Positions 1 to 58,029 of a stretch of 58,029 bases of DNA are shown here, piece after piece (the first letter of the stretch is position 1; each line of letters begins with the position of its first letter). Both the position numbers and the translations under genes were made by a program. The stretch is from Verrucomicrobia bacterium LW23 (GTDB lineage Bacteria; Verrucomicrobiota; Verrucomicrobiia; Methylacidiphilales; UBA1321): positions 1 through 58,029 of the forward strand of contig QAZA01000002.1 of assembly GCA_003054695.1 (NCBI GenBank). Reading direction: 5' to 3'. The notes beneath the pieces were generated by a model. That model saw nothing but the letters and a program-made list of their open reading frames with translations, searched no databases and was not told where the DNA came from.

Positions 1-44
1 TTATACAAAAGCAACTCAAAAAAACCATTCCTTATTACAGCTAT

Positions 45-63
45 TTCTGACTCAGGACACTAG
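45..63. repeat. 19-bp repeat overlapping a stop codon (copy 1)
   Basis: TTCTGACTCAGGACACTAG spans the stop codon of the giant adhesin. The same 19 bases with one change (C to T) span the stop codon of the unrelated Verru_Chthon A protein at 24586-24604, in the same orientation relative to the gene. Confidence 0.7.
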
Positions 64-3000
64 CGGCCACCGGTAGCGCTGCCATTGTTGTTGTTGCTGG
101 TCTCGCCAGTGGTGCCGAAGAGGTCGTAGCTGGACATGTGGAGCTGGCCCTGGCCGGTGGTGGTGCTGGTGTCGTAGGTGGTGGACGGGGCGGGTTTGTT
201 GGATTTTCCTCCCGTGTAGTGCGATTCATCCTCGTTGTTACGGCCGCGGGTGGCGTTGAAAGCGGAGAGATCGAACGAAGCGCCGCCGGGGTTGACCGCA
301 CCGGGGTTGCCGGGCGCACCGGGAGAGCCCGGGTTGCCGGGCGCGGGCACGACAACCTGGCCGCCGCCGGGCAGGCTGAGGATCTGGAAGAACGCGGGTG
401 TGCCGAAGCTGAGCGCGTAGTTGCCGTTGCCGTTAAGGCTGCCAGGGAGGATGTTGTACTGCCCGGCATCCTCGCCGGAGACGCGACCGAGTGAGCCGCT
501 GAGGGAATCGCCCGCCACCAGACTGCCGGAGGTGATGGCGTACGTGATGGTCGGATCGGCCTCGCCGACGTACTTGTGCTGGCCGGGGTTGGCCGTTACG
601 GTGATGGGCCGGGGCGCGATGTTGAAGGTGACGGAGCCGTCGAACGTGACCAGGTAGTTGCCGGGGGCGGCCAGGGTGCCCTGGCGGATGGCGTAGGAGC
701 CGGCGTTCTCGCCCAGCACGCGCTCCAGCGCGCCGGTCAGCATGTCGCCACCCACCAGGCTGCCGCTGGTGATGGTGTAGGTGAAGCTGGATGGATCGGC
801 GAAGCCGTAGTACTTGCTCTGGCCGGAGTCGGGCCGGATGGTGATGGGCACCCCGTTGATGGTAAAGTACACTGCGGGGGAGCTCACAAACATCATGGCG
901 TAGTTGCCGTTGGCGGCCAGCGTGCCCTGGTTAATCTGGTAGTAGCCCGCGTCCTCGCCGGCATCGCGCGTGAGGCCGCCGGTAAACACGGTGGCGTTGC
1001 TGTCGCCGCCGGCCAGCCCTTTATCGCCCACGGTGTAGAAGAACTCGGCGGGATCGCCCGCGCCGTACATTTTGCTTTGGCCGGCGTTGGGCGTTACCGT
1101 AATGGTGCGGGGGTTGATACGGAAGGTGGGGCCGGGGATGAACGTAAGGCTGTAGTTGGTGCTCAGGCTCAGGCTGCCCTGGTCGATGGCGTAGTCGCCC
1201 ACGTTTACGCCGGCGTGAGACATGCTGCCGGTAAAGTTGTCGCCGGTCACAAGTCCGTCGCCGCCAACGGTGTACGTCAGTGCGGGGTCGCTGTCGCCGT
1301 ACTGCCGGTTTTGGCCGGTGTTGGGCGTTACGGTAACGCTGCGCGGGCTGATGGTGTAGGAGATGCCGGAGGCGAAGGACATCGTGTAGTTGGTGCTGGC
1401 GGAAAGCGTGCCTTGCTCAATGGCGTAGCTGCCGACGCCCGGCCCGCCCGTAAAGGTAAGGGAGCCGCTCAGGGACTCGGAGGGAGCCATGCCATCACCG
1501 GTAATGGTGTAGGTGATGGGGAGCGTGGCGTTTCCGTAAGTTTTGCCCTGGCCGGAGTCGGGCGTTACTGTAATGGCGCGTTTGTTGATGGTGAACAGGA
1601 CGCCGGGGGTAAACGTGAGGTTGTAGTTGGTGCTGGCCGCCAGAGTGCCCTGCTCGATGGCGTAGGTGCCGAAGTTGGGGCCGCCGGAGTAGGTAAGGGC
1701 GCCGCTCAGGCTCTCGGATGGCGCCATGCCGTCGCCCGTAATGCTATACGTCAGGGTCGGGTCGAGATCGCCGTACAACTTGGCGAGGCCGCTGGTGGGG
1801 GTTACGGTAATGTCGCGCTTGTTGATGGTAAAGCTGACCGGCGTGGTATCGAGGGAGATGGCGTAGTTGGGGTTGTTGGCGGTCGTCAGCGAGCCCAGAT
1901 TGTAGGCGTAGCTGCCCGCGTTCGGCCCGCCCGTGTAGGCCAGGGTGCCCGCGAGGGAATCGCCGGGCTTCAGGCCCATACCGCCCACCGTGTAGGCGTA
2001 CGAGGTGGGATCGTCCGTGCCGTACATCTTGCTTTGGCCCGGAGTGGCAACAATGGTGATGGAACGGGTGGTGATGGTGAAGACTTCGGAGCCGCCAAGC
2101 ACAAACTGGTAGTTGGGGTTGGCCGCCGAGGTCAGCGTGCCCAGGTCGTACAGATACGAGCCCACATTACCGACGCCGGCGTAGCCCAGGCTGCCCACCA
2201 GGGAGTCGCCCGAAAGCAATGTGCCCGCAGAGATGGTGAAGCCCGCGCCATGGCTCAGATCAGGGTTGTTTTCGCCGTAAATCTTGCCCAGGCCGGAGTT
2301 GGGCAGAATGGTAAGGATGATAGGCGCGTTGGTAAGCGACCACACGGTGCTGGGCGACGCGACTACCGACACGTCGTAAGTGCCACGCTGGTTGTTGGCC
2401 GTAAGCGTGTAGGACGCCTGGTTGGAGGCATTGAGCGTCTGCGTCAGCGTGCCCGTGGCCGAGGCGCCCGAGCCGGGCACCGCAATGGTAACGCTGGTGC
2501 CGGAGAGATCGGCAATGCCGTCGTTGGAGGTCATCGTCACCACCAGCGGGCTGGCGAAGCTTTGCAGCATCTGCGCGGATTGCCCGGAACCGCTGGTAGC
2601 CGTATAGGTAAAGCCCTGCGACTCAAATGCGCCGATGTCCGCGAGACCGGCCGGGCGCGCAATGCCGCGTCCGTCCACTGCTGGGGCGGTGCCCGTCACG
2701 TGGTTGATGGCCTGGCTGCCAGGGAGCAGGCCCATCGTCAGCGTCGGGCCGCCGTGGTTGGCCAGCGGGGAGAGCTTCGGGTCAAGCGGCACTGCAAAGG
2801 TGCCGTAAAGCGTCGTTGGGGCGATGGCACCGGTATAGCCCTGGCCAACGCCGATAAGGTTAAAGCCGCCGTCGGTGATGGCGCCGACCATGTCGATTCC
2901 CGATCCCAGCGTGCCGGGCGTGGTGGAGTTGCCCGCCACGATGGAGTTGTAGATGGTGACCGTGCCCCCCGAGTTGCGTGCAATGCCGCCGCCATGGAAA

Positions 3001-6000
3001 TCCGCCGTGTTGCCCGTGATGGTGGAGTTCGTGATGGTAAGTGTGGAACCCGTCGTCAGCCGGATGCCGCCGCCGGCAGAGGAACCCGAGAGGCCGACAG
3101 CCCGATTCCCCACAATCGTCGTGTTAGTAATATTGTGCGTACCATTTTCAAGGGTAATGGCGCCGCCGAGCTCAGAACGGTTGCGGTAGAAGAGAGAGCT
3201 ATTAATGTTAAGCGTTCCTCCCGTGCTGCTATAGTAGAGGCCGCCACCGTGTTCCGTAGACGAGGAACCTGAGGTGAAATTGCTGTCGAACGTTGAGCCA
3301 GTAATCGTGAGGGACGGGGCCTGGGCGAAGATGCCGCCTCCGTGTGTCGTGGCGGAGTTGTTGTAAAAGGTCGCGTTGGTAATGTTTCCGAGCGTCGTCT
3401 GTGTCCAGATGGCGCCACCCTGCAGACCGGCTGCCGTATTGTTGGTGAACGAAGTGGATGTCACCGTTAAGGGAATTCCGGTCGCAAAAAGTGCGCCGCC
3501 ATTTCCCGATCCCATCGTGTAATTGCCGTCGAACGTGCCACCGGTGATGGAAATGCTACCCGCCGTAGTGGTAAAGGATACATAGAGAGCGCCGCCGTTG
3601 GAGGATGTCGAATAGTTCCTGGTAAAGTCAGTATTGGTAAAGCTCATGGCGCTGTTGGTGGCGACAGTGCCGAAAGCGCCGCCCGCGCCTGCTTTGTTTT
3701 CCACAAAGTCCGAATCGGTAATGGTAGTCGGCGTTACAAGCGTTGTGTAGATAGCACCGCCGCGACCGCCAGCTTCGTTCTTCTCAAAGAGGGTTTCGGA
3801 TATCGTAAGTGTGCCACCGTTGGTAAAGATGGCGCCGCCGCGGCCGGACGTGCTGGAATTGCTCAGGTTGGCGCGGAAAGTTGAATCAGTAATGGACACG
3901 GTGCCACCGCTCATGTAGATCGCGCCGCCGCTAGTATCGGTACCGGTGCTCGTCGTAAAGTTTCCTTCAAACGTGCTGCCGGTAATGGTAGCGTCCTTAA
4001 GCGTGTGAATACCGCCGCCCGCAGCGGTACTAGAGGCCGAATTGTTACTGATGGTCGAATCTGTGATCGTCAGGTTGGACGTGGATGTGCCGTAGATACC
4101 GCCACCCGCGGTGGCCGAGCTACCCGTGAGGATGCTGTCCTCAAAGGTAGCCGAGGAGGCGATATACATTCCGCCGCCGGCGCTCGTCGAGCGGTTGCCG
4201 CTGAAAGTGGTATCGTAAACACCAACCGTCGACGTTGCAGTGCCGTGCAACCCGCCACCCTGACTGGAAGCGATGTTGTCGCGAACAAAGCTGTCGTAAA
4301 TATTGATGATAGAGTGGGCATAGATGCCGGCGCCCGACGATGCGGTATTGCTGTTAATCGTGCTGTCGCGCACAGTCACCGTCGAAGTTGCGCTGGCGTA
4401 GATACCGCCGCCCAAATTGGTAATGGTGTTGCCGGAAACTGTGGTGTTGAAAAGATTAAGTACCGAGACGGTATGTATGCCGGCTCCGTAGCTTCCGGTA
4501 CCGGAGACAGTGTTGTTGCTCACCACACTGTCGTACATATTGACCGTTGCACCTGCCGCGACATACACGCCGCCGCCGCCGCTATTAGTGCCCGTTGTCC
4601 TGTTTGCAGTAATGATGCTGTTGCGGATCTCTGTCGTTGCCGACAGAGCACGAACGCCGCCGCCATGTGTCGAGTTGACCGTGCCAGCGCCATTGGTGAT
4701 GTAAAGGCCATTGAGCAGTACAGTAGCCCCCGTCGCCGAGTTATTAGTCACAACCACCCTGGTATTGGCGCCATTAAGCTCGATAACCGGGGTCGTCGCG
4801 CTCCAGCCCGTCTGGGTGTCGGCGTTGATCCTGTCCCCCTTAAACAGCGCGAAGCCAGATGTATTCGCTGTGTTGTTGGTGATGACCCAGCGGCCGGTGA
4901 CGGAGTTATAGCCGGGATCGGAAGTCGGGATGTTGAAGTTGATATCAGAGTAGCGATCGCCCGCCAAGATGCCGTAGCGGAGTGTACCGTAAACCATCGT
5001 GGGCAAGAAATTGACCGCGCCTGCGCCTGCAAAATCCTGCGTGGTGGTAACCACATACGCTCCGAGATCGCGTGTCTGGTACGCACCGCGGTCGATCGAC
5101 CCGGCCGTGCGGCTGAGGCCGCGCTGGTCCACAGTCAGAGCCGTGGAGCCCGTTCCAATCAGGCCGCTGCCAGCCAGGGGCATCATGGTAAGCGTGGGCC
5201 CACCGAAATTGGCGGGAGCGGAGAGGCGGGGATCGCGGCTACCGCCGCTGACGAGCGAAGTGGGGTTGTTGAACAGAGTCGTCGTCGTGTAGTCCACCCA
5301 GTTGTAGCCTTGATCGTTGAGCGTGCCGGTATTCGTTAAGGTATTGTCATTATTTGCTGTATTGGTCGCGATAATGGAGTTAACGATGTTTAACATGCCT
5401 GTGTTGGCAATACCTCCCACGTAGTTATCGCCACGATTACCCGCGATCGTAACACTATTCAGATTAAGCGTTGCGCCGGTGTCATTATAAATGCCGCCCG
5501 CCCAGTACGTCTTGTTGTTATAGATCGTGGAGTTTTGAATAGTTGCCGTACCATAATTGCGCATACCACCACCCCGACCGCTCGCAGTGACGTCCGGGGT
5601 AAGATCCGTGGGATCGCTCAGAGATGTCCAGTTATTGCCGATGAAGGAGCCGCGGATGGTTATCACACCCGTGGTGTTGTTATAGATACCGGCACCATTC
5701 AGGCTTCGATTGCTGTCTATCGTCGTATCCACAACTGTGGTTGTTCCCTCGTTGTAGATGGCACCGCCGTTAGTCGTCGCACGGTTGTTGATGAACGCTG
5801 CGCGGTTGATCGTAACGTTGTTGCCGGCGCCGATGTTGATGCCGCCGCCAGGGCCGGTGGAGAAAGTGCCGCCGGAGCGGGTGATTTGGATGTCGTTGAT
5901 CTGCACCGTGCTGGAGCCCGCGACGACGCGTATGCCGGATGTTGTACCGCCGGAGCCGTCCAGGATGGTGGCGGTGTTGCCTGCGCCCTTAAGGATCAGC

Positions 6001-7667
6001 GACTTATTGATGCTGAGATTCTCCACAAAGGTGCCTGCGGCCACGTTCACTTCGCCGCCGGCGGCCACGACGTCAATGCCGTTCTGGATGCGGCCTGCGC
6101 TGCCGACGTTCACTTTTGTCGTGCCTGCGCCGCCCAGCAGGGAGGTACCGGCGCGCATGCTGATCTTTGCGTTCAGGAAGACCTCGGGTGCGTCCAGCGT
6201 GAGGTTGAAAGTGCCGGCCGTAGCGGCGGCCACGTCGGCCGATACGGTGATGGAGTTGGATGCCAGCAGAATGACGTGCTGCGTGTTGAGCGCGGTGGAG
6301 ATCACGCTGTTCTGGATCGTCACAGCGCCCAGGGGCGGCAGGCCGTTAACACTGGTATGCGTGCCGACGGAGCCTATAATCTCGATTGTCTCGGGATCCA
6401 GCAGCCACGTGCCTCCTTCGGTCAGCACCATCGCGTCCATGCCGACGTTCAGCCGGTAGCCGGAGGTCTCCACGTTGCCGCCCAGGCCGCCGTTGGTGCC
6501 GCGCGCTGTAATCTCGCCGTTAAAGTCCGTAATGTCGGTGGACCACAGCACCACGGTACCGCCGTTGGCCGGGGTTGTCACCCCCGTGCCTGCCGTGGCG
6601 TCGGCGCGGATAACGGAGCCGGCCTCCACCTTGACGGTTTGCGCCTGCTCCATCGTGCCGCGGCCCTGCCACTCGCCGCCCACGTACACCTTTCCGCCCT
6701 TGCCACCCATGCCCTTGCGGCTGCCGGAGGCATCGAGAACGGAGCCGCGCTTCAGCTCAATGTGGCCCGCCGCCAGGCGGATTTCGCCGCCGGAGCCATC
6801 CGGATTGGTGGCGCGAATGCGGCCGCTGTTGACGATGCGACCACCTGTGCTGGAGAGATATACACGTCCGCCCTGTTGGCGCACGCCTGTGGCGCGGATG
6901 ACGCCGGAGTTGTTAATGGCCAGCGCGTACTCGTTGCCGCCGGCAGCCTTCAGCTCCGCCACCGCCGCTCGCACCTTGCCGGTGTTGATGATGCCCGTCT
7001 CGCCCGCCGCACCCCTGGAGCCGGGCTTGATAAACACGCGCTCGGCGCCCTCGCTCCGGATCAGCACTTCCGTGCCGGCCGCCAGCTGGGCCCGGCCGTT
7101 TTTGGCGGTGATGTTGCCGTGGTTCTCCACCTGGCGCGCAATCAGCGTCACGTCGCCGTCGGTCGCCTTGATCTTGCCGTAGTTGATGACCTTGGCGGTG
7201 GAGTTACCGCTGAAATTCATGTCGCCGCCCTTCATAAACTCTGCGTTGGAGACATCGTGCGTGCTGGCCGTAAAACCGGCCGTGTTAATGCGGCCCGTCT
7301 TGCCGATAACAATGCCGTTGCGGTTGACCAGGTACATCCGCCCGTTGGCGTTCAGCGTGCCGTCCAGCTGCGACATTCGGTTGCCCGTTACCCGGTTAAG
7401 CGTGGCGGAGCGGGAATTGGGCTGCACAAACGTGGTCGTCTCCCCCTGGCGGATGCTGAAGTCATTCCAGTGAATCACCGCACGGTCGCTCGACTGCTGG
7501 ACGCGGACGTTACTGCCCTGGCTGGACACGGAGGCCGAGCCGTTTTGCACCGAGGCGCCCGACGGATTGCCATACACCGGCAAATGTAACGGCAGCGAGA
7601 CCCAGGTGACGCACCATGCAGTCAAAAGCTGCACATACCAACGGCGGGGGGAAAGGAGAGTACGCAT
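60..7667 (-). CDS. Giant two-partner-secretion type adhesin with beta-helix and MBG repeats
   Basis: This 2,535-residue protein starts with a signal peptide (residues 1 to about 33, charged start then a hydrophobic stretch). A filamentous-haemagglutinin-type TPS domain follows (about 35-290, with the 'NRNGIVIG' and 'INTAGF' style motifs). A long right-handed beta-helix region (about 550-1660) is rich in 'GGGIY' turns and Thr/Ser/Asn. Two segments in it end in the 'NHGGPTLTM...DGRG...DIGAFE' pattern of choice-of-anchor Q modules. After an Ig-like stretch (about 1680-1790) come eight repeats of roughly 80 residues with the 'YGxxDP' signature of MBG domains (about 1790-2430). The tail is low-complexity and Gly/Pro-rich. 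No C-terminal autotransporter barrel, LPXTG or PEP-CTERM is visible, so export by a TpsB-type porin is inferred, but no such gene lies in the window. The likely role is surface adhesion. Its stop codon lies in a 19-bp sequence repeated at 24586-24604. Confidence 0.88.
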   Translation of the reverse strand: MRTLLSPRRWYVQLLTAWCVTWVSLPLHLPVYGNPSGASVQNGSASVSSQGSNVRVQQSSDRAVIHWNDFSIRQGETTTFVQPNSRSATLNRVTGNRMSQLDGTLNANGRMYLVNRNGIVIGKTGRINTAGFTASTHDVSNAEFMKGGDMNFSGNSTAKVINYGKIKATDGDVTLIARQVENHGNITAKNGRAQLAAGTEVLIRSEGAERVFIKPGSRGAAGETGIINTGKVRAAVAELKAAGGNEYALAINNSGVIRATGVRQQGGRVYLSSTGGRIVNSGRIRATNPDGSGGEIRLAAGHIELKRGSVLDASGSRKGMGGKGGKVYVGGEWQGRGTMEQAQTVKVEAGSVIRADATAGTGVTTPANGGTVVLWSTDITDFNGEITARGTNGGLGGNVETSGYRLNVGMDAMVLTEGGTWLLDPETIEIIGSVGTHTSVNGLPPLGAVTIQNSVISTALNTQHVILLASNSITVSADVAAATAGTFNLTLDAPEVFLNAKISMRAGTSLLGGAGTTKVNVGSAGRIQNGIDVVAAGGEVNVAAGTFVENLSINKSLILKGAGNTATILDGSGGTTSGIRVVAGSSTVQINDIQITRSGGTFSTGPGGGINIGAGNNVTINRAAFINNRATTNGGAIYNEGTTTVVDTTIDSNRSLNGAGIYNNTTGVITIRGSFIGNNWTSLSDPTDLTPDVTASGRGGGMRNYGTATIQNSTIYNNKTYWAGGIYNDTGATLNLNSVTIAGNRGDNYVGGIANTGMLNIVNSIIATNTANNDNTLTNTGTLNDQGYNWVDYTTTTLFNNPTSLVSGGSRDPRLSAPANFGGPTLTMMPLAGSGLIGTGSTALTVDQRGLSRTAGSIDRGAYQTRDLGAYVVTTTQDFAGAGAVNFLPTMVYGTLRYGILAGDRYSDINFNIPTSDPGYNSVTGRWVITNNTANTSGFALFKGDRINADTQTGWSATTPVIELNGANTRVVVTNNSATGATVLLNGLYITNGAGTVNSTHGGGVRALSATTEIRNSIITANRTTGTNSGGGGVYVAAGATVNMYDSVVSNNTVSGTGSYGAGIHTVSVLNLFNTTVSGNTITNLGGGIYASATSTVTVRDSTINSNTASSGAGIYAHSIINIYDSFVRDNIASSQGGGLHGTATSTVGVYDTTFSGNRSTSAGGGMYIASSATFEDSILTGSSATAGGGIYGTSTSNLTITDSTISNNSASSTAAGGGIHTLKDATITGSTFEGNFTTSTGTDTSGGAIYMSGGTVSITDSTFRANLSNSSTSGRGGAIFTNGGTLTISETLFEKNEAGGRGGAIYTTLVTPTTITDSDFVENKAGAGGAFGTVATNSAMSFTNTDFTRNYSTSSNGGALYVSFTTTAGSISITGGTFDGNYTMGSGNGGALFATGIPLTVTSTSFTNNTAAGLQGGAIWTQTTLGNITNATFYNNSATTHGGGIFAQAPSLTITGSTFDSNFTSGSSSTEHGGGLYYSSTGGTLNINSSLFYRNRSELGGAITLENGTHNITNTTIVGNRAVGLSGSSAGGGIRLTTGSTLTITNSTITGNTADFHGGGIARNSGGTVTIYNSIVAGNSTTPGTLGSGIDMVGAITDGGFNLIGVGQGYTGAIAPTTLYGTFAVPLDPKLSPLANHGGPTLTMGLLPGSQAINHVTGTAPAVDGRGIARPAGLADIGAFESQGFTYTATSGSGQSAQMLQSFASPLVVTMTSNDGIADLSGTSVTIAVPGSGASATGTLTQTLNASNQASYTLTANNQRGTYDVSVVASPSTVWSLTNAPIILTILPNSGLGKIYGENNPDLSHGAGFTISAGTLLSGDSLVGSLGYAGVGNVGSYLYDLGTLTSAANPNYQFVLGGSEVFTITTRSITIVATPGQSKMYGTDDPTSYAYTVGGMGLKPGDSLAGTLAYTGGPNAGSYAYNLGSLTTANNPNYAISLDTTPVSFTINKRDITVTPTSGLAKLYGDLDPTLTYSITGDGMAPSESLSGALTYSGGPNFGTYAIEQGTLAASTNYNLTFTPGVLFTINKRAITVTPDSGQGKTYGNATLPITYTITGDGMAPSESLSGSLTFTGGPGVGSYAIEQGTLSASTNYTMSFASGISYTISPRSVTVTPNTGQNRQYGDSDPALTYTVGGDGLVTGDNFTGSMSHAGVNVGDYAIDQGSLSLSTNYSLTFIPGPTFRINPRTITVTPNAGQSKMYGAGDPAEFFYTVGDKGLAGGDSNATVFTGGLTRDAGEDAGYYQINQGTLAANGNYAMMFVSSPAVYFTINGVPITIRPDSGQSKYYGFADPSSFTYTITSGSLVGGDMLTGALERVLGENAGSYAIRQGTLAAPGNYLVTFDGSVTFNIAPRPITVTANPGQHKYVGEADPTITYAITSGSLVAGDSLSGSLGRVSGEDAGQYNILPGSLNGNGNYALSFGTPAFFQILSLPGGGQVVVPAPGNPGSPGAPGNPGAVNPGGASFDLSAFNATRGRNNEDESHYTGGKSNKPAPSTTYDTSTTTGQGQLHMSSYDLFGTTGETSNNNNGSATGGR

Positions 7668-8243
7668 AGGGCAAAGGGGCGGGCAATGCTGGGTTACGGA
7701 AACGGGGCGGGCTGGCGAGGTGTCGAAAAGGAGCGTGCGAAGGAGGGAGGGCGCGGGGGAGATCAGAAGAGGAAAGCTATAGCGGCACTTGATAGCACTT
7801 TCATAAATATAGTAATAGCTTTACTCATTCGCCCATGAAAGACAAGCGGAAATATTCATTGCGATTCAATTAGCCTTTGCCACGAGGCAATATCCCTGAC
7901 TTAGGAATACCTTCCAAACGGTACGGATCAGCAATGCCCTCTCCCCCGCTCTATCGGCATAACTTACTTGCCGTTAACCGTTTTCATCGTCAATGCCTGG
8001 GATACACGGTTGTATAAGTGTAAACTCCATCATCCCCCTCTCCCTTCACCACGGTCCGTTCAGCGACGTTCTGTCGCTTATCGGCCAAATACGTCGATAG
8101 AGCCCTATCGCTATAGGGGCGCGTACTTCCGACACGTGTTCGTAACAGAGAGCGCCTTACAGGATGCCCCGTTCCCTTTGGGTCGCATTGCCTTTTTGGT
8201 CAACTCAAGTATAGCGCTATATACTGCCGACTGGCCAGGGCTG
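7668..8243. other. Intergenic region between adhesin and sulfatase
   Basis: No gene is supported here. It holds the upstream region of the adhesin (near 7668-7830) and the 3' flank of the sulfatase. The visible structure is a perfect 12-bp palindrome, TATAGCGCTATA, at 8210-8221, plus AT-rich sequence around 7798-7870 that could carry the adhesin promoter. No convincing ribosome binding site or terminator with a T-run was found. Confidence 0.5.
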
Positions 8244-9629
8244 TTACGCCACCGCGGAGTCCGCCGGCCGGCCGGGCAAGAGCGATGCCAGCGGGTCGCC
8301 CGTTTGCGCCATCCAGCCCGCCAGGTATTCCCGCATAGGCTGGATACGGGCCGCCATGGCGGGGTTGCGGATCGCATTGGCCATCTCCCCCGGATCACCG
8401 GCCAGGTCGTAAAAGGCTTCCTCCACAAGCCCGTTGCCGTCCGTCGCAAGCAAGTACTTGCCGGTAACGGAGGTCACGATACGCGCTGTCCAGCCGATCG
8501 CGTCCCTGTCGGGGTACAGCTCGCTGACGGCGAACTCGCGCACGCACGGCGTCGAGCCCAGCACGACATGGCGCAGGCTGATACCCCGGGAGGGAGCCAG
8601 CGGCGGCACGCCCGCAAAGTCAAGCATCGTTGCCCCGAGATCGAGCCCGTTGGCCACCTGCGTGGTAACGGTGCACCCCTCCGCAATACGCCCCGGCCAG
8701 GAGAACGCCAGGGGAACGCGCAACGCCTCCTCGTAGGCGGAGAGCTTGACGACCAGCCGGTGCGACGCGCAGCCCTCGCCGTGATCGCTGGTAAACACAA
8801 TAAGGGTGTTGTCCGCATGGCCGGAGGCGTCGAGCGCGTCGAGCACGCGGCCAATCTCGGCGTCCACGCGCTCCACCAGGCGGTAGTAGGTGTAGAGGTA
8901 GCGCGTCCAGTCCGCGTCGGTCCAGTCCAGCGTCCACTGCAGCTCCGGCCCGTACTTTTTGACGGTGCGCCGGTGGCGCATAATCTCCGGCTCGCCCGGG
9001 TCAATCGCCATGTTGGCGGGCAGCAAGGGCACCGGCGCCTGCGGCAGCCGGGCAAGCGCGGCTTTCAGGCGGTCGGCGTGCAGGTTCATGATCCAGTAGC
9101 AGATATCGTGAGGGTTGAGGAGCGAGACACCCAGGAAGAACGGGGCGCTTTGTGTGTCCCGCTTCCGCAGAAAATCCGCCGCCCGGCCCGCCCAGGCTTC
9201 GTCAATCTCCCAGCCGATCTCCTTCATCAGCCCCGTGTCATCGTGGCCCAGGCTGAGGTTGGTGAAGCCGGGCGCATCGTTCTCCCGAGTGGGGAAGCAG
9301 ACCGACGCGTGCCACTTGCCGGACCAGTACGTCTCGTAGCCGCCGGCGCGCAGGCTGTGGCCAAAGGAGATCAGCCCGCGCGCCGCCCAGTCCCACTGTT
9401 GGGGAAAATGGTGCGTGTAGCCGTGCTCATGCGGCGGCAGGCCGGTGGCCAGGCTCATGCGCGAGGGCCCGCAGACGGGAGATGCGCAGTACGAGCGCTC
9501 GATGACCGTCCCGCGACGCACCAGCCTGTCCATGTGGGGCGTGCGCAGCGCCGCATTGCCCATGGCGCTCAGGGCGCGCCAGTGCTGTTGGTCCGTGATG
9601 ATGAAGAGGATGTTGGGCCGAGAGTTCAT
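8244..9629 (-). CDS. Sulfatase (arylsulfatase family)
   Basis: This is a type I sulfatase of 461 residues that hydrolyses sulfate esters, probably on a glycan. The N-terminus 'NILFIITDQQH' carries the metal-binding Asp of the alkaline-phosphatase superfamily. 'CGPSR' at residues 53-57 is the C-x-P-S-R signature whose Cys is converted to formylglycine. 'SGKWH' and 'VFTSDHGEG' supply further conserved active-site residues. I use the ATG at 9627-9629 (MNSRPN); the longer reading begins with a TTG four codons upstream. No signal peptide is evident, so the site of action is uncertain. It is divergent from a secreted glycosidase, with a 16-bp palindrome between them, which suggests joint control. 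No maturase gene is in the window. Confidence 0.93.
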   Translation of the reverse strand: MNSRPNILFIITDQQHWRALSAMGNAALRTPHMDRLVRRGTVIERSYCASPVCGPSRMSLATGLPPHEHGYTHHFPQQWDWAARGLISFGHSLRAGGYETYWSGKWHASVCFPTRENDAPGFTNLSLGHDDTGLMKEIGWEIDEAWAGRAADFLRKRDTQSAPFFLGVSLLNPHDICYWIMNLHADRLKAALARLPQAPVPLLPANMAIDPGEPEIMRHRRTVKKYGPELQWTLDWTDADWTRYLYTYYRLVERVDAEIGRVLDALDASGHADNTLIVFTSDHGEGCASHRLVVKLSAYEEALRVPLAFSWPGRIAEGCTVTTQVANGLDLGATMLDFAGVPPLAPSRGISLRHVVLGSTPCVREFAVSELYPDRDAIGWTARIVTSVTGKYLLATDGNGLVEEAFYDLAGDPGEMANAIRNPAMAARIQPMREYLAGWMAQTGDPLASLLPGRPADSAVA

Positions 9630-9720
9630 AGGGAAAAGCAAACACGCCTGAGCTGCGCAAGTTTCGATAACATCCCGGCCGAGTCAATGGTTAAATCAGA
9701 TGAATCGCTCCGCCTGATAT

Positions 9721-9736
9721 GCGGGACAGGTCCCGC
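9721..9736. promoter_or_regulatory. Perfect 16-bp palindrome in sulfatase/glycosidase divergent promoter
   Basis: GCGGGACAGGTCCCGC is a 7-2-7 inverted repeat. It lies 91 bp upstream of the sulfatase ATG and 120 bp upstream of the glycosidase ATG. A dimeric regulator operator is the natural reading, but the regulator is unknown. A transcribed hairpin is the alternative. Confidence 0.4.
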
Positions 9737-9856
9737 GACGATGCACTGTGCCACCGCATGGCCCGGAGCGTATACAGGAAGTTGCCAACGCAAGCATAAG
9801 CTTTGTAGCTCGTCGACGCCTTTGTTTTCCCCTGATCCCGTTACATCCTGTTGCCT

Positions 9857-12700
9857 ATGAAAATGTTGCAGACTCCATGCCATCCCGCACCCGCGCCGGC
9901 GCCTGCCCCGCGCTTCCGCTCCCTCCGCTGTCGCATCAACAACGCCGCGTTGGCGTGTGGCGCGACGCTTCTCGTCCTCGCCGCCCAGCTCAGGGCCGGG
10001 GCGGATGTCAACACCCCGGCGGAGTACGTCATTACCAAAGAGATTGCCCGCCCGGCGGAGAAGATGCCGCCGATCGGCGCGAATGATTTCGGCAGCTCCG
10101 GCACGGCGGATTTCGGCGTCAACAACTTCATCGGCAACGGCGGCAACGAGCCCCCCGTCTGGCGCAACATGCACCGCGCCGTTAATGTGGAGGGCAAAAG
10201 CTTCGAGATTGACTGCCCCGGCAAGACAAGCTGGTACCAGCTGTGGAACGACGGCTTCCTCAGCGGCGCCCGCGTGCGCATCTACCGCATTGTGGATAAG
10301 GACGGCAAGCCGCTTCCCCCCAACGCCACCGGCAAGTACCTGGACGTAGCAAAGGGCGACCGCGCTATCCTGGTCGCCACCACCCACGTTATCCGCCCCG
10401 GCGAGGAAGGGATGCCCAAAGGCGGCTGGGTTGTGGAGAATCCCCCCGCGGGCATGAAGCCCAACCGCGTGTACCTGGCGCCCGACGCTCCAGACCTCGC
10501 CAACTTTGACTACATTGTGCTGGATAAGCCGTTCCCCACGTTTGACATGGAACTGGTGCACCCCCGCGTGCGCGGCTTGCAGGGGCCCAAGGACCGCCCC
10601 GCGTGGTACTGGGCGGGCACGCCCGACGACATCCGCTTTTCCTTTGCCCCACACGCCGCGCCCGGCGCCGCCGCAATCCCCGCCGCCATGGGCGATGCCG
10701 GCGAGGCCGCCATGCAGGTTGACGCGGTTGCCGGCGAGAATGTCATCTCCCAGGTGCGCTTTTGCGGCACCGGCTTCGGCAAGGAGGCCCTCTGGTATCA
10801 GCAGCTGGAGCCCGGCAAGAAATACCGCCTGCAGGCCTGGATGCGCCAGGAAGGGCTCGTCAACAACGGCGAGGTGCGCTTCGGTTTCGGCCCTAAAGTG
10901 GAGGAAGGCTACGATACACTGACCAGCACCTTCCACGTTACCGGCGAGTGGAAGCTCTACACGTACGACATGGTGGGGCCCGAGCGCCCCGTCAAAGCGC
11001 GCCACTTTGGCCCGCAATTCACTTTTACCGGCCCCGGCAAGCTGTGGATGGATAACATCCGGCTCTTCCGCTACGACTCCGACGCCGAGTTGAGCAACCC
11101 CGGCCCGCATGTCGTCAACCGCACCATCCTGAACGAGCTCGTCTCCACGCAGCCCGGGCAGGGCCCCAAAGGCTCGCACCGCGTGTGGGTGCTGGACCGC
11201 GACTCCACCATGGCCTCACTGATGAGCTGGTACCCCAGCAGCTCGTACAGCCCCAACGCCCGCACCACCGTAAACGATACCAACAAAGGCCGCACCCTGC
11301 CCATTGTGCTGAGCTTTGACCTAGCCACCGGCACCAGCCCGGAAACCCGCATGGTGCCGCACATCGTCATTCAGCACATGACGCACGACGAGCAGGACTG
11401 GCTACATTTTGTGGAGTACATGGCCGCCCCGTACGATCCCGCCAAGGACAGCCCCGCCACCAAGCCCTGGGCCTACAAACGCTATCAACAGCGCGGCACC
11501 GGCACGCCGTGGACGGACGAGTTCCGCGAGATCATCGTGGAGTTTGGCAACGAGACCTGGCACAACAGCAAAATGCGGGACTGGATCGGCTTTGCTCAGT
11601 ACGGCGCCATTCACCAGGGCGGCGCGGAGTACGGATTGTTCTCGCAGTATCTCATCAACAACATCCACCAAAGCCCGTACTGGGCCAGCCAAAAGCTTGC
11701 CGGCAAAATGCACTTTTGCCTGGGCGGCAACTACTCCGGCGAGGTGAACGGCGATACCATCCGCGGCTATGCGGAGCTGGCCATTGCCCGCTGCCCCGGC
11801 GCGCAGTACATCGGCCACGCCAACTACTTTGGCCCCAAGTGGGAGATGAACCAGAAGCCGCTGGAATCGTTCACCGACGAGGGGCTGTTCTCGATGATCA
11901 TGAACTATTACACCGAGCTTAAGCCCCGCCAGGACAAGATGTTTGACGCCCAGCAAAAGCTGGCCAAACGCGGCATCCACTACGACATCATCGCCTACGA
12001 AGGCGGCCCCAGCGGTTACTCCATCGACCGCGAAAGCCGCAACAACACCGCCCTTGTGGAAGCCGCCGAAAACTATGGCAAAAGCATGGGCAGCGCCGTG
12101 TGCTGCATCGACACCTGGTTTGGCAGCGCCATGCAGGGGTGGACGTACCAGGACTTCTTTAGCTGGATGCAGGGCCGCTACTGGAGCAGCCACACCATGA
12201 TGTTCGACGGCTACCGCGCCCACATCCCCTGGCTGGCCATGAAACTGCGCAATACCTACGCCAGCGGCAACCTGATGCGCGTGACAGAAACCAGCGCGCC
12301 CACCATTGCCGGCCCCGCTGGCCGCGGCGGCGCAGGCGCGGCGCTCCCCCTGACCGGCGCCTACGCCATGCATGATCCCGCCCTGAAACGCTGGTCGGTC
12401 TTCGTCGTCAACCGCAAGATCAACGCCACCATCCACGGCACCGACATGGGCGACGGCTACGCCGCTGTGACACTGCAGCTCCCCTTCACCGCCGCCGAGC
12501 GCATCAGCCTCCACAAGCTCAGCGCCGACCCGCGCACCACCAACCGCGAGTCCGACAAAGTCAAAATTGAAAGCAAAGATCTGGACGCCAAAGCGCTGGG
12601 GTCCGACGGCAAACTCATCATCAACACCGCCACCGGCGGCGGCGAAAAAGGCCTTCCTCCCGGCTCCATCTACGTCTACGTATTTGAGGAAACGCGGTAA
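9857..12700 (+). CDS. Secreted glycoside hydrolase, clan GH-A-like, with carbohydrate-binding domain
   Basis: This 947-residue protein probably degrades a polysaccharide outside the cytoplasm. The N-terminus has a basic, Pro-rich start and a hydrophobic core (about 30-46), read as a signal peptide. Residues about 275-410 form a beta-sandwich with a carbohydrate-binding look ('LWYQQLEPGKKYRLQAW...KLWMDNIRLFRYD'). The C-terminal half contains 'VEFGNETW' with Glu566 in the Asn-Glu arrangement of clan GH-A acid/base residues. 'YEGGPSGY' with Glu715 is a plausible nucleophile, and the 149-residue spacing fits that clan. I cannot assign a GH family number. ATG at 9857 is preferred over an in-frame TTG two codons upstream. 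It is followed on the same strand by an esterase, which suggests one degradation locus. Confidence 0.75.
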   Translation: MKMLQTPCHPAPAPAPAPRFRSLRCRINNAALACGATLLVLAAQLRAGADVNTPAEYVITKEIARPAEKMPPIGANDFGSSGTADFGVNNFIGNGGNEPPVWRNMHRAVNVEGKSFEIDCPGKTSWYQLWNDGFLSGARVRIYRIVDKDGKPLPPNATGKYLDVAKGDRAILVATTHVIRPGEEGMPKGGWVVENPPAGMKPNRVYLAPDAPDLANFDYIVLDKPFPTFDMELVHPRVRGLQGPKDRPAWYWAGTPDDIRFSFAPHAAPGAAAIPAAMGDAGEAAMQVDAVAGENVISQVRFCGTGFGKEALWYQQLEPGKKYRLQAWMRQEGLVNNGEVRFGFGPKVEEGYDTLTSTFHVTGEWKLYTYDMVGPERPVKARHFGPQFTFTGPGKLWMDNIRLFRYDSDAELSNPGPHVVNRTILNELVSTQPGQGPKGSHRVWVLDRDSTMASLMSWYPSSSYSPNARTTVNDTNKGRTLPIVLSFDLATGTSPETRMVPHIVIQHMTHDEQDWLHFVEYMAAPYDPAKDSPATKPWAYKRYQQRGTGTPWTDEFREIIVEFGNETWHNSKMRDWIGFAQYGAIHQGGAEYGLFSQYLINNIHQSPYWASQKLAGKMHFCLGGNYSGEVNGDTIRGYAELAIARCPGAQYIGHANYFGPKWEMNQKPLESFTDEGLFSMIMNYYTELKPRQDKMFDAQQKLAKRGIHYDIIAYEGGPSGYSIDRESRNNTALVEAAENYGKSMGSAVCCIDTWFGSAMQGWTYQDFFSWMQGRYWSSHTMMFDGYRAHIPWLAMKLRNTYASGNLMRVTETSAPTIAGPAGRGGAGAALPLTGAYAMHDPALKRWSVFVVNRKINATIHGTDMGDGYAAVTLQLPFTAAERISLHKLSADPRTTNRESDKVKIESKDLDAKALGSDGKLIINTATGGGEKGLPPGSIYVYVFEETR

Positions 12701-12929
12701 GACCCGGGCTCCGGCACGATGCGCGTTCCCACCCGGATCATTCCGGCAAACGGGCGTCGAATCATCGGTGTCGGGCCACAAGGGCGGAGAAGGCCGCAAC
12801 CATCCCCGGGTGGATTAAAGCATTGCATCCGCGTGGAGGTGGAGCGGATGCAGGTATTTCCGGGGAAAATGCCAGGGGCCGGCTTGTCGCGCTTGCTTTC
12901 GTAGCCGCACAGACATATCAAAGAGGGAC

Positions 12930-15035
12930 ATGAAATCACGCTTCCTGATCGGCGGCGCGCTTATGGCCTTTATGGCGGGCGCGACTTTGTCGGCTAAGGC
13001 AGATGTCAAGCTGCCCCTCATCTTCTCGGACCACGCAGTCCTGCAAAAAGCGGCCAAAGTCCCCGTGTGGGGTAAGGCTGATCCTGATGAAGCTGTCACC
13101 GTTACCCTGGACGGGGTGACGGCCACAACCAAAGCCGACGCCGACGGCAAATGGCGTGTCGACCTGGACCTGAAGGACAAGGGCGAAGGCCCGTACGAGC
13201 TGTTGATTGAAGGCAAGAACAAGATCACCATCAAGGACGTGCTGGTGGGCGATGTGTGGGTGTGCTCCGGCCAGTCCAACATGGAGTGGATCGTCAAGAA
13301 TTCCTCCGGCGCCGCCGAAGAAGTGCCGCGCTCCGCCAACCCGCGCCTGCGGCAGTTCCTGGTCGTCAAAAATACCTCCGCCGTGCCGCTGACCGAGCTG
13401 AAGGACAACAAGGAGCCCGCCAAGGACCTGGTTTCCGCCCGCTGGGTCTCGGCCTCGCCGGAAACCACGGAGCGCTTTACCGCCGTAGGCTACTACTTTG
13501 GCAAGATGCTCAACGCCGAGCTGAAGAAGCCGATCGGCCTGATCCACACCAGCTGGGGCGGCACCCCCTCCGAAGCCTGGACAAGCCCGGCCGCCTGCGC
13601 CACCGATCCGGACCTGGACGCCGCCAGGGAGCGCATGCACCAGCAAACCGTTACCTACCAGCCCAGGCTGGATGAGTTTGCCGCCGCCTTCCCCGTCTGG
13701 ACCAAAAAGTACGAGCGCGAGGACACCACCGCCTCGGACACCGCCCCGGCCGCCAGGGATCTGGACACCGCCGACTGGAAGAAAGTAAGCCTGCCCGGCG
13801 AGTTCAAGACGCTTGGCCTGCCTGACACCGGCATTGTATGGCTGCGCAAAACGGTTAACCTTACCGGCGACGCCGTGAAGAAAGACCTCAAGGTCTCCCT
13901 GGGCAACATTAACGGCTTCGACATCGTGTACGTGAATGGCACCAGGATCGGTGCCGCCACCACCAAAAGCGGCACCCTCAATGCCAACCGCGAGTACACC
14001 GCCCCCGCCAAAGCGCTGGTGGAAGGCGATAACGTCATCGCCATCCGCGTCTACAATCCTTCGGAGGGAGCCGGCCTGACCACGCCCGGCTGGAACTCGC
14101 ACTTCCGCTACGGCGCCGCAAACACGCCGCTTAAAGGCGAGTGGCTGGCCAGGGCGGAGAAGGAATTCCCCGCGATGAGCCCCGAGGCCAAGGCCGAGTA
14201 CGTGCCCGTGCCGCCCCGCCCGCCCGGCCCGCAAAATGTGCCCACGTACCTGTACAACGCCATGATTGAACCGTTGCTGCCCTACGCCATCACCGGCGCC
14301 ATCTGGTATCAGGGCGAGAGCAACGCCGGCCGTGCGGAAAACTACGGCAAAGTCTTCCCGCTGATGATTACCGACTGGCGCGCGAAGTGGGGCCAGGGCG
14401 ACTTCCCCTTCCTCTTTTGCCAGCTGGCCAACTACATGGGCAAAAAGGATCAGCCCGGCGACAGCGCCTGGGCGGAGCTTCGTGAGTCGCAGACCAAAAC
14501 CTTGTCCCTGCCCAACACCGGTATGGGCGTGCTTATCGACATCGGCGAGTCCGCGGACATCCACCCCCGCAACAAAAAGGACGCCGGCGAGCGCCTCGCG
14601 AAGTATGCGCTGGCCAAAACCTACGGCCAGAAGATTGCCTACAGCGGCCCGCAATACAAAGCGATGTCCGTGGAAGGCAACAAGATACGCCTGACGTTCG
14701 ATCACACCGACGGTGGCCTGACGGCCAAAAAGCTGGGCCCCACCTACGACGTGAACCTGAGCAAGAACGAGACGGCCCCGCTGGTGCTGCCCGTGCCGGA
14801 CAGCGAGCTGCAAGGCTTCGCCATCTGCGGCCAGGACAAAGTATGGAAGTGGGCCAAAGCCACCATCGAGAACGACAGCATCGTCGTCTCCGCCGAAGGC
14901 GTCGACAAGCCCGTGGCCGTGCGCTACGCCTGGGCCGACAACCCCACCTGCAACCTCTACAACGGCGCCGGGCTCCCCGCCATCCCGTTCCGCACGGATG
15001 ACTTCCCGATGACCACCGCGGGCAAGAAGTATTAG
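12930..15035 (+). CDS. Sialate O-acetylesterase-type carbohydrate esterase
   Basis: This 701-residue secreted SGNH-type esterase removes acetyl groups from sugars. The signal peptide is residues 1-24 (ends near 'LSAKA'). The family N-terminus 'LPLIFSDHAVLQ' follows. The nucleophile block is 'CSGQSNMEW' with Ser116. 'HTSWGGTPSEAW' and 'IWYQGESNA' (458-466) are conserved blocks, and Asp543-x-His545 in 'ESADIHP' completes the triad. A galactose-binding-like beta-sandwich is inserted at about 270-390, as in many family members. Proteins of this family are often annotated sialate O-acetylesterase, but many act on xylan or other acetylated glycans. It lies 229 bp after the GH-A-like glycosidase on the same strand, so deacetylation and backbone cleavage are probably coupled. 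Confidence 0.93.
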   Translation: MKSRFLIGGALMAFMAGATLSAKADVKLPLIFSDHAVLQKAAKVPVWGKADPDEAVTVTLDGVTATTKADADGKWRVDLDLKDKGEGPYELLIEGKNKITIKDVLVGDVWVCSGQSNMEWIVKNSSGAAEEVPRSANPRLRQFLVVKNTSAVPLTELKDNKEPAKDLVSARWVSASPETTERFTAVGYYFGKMLNAELKKPIGLIHTSWGGTPSEAWTSPAACATDPDLDAARERMHQQTVTYQPRLDEFAAAFPVWTKKYEREDTTASDTAPAARDLDTADWKKVSLPGEFKTLGLPDTGIVWLRKTVNLTGDAVKKDLKVSLGNINGFDIVYVNGTRIGAATTKSGTLNANREYTAPAKALVEGDNVIAIRVYNPSEGAGLTTPGWNSHFRYGAANTPLKGEWLARAEKEFPAMSPEAKAEYVPVPPRPPGPQNVPTYLYNAMIEPLLPYAITGAIWYQGESNAGRAENYGKVFPLMITDWRAKWGQGDFPFLFCQLANYMGKKDQPGDSAWAELRESQTKTLSLPNTGMGVLIDIGESADIHPRNKKDAGERLAKYALAKTYGQKIAYSGPQYKAMSVEGNKIRLTFDHTDGGLTAKKLGPTYDVNLSKNETAPLVLPVPDSELQGFAICGQDKVWKWAKATIENDSIVVSAEGVDKPVAVRYAWADNPTCNLYNGAGLPAIPFRTDDFPMTTAGKKY

Positions 15036-15223
15036 CCCCACCTTGCCCTTAAGCCAAACGCCTGCCGCCCCGGCGCAGCTGTACCCGCCGCAGGCGCAGG
15101 CCGTTTTGCTTTTCGAGGCAAACAGCTTTCCGCAACCGCGTGTATCCGTTTATCCAGGCATGGTTATACGCAGCTCAACCGCCCCAGGCGCCAACGGCGC
15201 TTCGGAATGCCTCGCCTTATGCC

Positions 15224-16096
15224 ATGCTGATTTACTACGATAGCCGCTGCGCCGAGTACGCCACGCTGGGCCATCCCGAGGCGCCTTTTCGGGCCGCGGC
15301 CACGGCCGACGTGCTGCGGCACCAGGAGCCCGGCTGGCAGTGGGAGCGCCCCGTTGCCGCATCGCGCGAGGAGATTGTTCGCGTTCACACCGCCCATCAC
15401 TGGGATCGCCTGGCCACCCCGCGCGACTTCGACGCCGACACCCCGTACATCGAGGGCATACGCGACCACGCCGCACGGGCCGCCGGAGGCGCCTTAGCCG
15501 TTGCGCGCCAGGCACTTGCAGGTGTGCGAGCCTTTAGCCTGATGCGCCCGCCCGGCCACCACGCGTGCGCGGACGAGGCCATGGGCTTCTGCTACCTTAA
15601 CAGCGTGGCCCTTGCCGCGTTTGAGGCCCGCGCCCTGGGCGCCGAGCGCGTGGCGGTGTTCGACTTCGACGCGCACCACGGCAACGGCACGCAGGATATT
15701 CTGGCCCACAAACCGGGCCTCTGCTATGGCTCCGTGCACCAGTACCCGTGTTACCCCGGCACGGGCGGCACCAGCTTCGACAACATTGTCAACGCGCACA
15801 TCCCCCCCGAAGGCGCGCGCGACGAGCACATGATGGCCCTGGGCAAAGTGTGGCGCCAGCTGCTGGCGTTTCAGCCCAGCCTCATCCTCGTCTCCGCCGG
15901 CTTCGACGCCTACCGCGACGACCCGCTTACCGAGATGTCGTTGGAGGAGAACGACTTTCACACCCTGGGCTGCTGGCTGCGCGAGTGCGGCCTGCCCGTC
16001 GGCGCCATCCTGGAAGGCGGGTACAGCCGCGACCTGCCGGAACTCGTCCTGGCCTTTTTGCGCGGCTGGGAAGGCGCTCCCGCCCCCCGATTGTAA
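15224..16096 (+). CDS. Histone deacetylase family protein
   Basis: This 290-residue zinc amidohydrolase belongs to the HDAC/acetoin-utilisation/acetylpolyamine superfamily and should remove acetyl groups from an amine. 'RPPGHHA' holds the catalytic His pair (His112-His113). 'DFDAHHGNGTQ' supplies zinc ligands Asp149 and His151, 'SAGFDAYRDDPL' supplies Asp228, and 'EGGY' is the C-terminal motif. I start at ATG 15224 (MLIYYDSRCAEY), the family N-terminus; an in-frame GTG at 15140 would add 28 unrelated residues. No signal peptide is seen, so it is cytoplasmic. The substrate cannot be told from sequence; acetylated lysine, acetylpolyamine or an acetylated metabolite are all possible. It sits between the secreted esterase and secG without an obvious operon partner. 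Confidence 0.93.
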   Translation: MLIYYDSRCAEYATLGHPEAPFRAAATADVLRHQEPGWQWERPVAASREEIVRVHTAHHWDRLATPRDFDADTPYIEGIRDHAARAAGGALAVARQALAGVRAFSLMRPPGHHACADEAMGFCYLNSVALAAFEARALGAERVAVFDFDAHHGNGTQDILAHKPGLCYGSVHQYPCYPGTGGTSFDNIVNAHIPPEGARDEHMMALGKVWRQLLAFQPSLILVSAGFDAYRDDPLTEMSLEENDFHTLGCWLRECGLPVGAILEGGYSRDLPELVLAFLRGWEGAPAPRL

Positions 16097-16197
16097 AAAA
16101 GTTGGCGAAGGAAGTGCTTTATGCCGATTTTTCCTTGCCAATATGTGTAACAGCGCCATAGTAGAAAGCTTTCTCTCTCTCCCGCTTACGGCACCTT

Positions 16198-16806
16198 ATG
16201 ATTGATTACGCGATTGGATTTCTTACAGTAATTTTTGTCATCGTATGTATCCTGATGATTCTCGTCATCCTGATGCAACGTACAAAGCAGGAAGGTCTCG
16301 GCGCCGCATTCGGCTCCGGCGTTACCAACGACGTGCTTGGAGCGGACGCCTCCAGCTTTTTTGTACGTGCCACTGTAGTCCTGTGCGCGTCGTTCTACAT
16401 TCTGTCCATCGGCCTGGCTTATATGTATAGCTGGAAGCACCGCAGCGCCGGTATCGTGCGCGAGCTTGGCTCCGAAAAGCCCGCCGCTGCCGCCACCAAT
16501 ACCCCCTCTGTCACCCCGGTCGTCCCCGGTTCCACCAACGAGCCCACCCCGCTTCCCACCGAGCCGCTGAGCACCAATTCCCCGTCACTGCTGGAGCCCC
16601 CGGCTGTCGTCCCCGCGTCCACCAACGCCCCTGCACCCGCGCCCGCACCGGCACCGGCCCCCGCGTCCACCAACGCCCCTGCGGCCGAGCCCGCGCCCGC
16701 GCCCGCACCGGCACCGGCGTCCACCAACGCCTCTGTCGCCGAGCCAGCGCCCGTACCGGCCCCGGCCCCCGCCCCGGCGGCGACCAACGCGCCCGCGCAG
16801 CCGTAG
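16198..16806 (+). CDS. secG: Preprotein translocase subunit SecG with Pro/Ala-rich tail
   Basis: This is the SecG subunit of the SecYEG channel in the inner membrane. It has two membrane segments (about residues 5-25 and 58-78) and the conserved loop 'QRTKQEGLGAAFGSG'. The core ends near residue 85, while the full protein is 202 residues, so about 115 residues are a low-complexity tail. That tail is made of 'PAPAPAPA' runs broken by 'STNAP' or 'ATNAP' units. SecG is normally near 75-110 residues; long tails occur in some lineages. The tail repeats at DNA level are prone to slippage. A strong hairpin with a T-rich flank follows at 16875. Confidence 0.92.
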   Translation: MIDYAIGFLTVIFVIVCILMILVILMQRTKQEGLGAAFGSGVTNDVLGADASSFFVRATVVLCASFYILSIGLAYMYSWKHRSAGIVRELGSEKPAAAATNTPSVTPVVPGSTNEPTPLPTEPLSTNSPSLLEPPAVVPASTNAPAPAPAPAPAPASTNAPAAEPAPAPAPAPASTNASVAEPAPVPAPAPAPAATNAPAQP

Positions 16807-16874
16807 CTCGGGGAGAAAAGTCTTCACTGCCAAAGGGACAAACTTCCGCATGCGGGAGCATCCCCATCTCATAG

Positions 16875-16916
16875 CAGGCACCGCCGCTCATCGCGCCGGT
16901 GCCTGTTCTGTTTGTT
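16875..16916 (+). terminator. Rho-independent terminator after secG
   Basis: CAGGCACCG (16875-16883) pairs with CGGTGCCTG (16897-16905) and is followed by TTCTGTTTGTT. It lies between convergent secG and oxyR, so it may serve both. Confidence 0.65.
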
Positions 16917-16965
16917 GCGTGTCGGTTTCGCAACGTTACGCACGGTGCTCCGGCAAAGCATCCGA

Positions 16966-17859
16966 TCATCCGGTGCACCCGCGCTTGGCCGCAATAATTT
17001 TCAGGATCTCCTCCGCCGCACGGCCCGGCGGGCGCTGCTTGGGCCACACCGCCACTACGGCGCGGGTGGGGCGCGGCTGCGCCAGCGAGCGGTAGGTTGG
17101 CGCGTCGTCGCGGCCCGGGCGCGCGGCCATTTCGGGGACGAGCGAGATGCCGGCGCCCGCGCTCACCAGCGCCTGAATCGTCTCCAGCTGCGCGCCGCGG
17201 AAGCTGATGCGCGGCGTAATATCGCTGCGATTGCAGAAGCCCAGCACCTGATCGCCCAGGCAGTGGCCGGCCTTCATGACGATAAGTTGCTCGTCCTGCA
17301 AATCCGCCATGCTGACGGTGCGCTTGCGTGCCAGCGGGTGGCCGGGCGGCAGCGCCAGCATCAGCTCCTCGGTAAAGAGATCCCGGATCTCGTACCGCGC
17401 TTCGTCGCCGACGGGGCGGCTGGCCAGCGCAACATCAATTTCGCACGCCGTAAGCTGGCGCAGCAGCTGTTGGGTCGTGTCTTCATGCACCACGGTTTGT
17501 ACGTTGGGGAATTTTTCCGCGAAGTCCACCAGCACGTCGCGCAGCAAATAGGGGGCGATGGTGGGCAGCACGCCGATGGAGAGGGTGCCGCGAAGCAAAT
17601 TGTTGGCGTCGCGCGCCTCCTGTCGCGCGGCGTCCACCTCCTCCAGAATACGCACGGCGCGCCGCACAAACGCCTCGCCGTGCGGGGTAAGCCGGGCGCC
17701 GCGCCGCATGCGATCGAAGAGGCGCTCGCCCAGTTCATCCTCCAGCTTCTGGATCTGGTGGCTGAGGGAAGGCTGCGCTACGTGGCACTGCTCCGCAGCG
17801 CGGGAGAAATTGCCCGTGCGCGCGACGGCGACGACGTAGCGAAGCTGATGCATTTCCAT
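16966..17859 (-). CDS. oxyR: OxyR-type hydrogen peroxide sensor, LysR family
   Basis: This 297-residue LysR-family activator senses hydrogen peroxide through a disulfide. The N-terminal winged HTH (about 1-60) includes 'NFSRAAEQCHVAQPSLSHQIQKLE'. The effector domain contains 'KAGHCLGDQVLGFC' with Cys200 and Cys209, matching the redox pair Cys199/Cys208 of E. coli OxyR in sequence and spacing. Function is therefore better supported than for most LysR proteins. It is divergent from katG, its usual target. A four-tetrad OxyR motif at 17858-17894 overlaps its own start codon, which suggests autoregulation. The ATG at 17857-17859 fits the family N-terminus. Confidence 0.95.
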   Translation of the reverse strand: MEMHQLRYVVAVARTGNFSRAAEQCHVAQPSLSHQIQKLEDELGERLFDRMRRGARLTPHGEAFVRRAVRILEEVDAARQEARDANNLLRGTLSIGVLPTIAPYLLRDVLVDFAEKFPNVQTVVHEDTTQQLLRQLTACEIDVALASRPVGDEARYEIRDLFTEELMLALPPGHPLARKRTVSMADLQDEQLIVMKAGHCLGDQVLGFCNRSDITPRISFRGAQLETIQALVSAGAGISLVPEMAARPGRDDAPTYRSLAQPRPTRAVVAVWPKQRPPGRAAEEILKIIAAKRGCTG

Positions 17860-17894
17860 AGCCTTTATCTATGGTACGCTTAGGCAAAAAGTAT
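17858..17894. promoter_or_regulatory. Predicted OxyR binding site between oxyR and katG
   Basis: Four tetrads are spaced exactly as in the full OxyR consensus. They are ATAG (17858-17861), 7 nt, CTAT (17869-17872), 7 nt, TTAG (17880-17883), 7 nt, GTAT (17891-17894). The first half-operator matches perfectly and the second has one mismatch per tetrad. The site overlaps the oxyR start codon and ends 137 bp before the katG ATG. Confidence 0.75.
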
Positions 17895-17905
17895 TTCAAC
17901 AATAG

Positions 17906-20281
<2,376 letters not shown>

Positions 20282-20326
20282 GCCCGAACAGAGATCGGAG
20301 ACGCGATCCTTCGGCAGATCGGAAAT

Positions 20327-20356
20327 CCGGAGACCCGTTGCCTGACGGGTCTCCGG
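20327..20356 (+). terminator. Stem-loop downstream of katG
   Basis: CCGGAGACCCGT and ACGGGTCTCCGG form a perfect 12-bp stem with a 6-nt loop, 46 nt after the katG stop. No T-run follows, so it may act as an mRNA stabiliser or a terminator with other factors. A second inverted repeat (CGCCTGGC at 20437 and GCCAGGCG at 20465) lies before the next gene. Confidence 0.6.
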
Positions 20357-20523
20357 AGACAGTGCAACCCGCTCCGCGGTTGGCTGATTCTATCGCCTAC
20401 CCGGGCTGTGTGCTGGAACCTCTCCGTGGTTCTCGGCGCCTGGCGGGGGTTGAAGTAGTAGCTTGCCAGGCGAGGGTGCTTCGTGCATTTTAGGCGGCTT
20501 AACTGATATTATTGCTGTCGTAT

Positions 20524-22329
20524 ATGCTGACGCGAGCGCCCCATCACTCCTCCCTGTTCGCGACCCTGCTGCCGCTGCTGCTGGGCCTGGTCCTTTTCGC
20601 CGCCGCGCCCGTCATGTTGTCCCGTGCGGCGGGGGTGGCGCCGGCAAAGACGGCAAACACGGATGTCACGGGCACCGAGATTTCTGTCCCGGATGACGAA
20701 CTGGGTCGGGGCACGCCGCGCTCCAGCGTGGAGGGCTTCTTTTCCGCCGCGCAGGAAGGCGACTTTAACCGCGCCGCGCTTTACCTCAATCTCGCCCACA
20801 TTGCCCCGGCAAGTCAGGCCGTCGAGGGCCCGCGGCTCGCGCGCCAGCTCTGGTTTGTTCTGGAGCGCCGCGCCTCAATCGACTACGAGGCGCTCAGCAT
20901 CAGCCCGGAGGGCAACAGCAAGGACGGCCTGCCCCCCAATCGCGAGCGCGTGACGCGGATCGAGTGGCCCGGCGGCTTTGCGGATATCAACATGGAGCGC
21001 GTGCGCAGTGAGGACGGCATGGATGTCTGGAAATTCTCCGACCGCTCACTGGCCGGAGTGCCCGCGCTTTACCAGCGCCACAGTATTCCGGTCGTTCACT
21101 CCATGCTCTCGGATGACACGCAGGATTACCTCCTGCGCACCCGGTTTCTCGCATTCTCCGGGCTCACGTGGATCGGCATCGGCATTATGTTGTTGTGCTG
21201 GGGCATCGGCGTCACCATTGGACTTACGGTGACCCGCTGGCTTATCGGCAAGATGACTCCCGGCACTACCGCCAGGCTCTTCAAAACAATATACGTGCCG
21301 CTGGTGCTGTTGGTTGTCACCGCCTGCATCCGCTTTCTCGTACCCCAGCAAATCCTTGCAACGGAGGTGCTTGCGGTGTTTCGTGCCAACACCATGCTCC
21401 TGGTGGCATTTGTCTGGATCATCTTCCGCTTCGCCGACTTTATCGCCGACCAGGCAAATGAGCGAATGCGGGAGCGCGTTGGCGGCATGCACCTGGTCGA
21501 TCTCGTGGTTCGCGTCGTCAAAGTGGTCATCGTGATCATCGCCGTGGTCGTGTGGCTCGACAACATGGGCTACCGCGTCACCACGCTGCTGGCCAGCCTC
21601 GGCATCATCGGCCTTGCGGTGGGCCTTGCATCGCAGAAGTTTATTGAGGACCTGATCGCCGCCATCACCCTGCACGCCACCGGAGTCGTCAGGCGCAACG
21701 AGTCCGTATGTTTTGGCGGCGAAAAAGGCACCGTGGAGGACATCGGCCTGCGCATGACGACCATCCGCCACCATGACCGCACCCTGCTCACCATGCCCAA
21801 CTCGACCTTCGCCGGCATGCAGATCAAAAACATGGCGCGACGCGACAGCTTCCTCTTTGAGGTTACGCTGGGCTTGCGCTACGAAACCACGCCGGACCAG
21901 ATGCGCTACGTGCTCACCGAGTTGCGCGAGCTGCTCTACGCCCACCCCAAGGTGGTCAACGACGGCCTGCGCGTGCGCTTTGCCGGCTTCGGCGGATCGT
22001 CGCTGGATATTGAGATCTACTGTCGCATCAGCGAGGTGAAGCTCGGGGAATATCTCGCCGTCCGGGAGGACCTTAACCTGCGCATTATGGACATTGTGAC
22101 CAGGGCCGGCGCCGGCTTTGCCTTCCCCTCGCAAACGCTGTATCTTACCCGCGACACCCCCGCCGACCCCACGGCCGTGCAAAGGGCCGAGGACCAGGTG
22201 CGCGCCTGGCACGGGGCAAACCGCTACCACCCCCACAAGTTTTCGGACGAGCGCATAGCGGAGCTTTCCGGTACAATGCGGTATCCCTCCCCTCCCGCCG
22301 AGCGCCCCCTGGCGAATGGCGCAAAGTGA
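20524..22329 (+). CDS. MscS-family mechanosensitive channel
   Basis: This 601-residue membrane protein probably relieves osmotic pressure. A signal peptide or first membrane segment (about 10-35) is followed by a soluble periplasmic region (about 45-200). A channel module with several hydrophobic helices comes next (about 215-380). 'LLASLGIIGLAVGLASQKFI' is the pore-lining helix and start of the MscS beta domain, and 'GTVEDIGLRMTTIR' and 'NSTFAGMQIKNM' are family motifs. The C-terminal alpha/beta domain ends near residue 545. I start at ATG 20524 rather than an in-frame TTG four codons upstream. It converges on the LacI gene with only 58 bp between. Confidence 0.92.
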   Translation: MLTRAPHHSSLFATLLPLLLGLVLFAAAPVMLSRAAGVAPAKTANTDVTGTEISVPDDELGRGTPRSSVEGFFSAAQEGDFNRAALYLNLAHIAPASQAVEGPRLARQLWFVLERRASIDYEALSISPEGNSKDGLPPNRERVTRIEWPGGFADINMERVRSEDGMDVWKFSDRSLAGVPALYQRHSIPVVHSMLSDDTQDYLLRTRFLAFSGLTWIGIGIMLLCWGIGVTIGLTVTRWLIGKMTPGTTARLFKTIYVPLVLLVVTACIRFLVPQQILATEVLAVFRANTMLLVAFVWIIFRFADFIADQANERMRERVGGMHLVDLVVRVVKVVIVIIAVVVWLDNMGYRVTTLLASLGIIGLAVGLASQKFIEDLIAAITLHATGVVRRNESVCFGGEKGTVEDIGLRMTTIRHHDRTLLTMPNSTFAGMQIKNMARRDSFLFEVTLGLRYETTPDQMRYVLTELRELLYAHPKVVNDGLRVRFAGFGGSSLDIEIYCRISEVKLGEYLAVREDLNLRIMDIVTRAGAGFAFPSQTLYLTRDTPADPTAVQRAEDQVRAWHGANRYHPHKFSDERIAELSGTMRYPSPPAERPLANGAK

Positions 22330-22387
22330 GCCTTTAGCGCCGATATCGGAGCCAGGCGAATTCGCGCCAAGCTATCTGGACAATGCT

Positions 22388-23485
22388 CTAGATTCGGGCC
22401 GCCTTGGCAGAGGGCGCTGCTTTGGTAATGTCCGCTTGTTTGCGCAGGGTCCGGCCCTCGTGGAACTCGCTGTTGATCAGCAGGATGCGCGATTCTTCGT
22501 CGCGCAGCTGGATGTTTTCTTCCACAAAATTGATCAGCATTTCGGTCGCAACGGCTCCCAGCCGCGCCGTTTGCTGATACATGCCGGAGAGTTCGTCGTC
22601 CCTGCTGCAATCGAGATGGAGGAAGCCGAGCTGGTCTGGGACAGCGAGGTTGAGATTGAGCGTCCAGAGCCACAGCTCCCTGGTCACACCCACGATAACC
22701 TCCGGGCTATGCTGCCTGAACCAGTGGCGGAATGCCTCCTCGGACCAGACGGCAGGTTCGAAGATGCGAAGCTCGATCTGCGGGTATTTGCGGCTGGCGA
22801 CGGTCAGGCCTGCGATCCAGAGGTGGTTAACCTGGCGGATATCGCTCTCGCTCAGGGCGACGCCGATGGTGCGGTAGCCGCGCGCCGCGAGGTTCTGGAT
22901 CGCGGTCTCGATCGTCTGCAGATGATGATTGCAGACGCGCGGCACCCAGGGGGTCGCCAGGGAGTACCCCATCGTCACGGCGCTCATGGTGCTCAGGTCG
23001 ACATTCAGCTCCGTTGTCCCGTGAGGCAGCGGCGCGATGAGCACACCGGGGATGCCGCGCGCGTTCAGCATCTGGACAAAGCGTGATGTGTTTTGCCGGT
23101 ACTCGCCAAGCCAGAAATGCTCCAGCGAGTAACCCGAATGCGCAGCCCGCTCCTGCGCTCCCCGAAAATACTCCGGAAAAGTGTGGAGCGTACGCCAGTA
23201 GTCCGCCGACCTCAGGTTGGTGAGAAACGCCAGCGTGGCCTTATAGCTGGTTTTGCGCCCCTGGCGGATCTGCGTCATCAGGGCCCGCACCATGGGGTTG
23301 GGCTTGTACTGCAGCTCATCCGCAATCTTCCGTATCCGCAGCCGCGTCTCCTGCGCCACCCTGGGGGAGTTGCGCAGCGCCATCGAAACCAGGGCGCGCG
23401 TTACTCCGGCTATGTCCGCAATGCTCTGCAAGGTTACCTTCTCGGGGACTTTTGGCGGCGGGGGATTCGGAAGGTCTTCACTCAT
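22388..23485 (-). CDS. LacI-family transcriptional regulator (LacI-1)
   Basis: This 365-residue DNA-binding regulator probably responds to a sugar. The HTH and hinge lie at about residues 17-70 ('VTLQSIADIAGVTRALVSMAL'), followed by a periplasmic-binding-protein-like sensor domain. ATG 23483-23485 is used; the longer reading starts with a TTG three codons upstream. It belongs to the same subfamily as the regulator at 47922-48941: both share 'RGAQERA', 'NHHL' and 'RGYRxIG' blocks in the same order. It lies downstream of Verru_Chthon cassette 1 on the same strand, separated by one small exported protein. Its paralogue abuts cassette 2. Confidence 0.93.
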   Translation of the reverse strand: MSEDLPNPPPPKVPEKVTLQSIADIAGVTRALVSMALRNSPRVAQETRLRIRKIADELQYKPNPMVRALMTQIRQGRKTSYKATLAFLTNLRSADYWRTLHTFPEYFRGAQERAAHSGYSLEHFWLGEYRQNTSRFVQMLNARGIPGVLIAPLPHGTTELNVDLSTMSAVTMGYSLATPWVPRVCNHHLQTIETAIQNLAARGYRTIGVALSESDIRQVNHLWIAGLTVASRKYPQIELRIFEPAVWSEEAFRHWFRQHSPEVIVGVTRELWLWTLNLNLAVPDQLGFLHLDCSRDDELSGMYQQTARLGAVATEMLINFVEENIQLRDEESRILLINSEFHEGRTLRKQADITKAAPSAKAARI

Positions 23486-23585
23486 GGCGGGCAACGGGGG
23501 GAGCCGTTGTGACGTAGCCTAGCGAAGAAAGGCGCACGGCGCAATGCGGTAGCGACGGGCCGGGCGCACGCCGCCCGCTGGTCGG

Positions 23586-24284
23586 TCAGCGATCCGTAAT
23601 GTTGGCGCGGCGGATCGTCTCTTCGTCCGTCCACGCAAGGGACCAGGCGCGGTTCAGCCGGGGATTCAGCTCGTCGACCCGGAACATGGGGACGGGGTTG
23701 GGCAGCCTAGCCACCCGAGTACCGGCTTTTGCCGCCAGCGCCTGAAGCTCGGCTGTTTTGATTCGCCCAAGCCAGGCCTCGGCGGCGCCGCGCGGCTGAT
23801 GCTCCGTTTCAATGCGAAGGATAAACCGGCCGGCCACCCACACAAAGAGATTCTCCCTGCCGGCAGGCGGCGAGGAATCTTTGATCGCGGGAAACGTCCC
23901 GATCGTGGTGCGATCCGGATTGCCTGTAACCAGGAACATGCTGTTGAACGCGGGAAAGCCGCCCGTGTCCGTAAGCGTAACCGCTGTCTTCGGGACCAGT
24001 GCCGGCCCTCCCGACGCGGCGGCCGGAATCGGCTGGCCTTCCCAGACTCGCGTTGCGATAACCTGCACCCACTCGCTGTTGTAATCGCTGCGCGCCCTGG
24101 ATTCGGTCAGCTTCCAGTCGGCGTCCCCCGGCGAAAGCACCGCAAGGAGGGCGCGGGCGTCAGCCGGCATGACGGGAGGTGTCTCCTGGGCAAGGGCGGT
24201 GGAACGCCATGCAACGGCAATTGTAACCGCAACAGCGGCAATGCTTAAAGCAAAACGAAAGAAGTGGCGGGCTGAATTCAGCAT
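23586..24284 (-). CDS. Small exported protein of unknown function
   Basis: I do not recognise this 232-residue protein. Residues 1-33 form a clear signal peptide ending near 'STALAQE'. The mature part is soluble-looking, with 'PADARALLAVLSPGDADWKL' near the start and a 'GRENLFVWVAGRFILRIE' segment, and no cysteines or membrane spans. The start at ATG 24282-24284 is chosen because AGGA lies 5 nt upstream and a signal peptide follows directly; the longer reading adds 27 residues with no such feature. It sits between the 3' end of cassette 1 and LacI-1 on the same strand, so a link with the cassette is possible but unproven. Confidence 0.75.
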   Translation of the reverse strand: MLNSARHFFRFALSIAAVAVTIAVAWRSTALAQETPPVMPADARALLAVLSPGDADWKLTESRARSDYNSEWVQVIATRVWEGQPIPAAASGGPALVPKTAVTLTDTGGFPAFNSMFLVTGNPDRTTIGTFPAIKDSSPPAGRENLFVWVAGRFILRIETEHQPRGAAEAWLGRIKTAELQALAAKAGTRVARLPNPVPMFRVDELNPRLNRAWSLAWTDEETIRRANITDR

Positions 24285-24363
24285 AAGAATCCTGGTGCTT
24301 TTAAAATAGTATGTAGCCAATGGATTTACCTCTCCGAAACCTGGTGCCTTTGTGCCTAAGCCC

Positions 24364-24387
24364 AATTCGCATATAACTTTGCGAATT
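24364..24387. repeat. AATTCGC hairpin element (copy 1)
   Basis: AATTCGC (24364-24370) and GCGAATT (24381-24387) flank a 10-nt loop. On the minus strand it begins AATTCGCAAAGTTAT, a 15-mer also present in the hairpin at 35342-35384. Each copy lies about 80-130 bp upstream of a minus-strand gene for an exported protein. Confidence 0.6.
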
Positions 24388-24452
24388 TCCCATCTCGGAA
24401 GCTTTGCTAGTCTCCTAAGTCAAAAATACGTATCATTAGCTTGCTACCCCCT

Positions 24453-24569
24453 CCGTTCCGCCCCTTTGTGTCTTCGTGCCTTTGTGGTTAAATAATCCCC
24501 ATTCCCATTTTGCAGAGAAGAGGGGGAACATTAACTACAAAGACACGAAGACACAAAGGGGCGGAACGG
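24453..24569. repeat. 39-nt inverted repeat pair of phrase-like type
   Basis: The arms 24453-24491 and 24531-24569 are reverse complements with two mismatches in 39 positions, around a 39-nt centre. Each arm contains 'TTTGTGTCTTCGTG' and '(G/A)GTTAA', the wording of a phrase-like intergenic repeat. The pair sits directly after the 3' end of Verru_Chthon A. Confidence 0.85.
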
Positions 24570-24585
24570 AACTTATGATATTTAG

Positions 24586-24604
24586 TTCTGATTCAGGACA
24601 CTAG
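24586..24604. repeat. 19-bp repeat overlapping a stop codon (copy 2)
   Basis: TTCTGATTCAGGACACTAG covers the stop codon of Verru_Chthon A. It differs by one base from the copy at 45-63, which covers the stop codon of the giant adhesin. Confidence 0.7.
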
Positions 24605-27600
24605 TTGGTGAGGTACTTGAAGTAGATAATCCGGTACTTCATCAGCGCGCGCAGAGGATTATCCGCCCTGTCCAGCTCCGTTCTCGCGGCTGTGCGGGGA
24701 ATCGCGTACGACTCGGCGAAGGACGGGGCGTCCGGGCCGTCGATGGCGCCGAAGGTGCGTGTCGGCACGGCGCCCAGCACCGGCCCATCCTGGGGCGCGG
24801 TTGCGCTGGTGGCGAGTTCATCGTAGGCGCCGGACGTGGCGTGGCCGTTTCCAGGCACGCCGTCGCGGCCCGGCCAGACGTAGCGCTCGATGACCGCGTA
24901 GAAGCGCTTCTCGCCCAGCACTTTGTCCTTTGCTTCAAACTCGCCGTAACCGGTGTTCTCCGGCGCCTTTTTGACGGACTGCGCCACGCCGTAGACGCTG
25001 AACACGTTGGACTGCGTTGTCATGCAACCCGAAAGATGGCGGACGATCGCCTCCTTGTCGTAATCGGTGGGGCCGTTGCCGTTCTCCGTTACGCCGGGCA
25101 CTTCGCAGATCTGGCCGACGTAGTCGAACCGGCCGCCACTGTCCTGGTAGTCGGCCACGGCCTGGGCAATGTTGTCGCCGTTGGGCATATGGCGAAACAG
25201 CGCCTGCAGGGGCACCACCCGGCGGGCGGGCGTAAAATGGGGGCTATTGGCCGGGTAGATCCTGCTGTTCAGGTTAATCTTGCCTGCCGTGCTGTTCATC
25301 GCCGAAATCGGGGTCGCTTCCTGGTCGCCGTTGACTTTGGTGGGGTTGCGCAGGTAGGAGCAGCCGAGCAGATCCAGAAAGAGCCAGTCCGGCAAGGTGG
25401 CCGGCACCTGCCCGGGCGAGACGGCGGGCGTGCTCGCCTTCAGGGAGAGCGTTTGCCCGGGCGCGTTCCGCCGCATTCCCGTGGATACGAGCGAGAACAT
25501 GCCGGGGGCCGTCCAGCGCGTGGGATAGGTGAGGCCGGACTGGGTGCTGTCGTTATTGAGCTTGGATTCCGCCGGCCCGCGCATGTCCCAGAAGCGGTTC
25601 TTGCTCATGTCGAGGGACGGTGCGGCGAGCGTGCGCGTGTTGATGCCGCCAAGGCTGTCCGCGTCCACCACCTGCCAGTTTTCCACCTTGGCGTTCACGC
25701 GCGAATCGACGACCTCCTGCGACTGAACAACCGTCGCGGTGGTCGCGCCGAATTTATCCAGCGTAAGCGTGATGTTGAAAGGCACGGCGCCCCCGTTGGT
25801 TTTGGCCCTGTAGATTGGATTATCCGCCGGGGCGTTGGGAGAGAAGACGGGGACCAGATCAACAGGGCGGTTGTAGTACTTGCTGTTGTTGTCCATAAAG
25901 CCGGTGGAGTTGCCCATGCGCAGCCACGCGGTAATCTTGACAGTGCTCTCCGGCTTAAAGAGCGCGCGGAACTTGGCCGTGCTGGTGGAGGCCGGATAGG
26001 AGAGCGCCGCGTCGACGCCGCTGGAGGTGTAATTGCTCAGGTACTTCTGGTTTGTCGCGGCCACATAGTAGCTATCCGGGTTCAGCATCATGGTGTTTTG
26101 CGGCGTCCACGACAGCGCGTTGAGCGGCACCGCGGACCAGCCTCCATTCGGCAGATTGAACGTCTGCGAAAGCGATGCGCTGGTGATGTTGTTTGCCACA
26201 ATTCCCGGCGATTCGGCGGTGTAGGAAAGGTATGCCGTCCGGACAAAAAACGCCTGCTTGTTGTCGGCGGGAGTTGTGTCGTACGCATCAAACGCCATGG
26301 CGTCGGGATGCATATACATTTCGAACTGCACGGAGAAGCGAAGGTAATAGCCCTTCAAGGTTGTCACGCTGCCCGTGGTGGTGAAAACCGGCTCCGGGGT
26401 AATGCACAGGGCAATCTCGTTAAGGCGCGGGCCGGGAAGCTGCGGCAGCATGGGTTCGCCGGTGGCCGGGCCGCGCCAGAGATAGCGGTCGGGCGGCTGG
26501 GCTGCGGCGTAGGGGTAGTCGGCGGCGATCATCGTGTTGTTCAGCTCCGCAAGCCGCCCCGGCAGGCTTTGCGGGGAGGACGGGCTGCCGGGCGATCCCG
26601 TGTAGGCGGTGGCGAGCGAGCCCATGCCGAGAAGATTGAGGGCAACCTGATCCGCCTCCGCATCGCCAGTGGAGCCTCCGCCCCACTTCATGGCAAAACT
26701 CTGCGCGGGCATCCCCGGCCAGTCGGAGCGGCGGAAGTAATCCGACAACCGCGAGAAGAGCGGCTGCATCAGCGCGCGGTCGCTGGTGTCCATCTTCCTG
26801 CTATTGGCCGAGGAGAATGTCTGCGTATCCCAGAAGTTTGTCGGCTGATACTCATCCAGGGCATGCTGATACATGGGCGCCCTGCTCAACGAGGCAAGGC
26901 CGCCGGTGACAAAGATGCGCGACTTGCCAAACGCGTTGAACTCCGGGCTGCGGCTGAACGGCGTGAGGTAGAACTTGTTGCGACTGTAAAACGCGTCCGC
27001 GTTGGTGACGTAGTCCTCGTTGCGGATCGCATCCGGCGCCCGCAGGAATCCCCTGGCGTAGATATCGCCATAAAGCTTGTTGCGAATCTTCGAGTCCGCC
27101 GTCTCCAGGATATCGAGGTTGACCGAGGCGGGATGCCCCAGAATGTACTCCATAACCGAGAAGGTGGTATCCGGCGAGGTGCCGTAGCCGATTTTTCGCC
27201 GGATGCGGGGGCTAAGGCTTGTGTAGGGGCTTGCGGCATCCAGACGCATCTTCGCCGCCGTGTCGGACGGTTTGCCCGAAGCCGTGTTAAAGTTGATGCG
27301 CGCGCTCTCGTCGTCCATCCAGAACGCATAGCGCCCGGCAATCTTGTTATTCGCGCCGGCGCTTTGCGTGGCGTCCTGCAGCACGGGTATCCACTTTACC
27401 CGCATGGGCTCGCCGCCGGGGCTAATCGCGTATTCGCCGGAGACGGCCTCCTTCGTGTTCAGGTTCACCGACTCCAGATCGGAATCACTCGATGCCGCGC
27501 CGGAGTGGAGATCGATAAACGAAACCGCGCTGCCGGGGCCCAAGATGGTCAGCCGTCCCGGGTTGCTCGCCCAGTTCTTAACGGTGCCGGGCGCGGGAAG

Positions 27601-27870
27601 GGAGCCGGGCGCGGACGGGCTGGGGATGTTGTTGGCCAGCAGCGACATCGCATGGGCCAGGGCGCAGTCCGCCACGTGTTTGGTCTGCCCGTTCGTCCAG
27701 TTGGAGTGAGAGGCGATCCGCTCGGTGCGCATGGACGAAACGAAGCCCACGATGAGCGTGGTCAGAATCATCAGGAAGAGCAGCGTGATGACCACGGCGG
27801 TTCCCCTGCGGCTTGCACCGCTTTTGCCGCGGCGGCGATTGAGGCGGATGGAGCGAAGGAGGGTACTCAT
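24601..27870 (-). CDS. Verru_Chthon cassette protein A (cassette 1), GspK-like large pseudopilin
   Basis: This 1,089-residue protein is the last and largest of a four-gene cassette. The N-terminus is basic (1-23) and then has one hydrophobic helix (about 24-47, 'GTAVVITLLFLMILTTLIV'). It resembles a prepilin helix with Gly23 at the cleavage point, but position +5 is Ile28 rather than Glu. This is also the hallmark of GspK, the tip pseudopilin of type II secretion. The remainder is a large Ser/Thr/Asn-rich exported domain. A C-terminal block 'DKEAIVRHLSG...VLGEKRFYAVIERYVW' is shared with the A protein of cassette 2. The ATG overlaps the stop codon of gene C by one base (TAATG), so translation is coupled. 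Function is unknown; a role at the tip of a pilus-like fibre is my inference. Confidence 0.88.
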   Translation of the reverse strand: MSTLLRSIRLNRRRGKSGASRRGTAVVITLLFLMILTTLIVGFVSSMRTERIASHSNWTNGQTKHVADCALAHAMSLLANNIPSPSAPGSLPAPGTVKNWASNPGRLTILGPGSAVSFIDLHSGAASSDSDLESVNLNTKEAVSGEYAISPGGEPMRVKWIPVLQDATQSAGANNKIAGRYAFWMDDESARINFNTASGKPSDTAAKMRLDAASPYTSLSPRIRRKIGYGTSPDTTFSVMEYILGHPASVNLDILETADSKIRNKLYGDIYARGFLRAPDAIRNEDYVTNADAFYSRNKFYLTPFSRSPEFNAFGKSRIFVTGGLASLSRAPMYQHALDEYQPTNFWDTQTFSSANSRKMDTSDRALMQPLFSRLSDYFRRSDWPGMPAQSFAMKWGGGSTGDAEADQVALNLLGMGSLATAYTGSPGSPSSPQSLPGRLAELNNTMIAADYPYAAAQPPDRYLWRGPATGEPMLPQLPGPRLNEIALCITPEPVFTTTGSVTTLKGYYLRFSVQFEMYMHPDAMAFDAYDTTPADNKQAFFVRTAYLSYTAESPGIVANNITSASLSQTFNLPNGGWSAVPLNALSWTPQNTMMLNPDSYYVAATNQKYLSNYTSSGVDAALSYPASTSTAKFRALFKPESTVKITAWLRMGNSTGFMDNNSKYYNRPVDLVPVFSPNAPADNPIYRAKTNGGAVPFNITLTLDKFGATTATVVQSQEVVDSRVNAKVENWQVVDADSLGGINTRTLAAPSLDMSKNRFWDMRGPAESKLNNDSTQSGLTYPTRWTAPGMFSLVSTGMRRNAPGQTLSLKASTPAVSPGQVPATLPDWLFLDLLGCSYLRNPTKVNGDQEATPISAMNSTAGKINLNSRIYPANSPHFTPARRVVPLQALFRHMPNGDNIAQAVADYQDSGGRFDYVGQICEVPGVTENGNGPTDYDKEAIVRHLSGCMTTQSNVFSVYGVAQSVKKAPENTGYGEFEAKDKVLGEKRFYAVIERYVWPGRDGVPGNGHATSGAYDELATSATAPQDGPVLGAVPTRTFGAIDGPDAPSFAESYAIPRTAARTELDRADNPLRALMKYRIIYFKYLTN

Positions 27871-28856
27871 TATGGCAATGCGTTGGTTAGCGGGACGCGG
27901 ACGACAAGGGTTTCGGCGGGGATCCGCGCTTCGGCCAGTTCGGCCTGAAACTCCCGGATCTGGTCAGGAATATCGACGGCGGTGGTGGGAGGCGGCATCG
28001 TGGGCAGCATCGGCTTGCGCGCCAGCGTGCGCGAATCCACAAGCACGAGTGTAATCTCGATGCTTCCCGGCAGACGATGAGCCGGCTGGGCCGAGGCGGT
28101 AAGGTACTGAAAGGTATCGCCGGAGCTGAACGCCCCGTCCCGGCCCGCCATCTGAAACGGCGCCGCCGAGTTAAACTGCATCGGCGTCGCCCCCGCCAGG
28201 CCGGGCGCCGCGCTGAGAAAGGGGATCGGATTCCCGGCGGTGTCGAGGCATCGGATCCACATCCCGACAACGCCATCGGCCACGGTGGACACCGCGCAGT
28301 TGGTGCTTTCGGGATCGAACAGCGACGGATCGCAGGCGGAAAGCCAGGGCGTGGTGTTCCAGGCGGGGGCGGTCGTTCCCGCCTGGTACCAGGGGCTATC
28401 CGGGGCCAGGAGAAAGCGGTTGAGCCGATAGATGCCGGCCGCGTCGTCCCGCGTGAGGTAGTAGCCGATCTCGCACAGGCTGGTGCTTGTGGCTCCGGGG
28501 CGGGTCCGGCTCGGCGTATCCACGGGGGCTATCCAGAAGAGACTGCTGGAATTGGCCGCCACGGCAGGGGGTGTGGTGACAAGGCCGGTGAGTCGCGGCG
28601 TTTGCACCAGCTGAAATCGATCCGAAACCAGCGCCCCGGTGAGTTCGCGCGACATGAGCTCCAGCACCGCACGCCCGGTTTGCATGGAGTCCACCTTCTG
28701 GAAGCTGCTGATCCAGATCCGCTGCACGCCCTGAGTGGTAACCAGCAGTATCCCCAAAAGCAGCGCAAAGACACCCATCGAGACGATGAGCTCGATAAGC
28801 GTGACGCCCCGTTTGCCTGACCCGCGGCGGCGGCGATGTGGTACTGCCTGCTTCAT
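27870..28856 (-). CDS. Verru_Chthon cassette protein C (cassette 1), GspJ-like prepilin
   Basis: This 328-residue protein has a classical type IV prepilin N-terminus: a basic leader, Gly17 as the cleavage residue, then 'VTLIELIVSMGVFALLL' with Glu22 at +5. The 'GVF' within the helix resembles GspJ. The exported domain contains two Cys pairs in 'SACDPSLFDPESTNCAV' and 'WIRCLD'. It should be processed by prepilin peptidase and inserted in the inner membrane before assembly. Its start overlaps the stop of gene B by four bases (ATGA) and its stop overlaps the start of gene A. No peptidase or assembly ATPase gene is nearby, so it must rely on machinery encoded elsewhere. Confidence 0.88.
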   Translation of the reverse strand: MKQAVPHRRRRGSGKRGVTLIELIVSMGVFALLLGILLVTTQGVQRIWISSFQKVDSMQTGRAVLELMSRELTGALVSDRFQLVQTPRLTGLVTTPPAVAANSSSLFWIAPVDTPSRTRPGATSTSLCEIGYYLTRDDAAGIYRLNRFLLAPDSPWYQAGTTAPAWNTTPWLSACDPSLFDPESTNCAVSTVADGVVGMWIRCLDTAGNPIPFLSAAPGLAGATPMQFNSAAPFQMAGRDGAFSSGDTFQYLTASAQPAHRLPGSIEITLVLVDSRTLARKPMLPTMPPPTTAVDIPDQIREFQAELAEARIPAETLVVRVPLTNALP

Positions 28857-29395
28857 TGGTTAACCTTCGGCTGGTAAGAGGGGCTGGCCGACTCCCATCC
28901 GCGATCCGTGGCGGGAGTAACCAGAATGCTGAACCTTCGTCGCTGATTGCCGATCGGCGCTCCAGTCGCGCGATCGAGCGGCCAGGCTATGGCGACAGCG
29001 GCCACCGCCAGCCGCGCGTTGGGCGGCGGGGACGCATGGGGCCCGATGGTTACATCCACCCGATAAACGGCGGTGGGATATCCCTCCGATTCATCCGCAA
29101 CCGCCGCAAGGCCGGATTTATCGTAGAAGAGCGGCGCCAGGTCGGTTGTCTGGCCGGAAGCCAGCGCTGCGTCCGAGGGAAACGGAGTACCGTCCAACCT
29201 CACTTTCACGTCCTGCAGGATGAGGCTGGTGATCGAGTCGCTGATCGATTCCTTCAGCGAAGTAACGCCCACCGCCATAAGGCTCAGGATGGAGAGGATC
29301 GCCAGGGCCATAATGCCTAGTGCCAGAGCAGCTTCCACCAGCGAGAAGGCGCGGAGGCCGTAGAGAGCGGCAAGGCGGCGGGGAGGCGTTGTCAT
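28853..29395 (-). CDS. Verru_Chthon cassette protein B (cassette 1), GspI-like prepilin
   Basis: This is a 180-residue prepilin-like protein. The leader ends at Ala16, followed by 'FSLVEAALALGIMALAIL' with Glu21 at +5. The 'SLVE..LALGI' pattern and short length match GspI among type II minor pseudopilins. The mature domain is small, without Cys. It is second in the D-B-C-A order, 69 nt after gene D and overlapping gene C by four bases. The purine-rich stretch just upstream (around 29400-29445) provides several possible ribosome binding sites. Confidence 0.87.
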   Translation of the reverse strand: MTTPPRRLAALYGLRAFSLVEAALALGIMALAILSILSLMAVGVTSLKESISDSITSLILQDVKVRLDGTPFPSDAALASGQTTDLAPLFYDKSGLAAVADESEGYPTAVYRVDVTIGPHASPPPNARLAVAAVAIAWPLDRATGAPIGNQRRRFSILVTPATDRGWESASPSYQPKVNQ

Positions 29396-29464
29396 TGCGG
29401 TGCGGCGAGGAAGAGAGGAGGAAGGAGGAATATTAAGAAGAAGGGCCGGCCGGTTTGCCGATTT

Positions 29465-30112
29465 TCAGTTTCCGGGCCGATTGCAGCGAAGCCGCCCGGT
29501 GTGGATGCTGGCCGCAATCTGCGCCCAGTTGGCCGGCGTGCCACCCGCCGCGAAAGATTGCGAGCAAGCGAGCGCAAACCACACCTCGTAGCCGCTGCCG
29601 CCCGCCGTCGTCCGCACCGCGCCCGCCGGGGTAAACTCCAGGTACTGCATCGTCACCGTCTGCGACCTTACCGTGCACGAGGCGGTGGCCCCTGCCTTGC
29701 CAAAGATGCTCTCCGCGGCGCCCTGGCCTGTAGGGCGGGGCACGTAGCGCGCCGCATCGGGGTCGATAGCGACTCCCGCGGGCAGCATCTCCCACTTTGT
29801 AATCTGCGTCCACGAGCCATCCTCGCCCGACGCGGAAGCCCAGAGGCTGATCATGCGGTAGCTGGCGGTGGGATCGCCCGGCCATTCGGTCGCCACCGCA
29901 AACCGCACCAGTTGGCGCCGCGTAATCGCCTCCGTCCGCGCCACGGTCAGCAGATTGATCGTAGCGGTAGCACCGTTGTTCAGGGCGGTGCCGGCGAGCG
30001 AGTTTCCGAAGGAAGGAATGAGGGCGGCCGTAACCGCGACGATGGCGACCACGGACAAAAGTTCGATAAGGCTGAATCCCGGGCTGCGCTTGCGTAGGGC
30101 GGATATTTGCAC
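29465..30112 (-). CDS. Verru_Chthon cassette protein D (cassette 1), GspH-like prepilin
   Basis: This is a 215-residue prepilin-like protein and the first gene of cassette 1. I start at GTG 30110-30112: it has a strong AGGAG five bases upstream (30118-30122) and gives the compact leader 'QISALRKRSPG' before Gly12. An ATG 21 codons upstream lacks such a signal. The helix 'FSLIELLSVVAIVAVTAAL' follows with Glu17 at +5. The mature domain resembles GspH/FimT-type minor pilins in size. Its promoter faces the beta-helix gene at 30381 and the gap has two operator-like sequences, so the whole cassette is probably repressed by a LacI-type protein. Confidence 0.88.
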   Translation of the reverse strand: MQISALRKRSPGFSLIELLSVVAIVAVTAALIPSFGNSLAGTALNNGATATINLLTVARTEAITRRQLVRFAVATEWPGDPTASYRMISLWASASGEDGSWTQITKWEMLPAGVAIDPDAARYVPRPTGQGAAESIFGKAGATASCTVRSQTVTMQYLEFTPAGAVRTTAGGSGYEVWFALACSQSFAAGGTPANWAQIAASIHTGRLRCNRPGN

Positions 30113-30117
30113 GTGGG

Positions 30118-30122
30118 CTCCT
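30118..30122 (-). promoter_or_regulatory. Ribosome binding site deciding a GTG start of cassette 1 gene D
   Basis: AGGAG on the minus strand lies 5 nt before GTG 30110-30112. This is the best Shine-Dalgarno match near the N-terminus and argues for the GTG start over the upstream ATG. Confidence 0.7.
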
Positions 30123-30219
30123 GATAAAGGGGTGAGGTTTGAGCAATGGGATGCACAAATCCGTATTGCAATCATGGCTACATCATGCCATGTGCCCGCC
30201 GGCGAACAATCGGATGTCA

Positions 30220-30235
30220 GTTTAACTGGTTAAAC
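30220..30235. promoter_or_regulatory. LacI-type operator, copy 1, in divergent cassette 1/beta-helix promoter
   Basis: GTTTAACTGGTTAAAC is a perfect 7-2-7 inverted repeat, in the style of LacI-family operators. It is 107 bp upstream of cassette 1 gene D. Its reverse complement extended by two bases (CTGTTTAACCAGTTAAAC) closely matches copy 2 at 30284. Confidence 0.65.
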
Positions 30236-30283
30236 AGGAGTCATATTTAGCCAAAAACAGGCTGGATGCGGGTTGTCCACCCT

Positions 30284-30304
30284 CTGTTTAACGAGTAAAA
30301 ACAG
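30284..30304. promoter_or_regulatory. LacI-type operator, copy 2, upstream of beta-helix gene
   Basis: The sequence starts CTGTTTAACGAGTAAAA and ends in ACAG. Over 15 aligned bases it differs at only two positions from the reverse complement of the perfect palindrome at 30220-30235. It lies 76 bp upstream of the beta-helix protein ATG at 30381. A pair of sites in a divergent promoter is typical of repression by a tetramer or two dimers. Confidence 0.55.
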
Positions 30305-30380
30305 ACATCCTTTGCGGCGCAACGCAGGCGATGCCAGCATTTACCTCGTCACCGTGTACCAACTCCCTCGCTCTCATCCT

Positions 30381-32276
30381 ATGCTACACCGCCTTTGCCT
30401 GCCAGCCGTATTGCTTCCCATTTTTGCGCTGTTCGCCGCCCTCAGCCTTCTCGCCCAGGAGGCGCCTCGCGCCGGCGCTCCGACCGTGTGGCATGTAGAT
30501 TCCGCCAAAGGAACGGATTCCGCCGACGGCCGCACTCCGGGCACCGCATTTGCCACCATCCAGCACGCCGTCAACCTCGCCCAGCCCGGCGATACGGTGC
30601 TGCTCCTCCCCGGTATCTACTACGAGAATGTGGCCATCACACAAGGCGGGACGGAAGCCGCCCCCCTGCGCATCAAGGCCGATCGCGTGGAGAAAAACCG
30701 CGTTACCCTTACCGGAGCCGTGCGAAGCCTGCGCGACAAAAGGGGAGGCTGGGAGATGGTGGATCAGGCGCTTGGCATGTACCGCGTGCCGCTTGCGCAC
30801 AAGCCAACCCGCGTGCTTGCCGACCAGGTGGACCTGCTCCCCTACCCCAGCCTGGATGACCTGGAGGCGTTCCGCTTTATCGCCGACGACTACCCCGGCC
30901 ACAAGCACGGCTACGCCTGGGATGAAAAGACCAACCATCTCTACGTTCGCCTGCGGGCCGACGGCAAGTATGGCGCAACCGATCCCAACAACGCCAGCAT
31001 GGCTGTGGCGCCGCCCGCGGGCAAAGGGTCGCTGGGGCGGACACCGGCCGGGCCGGGGGACTTCCTTATCGCGGTAAAAATGGAGGGCGCCGCGCACATT
31101 ATCCTGGATGGTATCACCTTCGAAACACCCGGCATCGCCGCTGTCCAGACTTCCGCCGGCGACTTGACGGTGCGCAACTGCTGGTTTTACGGATGCCGCA
31201 GCGCCATTACCTCGGCCCAGCTTTCGCAGCCCAAACTGCTGCCGGCGCGCGTTACCGTAGAGCAGTGCTACTACACCCACTACCCGGCTTTCTCCGACGT
31301 CGCCGACACCATTCGCGATGAAGCCGCCCGGCAGGCCGCAAAGCCCGAGAGCTGGCAGCGCCTGATGCACTGGCAGCGCAAATCCGGCAACCTCCCTGTC
31401 TCCAGGGGGATCGGGAGCCCCTACAGCTACGAGTCCGGATTCATCTACCGCATGGGCAAAGACTGGATAGTGAGACACAACCACTTCTACGAAGTCTTCG
31501 AAGCTTTCTCCAGCGGGTCCGCCGCGCTTTCCACCGGTGCGCGCATTTACGGCAACCGGTTCGAGCGCATTTGCGACAACGCGGTGGAAACCGAGGAGCA
31601 CGCCGCCGACATGCACATTTACGGCAACCAGATCATTGATGTCTTCGAGCCCTTCTCCTGGCAGCCCAGGAGCGGCATCCCCCTGCCCGGCCCCATCTAC
31701 ATCTACGACAACATCATTACGGAAACACCCGAGTTTACCGAGTTGTGGGCAAAGGCGAATTTTACCGGCGGCGTATTCAAGCTTGGTGTGGGCAGCGATC
31801 GCATGTGGAACATGAAGGCAATGGCCAATCTGCCCCGCAACGTTGTGGAAGCCCCGCAGGGATTCTGGGCGACCCACAACACCATGATTGTCCCGCGAGG
31901 CCGCCTCGTCACCGCGCTCAATCCACCCGGCAGAGCCTACCGCGGCTTCGTCTTCCTCAACAATATCGTCGCCGCGCGCTCCATGTTTTCCCACAAAGGA
32001 ATCCCTCCCGGTATGGTGTTCGACTACAACGCCGTGGCATGCCTTCGGCCAGACCCGCCAGAGCAGGAAAACACATACTGCATCGCCACCGCAGGCCCGA
32101 ATGGAAAGGTGTTTGCCACCGCGGCCGACCTCAAAGAAATCCCCGGAGCAACATCCCGCCTCCTCACCCTGCCCGATGCCTCCACCCTCACCATCCCCGA
32201 AGAAGCGCCCCTGCGCAGCGCGGCAGGCGCACTCCCCTTCCAGGCCACCCCAGGCCCCCAGGCGGATGCACGCTGA
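30381..32276 (+). CDS. Secreted right-handed beta-helix protein (polysaccharide-active candidate)
   Basis: This 631-residue protein has a signal peptide (1 to about 26, ending 'LLAQEAP'). 'VWHVDSAKGTDSADGRTPGTAFATIQHAV' followed by 'QPGDTVLLLPGIYYENVAI' is the usual opening of DUF1565/pectate-lyase-like parallel beta-helix proteins. Repeated 'IYGNRFERI', 'IYGNQIIDV', 'IYDNIITET' strands continue to about residue 520. A polysaccharide lyase or hydrolase is plausible, but I see no catalytic signature that fixes the reaction. ATG 30381 is chosen because the signal peptide starts there; the longer reading adds 36 residues. It is divergent from Verru_Chthon cassette 1 and shares a promoter region with two operator copies. 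Confidence 0.82.
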   Translation: MLHRLCLPAVLLPIFALFAALSLLAQEAPRAGAPTVWHVDSAKGTDSADGRTPGTAFATIQHAVNLAQPGDTVLLLPGIYYENVAITQGGTEAAPLRIKADRVEKNRVTLTGAVRSLRDKRGGWEMVDQALGMYRVPLAHKPTRVLADQVDLLPYPSLDDLEAFRFIADDYPGHKHGYAWDEKTNHLYVRLRADGKYGATDPNNASMAVAPPAGKGSLGRTPAGPGDFLIAVKMEGAAHIILDGITFETPGIAAVQTSAGDLTVRNCWFYGCRSAITSAQLSQPKLLPARVTVEQCYYTHYPAFSDVADTIRDEAARQAAKPESWQRLMHWQRKSGNLPVSRGIGSPYSYESGFIYRMGKDWIVRHNHFYEVFEAFSSGSAALSTGARIYGNRFERICDNAVETEEHAADMHIYGNQIIDVFEPFSWQPRSGIPLPGPIYIYDNIITETPEFTELWAKANFTGGVFKLGVGSDRMWNMKAMANLPRNVVEAPQGFWATHNTMIVPRGRLVTALNPPGRAYRGFVFLNNIVAARSMFSHKGIPPGMVFDYNAVACLRPDPPEQENTYCIATAGPNGKVFATAADLKEIPGATSRLLTLPDASTLTIPEEAPLRSAAGALPFQATPGPQADAR

Positions 32277-32591
32277 TCATATCCGGGGCGGAGCGCGGAG
32301 CGCATTGAGCGCGCTTGTATTGGCGATACAAATCTCGCCAACCTTAGAGCTGGCCATTCGAACTCGAATCGCGCGCCGGGATCTCTCCATCCCCTCCGTG
32401 CAATCCGTGTTATCCGTGGTTCAATGTCAGTTCAAGGGGAGGTGTTAACCACGTTGGCCAGATTCCAGACCGGTTCTCGTTGGCGGTGAGGCAAAAGTCC
32501 CGGTCGTGGGCGCTCCCTGTCGCGGGACGGGACCCGAAACCTTGCGGCGTCGGCAGTATCTATTGCGGCATTTTCTTTGTAGACTAATACC
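32277..32591. other. Intergenic region with hairpin and phrase-like repeat
   Basis: No gene is supported. It contains the inverted repeat TTGGCGA (32320-32326) / TCGCCAA (32335-32341), a possible terminator for the beta-helix gene. It also contains AATCCGTGTTATCCGTGGTT at 32402-32421, a member of the same phrase-like repeat style as 24453-24569. A GC-rich block near 32515-32540 (GCGGGACGGGACC) shares GTCCCGCGAC, on opposite strands, with the palindrome at 9721. Confidence 0.55.
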
Positions 32592-33617
32592 ATGGAACCC
32601 AAGCCTCTCATTCTATTCGATCCTCATCCGCGCCCCATCGCCCTGCTCTTTAATCCCGCCACCCAGGCGCGGCTTAATGCGATGGGCCGCGTGCTGTGGC
32701 ACGATGGCGCGCCCGCCTCGGACGAGCATGTCGACACGCACCTGCCGGAGACGACCATCCTCATCGGCCAGTCCGCCCTGCCGAAGGAGCGGCTGGACCG
32801 GGCGCCGAAACTGCGCGCCGTGTTTAATGTGGAAAGCAACTTCCTGCCCAATGTGGATTACCAGGAGTGTCAGCGCCGCGGCATCCCGGTGCTTTCCACC
32901 GCGCCAGTGTTTGCGCAGCCTGTTGCCGAGATGGCGCTGGGCATGGCTCTCTGCCTGGCCCGCCGCATGCACGAGGCGGACGTGGCCATCCGCGTGGGGC
33001 GCGAGACGCTTTATGGCGAGGGCGATAACCACGACTCCATCCTGCTGGCCGGGCGCCCCATGGCGATTGTGGGCCTGGGCAACGTGGGGCGCGCCCTGCT
33101 GAGGCTGCTGCGCGGCTTTGGCGGCGAGATTCTGGTGCACGATCCCTGGCTGGACCCCGCGGCTCTGCGCGAGATGGGCGTTACCGTCGCCACACTGGAG
33201 GAGTGCTTTGCCCGCTGCGCCGCGGTTTACCTCACCAGCGCGGTTACCACCGAGAACACGGGTGGCATCGGCCGCGATTACTTTCGCCTGATGGCGCCGG
33301 GCAGCCTGGTACTGCTTATCAGCCGCGCCGGCGTCGTCAACTTCGACGAACTGCTGGACGAGGCGGCGGAAGGCCGGCTGCGCGTGGGTATCGACGTATG
33401 GCCCGAGGAGCCGATCCCCGCCGGACACCGGGCACGCACCACCCCCAATACCATGCTGCAGGCCCACCGCGCCGGCAACATCCCGGAGATATGGCCGGAC
33501 ATGGGCCGGATGGTGACGGACGACATCGAGCTGATTCTCAGCGGCCAGGATCCCCGCCACTGCCAGCGCGCTCGCTGGGAGACGGTCTCCCGCCTGCGCA
33601 GCAAGCCTGTCACCTGA
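32592..33617 (+). CDS. D-isomer-specific 2-hydroxyacid dehydrogenase family protein
   Basis: This 341-residue cytoplasmic NAD(P)-dependent dehydrogenase has a Rossmann fold. 'GLGNVGRALL' (161-170) is the dinucleotide-binding loop, and 'ILVHDPW' ends the second strand with the Asp typical of NAD preference. Arg245 in 'SRAGVVNFDEL', Glu272/273 in 'DVWPEEP' and His292 in 'AHRAGNIPE' line up with the catalytic Arg-Glu-His of the family. The substrate is not inferable; phosphoglycerate, glyoxylate and sugar-derived acids are all family substrates. It stands alone on the plus strand and converges on the SGNH gene with 75 bp between. Confidence 0.92.
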   Translation: MEPKPLILFDPHPRPIALLFNPATQARLNAMGRVLWHDGAPASDEHVDTHLPETTILIGQSALPKERLDRAPKLRAVFNVESNFLPNVDYQECQRRGIPVLSTAPVFAQPVAEMALGMALCLARRMHEADVAIRVGRETLYGEGDNHDSILLAGRPMAIVGLGNVGRALLRLLRGFGGEILVHDPWLDPAALREMGVTVATLEECFARCAAVYLTSAVTTENTGGIGRDYFRLMAPGSLVLLISRAGVVNFDELLDEAAEGRLRVGIDVWPEEPIPAGHRARTTPNTMLQAHRAGNIPEIWPDMGRMVTDDIELILSGQDPRHCQRARWETVSRLRSKPVT

Positions 33618-33692
33618 TTTTTCCGCCATGATGCCGATCTGGCGGCGCGTGCTGAAAGGAAGCCGCAACCGCCGGCCCGCCGGCCTCGCAAC

Positions 33693-35213
33693 TCACTCCA
33701 GCCGCAGCTTGCCCCAGGAGTCTGTCGTAAAGGGCGTGCGTGGCGAGCCCGTCCAGCGGAGTTGGGTGGCGGTGGGGAACGCGCTGGAGGTGTCTAAGTC
33801 GTTGATGGAGAAATCGAAGCCAAGCTCGGTGCCAGGGCTGAGCCGGCCGACGGCGGTGTGCGAGGCGGGGACGGAGAACTCGACCACGTAGCCCTCGGCG
33901 GTGGCGCGGGCGGCCATACGGGTGCCGGCAAGCATGGTAGCGTCGCCCGTGCCGGTGGCCGCCTCGGGCGCGGCGCCGTCGGTTGAGGGGGCCGGCAGGA
34001 TAAACTGGGTAACGCGGGGGATCTTTTTGGAGAGAAAGTGGTGCGCTTTGTGATCCTTTGCCGCGGCGGCGGCCAGCTCGGTCTGGTCGCGAAAATCCAG
34101 GAAGATTTCCACGCAGTCGCGCTCCATGGCCCTGGAGCCGGCGGGCGCGTAAACCTTGTCGTCGCGAATGCGCACGGCGAAATAGAGCGCGCCGCCCTCC
34201 GCCACAGTGCCGGGGCTGTACGAGGCCCAGCATTCCACCAGCGGCTTCTCTGTGCGCCAGTGGATAACGCCGAGCACGCGCTGCGCTGGGCTGTTGAGCA
34301 CCAACGGGTTGGACAGATTCCACTCGTCCAGGCTGCCATCCAGAGCAACCGGCTTCTCCGCCCGGCGGGCGGCGGCTGCGGGGGCGCTGTATGGCTTAAA
34401 AGTAACGACCAGAGGGAACGGGCTGGTGATCTTCAGAACGTGGCCGGAGGGTCCGGACTCCGCAGTCTCTGGCTCCTTCTTAAATGCATCGCGCTTAAGC
34501 ACTTGTACTGCACGTGGCTTGGTGTCGGGCGGGATGCCCAGCGCGGTGAGGATAGTGCGGGCAAACACGGCGTGGCCCATCGCGTTAGGGTGCGAGCCAT
34601 CGAGCGCGTAAAACGCGTAGCCCGGCAACGCGGCACGCAGGGCCTTAAGCTCCTCGTACACAGGTACATACAGGAGCTTGCGGCGATTCGCCATTTCCTT
34701 CAGCCCGGCGACCATAGCGGCCAGCTTCGGGTTCTCCGCCGGCTTGTCGGGATAAAGAGGCGACACGATGCCCGCGGCCGCGCCCGTCCTCTGAATCTCA
34801 TCGATAAGTGCCTCGTAGTGACGGAGATAGTCCGCCACCTCGTACCGCCCCACATCGTTGATGCCTAAGTTGATTAGCACCAGGCGGCGCGGGCCCGCAG
34901 CGCCGGCCGAGGGAAACAGCGGCGCCAGCTCCGTCGCCACACGGCGCATCGCCCCCTCGGCTGTGTCGCCCGCCTTGCCGCGCGAGTAAACGGTGACGTC
35001 GAGCTCCGGCGCCACGGCGTCCAGGTGGTCCTGAATCATTTGCCCGTAGGTGCCTGGCGCCGTAATGCTGTCACCAAAGACGACGATAGTGCTGTGCCTG
35101 GGCAGGCCGGGCGCAGCGTCGGCGGAGGTTTCCGCCCGTGTATGCGTAACCAGCTGGAAGGCAAGCATATACAGTACAACCGTTACAGCCGTCCCCACCG
35201 GCCTCCACCTCAT
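33693..35213 (-). CDS. Secreted SGNH hydrolase with C-terminal carbohydrate-binding-like domain
   Basis: This 506-residue exported esterase has a signal peptide at residues 1 to about 27 ('VVLYMLAFQLVTHTRA'). The GDSL/SGNH blocks are all present: 'VVFGDSITAPG' with Ser49, 'GKAGDT', 'LGINDVG' and 'DGSHPNAMGH' with the Asp-x-x-His pair. From about residue 310 a beta-sandwich begins at 'VALDGSLDEWN' and runs to the end, in the style of CBM9-like domains. A deacetylase acting on a polysaccharide is the best guess. I use ATG 35213; ATG 35237, eight codons upstream, is also possible, and the full open frame extends to 35348. A hairpin element at 35342-35384 lies upstream. Confidence 0.85.
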   Translation of the reverse strand: MRWRPVGTAVTVVLYMLAFQLVTHTRAETSADAAPGLPRHSTIVVFGDSITAPGTYGQMIQDHLDAVAPELDVTVYSRGKAGDTAEGAMRRVATELAPLFPSAGAAGPRRLVLINLGINDVGRYEVADYLRHYEALIDEIQRTGAAAGIVSPLYPDKPAENPKLAAMVAGLKEMANRRKLLYVPVYEELKALRAALPGYAFYALDGSHPNAMGHAVFARTILTALGIPPDTKPRAVQVLKRDAFKKEPETAESGPSGHVLKITSPFPLVVTFKPYSAPAAAARRAEKPVALDGSLDEWNLSNPLVLNSPAQRVLGVIHWRTEKPLVECWASYSPGTVAEGGALYFAVRIRDDKVYAPAGSRAMERDCVEIFLDFRDQTELAAAAAKDHKAHHFLSKKIPRVTQFILPAPSTDGAAPEAATGTGDATMLAGTRMAARATAEGYVVEFSVPASHTAVGRLSPGTELGFDFSINDLDTSSAFPTATQLRWTGSPRTPFTTDSWGKLRLE

Positions 35214-35341
35214 GTCACCTGTGCAATCGCTACGCATAAGTGACAAATGTGGCGAAAAACCTTTCGATCTGCAACGGGGGACCCACCGTATGCTTTGTGT
35301 ACACGGCATCGCGTTTTTCCCATCCCCCCATCCCGCCTGTA

Positions 35342-35384
35342 AGACCAATTCGCTTAAAGAGCAAATAACTTTGCGAATTGGTCT
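35342..35384. repeat. AATTCGC hairpin element (copy 2)
   Basis: AGACCAATTCGC (35342-35353) pairs perfectly with GCGAATTGGTCT (35373-35384) over a 19-nt loop. The minus strand carries AATTCGCAAAGTTAT, as in copy 1 at 24364-24387. Confidence 0.7.
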
Positions 35385-35396
35385 AATGCTGGAAGT

Positions 35397-35459
35397 GCGT
35401 GCTGAAGGAACGCAATAGTCGTGGGGCCTGAACCAGACTATTGCGCCCCTTCAGCACGC
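35397..35459. repeat. 24-bp imperfect hairpin downstream of histidine kinase
   Basis: Arms 35397-35420 and 35436-35459 match at 22 of 24 positions with a 15-nt loop. It lies about 150 bp after the histidine kinase stop on the minus strand. A terminator or a small palindromic mobile element are both possible; no T-run or terminal duplication was seen. Confidence 0.7.
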
Positions 35460-35607
35460 TCGATCCACCGTGCGGGGGGAAGAAGTGAGAGAAGTGGGCG
35501 AGGCGTGGCTTTCAGGCGCAGGTTACGCGCCGCTCGACGATTCAATGGATTGCATCACTTTGTATTGGCGCATGCGTTAGCTGCTTGTCATCATTCTTTA
35601 ACCCGGG

Positions 35608-37434
35608 CTACCCGGCAGCCGACTTTTTAGCCGGGTATGGGACTTTGAGTTGCTGGGTAGGGCGCCGCGGGGCGGTGCTGTCCTTCAGTCGCTCGCTCAG
35701 CGTCTCGTAGGAGAAGGGCTTTTGCAGCACGCTCAAGTCAAGCGAAGGGAAGCTCTTGATGAATTGCTGGAACTGGGCGGGCGGGTAGCCGCTCACCAGG
35801 ACGATCTGGGTAGCCTTGTCCTTGTACACTTCGGGCAGATCCTTGTGCCAGTAGCGCACAAATTCGCTGCCATCCATGCCGGGCATGTTGTAGTCCACCA
35901 ATATCACATCCGGCACGGCGGCGGGCGAGAGGGCGGCAATGGCCGCTTCGGCGCGATCAAACTCGCGCGTGGTAAAGCGCATGCGCTGGAGGATGGCCGA
36001 GATGCCCTGGCGCACCAGTTCGTCGTCGTCGATAACGAATGCCAGCCTGCCCTCGTGGCCGCCGGCTTTAACGGCGGTAATGCGGCTGGTGGAGCGGCGC
36101 GCCTGCACACTCAGCACCTGCGAGTGCGAGCTGACGCCGGGCGGGGCCACCACGGTGGCGGCGAGGTAGCCGCGGGGCCACACGAGCGAGATCTCGCTTC
36201 CATTGCCCACTTCGCTCTGGATCTCCACCGTGCCCTGGTGCTGGGAGAGGATGCCGCGCACCATCGCCAGGCCCAGGCCGTTGCCCTCCTTTTTGGTGGT
36301 GTAGCGGCCCTTGAGAATGCGCTGGATCGTTTCCTCATCCATACCCATGCCTTCGTCGCGAACCGACAAGCGCGCCGTCATGGCGTCGCCGCCCCAGCTT
36401 ATGGAGATGGTGCCGCCCTTCTTCATCGCCTCCTTGGCGTTTTTGATGAGGTTGAGCAGGCAGTGGCTGAGGCTGGAAAAACAGCCCACCACCTTGATGG
36501 GGTGATCCGACACCGTCAGCTCCGCCGAGAGCGAGAGGCGGTACGACGAGCCCAGGCTGGTGCTCGCAATGCGCGTGACGTCCTTGACCATCGCGCACAG
36601 GTCAAACTCGCCCATGCTGAGCGGCTGCTTTTTGGCGTAGCCCAGCAGGCTGCGGGTAAGCTCGGCGCCGGCGCTGCAGGCGCGCAGCACGTTTACCAGA
36701 GCCTCGCGCTCGTGCTTTTTGAGACCGAACGCGGGCACAATGGCCTCCGCGTTGGCCTGGATGGCGAGGATGAGGTTGTTGAAATCGTGTGCGACACCTG
36801 CGGCGAGTTCGCCGATAGTCTCCATCTTTTCGTGCTCAAACGCGGCGCGGGCAAAGGCGGCGTCGTCGATGTGCTCGATGGCGGCGGCGGAGTCGGTGGT
36901 GGCGGGGCCGGGCAGGCGGCCGCTGTCGCGGCCGACGGCGGCGTCCAGCGAGGCGTCGATGGGGTGGGGTGTCGCGGGCTCCACCACGACGGGGCGGCGA
37001 GCCGCGCTACCGGGGCCGCGCAGGGACTGCGAGGCGCTGAGCGCCTGGCGCGAGTCATGAAAAGTGAGCAGGATGTAGTGCTCGGCGCCATGGGAGTCCA
37101 CCGTACAGCGCACCGTATAGGGAACGTGCTCCGCCATGGAGTACCACGGCGCGGGGGTGAACGGGACGCCCGACTGGCGCTGGTTAAGGCCCTCCAGCAC
37201 CTGAGTCAGGTAGTCGAGCAGCAGCGGGGGAATCTCCGACCAGTCCGGCGATACGGAGCCGGGCAGGACGACGGGCATGCCGAGGATGTGGGATGCCTGG
37301 TCATCGACGACGACGATCCGGTACTCTCCGTCCTTAAAAGCCAGGACAAATTCGCCCGGCAGGCCGCATTTGCGACGTACCGAAGCCAGTCCTTCACCGG
37401 GATTTGAGTGGGCAGGATACATTGTCGTTACCAT
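35608..37434 (-). CDS. Soluble hybrid histidine kinase with C-terminal receiver
   Basis: This 608-residue signalling protein has no membrane segment. Residues 25-130 look like a PAS-type sensor ('FVLAFKDGEYRIVVVDD'). The dimerisation/phosphoacceptor helix is 'GELAAGVAHDFNNLI' with His216, a class common in NtrB-like and hybrid kinases. The ATPase domain has N box 'NLIKNAKEAM' (Asn332), G1 'DEGMGMD' and G2 'GNGLGLAMV'. A receiver domain follows (about 464-580) with 'VIDDDE', phosphoacceptor Asp514 in 'VDYNMPGMDG' and Lys572 in 'LQKPF'. No output domain is present, so it must pass phosphate to a partner encoded elsewhere. A near-perfect ribosome binding site at 37445-37452 supports the ATG at 37434. 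Confidence 0.94.
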   Translation of the reverse strand: MVTTMYPAHSNPGEGLASVRRKCGLPGEFVLAFKDGEYRIVVVDDQASHILGMPVVLPGSVSPDWSEIPPLLLDYLTQVLEGLNQRQSGVPFTPAPWYSMAEHVPYTVRCTVDSHGAEHYILLTFHDSRQALSASQSLRGPGSAARRPVVVEPATPHPIDASLDAAVGRDSGRLPGPATTDSAAAIEHIDDAAFARAAFEHEKMETIGELAAGVAHDFNNLILAIQANAEAIVPAFGLKKHEREALVNVLRACSAGAELTRSLLGYAKKQPLSMGEFDLCAMVKDVTRIASTSLGSSYRLSLSAELTVSDHPIKVVGCFSSLSHCLLNLIKNAKEAMKKGGTISISWGGDAMTARLSVRDEGMGMDEETIQRILKGRYTTKKEGNGLGLAMVRGILSQHQGTVEIQSEVGNGSEISLVWPRGYLAATVVAPPGVSSHSQVLSVQARRSTSRITAVKAGGHEGRLAFVIDDDELVRQGISAILQRMRFTTREFDRAEAAIAALSPAAVPDVILVDYNMPGMDGSEFVRYWHKDLPEVYKDKATQIVLVSGYPPAQFQQFIKSFPSLDLSVLQKPFSYETLSERLKDSTAPRRPTQQLKVPYPAKKSAAG

Positions 37435-37444
37435 CGTCGGTCAC

Positions 37445-37452
37445 ACCTCCTT
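37445..37452 (-). promoter_or_regulatory. Strong ribosome binding site of the hybrid kinase
   Basis: AAGGAGGT on the minus strand is a full anti-16S match, 10 nt before the ATG at 37432-37434. Most genes in this window lack any clear Shine-Dalgarno, so this one stands out. Confidence 0.8.
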
Positions 37453-37966
37453 AAGGGCTGTAACACGCGCTATCGTATGCGTCTAGTGCCGTGACCGCTC
37501 TCTTTCCTCGCCTTTGCCCCTTTACTTACCGTTTTAGGCCCGGTTGGAAAAGCGAAAAGAAGAAAATGAAAACAGACACGTTGACACATCACTAACATTA
37601 CGTGTGGGAAATTTGAACCCCCGCTCTCCTTTTCGGTTAAGGCTACCTGAGTTTAGTCGTATTTTGCCCAAATGTCCCAACTATTTTCGGCTTGTGCCGA
37701 GGAATACGGACGGGCAAGCAATGATTGCAATAGTTGACATTGTAAACAACATCCAAAAAAGAGCAAGGTCCAAAAGTTAACGTCCCCGTACTTTTTCGCA
37801 TACTCGTGCGTTCATTGCGCAAAGCGGACAGCGCCCCACGGCAGGGAGTTCGAGGCGTGTGAGACGCCGTCCGCTTTGATGGAGCGGATAGTAGTGAAAA
37901 AGGGCGAAGGGGTGAATACGTAGTTCTACCTAGGCAGCCTTGCGTAAATACCAGGCAGCTGAGGCT

Positions 37967-37991
37967 TAAGCCTTTGATATACAAAGGCTTA
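37967..37991 (-). terminator. Perfect 10-bp stem-loop downstream of aldo/keto reductase
   Basis: TAAGCCTTTG and CAAAGGCTTA with loop ATATA. It lies about 100 bp past the reductase stop; there is no T-run on the minus strand, so termination is only suggested. Confidence 0.4.
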
Positions 37992-38025
37992 CACAGTTAC
38001 TTAACGAAGTGAAGGACTTTGCGCA

Positions 38026-38063
38026 GGGCAAAAATTTCCGGTACACAACCGTAACTTTTGCCC
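38026..38063 (-). terminator. Stem-loop just after aldo/keto reductase
   Basis: GGGCAAAA pairs with TTTTGCCC, with an inner CGG/CCG pair, 25 bp after the reductase stop codon. This is the likeliest transcript end for that gene. Confidence 0.45.
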
Positions 38064-38088
38064 CGCCACGCGATCAGCTCCGACCAGC

Positions 38089-39120
38089 TCAGGACACGCC
38101 GGCCAACTCGCGCGTCATGGTGCCCTTGTACTTGGGCGCCTCGTCCGCTATGCCGAAGTTGTTGGCTGCCAGCTCTTTAACGCGGGCCAGCTCGTCGGCG
38201 GTCAGCGCGGGAGTCTCAGGCGCCTGGGCGAATTCGACAAGCTGCTCCTCGTTGTAGATGTTGGGCAGAGTAGAGGCGACGCGGTGATCGGCCAGCAGCC
38301 ACTGGAGGGCGGCCTGACCGAGCGTGCGCTCGCTGCTGACGAGGAACTGCAGGGTTTCAATCTTCTTGAGGCCGTTGATCAGCCAGGAGCGAGGGCGATG
38401 GTTGCGGTGATCGCCCTCGGGGAATGTAGTTTCGGCCGTGTACTTGCCCTCCAGCATGCCGCTGGAGTGGGTAACGCGGATGAGATAGCGGGTTACATCG
38501 GCCTCATTGCCGGCATCCATAATGGCGTTACCGGGATACGGCTCGAGCATGTTATGGATGTGCTGCACGATGTGGGGGCTGTGGCGCCTCACCGTGTCGG
38601 CGGCCTCGTACAGCCAGCCGATGGCCGGGCCGACCGCGGCGCCGTGGGCGCGGATTTTGCCTTCCCTCACGAGGTCGTTCATCAGCTGCCACAGAGCGGC
38701 GTCCTCGGCTTGCTCCATGCGGATGTTGTGGAGCTGGAGGATGTCGATGCGGTCCGTCCTGAGGCGCTGCAGGGCGCGATCAACGGCCTGGCGGATAAAG
38801 GGGACGCTGAAGTTGTGGGGGATTTCGCGCTGGCCGCGACGCTCCTCGCCATGGGTATAAAAGTCGTAACCCACTTTCGTTGCAATAACAATGTCGTCGC
38901 GACGGGTGGGGAAGGCTTTGGCGATAAGTTCCTCGCTATAGCCGTTGCCGTAGGTGTCGGCGGCGTCAAACAGGGTAATGCCGAGATCCAGCGCGCGGTG
39001 CATGAGGTGGATCGCCTCGCTCTCGGTGAACTTGCCCCACCAGCCGGTGGAGACGGTCCAGAGGCCAAAGCCAACTTCGGAGACGGAGAGTTCAGTGCGC
39101 GGAACCTGACGGTATTTCAT
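38089..39120 (-). CDS. Aldo/keto reductase
   Basis: This 343-residue cytoplasmic NAD(P)H-dependent oxidoreductase has a TIM-barrel fold. The tetrad is visible as Asp52 and Tyr57 in 'FDAADTYGNGYSE', Lys82 in 'ATKVGYD' and His131 in 'LQLHNIR'. 'RTLGQAALQWLLAD' near residue 260 is the usual cofactor-side motif. I use ATG 39118-39120 (MKYRQVPRTELSVSEVG), the standard family start; the longer reading adds 28 unrelated residues. The substrate is not known. It is divergent from the sugar ABC permease, with a 555-bp repeat-bearing gap between them. The stop codon lies in TCAGGACAC, the same nonamer found at the ends of two other genes here. Confidence 0.93.
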   Translation of the reverse strand: MKYRQVPRTELSVSEVGFGLWTVSTGWWGKFTESEAIHLMHRALDLGITLFDAADTYGNGYSEELIAKAFPTRRDDIVIATKVGYDFYTHGEERRGQREIPHNFSVPFIRQAVDRALQRLRTDRIDILQLHNIRMEQAEDAALWQLMNDLVREGKIRAHGAAVGPAIGWLYEAADTVRRHSPHIVQHIHNMLEPYPGNAIMDAGNEADVTRYLIRVTHSSGMLEGKYTAETTFPEGDHRNHRPRSWLINGLKKIETLQFLVSSERTLGQAALQWLLADHRVASTLPNIYNEEQLVEFAQAPETPALTADELARVKELAANNFGIADEAPKYKGTMTRELAGVS

Positions 39121-39675
39121 AGCATGGAGGATACCTTGCCGATGCGGCGCGCTCAAGCTTAAGGAAGGGGGCGGGTCAAGATAGTAGATGCGGCAACCAT
39201 GCACATAAGCAACCCAGATGGACTTGGTTTCAGCACATTAGCCAACGTGATAGCCTTGCAACTCGGAGTCGGAGGGTGGATACGAATAAAGGATGCAAAA
39301 AGGGAAGTCCAGATACCTGCCCCTTTTCAGCTTTCTGTTTGCCCCTTCCCCCCTTTGCGATCTTTGCGCCCTTAGTGACCTTTGCGCGAAATCGCCCAAA
39401 CGTACCGCCACAACCCTTGTTATGCAACGCTCTGCCCCTTTTCGCGCGAAGGACGCGGAGGACGCAAATCACGCGAAGGTGGGAAGCAGAGGGCAGACGG
39501 CGGAGGGATCGCTTTAAATCTCCCTCAGGCGCGTTGCGTTGCAACGGCAGGCCGGTAATTGTGTCGCATCGCGTGGCATTAGTTGCAAAGGTGCCCGCTT
39601 TATTCTATGTTCACCTGACTGGCATTTCAGGCCTGGGGATAATCCATTGGTTCCACTATTTGCACTCTTCCCTCC
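39121..39675. other. 555-bp intergenic region with phrase-like inverted repeat
   Basis: No gene is supported; open frames here (for example 39276-39728) are made largely of the repeat. CCTTTGCGCGAAA (39379-39391) and TTTCGCGCGAAGG (39440-39452) form an inverted pair with one mismatch. The neighbourhood repeats the wording 'CTTTGCG' and 'GGACGCGGAGGACGC', similar in style to 24453-24569. It probably also carries promoters for the reductase and the ABC permease. Confidence 0.55.
39379..39452. repeat. Inverted phrase-like repeat between reductase and ABC genes
   Basis: Thirteen-base arms with one mismatch enclose 48 nt. Flanking words CTTTGCGATCTTTGCGCCC and GGACGCGGAGGACGC resemble a second phrase-like repeat family. 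Confidence 0.55.
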
Positions 39676-40770
39676 ATGAGCCAACACCCCTCCGCCGAGG
39701 CGCGCGGTTCGGCCGGCAGTGCGACTGAACCAGGTTCTATGGCATCGCTCTTTAAACGCATTCTCGGGATACAGGAGTTTGGACTGGCCGTGGTTATCCT
39801 TGCGCTGTGCTCGGTGCTTACGGTGTACGGGTACTACGACGCAATGGCGGGCCGGCCGAACACGTTTCTCAACTTCGATAACCTGATCGACGGCGTGGCG
39901 ACTCCGATGTCGTACTATGCCATTATGGCGGTAGGGCTTACGCTCGTTATTATTACAGGTGGCATCGACATCTCTGTGGGGTCGGTGATGGCCCTTGCCG
40001 CGCTGGGTACGGCCGCGGCGCTGCAGTATTTTCCGGCCGACGCCCCTGCCTGGCAGGTGCTGCCCGTGGCGGGGGTGGTGGCTATGGGCATCGGCCTGGC
40101 GTGCGGGCTGGTGAACGGCGGGCTGATTGTGGGCCTGCGCCTGCACCCGTTTATCGTAACGCTGGGCACGATGAGCATTTTCCGCGGGCTGGCCAATGTG
40201 CTGCCGCCGGAGAAGACGCTGCCCGCCGCCGGCAAGCGTCTGCCGGCCGCCTTTACCACGGACTTTATGCGCGTGGAGTTCCTGGGCATTCAGCCTATGC
40301 CGTTGATTATCATGCTGATATGCGTCGCCATAGGCTGGCTATACCTGCGCGCTATGGTGATGGGTCGCGAGACTTACGCCGTGGGCGGCAACGAGGAGGC
40401 GGCGCGTTTCAGCGGCTTGCCGGTGGGCTGGATTGTGCTGCGCACCTACGCCCTCGCCGGGCTTGCGGCGGGGGTTGCCGGGCTGGTATCGCTGGGCCGC
40501 TTCGGCACGGCCTCCACCAGCACGGGCACGGGTTACGAGCTCACGGTCATCGCCGCCGCTGTGGTAGGCGGGGCCAGCCTGCTGGGCGGGCGCGGCACGG
40601 CGCTGGGAGCGCTTCTTGGCACTTTGGTTATAGCGCTGATTGAGAACGGAATCATCGTCATGCGCTTTGCGCAGGAGTATCGCCTCATCATCATCGGCCT
40701 GGCCATTGTCATCGCCGTGTCCTTCGACAGACTTAGCGGTTTCCTCCGCGCCCGCCGCGCAGCCCACTAA
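39676..40770 (+). CDS. Sugar ABC transporter permease (RbsC-type)
   Basis: This 364-residue inner-membrane permease belongs to the branched-chain/ribose transporter class (BPD_transp_2). It has 8-10 hydrophobic segments. The signature 'ITGGIDISVGSVMALAAL' lies near residue 100. The cytoplasmic loop 'GGNEEAARFSGLPV' at about 240 is where the ATPase docks. The C-terminal half ends with 'AVVGGASLLGGRGT', typical of ribose/xylose/rhamnose permeases. It is followed 54 bp later by the binding lipoprotein. No ABC ATPase gene is adjacent on either side, which is unusual for this class. The sugar is not predictable, but the neighbourhood suggests a plant- or host-derived monosaccharide. Confidence 0.95.
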   Translation: MSQHPSAEARGSAGSATEPGSMASLFKRILGIQEFGLAVVILALCSVLTVYGYYDAMAGRPNTFLNFDNLIDGVATPMSYYAIMAVGLTLVIITGGIDISVGSVMALAALGTAAALQYFPADAPAWQVLPVAGVVAMGIGLACGLVNGGLIVGLRLHPFIVTLGTMSIFRGLANVLPPEKTLPAAGKRLPAAFTTDFMRVEFLGIQPMPLIIMLICVAIGWLYLRAMVMGRETYAVGGNEEAARFSGLPVGWIVLRTYALAGLAAGVAGLVSLGRFGTASTSTGTGYELTVIAAAVVGGASLLGGRGTALGALLGTLVIALIENGIIVMRFAQEYRLIIIGLAIVIAVSFDRLSGFLRARRAAH

Positions 40771-40799
40771 TCCCCTCCCCGCCCGCCGCTTAACTTCCG

Positions 40800-40810
40800 C
40801 CCCCCCCCCC
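40800..40810. repeat. Eleven-base poly-C tract in front of binding-protein gene
   Basis: An uninterrupted run of 11 C lies 14 nt before the ATG at 40825, in the short gap after the permease. Such tracts change length by slippage and could alter translation of the binding protein. A sequencing artefact is the alternative. Confidence 0.8.
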
Positions 40811-40824
40811 ATCCACCACCACGT

Positions 40825-41850
40825 ATGAACTTTCCCCGCCAGCTCACCCTTGCGTTCAAGGTCGTCGCGGCCTTCGCGGCCTGCGCCCTTCTCCTTACCG
40901 GTTGCTCCCAGGCGCCGGAGCCCTCGGCGAAAGATCCGAAGGCGGGCGGTAAGCGCAAAATTCTCATCGGCTTTATCGGCAAGAGCCTTACCAACGACGT
41001 CTTCCAGGCCGCGCAATCCGGCGCCAAAGATGCCGCGAAGGAGCTGGCCGCCAGGTACGGCGTGGACATCGAAATAGAAGTGCGCACCCCTAACGAGGAG
41101 GATGCCACCAAACAGGCCGAGGCGGTGGAAGCACTGACACGCCGCGGGGTGGACGGCATCGCGCTCTCCTGCTCGGAGGCCAACACGCTGACGCCGAGCA
41201 TAGACAAAGCCGTGGGCAAAGGCGTGCAAGTCATGTGCTTCGACTCCGACGCGCCCGAAAGCAAGCGCTTTGCCTACTACGGCACCAACGACACAGCCTG
41301 CGGCGAACGCGTGCTGGAAGAGCTTGCCAAATCGATGAACAGCAAGGGCACCATCGCCATATTGGGCGGCAACCAGAGCGCACCCAACCTGCAGGCACGC
41401 GTGGCCGCCATCAAAAACGGGCTAAGCAAGTATCCGGAGATGAAACTCAACGAGCCCGGCGTGTTCTACCATATCGAGACGCCCGAAAAGGCCGCCGAAG
41501 CCGTGCAGTCCGCCCAAAACGCCAACCCCTCCATCCAGGGCTGGGCGATGATTGGCGGCTGGCCCCTCTTCACCGCCGATGCCCTGAAATGGCCGCCCGG
41601 CTCCGTCAAAGTCGTCTCCGTAGACGCGCTGCCCGCGCAACTGAACTACCTGCGCAGCGGCCACGTGGACGTGCTGCTGGCCCAGGACTGCTACGGCTGG
41701 GGCTACAAATCCGTGGAGATTCTGCTGGAGAAAATCGTCAACGACAAAGCCCCGGCGAACGTCCGCGTCATCGACCCGCTGACCCGCGTGACCCGAGACA
41801 ACGTGGACGAGTTTGCCGGCCGCTGGGAAAAGTGGCTCGGCAAGAAGTAG
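40825..41850 (+). CDS. Sugar ABC transporter substrate-binding lipoprotein (RbsB-type)
   Basis: This 341-residue periplasmic binding protein has a lipoprotein signal. The hydrophobic start ends in 'LLLTGC', with Cys27 as the lipidated residue. The mature part begins 'KRKILIGFIGKSLTNDVFQAAQSGAKDAA' and has the class I binding-protein fold. 'RGVDGIALSCSEANTLTPSID' and 'VMCFDSDAPESKRFAYYGTND' are conserved hinge and ligand strands of ribose/galactose-type proteins. It is transcribed with the permease. Which sugar it binds is unknown. An 11-base C tract in the leader just before the ATG may tune its expression. Confidence 0.95.
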   Translation: MNFPRQLTLAFKVVAAFAACALLLTGCSQAPEPSAKDPKAGGKRKILIGFIGKSLTNDVFQAAQSGAKDAAKELAARYGVDIEIEVRTPNEEDATKQAEAVEALTRRGVDGIALSCSEANTLTPSIDKAVGKGVQVMCFDSDAPESKRFAYYGTNDTACGERVLEELAKSMNSKGTIAILGGNQSAPNLQARVAAIKNGLSKYPEMKLNEPGVFYHIETPEKAAEAVQSAQNANPSIQGWAMIGGWPLFTADALKWPPGSVKVVSVDALPAQLNYLRSGHVDVLLAQDCYGWGYKSVEILLEKIVNDKAPANVRVIDPLTRVTRDNVDEFAGRWEKWLGKK

Positions 41851-42362
41851 AACAAAACATCAACGCAATTTGGAGAGTTTCAACATTCGACTATTTTAGG
41901 GCTGTTATAGGGGCCATTATCTTCCACTGATTGCGACCATATCTTACCGCTGTCGTTGAGAACCAAGAGCAAGGTATCTAACGCTGAAACATTTTCATGC
42001 TGGAGAATCATTTTCGATATCTGTGAACAGAAGCACCAGCAGGCATCCATTCATCAAGATTCGAGAGGCAGTCAGGTAGAGCTTACCCGTTCTCTCCGAA
42101 AGCATCAAAGAATTGAAAAGCCGCGCCGAATTCATCCATGAGCCGTGATGTCGTCTGCATCTTCCGCCCCCTCAAGCAAATCACCCTGGTTAGCTTTGAG
42201 TCCTGATCATAAAAGAACTGAGGGATGAGATCTGCTGCTTCAGGTTCCTCGTGACGGACAGTAAAGTCATTGAAATGAGATATTCTGAACCGAGGAGCCG
42301 GCTACCAATTACAGTAGCATTTCAGTCGTTAGTAAGTCGGAAGTCGGACTTAGCCCTCCGCC
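41851..42362. other. 512-bp intergenic region without recognisable gene
   Basis: It separates the ABC genes from LacI-2. A 61-codon frame at 41956-42141 lacks any recognisable feature. Base composition looks more AT-rich than the preceding 40 kb. No strong terminator was seen after the binding-protein gene. Confidence 0.5.
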
Positions 42363-43436
42363 TCAGAAGCAGGCGGGATCCCGCCGGTTAATTGGAACCG
42401 GTCCAGTGGACGAGCCCGGAATCCATTCTAATTTTACCGCCTCTGAAAGCATCGACTTCTCCCTTTTCTCAATTTTGGCCAGTAAAAGTTGGACGCCCTT
42501 GGCACCAATCCGGTCCCACGGCAACTTGCACATACAAAGGGGAAGGCCGAGGTAATCCATTTCGGTATCGTCAAAAGTGGCGATTGAGTAATCCCTGGGC
42601 GAATGGAGGCCTTCGAGTTCGGCCGCCCGCATCAGAGGCATAGCATTACGTGCAGAGTAAGTTACGAACGCCGTAGGGCAGCTCTTCCCGCCGACACCAC
42701 GGAAGTAAGTACGCCAGTACTGTAGAGTATCCGCAAAGCATGCATGGGAGCGAACAAAGTCATGAATAGTTCCCTTTGTAAGGGAAATTGCATCGCTCAA
42801 CCCGAGGCGCCTGTCAAAAGTACTGTAATGATGCACCGGGGTGGGAGGACCATCCACGTAACTCACATAGCCTACACTTTTATGCCCCAGAGAGCCAAGA
42901 TGCTTACCCAGTTGGTAGCCGGCCTCGTAGTCATCAGGATAGACACTATTGAATTTCTGCTTCACGTTAAGCCATATCGTCGGAATATTCTGCTTTTCAA
43001 CAAGAGTAGTAAGCGATGAGGGAATGCAATGCGTATAGTCCAGCAGGAGGCCATCCGCCATACATTCCCGTAAGATGCGTGGGATCGCTTCATCAGAATT
43101 CTGGTTGCTCGCGGAGATTCGACTGAGCAACAAATGCAGATCGCAGCGTACTGCTTCCTCCTGAATGCCCCACAACAAGCGCATCGGCAAGTTTGACACA
43201 TAAGGCGAGTTGCTCATCATCAATGCAATCGTATTGAAGCGCCCGGTAGCAATCGCTTTGGCGGCGCCGTGTGTGCGGTACCCCAGCCTCGCCGCGATCT
43301 CCCGCACTTTTTCAGCGCGCAGAAGAGTGGATGGCCAGAGTTCCTTATTCTTGCCGTTGAGGATGTTGGATACCGTGACAGCCGATACACCAGCTTCCAG
43401 CGCTATCTGTTGCAACGTGACAGTCTTGGAGCCCAT
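42363..43436 (-). CDS. LacI-family transcriptional regulator (LacI-2)
   Basis: This 357-residue regulator has an HTH at about residues 5-26 ('VTLQQIALEAGVSAVTVSNIL') and a hinge near 55-62. The sensor domain starts around 'NTIALMMSN'. It differs clearly from the LacI-1/LacI-3 pair in the sensor domain. It is divergent from the secreted alpha/beta hydrolase at 43986. A perfect operator-like palindrome with central CG, TTAAGCGCTTAA at 43657-43668, lies between them. The simplest reading is that it controls itself and the hydrolase/beta-helix genes. The gene looks AT-richer than the first 40 kb of the window. Confidence 0.93.
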   Translation of the reverse strand: MGSKTVTLQQIALEAGVSAVTVSNILNGKNKELWPSTLLRAEKVREIAARLGYRTHGAAKAIATGRFNTIALMMSNSPYVSNLPMRLLWGIQEEAVRCDLHLLLSRISASNQNSDEAIPRILRECMADGLLLDYTHCIPSSLTTLVEKQNIPTIWLNVKQKFNSVYPDDYEAGYQLGKHLGSLGHKSVGYVSYVDGPPTPVHHYSTFDRRLGLSDAISLTKGTIHDFVRSHACFADTLQYWRTYFRGVGGKSCPTAFVTYSARNAMPLMRAAELEGLHSPRDYSIATFDDTEMDYLGLPLCMCKLPWDRIGAKGVQLLLAKIEKREKSMLSEAVKLEWIPGSSTGPVPINRRDPACF

Positions 43437-43985
43437 TAAGGGGAAAACCTAGTTGAAGTCTGTGCGATGTAAAGTTTCCGCGTCATACCGACCCGAGCTT
43501 CACAACGAGGCGGAAAAATCGTGCTCTTCAGACGAGAAGCCCTCGGCGCCGTGACTCGGAAAATGTGGAGGTTGCAAAAGGCGCGATGGGGAGTGCAGCC
43601 TCCGAGTACGAGTCTGCCCAACCGCTCCTTTTGCTGCGACGGGCAGGAGATAAATCTTAAGCGCTTAATTTTTAGCATTGCATTTCCCCGCAAAGTGCGC
43701 CTATAAATTACGCCAAGGATGGCAATGTGGAGTTAAGGCATTGAGCTTCGGGCGGAGATGCCGATGGATGAGTAGTGCCATAGTGCGAAAGCGAGACGGA
43801 TGGTAATGAACAATCCTATCAGTAACGTCGCGTCAACAGTACTAGCACCTCTGTTACTTTTTTTGACTAACGATGCCGAACTCAATAACGCAGCCGATAC
43901 ACCGCGTATCTTTATAAGACGTAAAACTCTAAAGTTAACTATTACACTGAGTTCAGCAGTCCATCTAAACTAAGTCATTCGCTCG
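43437..43985. other. 549-bp divergent regulatory region
   Basis: No gene is supported. It contains the palindrome at 43657-43668 and an AT-rich stretch (43840-43980) suitable for a promoter of the hydrolase gene. An 85-codon minus-strand frame at 43436-43693 overlaps the palindrome and shows no protein features. Confidence 0.55.
43657..43668. promoter_or_regulatory. LacI-type operator palindrome upstream of LacI-2 and hydrolase
   Basis: TTAAGCGCTTAA is a perfect 12-bp palindrome with the central CG step typical of LacI-family operators. It lies 220 bp upstream of LacI-2 and 317 bp upstream of the hydrolase ATG. Confidence 0.6.
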
Positions 43986-45536
43986 ATGTGGCCCCTTTTA
44001 AACTCAACAAACATCTCTTTTATGTTTGAATCACCCGGTTTGTCGTTGAAGATATTTTCGCAGCGAAGCTGCTGCACGTTCACTCCCGGTCTTGGCTCCG
44101 GCCTGCTGCGTTGTATCATTGGACTTCTTGTACTGGCTATTCCATTCGATAGTCTTAGCGCGCAGACGTTGCGGCCCGCCGATGAAACGCCACTTCCTCC
44201 TGCTTCTCCTGTGATATCCGGCCCGGTCAGCCCTCCGGTCGGCGATAAACTAAAGCCTGGAATGGCTCTTGACGACGACCCGTTTACCCCTTACCTCAAC
44301 AGAATTCCCCCGCAGGTATTGCGCGAGATTCCGGCTCCGTCCAAAACGCCCGCAGTGCCCAGCGGCGTAAAGCTACGCCACTTGCTGATCAAGTCTTTCG
44401 AAGCCCAAACGGCTAACGGGCCGGTGGCGAATGAAATCTATGCTGTTGTAGCATTGCCTGATCCGATTCCGGCCGGCCGCAAGCTTCCGGGGCTGCTTGT
44501 TTTGCACGGCGGCGCGGGCTCCTGTGATGTAGCTGGAGCAATACGCTGGGCGGGTCGGGGCTACGCAGCAGTCGCTGTAGATCTTCCTGGGATCGGGGAT
44601 CAAAAAATCATGGTTTCCACCGGCAGCTTTAAGGACGTGCCCAAATACGGCGCCCATCAGTTTGACGCTGAGCCGGACGTTACCAGGGGAACCGTTTTCA
44701 TGGGCATAGTTGCGGGTATTGATGGATTCAAGCTTCTGCAGCACCTTCCCGAAGTTGATTCCGCTCGATTGGGAATTGTCGGTATTTCCTGGGGCGGTTA
44801 CACCACAACGATGCTCTGCAGTTTGCTGGGCGACCAGGTCAAAGCCGCTTATTCCCTCTATGGCGGTGGCTTTTATGAGCTTAATGGTTTTCGCCGGCGC
44901 CTCGGCGAACTTTCGCCGGAAGCCCATCTTGCCTGGGTTAAATATATGGATCCCGGCTATCGCGCACCGTCAATCCGGGCTGCTTTCTTCTTTGCGGCAG
45001 CCGCCAATGACATCTTTTTCCAGCCTCCCAGCATTCAGGCTACCTATGCGCAGGTGCCAGAGCCAAAGAACGTTGTTTTTGTCCCCAATGTAAGTCACAG
45101 CCTTTTTTCCCGAAAAAACGGCATCAGCGTTCGCGATCAGGAGAAGGAATGGTTCGACTACCATCTTAAAGGAGAAGGCGAGTCATTTCCCAAGATTGTG
45201 ACGACCCTCGGCAAAGGGCCGCAGGTGAAGTTTACTGTGCAGAGCAAACGCACAATAGTTCGAGCACAGCTCTACTACAGTTTGGTTCCGTCGGTCAAAG
45301 ATCAAACGGAAGGAAAGGACCTTAAGTCCTGGAACAACAAAACCTGGTATCTGGAACATGCTCGCCTCAACCCCAATGGGGAATACACAGCTACAATACC
45401 AGGAAGCAATAAGCCTGACGAAACTGGTGATTGCTGGTATGCCCTTGTAACAGATGACCGTGGAGTCTCTGTAAGCTCTCCTTTGCAGGTATTTCGATTT
45501 AATCCTGCAAATATGCCTCCGGATGGTGGTTTGTAG
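43986..45536 (+). CDS. Secreted alpha/beta hydrolase (acetyl-xylan-esterase-like)
   Basis: This 516-residue alpha/beta hydrolase probably deacylates a glycan. The N-terminus carries a hydrophobic stretch (about 40-58, 'LLRCIIGLLVLAIPFDSLSAQ') read as a signal peptide. The oxyanion motif is 'LVLHGGAG'. The nucleophile is Ser268 in 'GISWGGYT', with Asp342 in 'AANDIFF' and His371 in 'NVSHSLF' completing the triad at normal spacing. A C-terminal beta-rich region (about 400-516) has no assignment. ATG 43986 is used; ATG 44022 would shorten the leader by 12 residues and is equally possible. It is followed 268 bp later by the beta-helix protein and faces LacI-2. Confidence 0.85.
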   Translation: MWPLLNSTNISFMFESPGLSLKIFSQRSCCTFTPGLGSGLLRCIIGLLVLAIPFDSLSAQTLRPADETPLPPASPVISGPVSPPVGDKLKPGMALDDDPFTPYLNRIPPQVLREIPAPSKTPAVPSGVKLRHLLIKSFEAQTANGPVANEIYAVVALPDPIPAGRKLPGLLVLHGGAGSCDVAGAIRWAGRGYAAVAVDLPGIGDQKIMVSTGSFKDVPKYGAHQFDAEPDVTRGTVFMGIVAGIDGFKLLQHLPEVDSARLGIVGISWGGYTTTMLCSLLGDQVKAAYSLYGGGFYELNGFRRRLGELSPEAHLAWVKYMDPGYRAPSIRAAFFFAAAANDIFFQPPSIQATYAQVPEPKNVVFVPNVSHSLFSRKNGISVRDQEKEWFDYHLKGEGESFPKIVTTLGKGPQVKFTVQSKRTIVRAQLYYSLVPSVKDQTEGKDLKSWNNKTWYLEHARLNPNGEYTATIPGSNKPDETGDCWYALVTDDRGVSVSSPLQVFRFNPANMPPDGGL

Positions 45537-45804
45537 AAGTATTAACGTTCCTCTTTACCTATTGACATCACGACAGACGAGGTGGGTTATCTCGCACACG
45601 TGGGCGTAGCTTAACCCAGGATAAGCAAATGACAAACCGAATGGTGATTATGTTCATCTACTGAGTGACGTATTCTTTAACATTGCATCCCATTTGCTTC
45701 ATCAGAAGTAGTTTATGACATTCTTCCACACGTCATCCTCTCAGGCGTCATTGGCTCAGGAGGCCTTCGTCAAGCCGTTCCACGTCTATAGACATCTTTA
45801 TACC

Positions 45805-47790
45805 ATGAATGTTCTTCCACTCCTTGTATTCGCATTTTCGTTTTTCCTGATCACGAGTCTGTGTGCCGGAGACCATGCTTCGCCTCCAGGCCCAAATCGC
45901 TCATCTGTTTCGACGAGCGACATCGTGCAGTATCCCAGTTGGGTCCCCTTGCGCAACGTACGGGACTATGGAGCAGTAGGCGATGGACAGACCGATGATA
46001 CTGCGGCCATACAGCGTGCGATCCAGGATCGCAAATTCACAGTTCAGCTTTACTTTCCGCCGGGAACCTATCTGGTTTCAGACACCCTCGTGGGACTCGG
46101 GCGCACGGGTGAGCCTCAGTGCTGGATGCAGTTCTACGGGTCTGGGCGCTCGGTCACCAGAATCAAACTAAAGGACCAATCGCCTGGCTTCCAGGATACT
46201 GCAAATCCACGTCCTGTCATTTGGTTTCGGGGTAAAATCACCGCGGAGTCCGGACAGCCTCGCGAACAGCCAAACGTCGCCTTCTTTAATTCAGCCTACG
46301 ACCTGACCATTGATGTTGGCTCTGGAAATCCGGCCGCCGTCGGTATTGACTGGATGGTTTGCAACACGGGCTCGTTGCGCCGCGTCGATATTATCTCAAC
46401 CGATCCCAAAGGCCAGGGATTCGCCGGATTGCGAATGTCACGCAATGATGGAACATCCTTCATGCGAGATGTTCGAATCACAGGATTCGACTACGGCTGG
46501 TGGCGTGCTGCCAACGCGCAATCGATGGCGGTAGAGTCCCTGACTCTGAAGAACCAGCTTGTTGCGGGAATCTATAACCGTAATTCAGTATTCACTATTC
46601 GCGGTCTGAGCAGTGAAAACCGCGTGCCTACACTGTTGCAAGTTGAGGCCACGTGCCAGGCCACACTACTCAACGCCCAAATCACAGGCGGAGCCCCGGC
46701 GGCCATCGTCCAGGAATCGCCCGATGCCTTCCTTTATTTGCGCGACGTAGAGGCCGACGGATCTCACCTCCTCGTCCAGAATCCGCCGGAGGCTCCCTCA
46801 TCCTCGCTTCCCGGCCCCAGGCTGTCAGGCGAATGGTTCTCACACCCCCCGGTCGTGGTGAACCAAACGACTCCCAGTGCCTCGTTAAATCTTCCCATAA
46901 AGGATGCGCCCGACTTCCACGACAACGACCCTGCCAACTGGGCGACGCCGGCAGATTTCTCCGACGATAGTACAGGCGACTACTCCGTTCGCTTGCAAAA
47001 GGCGATCGACTCGGGTGCGACGACCATCGTTCTGGACTCCTCCGGGCGGGGGCACTTCCGCAGCCCGGTAGTGGTCCGCGGACGCGTGAGGCGCATCATT
47101 GGCTTTTGGAAGCAACCGACAGCGGCAAAAGACTCCGATATCCAGAACCCCTACGATGAAAGCGGGCGGCTCGTTCCCTCGCGTTGCTTCCTTCGCATTG
47201 CTGACGGTGATGGTTCGCCTCTCATCATTGAGCAATTCCACCAGTTTGCCGGAGCCATTTACAATGAATCATCGCGTGCTCTCGTCCTGCGGGACATGGG
47301 GGCCGATTACGAAAACGGCCCTACAGGCACCGGAGATCTGTTCGTAGAAGGGAACATGTGCGCCCACTACCGTATTGGGCACGGCCAAAATGCCTGGTTA
47401 CGAAGCGTCGATGCAGTCTTTGGAAAATATAACCCTGACATTCTGGCAGACGGCAGCAATGTCGTGGTGCTATCGAATCGCACGGAGGGCGGAGGTGTTT
47501 TTGTGGAAGCCATCAATGGAGCCAAAGTGGAGATTCTTGGCACCAGCCACTTTATTGCCAACGTCCACAAAACATACGGACCCGGCGAGGCAACCGCCTA
47601 TACAGTGCGAAACGCATCTCTTTCCATTGTGAATTACTCGGAGACAGGCTTTGGCAAAAACTACCCGGCCACGCTTATCAGCGCTACTCAGGGAGGGGTG
47701 GACACCCAAATAGATCGCGACTACACCGGAGTGTACCCCCGTCACCGTTACCGCCGTTTTCTGCTATTCCGCTCAGACGCCGCGCGCTGA
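45805..47790 (+). CDS. Secreted pectate-lyase-3-type beta-helix protein
   Basis: This 661-residue protein has a signal peptide (1-21, ending 'ITSLCA'). 'VRDYGAVGDGQTDDTAAIQRAI' (52-73) is the Pectate_lyase_3/GH55-type opening of a right-handed beta-helix. A second, weaker copy ('DFSDDSTGDYSVRLQKAI', about residue 395) begins another helix, so the protein has two beta-helix modules, as in GH55-like glucanases and phage tailspike-like lyases. The reaction cannot be told. ATG 45805 directly precedes the signal peptide; an ATG at 45715 would add 30 residues. It ends 131 bp before the convergent LacI-3 gene, which lies between it and cassette 2. Confidence 0.83.
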   Translation: MNVLPLLVFAFSFFLITSLCAGDHASPPGPNRSSVSTSDIVQYPSWVPLRNVRDYGAVGDGQTDDTAAIQRAIQDRKFTVQLYFPPGTYLVSDTLVGLGRTGEPQCWMQFYGSGRSVTRIKLKDQSPGFQDTANPRPVIWFRGKITAESGQPREQPNVAFFNSAYDLTIDVGSGNPAAVGIDWMVCNTGSLRRVDIISTDPKGQGFAGLRMSRNDGTSFMRDVRITGFDYGWWRAANAQSMAVESLTLKNQLVAGIYNRNSVFTIRGLSSENRVPTLLQVEATCQATLLNAQITGGAPAAIVQESPDAFLYLRDVEADGSHLLVQNPPEAPSSSLPGPRLSGEWFSHPPVVVNQTTPSASLNLPIKDAPDFHDNDPANWATPADFSDDSTGDYSVRLQKAIDSGATTIVLDSSGRGHFRSPVVVRGRVRRIIGFWKQPTAAKDSDIQNPYDESGRLVPSRCFLRIADGDGSPLIIEQFHQFAGAIYNESSRALVLRDMGADYENGPTGTGDLFVEGNMCAHYRIGHGQNAWLRSVDAVFGKYNPDILADGSNVVVLSNRTEGGGVFVEAINGAKVEILGTSHFIANVHKTYGPGEATAYTVRNASLSIVNYSETGFGKNYPATLISATQGGVDTQIDRDYTGVYPRHRYRRFLLFRSDAAR

Positions 47791-47921
47791 TAGCCTGATG
47801 ATGATGGTGGCGTGAAGATCTTGCGGAGTTACGGAAAGACGGCCCCCTCTTTTGATGCGCCAGGATGCGGGCATGGGGCCGCCGCTCCGGTGGCGCGACA
47901 ATCGTAAGGAGAATCCGCGGA

Positions 47922-48941
47922 TCACGCTCTCCTGAGGATGCTGTTGCCTTCCTGCCACCGGCTTTCAATCAGCATTGTACGCGGGGTTTCCGGTATCCCT
48001 CGCTCATTTCGATATACCTGGCCCACAAGCATGTCGACAGCCAGACTGCCCACCAGGTTGTGCTGTTGGTCTATCCCGGCCATATGGGGTCTCCCCGCGG
48101 GCCAGTCAAGCAGCAAGAAACCTATGTCAGCTGGAATCTTGAGGCCGGCATTTGCTATCATGTCTGCAATAAGGGGATCAACCGCAACGATGCAATCGGG
48201 TTTCTCCTTGGACAGCCATGCCAGAAGATCATCTTTCCTTGTGGTTTTGGGGTTAAACGGAGTCACTCTTTGGTCGCATGGAAGTGACGGCTGGTAGGCA
48301 AGAAAGGCATCAAGGTAACAGTTGTCCGACCTTGCGTTGGTCTCCGACGATACGCACAGGCCGATGCGGCGATAACCACGCCGGCTCAACTCACGAAGGG
48401 CCACACGTACGGAATGGAGATGGTGGTTGGCCGCGCGATGTACCAACGGGCGCCGCATGGAATATCCCAGAGCCACAAAACTGAATCTGCGCCAGTCGAG
48501 CCGCATGTGTCCTCCCCCATGAGAAATAGGGGCAAGAATAAGTCCCTGGATCGCGCGATGATCGAGGATCTGGCTCAATCTTTTGCCCGTCATGCCGGGC
48601 TCCCGCAGATTGAAGCTGTCAAGTGCGTAGCCCTGGCTGGTGGCCCTTTCCTGGGCACCGCGGTACATGGCCAAAATGGTGGGACTGGCCTTCCAGGCAT
48701 CGTTACTCCAATCCGTTATCCAGGCAAGCGTGCCGGTGTAGGGCGCGCGCCGTGATTCGCCAAGATGAGTGGCCAAACGCTGGATCAGCGGGTCGGGGCG
48801 GTAATTCAGCTCAGCGGCAAGTCTTTGGATCCGTTCACGGGTGGCGATCGGAATTTTAGGACAGTCACGCAAGGCACGGGAAACGGTCATGCGCGAAACA
48901 CCCGCAGCGGCTGCCACTGTTTGCATTGTCACTTTACTCAT
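47922..48941 (-). CDS. LacI-family transcriptional regulator (LacI-3), paralogue of LacI-1
   Basis: This 339-residue regulator has an HTH at residues 3-25 ('VTMQTVAAAAGVSRMTVSRAL') and a sensor domain beginning 'TGTLAWITDW'. 'YRGAQERATSQGYALDSFNL', 'ANHHLHSVRVAL' and 'RGYRRIGLCVS' match equivalent blocks of LacI-1 at 22388-23485 in order and spacing. ATG 48939-48941 is used because GGAG lies 7 nt upstream and the family N-terminus starts there. The gene is divergent from cassette 2, whose first gene begins 258 bp away. A short palindrome at 49129-49139 lies between them. Direct control of the cassette is a reasonable inference. Confidence 0.93.
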   Translation of the reverse strand: MSKVTMQTVAAAAGVSRMTVSRALRDCPKIPIATRERIQRLAAELNYRPDPLIQRLATHLGESRRAPYTGTLAWITDWSNDAWKASPTILAMYRGAQERATSQGYALDSFNLREPGMTGKRLSQILDHRAIQGLILAPISHGGGHMRLDWRRFSFVALGYSMRRPLVHRAANHHLHSVRVALRELSRRGYRRIGLCVSSETNARSDNCYLDAFLAYQPSLPCDQRVTPFNPKTTRKDDLLAWLSKEKPDCIVAVDPLIADMIANAGLKIPADIGFLLLDWPAGRPHMAGIDQQHNLVGSLAVDMLVGQVYRNERGIPETPRTMLIESRWQEGNSILRRA

Positions 48942-49128
48942 CCAGGTACTCCAACAAGAGGGGAAGAACGCTCTATTCAAGTCAAATGGAATGAATGTCC
49001 ATGGCCCGCGAGGCAATTTCTCGGATTAATGAGTGATTAAGGCCCATTCGCTGCCGATAATATGAACCAGTGTTACTTGCATGACGCAATCAAACGCGCC
49101 GCAAAGCGCCGTCGAAGCCTTGCGCCGG

Positions 49129-49139
49129 GTTACGGTAAC
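49129..49139. promoter_or_regulatory. Candidate operator upstream of cassette 2
   Basis: GTTACGGTAAC is a perfect inverted repeat around a single central base, 60 bp before the cassette 2 gene D ATG. It shares the GTT..AAC frame with the cassette 1 operator but is shorter. Confidence 0.4.
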
Positions 49140-49199
49140 ATGACCCTTGTCTTGTTTGCAAACATCAGTGCATTAGATTGAAGAGCATAAATTTCTGCT

Positions 49200-49889
49200 A
49201 TGAAAAATGCTTCCTCCATGCTGTCGGTGCCGATAGGGAACAATGCACATACCGGGAGCCGCCGCTCCGCATTTTCGCTGATCGAGCTTCTCCTGACCAT
49301 TTCCATAATGGCGCTGCTCACAGGCATTGCAGCACCTTCCATAGGATACCTTGCGGACGGGGGAATGACGAGCGTGGAAGCAAAATCGGAGGCAATTTTA
49401 CAGCAGGCCCTTCAACACGCCGTCACCCAACGAACCTTTGTGAGGGTTGGGCTCGCCAGCTACACGGACACCGCCAGCGGTCGCCAGAGCTTGTTGTGCG
49501 TAGCGATTGCAAGCACAACAGGGGATCTCCGGTCGGAAGAGTTTGATGATGAGGCATCATGGCGTCAACTTGCGATTCCTGTTGCATTGCGCGGAGTCAA
49601 GCTGGACGACTCTCATATTCCTCAGTCCAGTGTAATGGTTTCAGTTTCCCAGAGCTCTTATCCAGCTTTTGAGCGCAAGAGTGGTAACTCGAGCACGGTT
49701 TTCAGCCATGTGTTCCAAATAGACCCCCAGGGGCAGGTCACTCTGGGAAAGAGCGTCTATCCCCGCGAAGTGGTTCTTCCGCTGGCAAATCCCCAAAGGC
49801 CAGGCAATCCCGTTGTGATATCGATATCAGGACTTACGGGTAAAGTTCGCGCGATGAGGAAGGAGCAGCTTATAGCTCTTAACAAGTAA
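49200..49889 (+). CDS. Verru_Chthon cassette protein D (cassette 2), GspH-like prepilin
   Basis: This 229-residue prepilin-like protein is the first gene of cassette 2. The leader ends at Ala24, followed by 'FSLIELLLTISIMALLTGI' with Glu29 at +5. The mature domain has the 'EAILQQALQHAVTQRTFVRV' segment seen in the D protein of cassette 1 ('ATINLLTVARTEAITRRQLVRF'), so the two are homologous though diverged. It should be processed by a prepilin peptidase encoded elsewhere. Gene B follows after 19 nt. LacI-3 lies divergently upstream. Confidence 0.87.
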   Translation: MKNASSMLSVPIGNNAHTGSRRSAFSLIELLLTISIMALLTGIAAPSIGYLADGGMTSVEAKSEAILQQALQHAVTQRTFVRVGLASYTDTASGRQSLLCVAIASTTGDLRSEEFDDEASWRQLAIPVALRGVKLDDSHIPQSSVMVSVSQSSYPAFERKSGNSSTVFSHVFQIDPQGQVTLGKSVYPREVVLPLANPQRPGNPVVISISGLTGKVRAMRKEQLIALNK

Positions 49890-49908
49890 GACTTTTTGTG
49901 GTTAAGCT

Positions 49909-50478
49909 ATGAACGCAAGCCTACGCAGGAGTAGTAAGGGGTTTTCGCTGGTTGAGGTGTCTGTTGCCTTAGGTCTCACAACGTTCACACTATTGACGGT
50001 TGTAGGCCTTATGCTTGTAGGATTGCAGACCGCCAGTGTCAGCGGGCAGGAAACCCAGGCCATTAATCTTCTCAGCGCTGCTGCTTCAGACCTTCAGAAC
50101 GTTTCTCTTAGCGCCACAGAGTCGAAGATCTTTAAGTTTTCACCTGCCCCGTGGGCAAAAGACAACAATCATGCGGTTGTCGTAAACCCCTCCCTACAGG
50201 CTGGAAAAACGATAACCGTTTGCGTGACTGATAACTACGAGGTTGTTCCTCCTGAAGATCCGCTCGCGCGATTCAGGTTGACTCTTCGCTACACACGAGT
50301 TCCCGGCGCATCAGGCGTGGCATCGCTGGTGCCGGGCGACCAGGCAGGAAGCTCTCCGCTTGCTCCGATTGAAGCAGTGTTAATAGTGAGCTGGCCCGCG
50401 AGCAAGGATCCCATGTCTTCCGAGAACAAGCCTCAAGGTTGGATAGAAAGCTATCTTACATTCCGGAAACCTTTATGA
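49909..50478 (+). CDS. Verru_Chthon cassette protein B (cassette 2), GspI-like prepilin
   Basis: This 189-residue prepilin-like protein has a short leader ending at Gly11, then 'FSLVEVSVALGLTTFTLLTV' with Glu16 at +5. 'SLVEVSVAL' closely resembles the GspI start. Like the cassette 1 B protein, its next segment ('LMLVGLQTASVSGQETQAINLL') continues the pilin helix. The stop codon overlaps the ATG of gene C by four bases (ATGA), the same junction as in cassette 1. Confidence 0.87.
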   Translation: MNASLRRSSKGFSLVEVSVALGLTTFTLLTVVGLMLVGLQTASVSGQETQAINLLSAAASDLQNVSLSATESKIFKFSPAPWAKDNNHAVVVNPSLQAGKTITVCVTDNYEVVPPEDPLARFRLTLRYTRVPGASGVASLVPGDQAGSSPLAPIEAVLIVSWPASKDPMSSENKPQGWIESYLTFRKPL

Positions 50479-51377
50479 ACACAAAGCCGCTTTATTCGTT
50501 CAGCAGAAGGTCGGGATGCTTCGTGTCGCTGCCCAACGGCCTGCGCTATCAGCAACGTGGGGCCTTTAGTCTGACAGAACTCATGGTTGCAGTAGGCATC
50601 TTCTCGATTATGTGTGTAGTGTTACTACAGATAGTGAACGGATCGGGGGATGTTATCCGTATTAATCAGCGGCGATTCAGCGCAGATAATCAGGCCCGAT
50701 TTATACTCGACCGTATCGGGCTTGACCTCGAAGCTATGTTCCCACGGCGGGATCTTCCTCGATACTTTGCTAACGTCCAGACGGGGAAAGACTTTCTTAA
50801 GCTTATCGCCGACGTTCCCGCCTCGTCCGGAGACAGGAGGGCTGCTTTGATAGCCTGGCGTATCTCCCCCGATCCCGGAACAGGAAAGCTGTCGTTGCGC
50901 CGCGCGGCGAAAGGGCTGGACTTTTCGCAAACCGGCTGGGTAGGGCTTCGAATTTCCGACAACCTGCCAATCACCTTTGCAGACATAGTCCATCCGGCGT
51001 TCAACCTTGTCGATCCAGATTTTGATACGTTGGGTGAAGGAGTTGTGCGGGTTGGACTAGCTTTTCAAGAGCGCGGAACCGGAGAATTGCTTAAAGACGC
51101 TCCTTCGTTATCCAACGGTTCGCCTGATCTATCGCGTACTGCAGCTATCTCGGTAACACTGGTTGTAATTGATACGGAGGCTTCAAACAAGCTAACCAAC
51201 GCCCAGTTACAGAGTTTAGCATCAGCCTTTCCGGAGCCTGTAGACGAAGTGCCGTTGGCCCAAAGCTGGGGAGCTATTGCGGCCAATTCGGAAGGATTTC
51301 CAGGTATTCCAGCCGATGTTTCCAAGAGATTACGTGTCTATCAGCGCTTCTATCCGCTGTGCAACTTTTCAAACTAA
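50475..51377 (+). CDS. Verru_Chthon cassette protein C (cassette 2), GspJ-like prepilin
   Basis: This 300-residue prepilin-like protein has a leader ending at Ala30, then 'FSLTELMVAVGIFSIMCVVLLQI' with Glu35 at +5. The 'VGIF' within the helix is typical of GspJ. 'ADNQARFILDRIGLDLEAMF' after the helix matches the 'QTGRAVLELMSRELTGALV' segment of the cassette 1 C protein. I use ATG 50475, which overlaps the end of gene B; the longer frame begins at a TTG 12 codons upstream. The A gene begins 20 nt after the stop. Confidence 0.87.
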   Translation: MNTKPLYSFSRRSGCFVSLPNGLRYQQRGAFSLTELMVAVGIFSIMCVVLLQIVNGSGDVIRINQRRFSADNQARFILDRIGLDLEAMFPRRDLPRYFANVQTGKDFLKLIADVPASSGDRRAALIAWRISPDPGTGKLSLRRAAKGLDFSQTGWVGLRISDNLPITFADIVHPAFNLVDPDFDTLGEGVVRVGLAFQERGTGELLKDAPSLSNGSPDLSRTAAISVTLVVIDTEASNKLTNAQLQSLASAFPEPVDEVPLAQSWGAIAANSEGFPGIPADVSKRLRVYQRFYPLCNFSN

Positions 51378-51397
51378 TCCCAGCCCATCCAGATCGT

Positions 51398-54300
51398 ATG
51401 GAACAATTGCCCTTCTTCGGAAATTTTCGGACGAGCGGAAAGTCAAAGTGCGTGTTCAGAGGTGACGACCGCTCCGGCAAACGTGCTGCCGCTCTGGTCC
51501 TGACTCTCTGCTTTGTCATCATGATGACATCGCTTGTATTGGTCTTCTTCATCCGAACACAGAACTCTCAGCAACTGTCCTTCAGCAGTACCAATCAGTA
51601 TCGTGCAGCACAGCTTGCGCGCAGTGCCTCAGAAGTCATTATTGGAGAGCTGCGAAGCCAGATTGCCTCTCCGACATTTTCTGAGACCATCTCTGCTGAT
51701 ATCGGAAACGATGCGTTTCGGCCACTCGATGGCACCAAAGCGTATGCATACGTGCCCGCCTCGGTTCGTGCATTACGTCAATCAAAAGGCGGCGGCTACC
51801 TCACCCTGCTGAATTGGGCGGAAAACGACACTGGCGCCGGAGGAGCAGGCGCAGCGCTGTATCCTGGAGGCAGGAATCTTCTTTCCGGATACTCGGGAGC
51901 CGCCGTCAGCACGGATCAAAATAGCAAAAACGGCAGTTCCCTCGCGTTAGAGACCCGATACAGTGTTTCACCCGGGCTGGTGCAAGAGAATTCGGACCTC
52001 GGCATGTCACTCCCGGGTCGCTGGGTACTTGTAACACGCTCCGGTATTCAAAGCCTGGCGGACGGTGGAGCTCTCCCCGACGGTGCGGACACACCCGGGG
52101 CCGACAATGCGGTAACCGGACGTTTTACCTACTATATCTATGATCTTGGGTCTCTGGCAGATGCCAACGCTGCGGGCTTTCCGGCAAGTGCCTTTACGGT
52201 AAATCAAAAAGGCGCGAAATCCAATGTAGCCTCTCTGGACCTAAATCAGATTGTACCTGGCAGCGGCAACGCCATTACAGACTGGAGGCATCAATCTACC
52301 GCCCCGTCCTTCGCGTCATATCTTTCAGACTTCGCAACTCCCCAGGGTTTCCTTACCGTACCAGTAGGTGACAATGCTTTTCTCAGCAGGCAGGACCTGC
52401 TTCGATTTATCGATAATAAGGTTGGAACGAGTGCTTCCGCCCGCTCCTCCGCACAATACCTTACTCACTTTTCGCGGGCCTCCACCACCCCTTGCTGGTC
52501 CCCGGCGTACGATGCGGAGCATGCCGGAGGATCAGCTACATTTAAGTACAAGACGGACTCCGGAAGCCCAGGCTCCATTAACCGGGATTTTCTTAGTGTC
52601 CGGGCCAAAGCAAGCTTCACCCGTCTATATGGTCAGGACGTTAGTCCAGGGGATCTGTTGGTGGGGGCACGGTTCCCTCTTTCACGACTTTCGTGGCTGA
52701 TCGATGGAAACTTGAGCACCACAACATTCGAACCCTCTTCGGAGCTCACGAAAGACTTGGCAGCAATCAACGCTTCTCGTGCGAGGTATGGAGCCTCTCC
52801 GTTAAGTGAGAATGGGTTGATCCAGGCCGCTTTTGGTTTGGTATGGGACTCTCCCAGCGGTAGCTGGATTTACGCTGGAGCCAGCGGAAATACGGTGCGA
52901 AGCAATATTCTTACGCTCGATCAAGTCGCCTCAGAGGATCGCGAGCCAAACTTTATCGAGCTACTACGAGCTGCAGTCCTCCACGGCTCTCTCGGTCTGC
53001 GGTCAAGGTCCTTTGGCCCCTTTAATGATGGCTCTAACTTCGTTGTAGATTCCAGCTTCCTGGCAGAAGGACAGATCATACAGATAGCTGCCAACATCCT
53101 GGATCAGTACGATCGAGACAGTTTCCCCTGCCGAATCCAGTTTGGGACTCGCCGAACAGGCTCTGCGACAACGGCTTCCTGTTATTACGGGATCGAAAAT
53201 GTTCCCTATATTGCGCGACTGGCAATAAATGCCTACAGGCCAAACTCGAACGGAGGTACAACCGTTTCCTTCAGTGCCAAGCGTGACTACCTGTCGGCGT
53301 GGATTGAACCAGTTCTCTGGAACGTATCGATTGGATCCACTACAGCAGAGCCAGCATCTTATCGGATACGTCTGCTTTCCGGGCAAATCTGGGGCATGAC
53401 CGACGATGCGCAGGGAGGTCCGGGAGGAAATCATGGCGACAAGCATCTGTCCCCATCTCGTACAAATCTGTCTCCAGCGATAACCTGGTCTTCGTCCGGA
53501 TCGGGAAGCCTCAGCAGCATATTTTCATCACCGAAACTCCTAAGAGATTTGCTACCATCCCAGGGCTCAGTTACTGGTGGTCCTAACGATATATTTTCTG
53601 AGAATGGAAGTACCATCGCAGGGATGTGGATAGGTCAGACCCTGGCTGCCACTTATCCGCAAGATACCGCTTCACTCTATAACTATACTAACTTCAGAGT
53701 TAACTGGTCCGCGGTCAGTGGCGCTGGGCCAACAGGGCCAACTTTTGCGCTTGAAGCAAATTATGGAGGCAGTAACTGGCGGGAAATACAACGCATTACA
53801 TGGCGTAACGCTCCTTCAAGGCAGTCTCTGCCCATCAGCAACTGTACAGAGAGCTCCAGCCTGAGATTTACCGCCACCGAACGTCGAGGCTCCGATTTGG
53901 CTTACCTGGATCCTCGGTCTGCACGATTCGGAATGCATTCGCACGGGCCAGGGTTCAAAACCTCCGGCTTCTACGTCCTCCCCACCACGTCCACTACATC
54001 TTTCTTCACGCGAACTCTGTTTTCGGACGCGACGAACGCGCAGGACTCCTGCATCTACCTTCCGAATGGAACAGAGTTTTCCGTACCAACCGGAAGCGCG
54101 CCGCTGTATCGTCTTGCAGACAACTCCGCCGCACCGGGGACTGCGCCAACCTACAAGGATGTAGACGGAGTCCAGCGCCCCGGCGACGGGTGGTGGAGCA
54201 GTGCGACGGTCAACACCCTTCCTCTTCGCACCGATGGTGAGACGAATCGCTCTATTCACCTCAACCGCCCCTTCACCAACCTGGCGGAACTGGGCTACGT

Positions 54301-54961
54301 CTTCCGCGATACCCCGTGGAAATCGCTGGACCTCGTCTCCTCCAAGAGTGCCGACGCAGGCCTTCTGGATGTATTTACACTCAGCGAGGGCGAAGGAGCA
54401 TTTCCTTCGGTTGCAGGGCGAGTTGCACTTAACTCACCTCACCAGCGAATCATGCAGGCTCTGATTAAGGACGTTGCTTCGAATCCTTCGTCGGCCTCCC
54501 CCACCTATTACTCCGCTGCGGATGCCGACACGCTCGCCACCGCCCTTACGGGAAGTGGCACTTCCGAGGGATACCTCTACACTAGCGAAATGGGCCCCAG
54601 CACTCGTACACCTGTCGGAATAAGCGGTCTTGTTGTCCCCACCGTAAGTAATCCCGGCGAACTGGCAGGCTTTTTGGATCAGAACCAAACCGGGCCTGCT
54701 TTTGTAGGTTCCAAGGCCAAACGCATCAAAGGTGAACGTGAAGGAATTGTACGTGCACTCGCCGGAACTACTCAGGGCGGAACCTGGAACATCCTCATAG
54801 ATGTTACCGCTCAAGTCGGTCGTTACCCAAAGGGTGCCAAAACTCAACAGGATTTTCTCGTGCTGGGCGAGAAACGCTACTGGTTATCCATAGCGATTGA
54901 CCGTTTCACAGGCAAAATCATTGGCGAGCAGCTCGAGCCCGTTACTCGCTTTGATCCCTGA
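51398..54961 (+). CDS. Verru_Chthon cassette protein A (cassette 2), GspK-like large pseudopilin
   Basis: This 1,187-residue protein is the large member of cassette 2. The N-terminus is basic to about residue 29. A single hydrophobic helix 'AAALVLTLCFVIMMTSLVLV' follows with no Glu at +5, as in the cassette 1 A protein and in GspK. The rest is a large exported domain rich in Ser, Thr, Gly and Asn. The C-terminal block 'EREGIVRALAGTTQ...FLVLGEKRYWLSIAIDR' aligns with 'KEAIVRHLSGCMTT...KVLGEKRFYAVIER' of cassette 1, while the middle is strongly diverged. ATG 51398 is used; an upstream GTG at 51359 overlaps gene C and adds 13 residues. Diverged middles with conserved ends suggest different binding targets. 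Confidence 0.87.
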   Translation: MEQLPFFGNFRTSGKSKCVFRGDDRSGKRAAALVLTLCFVIMMTSLVLVFFIRTQNSQQLSFSSTNQYRAAQLARSASEVIIGELRSQIASPTFSETISADIGNDAFRPLDGTKAYAYVPASVRALRQSKGGGYLTLLNWAENDTGAGGAGAALYPGGRNLLSGYSGAAVSTDQNSKNGSSLALETRYSVSPGLVQENSDLGMSLPGRWVLVTRSGIQSLADGGALPDGADTPGADNAVTGRFTYYIYDLGSLADANAAGFPASAFTVNQKGAKSNVASLDLNQIVPGSGNAITDWRHQSTAPSFASYLSDFATPQGFLTVPVGDNAFLSRQDLLRFIDNKVGTSASARSSAQYLTHFSRASTTPCWSPAYDAEHAGGSATFKYKTDSGSPGSINRDFLSVRAKASFTRLYGQDVSPGDLLVGARFPLSRLSWLIDGNLSTTTFEPSSELTKDLAAINASRARYGASPLSENGLIQAAFGLVWDSPSGSWIYAGASGNTVRSNILTLDQVASEDREPNFIELLRAAVLHGSLGLRSRSFGPFNDGSNFVVDSSFLAEGQIIQIAANILDQYDRDSFPCRIQFGTRRTGSATTASCYYGIENVPYIARLAINAYRPNSNGGTTVSFSAKRDYLSAWIEPVLWNVSIGSTTAEPASYRIRLLSGQIWGMTDDAQGGPGGNHGDKHLSPSRTNLSPAITWSSSGSGSLSSIFSSPKLLRDLLPSQGSVTGGPNDIFSENGSTIAGMWIGQTLAATYPQDTASLYNYTNFRVNWSAVSGAGPTGPTFALEANYGGSNWREIQRITWRNAPSRQSLPISNCTESSSLRFTATERRGSDLAYLDPRSARFGMHSHGPGFKTSGFYVLPTTSTTSFFTRTLFSDATNAQDSCIYLPNGTEFSVPTGSAPLYRLADNSAAPGTAPTYKDVDGVQRPGDGWWSSATVNTLPLRTDGETNRSIHLNRPFTNLAELGYVFRDTPWKSLDLVSSKSADAGLLDVFTLSEGEGAFPSVAGRVALNSPHQRIMQALIKDVASNPSSASPTYYSAADADTLATALTGSGTSEGYLYTSEMGPSTRTPVGISGLVVPTVSNPGELAGFLDQNQTGPAFVGSKAKRIKGEREGIVRALAGTTQGGTWNILIDVTAQVGRYPKGAKTQQDFLVLGEKRYWLSIAIDRFTGKIIGEQLEPVTRFDP

Positions 54962-55141
54962 CATCCTGTGGAAAGCGTTCTCTGATTCTGACTCCGTCTA
55001 ATTCCTGCTTTATATGGCTTATTTTCGCCGGTCCCGGCTTCTGCTTTGGGTGATTCTCTGCGCATTGCATGGTTCTTTTCATGTAATTGCGGCTGATCAT
55101 GACCTTAGATTCTTAAAAGAGTGTAAAGGCAAAAAGGTATA

Positions 55142-55155
55142 GCGATAGCTATCAC
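55142..55155. promoter_or_regulatory. Palindrome upstream of Gfo/Idh/MocA gene
   Basis: GATAGCTATC (55144-55153) is perfect and extends outward with one mismatched pair. It lies 45 bp before the ATG at 55199, in an otherwise featureless 237-bp gap after cassette 2. An operator is possible. Confidence 0.35.
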
Positions 55156-55198
55156 TCATTTCCTATAGCCAGGTGACATCTCTCCAAACACAAACTTC

Positions 55199-56242
55199 AT
55201 GCAGCAGATTCAATCCATCGCCCTGTTTGGCGCCGGCCATCATGGCGCAACAGCGGTACTTCCGGCCATCCTAAAACTTCAGGAGCGAAATCGGTTAAGG
55301 CTGGTCGGTATCGTTGAACCAGCTGAGGAGAACCAGCGCAGGGCTTGCATCTCCGCACCCGACCTGCCCGTTTTCTCCTCCGCTGCAGAGCTATACTCCA
55401 ACTGCAAACCGGACATAGCTTACATTTCCACTCTACCTCACTTGCACGAGTCCGTTGCCCTGGAGGCATTCTCCAATGGTTGTCACGTTGTTTGCGAGAA
55501 GCCGCTTGCTCCCGAAACTGAAGCTTGCCGAAGAATGATCGCGGCAGCAGAAAGGGCAGACCGCCATCTCGTCACCATGTTCGAGAATCGGTATAAGCCT
55601 CACTACAGTCAGATTCGAAGTTGGATTTTGTCAGGAAAAGTGGGTCGCGTGGAATGTATTCACTTACGGCATTTTTGGCCTGGTCCCGTACACGAACCGC
55701 GTCGCACTAATCTCCTGAACGCATCAGGTGCGCTGGATTGCGGAATACACTACCTGGATTTGGCTCGCTTTTTCGTTGACGGCGGAGAATGGGAAAGGAT
55801 TTACGCCACAGGGCAATGGTTCGATGAGCCTCATTTGGAGAAGCCGCCCCATATAGATATTGTAGCACGTCTTGTGAATGGTCCTACCATCAACCTCAGC
55901 GATAGTATGAGCTATCGCATAGCCTACGGGAAGCGTACCGGCGATCGATCGAGCTATAATTCGATTACAGTACTGGGAACTGAAGGGGTAATCCAGGCAG
56001 AGCTTGATCGGGTTATTCTCCTGACCACCGACGGAAGCTCCGTGAGAATGCCAATAGGCAAAAGCACTCATGCGGACGAAATCCCGTGGGTGCTGGAGGA
56101 TCTGCTCAGCCTCATCCACGATGGAGTCGCTGCCAGCGGCTTTCTGCCTGATGGTCGCGATGGCCTTATTGCTCAGCACGCTACAGAACAAGCCAATCAG
56201 CAGGCCAACGCTGTACGTGCTTCACTACAAATGTTGCATTGA
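55199..56242 (+). CDS. Gfo/Idh/MocA family oxidoreductase
   Basis: This 347-residue cytoplasmic NAD(P)-dependent sugar or inositol dehydrogenase-like protein. 'IALFGAGHHGAT' (8-19) is the Rossmann loop and 'VVCEKPLAPE' (97-106) is the family motif with Glu100-Lys101-Pro102. 'GALDCGIHYLDLARFF' carries the Asp-x-x-x-His pair expected at the active site. The 'GAGHHG' loop departs from the usual GxGxxG only in residue choice. The substrate is unknown, most likely a monosaccharide or derivative released by the surrounding enzymes. It is followed 20 bp later by a secreted glycosidase on the same strand, so the two probably form an operon. Confidence 0.93.
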   Translation: MQQIQSIALFGAGHHGATAVLPAILKLQERNRLRLVGIVEPAEENQRRACISAPDLPVFSSAAELYSNCKPDIAYISTLPHLHESVALEAFSNGCHVVCEKPLAPETEACRRMIAAAERADRHLVTMFENRYKPHYSQIRSWILSGKVGRVECIHLRHFWPGPVHEPRRTNLLNASGALDCGIHYLDLARFFVDGGEWERIYATGQWFDEPHLEKPPHIDIVARLVNGPTINLSDSMSYRIAYGKRTGDRSSYNSITVLGTEGVIQAELDRVILLTTDGSSVRMPIGKSTHADEIPWVLEDLLSLIHDGVAASGFLPDGRDGLIAQHATEQANQQANAVRASLQMLH

Positions 56243-56262
56243 TTTGCTTATTCCTCGTCTTT

Positions 56263-58029
56263 ATGAATCCTACTTCCCTGTTCCACTTTACAGCGAGAGT
56301 CGCTATAGCGCTGGCGCTTATAGGTTCGGTTAACTCAAACGCGGGCGATGTGCCCGCAAGCCATGCTGCGATGGCCGAAAGCCGGAATGTTGTCCCCGAT
56401 GACTCCGAGTATGTGACCGTTCGGGATGGCCACCTTCAGTTAAAGGGCGAACGGCAACGTTTCTGGGGGGTGATCGGCTCGTTTCCCGGAAACCCCAAAT
56501 TTTCAGCGGATGACTCACCTGCACAGCGAGAGGCGAAGGTAGCCGAGGCGCGGGCTAACGCGGATGCAATTGTTCAGCGTTTTAGTGATCTTGGCTTCAA
56601 CTTTGTACGCTATTGGTATGCGGCGGGTACATTGGGCCAATCACCAGCTCCGCTTGCCGAGCGTAAGCCATACGTGATGGGAGACGGATCACCCGACGAC
56701 ATTGCCGACTATTTTCTTGCCAGGCTCAAGGAACGTGGATTTCGTGTCTGGACGGCGGGTTTGAATCAGCTGGGAAGCATCACCCCGGACGACGTCTCCA
56801 TTGTGGACGACAAGCCTACCGAAAAGGCATGGCGTGAAGCGGTAGCTGAGGCCATTGCCGGTCAGAAACCGAAACCGGGGAAGCCGCCGCTTACGTCGTG
56901 GATACTCAAAAGCCCGGCCCAGGTGTGGGACCCTCGGCTGGAGGCCCTTACGATCGCCAGGATGAAAGCGATCGCAGACCACAAAAACCAGTACACCGGA
57001 TTGCGCTGGGCGGACGATCCGCTCTTTTGCGTCTGGGAGCTTTCCAACGAGCAATGGTGGGTGCGTCGCATGCTGGCGGGTTCCTGGCAAAAGCTGCCTT
57101 CCTTTTTCAAAAACTCCCTTATCGCGAGATGGAACGAGTATCTGCGCAGGAAGTACACATCAGAGGACTCGCTCAAAAAAGCGTGGGGCAGCCTCTTGCC
57201 GGGCGAAAACCTGGATCGGGGCACGATTCTCTTTGCACCCATGTCAGGAGCAACGTCGACAACAGCTTCGTTCAACGACTCCAACCCGGAAGCCCTTGCG
57301 GCGATGCAAGGCCTTAAGCAGGAATACAAGCGGGAGGATTTCCCTGCCGCGCGCGCGTCGGACGTTATCGAGTTCCTGCTGGATCTCCATATCTCCCACA
57401 AGAAAAGGCTTGAGGTTGCAGTCAAGTCCTGGGGCAAAAGCACGCGTCTCAGCCCGCTGGTAATGGATACAGGGCTCGGCTACGACATACATTCTCAGTT
57501 TGCCCATCAACAGTTTGACGCGACCGCGCACGACGCCTACACGAACGGTTGGGGACCTGAGTTTAAAGAGCCTGACCTTGCGGCCCTTCCAAACGATCAA
57601 CAACGGGCAGTGGCCCAACTCGGATCCGAGCGCGTTAGTCGCAACCAGACGGACGGCTGGATCAACTGGCTCTCGAGGCCTCCCGGCCTGGCCCAGGGTG
57701 TTCCCTGGCTGGAGGCAGGCAGTATGCCGGGAAAGCCCTTCTTTGGCTACGAGACGCAAATACAACAGCCTGCGAAGTACCGCGCTGATTATCCGTTAAG
57801 GCTCCTCGCCCTGGCCGCTATTCAGGACTGGGACATCATTTGCTGGCACTACTGGGGGCCGGCCCCGCATGCGGCTCTCGCGGACGGCTTCAGCAAGGCA
57901 ATGGATGTAACCACCGGGACCCACCCCCAGGGCTATCACTTCACCTACGACGAAGTGCAGGCCGCCTCCATGCGCTTTGCGGGACACTGCTTTCGTCAGG
58001 GATTGTATCTTCCTGCGGCAAAACCCACG
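56263..58029 (+). CDS. Secreted GH5/clan GH-A-like glycoside hydrolase (3' end beyond window)
   Basis: An open frame of 589 codons runs off the right edge, so the protein is partial. The start (ATG 56263) is followed by a signal peptide ('VAIALALIGSVNSNAG'). 'YVTVRDGHLQLKGERQRFWGVIG' is the usual first strand of GH5-like mannanase/cellulase proteins. 'LGFNFVRYWY' and 'RGFRVW' are barrel strands. 'VWELSNEQWW' carries Glu263 in the Asn-Glu acid/base position, and 'FFGYET' carries Glu497 as a candidate nucleophile. Spacing fits clan GH-A, but no family number can be given. It begins 20 bp after the Gfo/Idh/MocA stop, consistent with co-transcription. The C-terminus, and any binding domain, lies outside the window. 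Confidence 0.82.
   Translation, partial: MNPTSLFHFTARVAIALALIGSVNSNAGDVPASHAAMAESRNVVPDDSEYVTVRDGHLQLKGERQRFWGVIGSFPGNPKFSADDSPAQREAKVAEARANADAIVQRFSDLGFNFVRYWYAAGTLGQSPAPLAERKPYVMGDGSPDDIADYFLARLKERGFRVWTAGLNQLGSITPDDVSIVDDKPTEKAWREAVAEAIAGQKPKPGKPPLTSWILKSPAQVWDPRLEALTIARMKAIADHKNQYTGLRWADDPLFCVWELSNEQWWVRRMLAGSWQKLPSFFKNSLIARWNEYLRRKYTSEDSLKKAWGSLLPGENLDRGTILFAPMSGATSTTASFNDSNPEALAAMQGLKQEYKREDFPAARASDVIEFLLDLHISHKKRLEVAVKSWGKSTRLSPLVMDTGLGYDIHSQFAHQQFDATAHDAYTNGWGPEFKEPDLAALPNDQQRAVAQLGSERVSRNQTDGWINWLSRPPGLAQGVPWLEAGSMPGKPFFGYETQIQQPAKYRADYPLRLLALAAIQDWDIICWHYWGPAPHAALADGFSKAMDVTTGTHPQGYHFTYDEVQAASMRFAGHCFRQGLYLPAAKPT

Follow-up and report, generated by a model that had tools for sequence, protein, structure and literature searches.

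Minor-pseudopilin-like gene cassettes linked to LacI regulators and carbohydrate-active proteins in Verrucomicrobia bacterium LW23

Two cassette modules in a single contig

The window is a stretch of 58,029 nucleotides that makes up a whole contig (C2) of Verrucomicrobia bacterium LW23, whose genome comprises 6.6 Mb in 56 contigs. Gene calling relied on a simple hexamer model, and the starts are approximate. The window holds two modules, each with a LacI-type regulator, a four-gene cassette (D, B, C and A) and a gene for a secreted beta-helix protein. In module 1 the genes D-B-C-A, a gene for a 259-aa secreted protein and LacI-1 follow one another on the minus strand, and the beta-helix gene runs divergently from D. 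Cassette 1 D (29465..30112, minus strand, with an alternative start at 30175) encodes a GspH-like minor pseudopilin that matched TIGR02596 (4.5e-10), the GspH model TIGR01708 (8e-5) and, above cut-off, the prepilin motif model TIGR02532. It is followed by two further minor pseudopilins, B (28853..29395, minus strand; TIGR02598, 4.1e-10; AFSLVE motif) and C (27870..28856, minus strand; TIGR02599, 3.6e-10; TIGR02532 above cut-off), and by the giant GspK-like protein A of 1089 aa (24601..27870, minus strand; TIGR02600, 7.2e-39, below cut-off). The 259-aa protein, here called E-beta (23586..24365, minus strand), is an accessory gene product found after A in one cassette clade, with homologues elsewhere. 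LacI-1 (22388..23485, minus strand) is the last gene of the module and matched the LacI helix-turn-helix family PF00356 at 1.6e-12, over cut-off, and the sugar-binding domain Peripla_BP_3 at 0.009, below cut-off. The beta-helix protein on the other side of D (30381..32276, plus strand) matched PF13229 below cut-off (8e-4) and begins with a signal peptide, MLHRLCLPAVLLPIFALFAALSLLAQ, recognized by eye.

Module 2 carries D-B-C-A on the plus strand, with LacI-3 divergent from D and beta-helix and esterase-like secreted genes beyond LacI-3. Cassette 2 D (49200..49889, plus strand; TIGR02596, 6e-6; TIGR02532 above cut-off), B (49909..50478, plus strand; TIGR02598, 2e-7) and C (50475..51377, plus strand; TIGR02599, 8.6e-5; AFSLTE motif) encode minor pseudopilins, and A (about 51398..54961, plus strand) encodes a protein of about 1190 aa with a beta-rich insert, assigned as a giant GspK from its predicted structure. 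LacI-3 (47922..48941, minus strand) matched both PF00356 (5e-14) and Peripla_BP_3 (PF13377, 3.3e-9) over cut-off. The secreted beta-helix enzyme of this module (45715..47790, plus strand; PF12708, 5.5e-28) resembles GH55-type beta-1,3-glucanases, and is preceded by an adjoining gene for a secreted alpha/beta-hydrolase of acetyl-xylan-esterase-like type (44022..45536, plus strand; PF01738 at 1.6e-7 and PF05448 at 1e-6, both over cut-off). Downstream of A, a GFO/IDH/MocA sugar-type oxidoreductase gene (55199..56242, plus strand; PF01408, 4.5e-20) is a possible further member of the module, and this family also adjoins other cassettes. All of the genes that the sequence-only reading had named in the two modules lie where it had placed them; the 259-aa secreted gene is additional to that earlier description.

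Between cassette 1 D and its beta-helix gene lies a perfect palindrome, GTTTAACTGGTTAAAC (30220..30235, unstranded), a candidate operator. A genome search with GTTTAACNNGTTAAAC returned this site as the sole exact match in 6.6 Mb, and the motif is confined to module 1. An imperfect second copy, GTTTAACGAGTAAAAA (30286..30301, unstranded), with two mismatches and 50 bp from the first, is likewise a candidate operator, and is one of 11 sites in the genome with two mismatches or fewer. Both palindromes sit in the interval 30176-30380, the promoter region common to cassette 1 and the beta-helix gene, and this arrangement suggests that one repressor controls the cassette together with its enzyme. 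LacI-1 would be the obvious candidate, although it is not divergent from these palindromes, which counts against it. Module 2 contained no comparably clear site, only an imperfect palindrome immediately ahead of D (49184-49199). An operator common to many cassettes was also considered and discarded, as none was found; upstream regions scored only slightly above control for palindromes (p=0.036).

Cassette identity and the structure of protein A

In NCBIfam searches, every D, B, C and A protein of the window except cassette 2 A matched a Verru_Chthon cassette model, always with a score below the curated cut-off (for example, 133.5 bits against a cut-off of 332.3 for A, and 39.9 against 70 for D). 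Cassette 2 A had no match in NCBIfam or Pfam and was assigned as a cassette A protein by an iterated profile and by the A tree. Thus, judged by sequence, the cassettes in the window are divergent relatives of the Verru_Chthon cassette (TIGR02596/98/99/600) and not members by the curated cut-offs.

Prepilin cleavage motifs (GFSLIE, AFSLVE, GVTLIE and similar) are present in D, B and C. In cassette 1, D and C scored over cut-off with TIGR02532, as did D in cassette 2, and the other prepilin motifs were read in the sequence. Protein A has a hydrophobic helix without the glutamate at position +5, like GspK, and cassette 1 A gave a weak sequence match to GspK (0.0033). Sequence profiles of A searched against the PDB returned nothing useful and missed GspK. 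An AlphaFold model was built, for cassette 2 A alone, with 52 phylum-wide relatives (163 relatives were found across the phylum and 80 were kept), at a mean pLDDT of 75 and a pTM of 0.84. VIA-align matched the model to 9a1f_T, the XcpX chain of the XcpGHIJK pseudopilus model (Z 12.9, 261/295 residues, 4.9 A), and to the GspK structure 3ci0_K (Z 12.4, 247/280 residues, 4.3 A), and the third-best match was a type IV minor pilin with Z 4.7. GspK was absent from the best 50 matches when the same model was ranked with Foldseek. The predicted pilin part is formed by the N-terminal helix and the last three C-terminal strands, with helical stretches between them. On the basis of this model, A is a giant GspK. 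The complete GspK fold predicted for cassette 2 A in turn indicates that the cassette encodes a GspH-I-J-K-like minor-pseudopilin set, in which D, B, C and A would correspond to GspH, I, J and K.

The A protein is also predicted to contain a beta-rich insert of ~300 residues around positions 543-850 of cassette 2 A, for which structure comparison gave only weak matches to beta-sandwich proteins (DUF4876, Z 4.5; C2 folds, near Z 3). This raises the possibility that the cassettes encode swappable adhesive tips on type IV or T2SS-type pili, where the giant A grips polymer while the enzymes are exported by another route. The size of A, three to four times that of a normal GspK, would fit such a role, as would the weak beta-sandwich matches of the insert, the several type IV pilus-type ATPases of the genome and the Sec-type signal peptides recognized by eye on the adjoining enzymes. 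However, the insert, part of which was predicted at low confidence, had no confident carbohydrate-binding match in the structure comparison, and a pure adhesin would need no tight linkage to enzyme genes. We regard a purely adhesive role as rather doubtful.

Distribution of cassettes, regulators and partner enzymes

A genome search with re-annotation of 81 stretches (1.63 Mb) identified 40 cassettes in the genome, 36 of them with an A gene. The A tree resolved these into clades alpha (17), beta (7, including cassette 1) and gamma (11, including cassette 2), with one long branch unplaced. Alpha is the canonical TIGR02600 type with the order mostly B-C-A-D; in beta and gamma the order is for the most part D-B-C-A, and a gene for a secreted protein E often comes next. 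The E proteins form two families, E-beta, represented in the window, and E-gamma, with no detectable relation to each other. At three other loci (L079, L082 and L083), as in a relative, A is directly followed by an E-beta homologue; the E-beta protein of the window had no Pfam or NCBIfam match. The 80 gamma loci collected across the phylum contained 55 full-length copies of E-gamma, which is predicted to adopt a LolA/LppX/RseB-type fold (pLDDT 89; RseB, Z 11.2; LolA-like 4mxt, Z 10.5). Identification of cassette 1 E with this LolA/RseB-like protein was dismissed for want of a profile match. A joint alignment had hinted at one E family; it included unrelated genes, among them a prfB-like one (L081_6) and nusB (L063_7).

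The sequence-only reading had described the two modules in the window as a repeated module. A regulator, a tip cassette and a polysaccharide-active protein do recur together, but the two A proteins fall in different well-supported clades, which speaks against recent duplication of one module.

LacI genes are concentrated around cassettes. In the source genome, 16/45 are at most 2.6 kb away from one of the 40 cassettes, against 3.1 expected (p=2.6e-8), and at 8 cassettes the distance is 63-533 bp. The linked cassettes belong to all three clades (alpha 5, beta 4, gamma 6, plus one without an A gene). In 15 relatives, whose LacI and B genes were listed in full, the number of LacI genes no more than 8 kb from a B gene was 35 where 9.2 were expected (p=6e-11); in one of them, a single-contig genome (G018), 8/13 LacI genes were that close. 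Around phylum-wide gamma cassettes, LacI genes within 2 kb were only about twofold denser (11/276 kb vs 14/753 kb, p about 0.02-0.07), an excess at the border of significance. LacI enrichment near cassettes, whose absence would by the sequence-only reading have refuted the module, is thus present in both the source genome and its relatives, and the LacI-cassette link is real. Besides the modest phylum-wide excess, two observations count against reading the cassettes as sugar modules: 24/40 lack a LacI gene at this 2.6 kb distance, and several are surrounded by housekeeping genes (mutS/lepA and nusB, for example).

The 39 LacI proteins placed in a tree fall into two supergroups with support 100, one of 23 proteins that includes LacI-1 and LacI-3 and one of 16 that includes LacI-2. 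The earlier assignment of LacI-1 and LacI-3 to one subfamily and LacI-2 to another is therefore borne out by the tree. Its proposal that this subfamily is the specific partner of the cassettes is not, as linkage did not differ between the supergroups (11/23 vs 5/16, p=0.34) and other cassettes have other regulators, including GntR proteins with a LacI-type sugar domain (L085 and L133), GntR (L134) and AraC (L078). A cassette-specific LacI lineage was also rejected: the linked LacIs are scattered on the tree, with 13 label changes against 12.6 when shuffled. The linked LacIs come from more than one lineage and the two cassettes in the window from different A clades, so the module arose repeatedly.

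The genes that adjoin LacI-linked cassettes encode carbohydrate-active proteins of many families. They include GH28, GH36 and GH29 with an MFS_2 transporter (L084), GH95 with MFS_2 (L091), GH2 with a GH5/39-like protein (L068), GH16 (L066), a CBM plus a deacetylase-type protein (L096), CBM9 (L093), a BNR-repeat protein with a GDSL esterase (L075), PF12708 enzymes (L090 and module 2) and beta-helix proteins (L083, L087 and the window). Of 16 linked cassettes 13 were counted for partners (L064, L072 and L111 were left out), and 12/13 had a carbohydrate-active or beta-helix protein compared to 2/10 unlinked cassettes (Fisher p=7e-4), a contrast somewhat flattered since up to two genes per side were considered for the former and one gene for the latter, which were chosen at random. 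In a relative, an alpha-rhamnosidase, a LacI, a GH5-mannanase-like protein, D-B-C-A, a second LacI and a beta-xylanase stand in a row. The beta-helix enzyme of module 2 matched two beta-1,3-glucanases, 3eqn (3e-17) and 5m5z (2.5e-13), in two stretches each, and we take both to be GH55 enzymes; the beta-helix protein of module 1 had no close solved relative.

Beta-helix proteins had been proposed as the specific partner. Near cassettes overall they are weakly enriched (6 vs 3.0 expected, p=0.07), and among the top 25 families adjoining phylum-wide gamma cassettes they are absent. Within 6 kb they occur at 6/16 LacI-linked and 0/24 other cassettes (p=0.002), or at 4/14 and 0/24 with the two window modules set aside (about 0.014). 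As one of several enzyme folds with marginal overall enrichment, the beta-helix was dropped as the defining partner. The partners are carbohydrate-active secreted proteins generally: GH2, 16, 28, 95, GH55-like, CBM9 and deacetylase.

Linkage of this kind could also arise if abundant cassettes, LacI genes and carbohydrate-active enzyme genes gather in horizontally acquired carbohydrate islands and ride along together with no joint function. Consistent with such acquisition, third-position GC in module 2 is 0.52-0.65, compared to about 0.8 in the genes just upstream in the window, and the far flanks of gamma cassettes (>5 kb) are also rich in sugar regulators (9/126 genes there have Peripla_BP_3, compared to 14/126 beside cassettes). 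Chance assembly would not readily account for the short LacI distances at 8 cassettes, for the recurrence of linkage in each of the three A clades and among relatives, or for a genome-unique palindrome in the promoter common to cassette 1 and its beta-helix gene. We consider hitch-hiking an improbable explanation.

Proposed mechanism and relation to known systems

The cassettes carry no ATPase, secretin or major pilin, and any tip that they encode must thus use machinery encoded elsewhere. The genome contains one T2SS-type operon (C17:66-86 kb) with GspD and PilC/GspF homologues, an assembly ATPase and its own small pseudopilins, as well as a separate PilB/PilC-like cluster; the cassettes in the window are not inside a T2SS operon with GspD, E, F and G. 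The reading that we favour, which we judge to have a slightly better than even chance of being right, is that the cassettes produce sugar-induced, locus-specific pseudopilus tips alongside secreted carbohydrate-active proteins, serving a common T2SS. In the presence of the target polymer, a sugar set free from it would lift LacI repression, and the cell would then co-produce the tip (D, B, C and A) and the enzymes. The extra beta-rich domain of A would occupy the very tip. The tip would depend on machinery from another locus, most likely that of the one T2SS-type operon (or of a type IV pilus), and would prime or cap a pseudopilus that moves or presents the enzyme or enzymes of its locus, or that holds enzymes and polymer at the cell surface. 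In a bolder form, which we put forward tentatively as a possibility, one secretion core would draw on about 40 exchangeable tips, many induced by sugars, and each giant-GspK tip would select the cargo of its own locus (or hold polymer).

The earlier idea of a sugar-responsive tip made together with a polysaccharide-active protein thus survives in its recurrent trio of genes, but not in naming one LacI subfamily and the beta-helix fold as the specific partners. Its description as an undescribed system holds in part. The Verru_Chthon cassette is already named in NCBIfam, as a gene set with no assigned function, and GspHIJK and PUL-like loci are also already known. Searches of the open-access literature, where absence is no proof, returned no description of LacI- or GntR-linked cassettes at loci of carbohydrate-active enzymes or of A as a giant GspK, and no text match for 'Verru_Chthon cassette'; in the literature searched, the regulated form linked to carbohydrate-active enzymes and the giant GspK are undescribed.

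The means by which Verrucomicrobia secrete or retain their numerous polysaccharide-degrading enzymes are poorly understood. Our results identify the Verru_Chthon cassettes concretely, as sets of minor pseudopilins predicted to form a tip with a giant GspK, and propose for them a role in polysaccharide use that can be tested. If tips select cargo, a single T2SS could serve many substrates, which bears on the long-standing question of substrate recognition, and the choice of T2SS substrate would be switched by gene regulation.

Similar to the canonical Verru_Chthon cassette, those described here comprise four adjacent genes (D, B, C and A), have prepilin-type N-termini and occur in many copies per genome. 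In contrast, the order in the window is D-B-C-A instead of B-C-A-D, an extra secreted gene E is often present, and part of the copies in the source genome are linked to LacI and carbohydrate-active enzymes. With the minor pseudopilins of the T2SS (GspH/XcpU, GspI/XcpV, GspJ/XcpW and GspK/XcpX) they share a set of three small prepilin-like proteins and a large protein without the glutamate at +5. However, cassette A proteins span about 1,000-1,450 aa compared to about 300 for GspK, and the cassettes are orphans, about 40 per genome, located outside a T2SS-type operon. Clustered secreted carbohydrate-active enzymes with a local regulator, the hallmark of PULs, are present at cassette loci, which further resemble PULs in that the regulator is of sugar type, that the enzymes are glycoside hydrolases or lyases, and that an MFS_2 sugar transporter sometimes accompanies them (L084 and L091); unlike in PULs, a pseudopilin tip cassette belongs to the locus.

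An experimental parallel comes from Verruconatronum alginivorum (Opitutales), whose genome contains 67 pseudopilin homologues and where a pseudopilin gene lies inside an alginate-induced lyase cluster and a pseudopilin is over-expressed on alginate, as measured with one proteome replicate per condition (PMC13274419). These data lend independent experimental support to the coupling of pseudopilins to polysaccharide use, in a study that describes no cassette (PMC13274419). Both systems place a pseudopilin with polysaccharide-degrading enzymes, in that case a pulG-like pseudopilin in an induced polysaccharide-lyase cluster; the alginate cluster has a single pulG-like gene, whereas the loci described here have a D-B-C-A cassette with its own LacI.

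Putative surface proteins upstream of gamma cassettes

Genes immediately upstream of gamma cassettes, pseudopilin cassettes whose giant GspK-like protein A belongs to the same clade as that of cassette 2, were surveyed in the related loci L149-L228. PATR repeats were identified in 7 of these 64 genes, and a PEP-CTERM sorting signal was found in 7/64, compared with 2/126 in the far-flank control (more than 5 kb from a cassette). The PATR-repeat proteins and the PEP-CTERM proteins encoded upstream of gamma cassettes would be a second kind of surface partner.

Composition and repeats within the window

Genes in window 42363-58029, a stretch that takes in the regulator genes LacI-2 and LacI-3 as well as cassette 2, display a third-position GC of 0.52-0.65, and the genes immediately preceding them a value of about 0.8. 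This stretch is possibly a horizontally acquired island. Between A and the secreted-protein gene E of cassette 1 lies an inverted repeat (window 24452-24570) whose 40-nt arms, 95% complementary, flank TTTGTGTCTTCGTGCCTTTGTGG; the element resembles a repeat dispersed through intergenic regions, or else a hairpin of the terminator type. Additionally, window 60-7667 encodes a 2535-aa secreted protein with a haemagglutinin-type N-terminus, beta-helix stretches and many repeats toward its C-terminus.

Unusual loci elsewhere

One cassette (L096, 9896-12353) contains B, C and D and lacks A. A LacI gene stands 84 bp away in divergent orientation, and after the cassette comes a gene for a CBM plus deacetylase-type protein. 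L065 3764-5854, the gene immediately preceding an alpha cassette (canonical TIGR02600-type A), encodes a 696-aa protein whose N-terminus, read by eye, is GntR-like. Gene order is mirror-image and match scores are identical between G000 C9:1-19900 (L125) and C10:128500-148400 (L126); the pair stems from duplication, either of the region itself or in the assembly.

E-gamma behind gamma cassettes

In most gamma cassettes across Verrucomicrobiota, A is followed by a gene for the secreted protein E-gamma, with copies at L155 13086-13766 and 54 others in related loci. Its predicted fold is of the LolA/LppX/RseB type.
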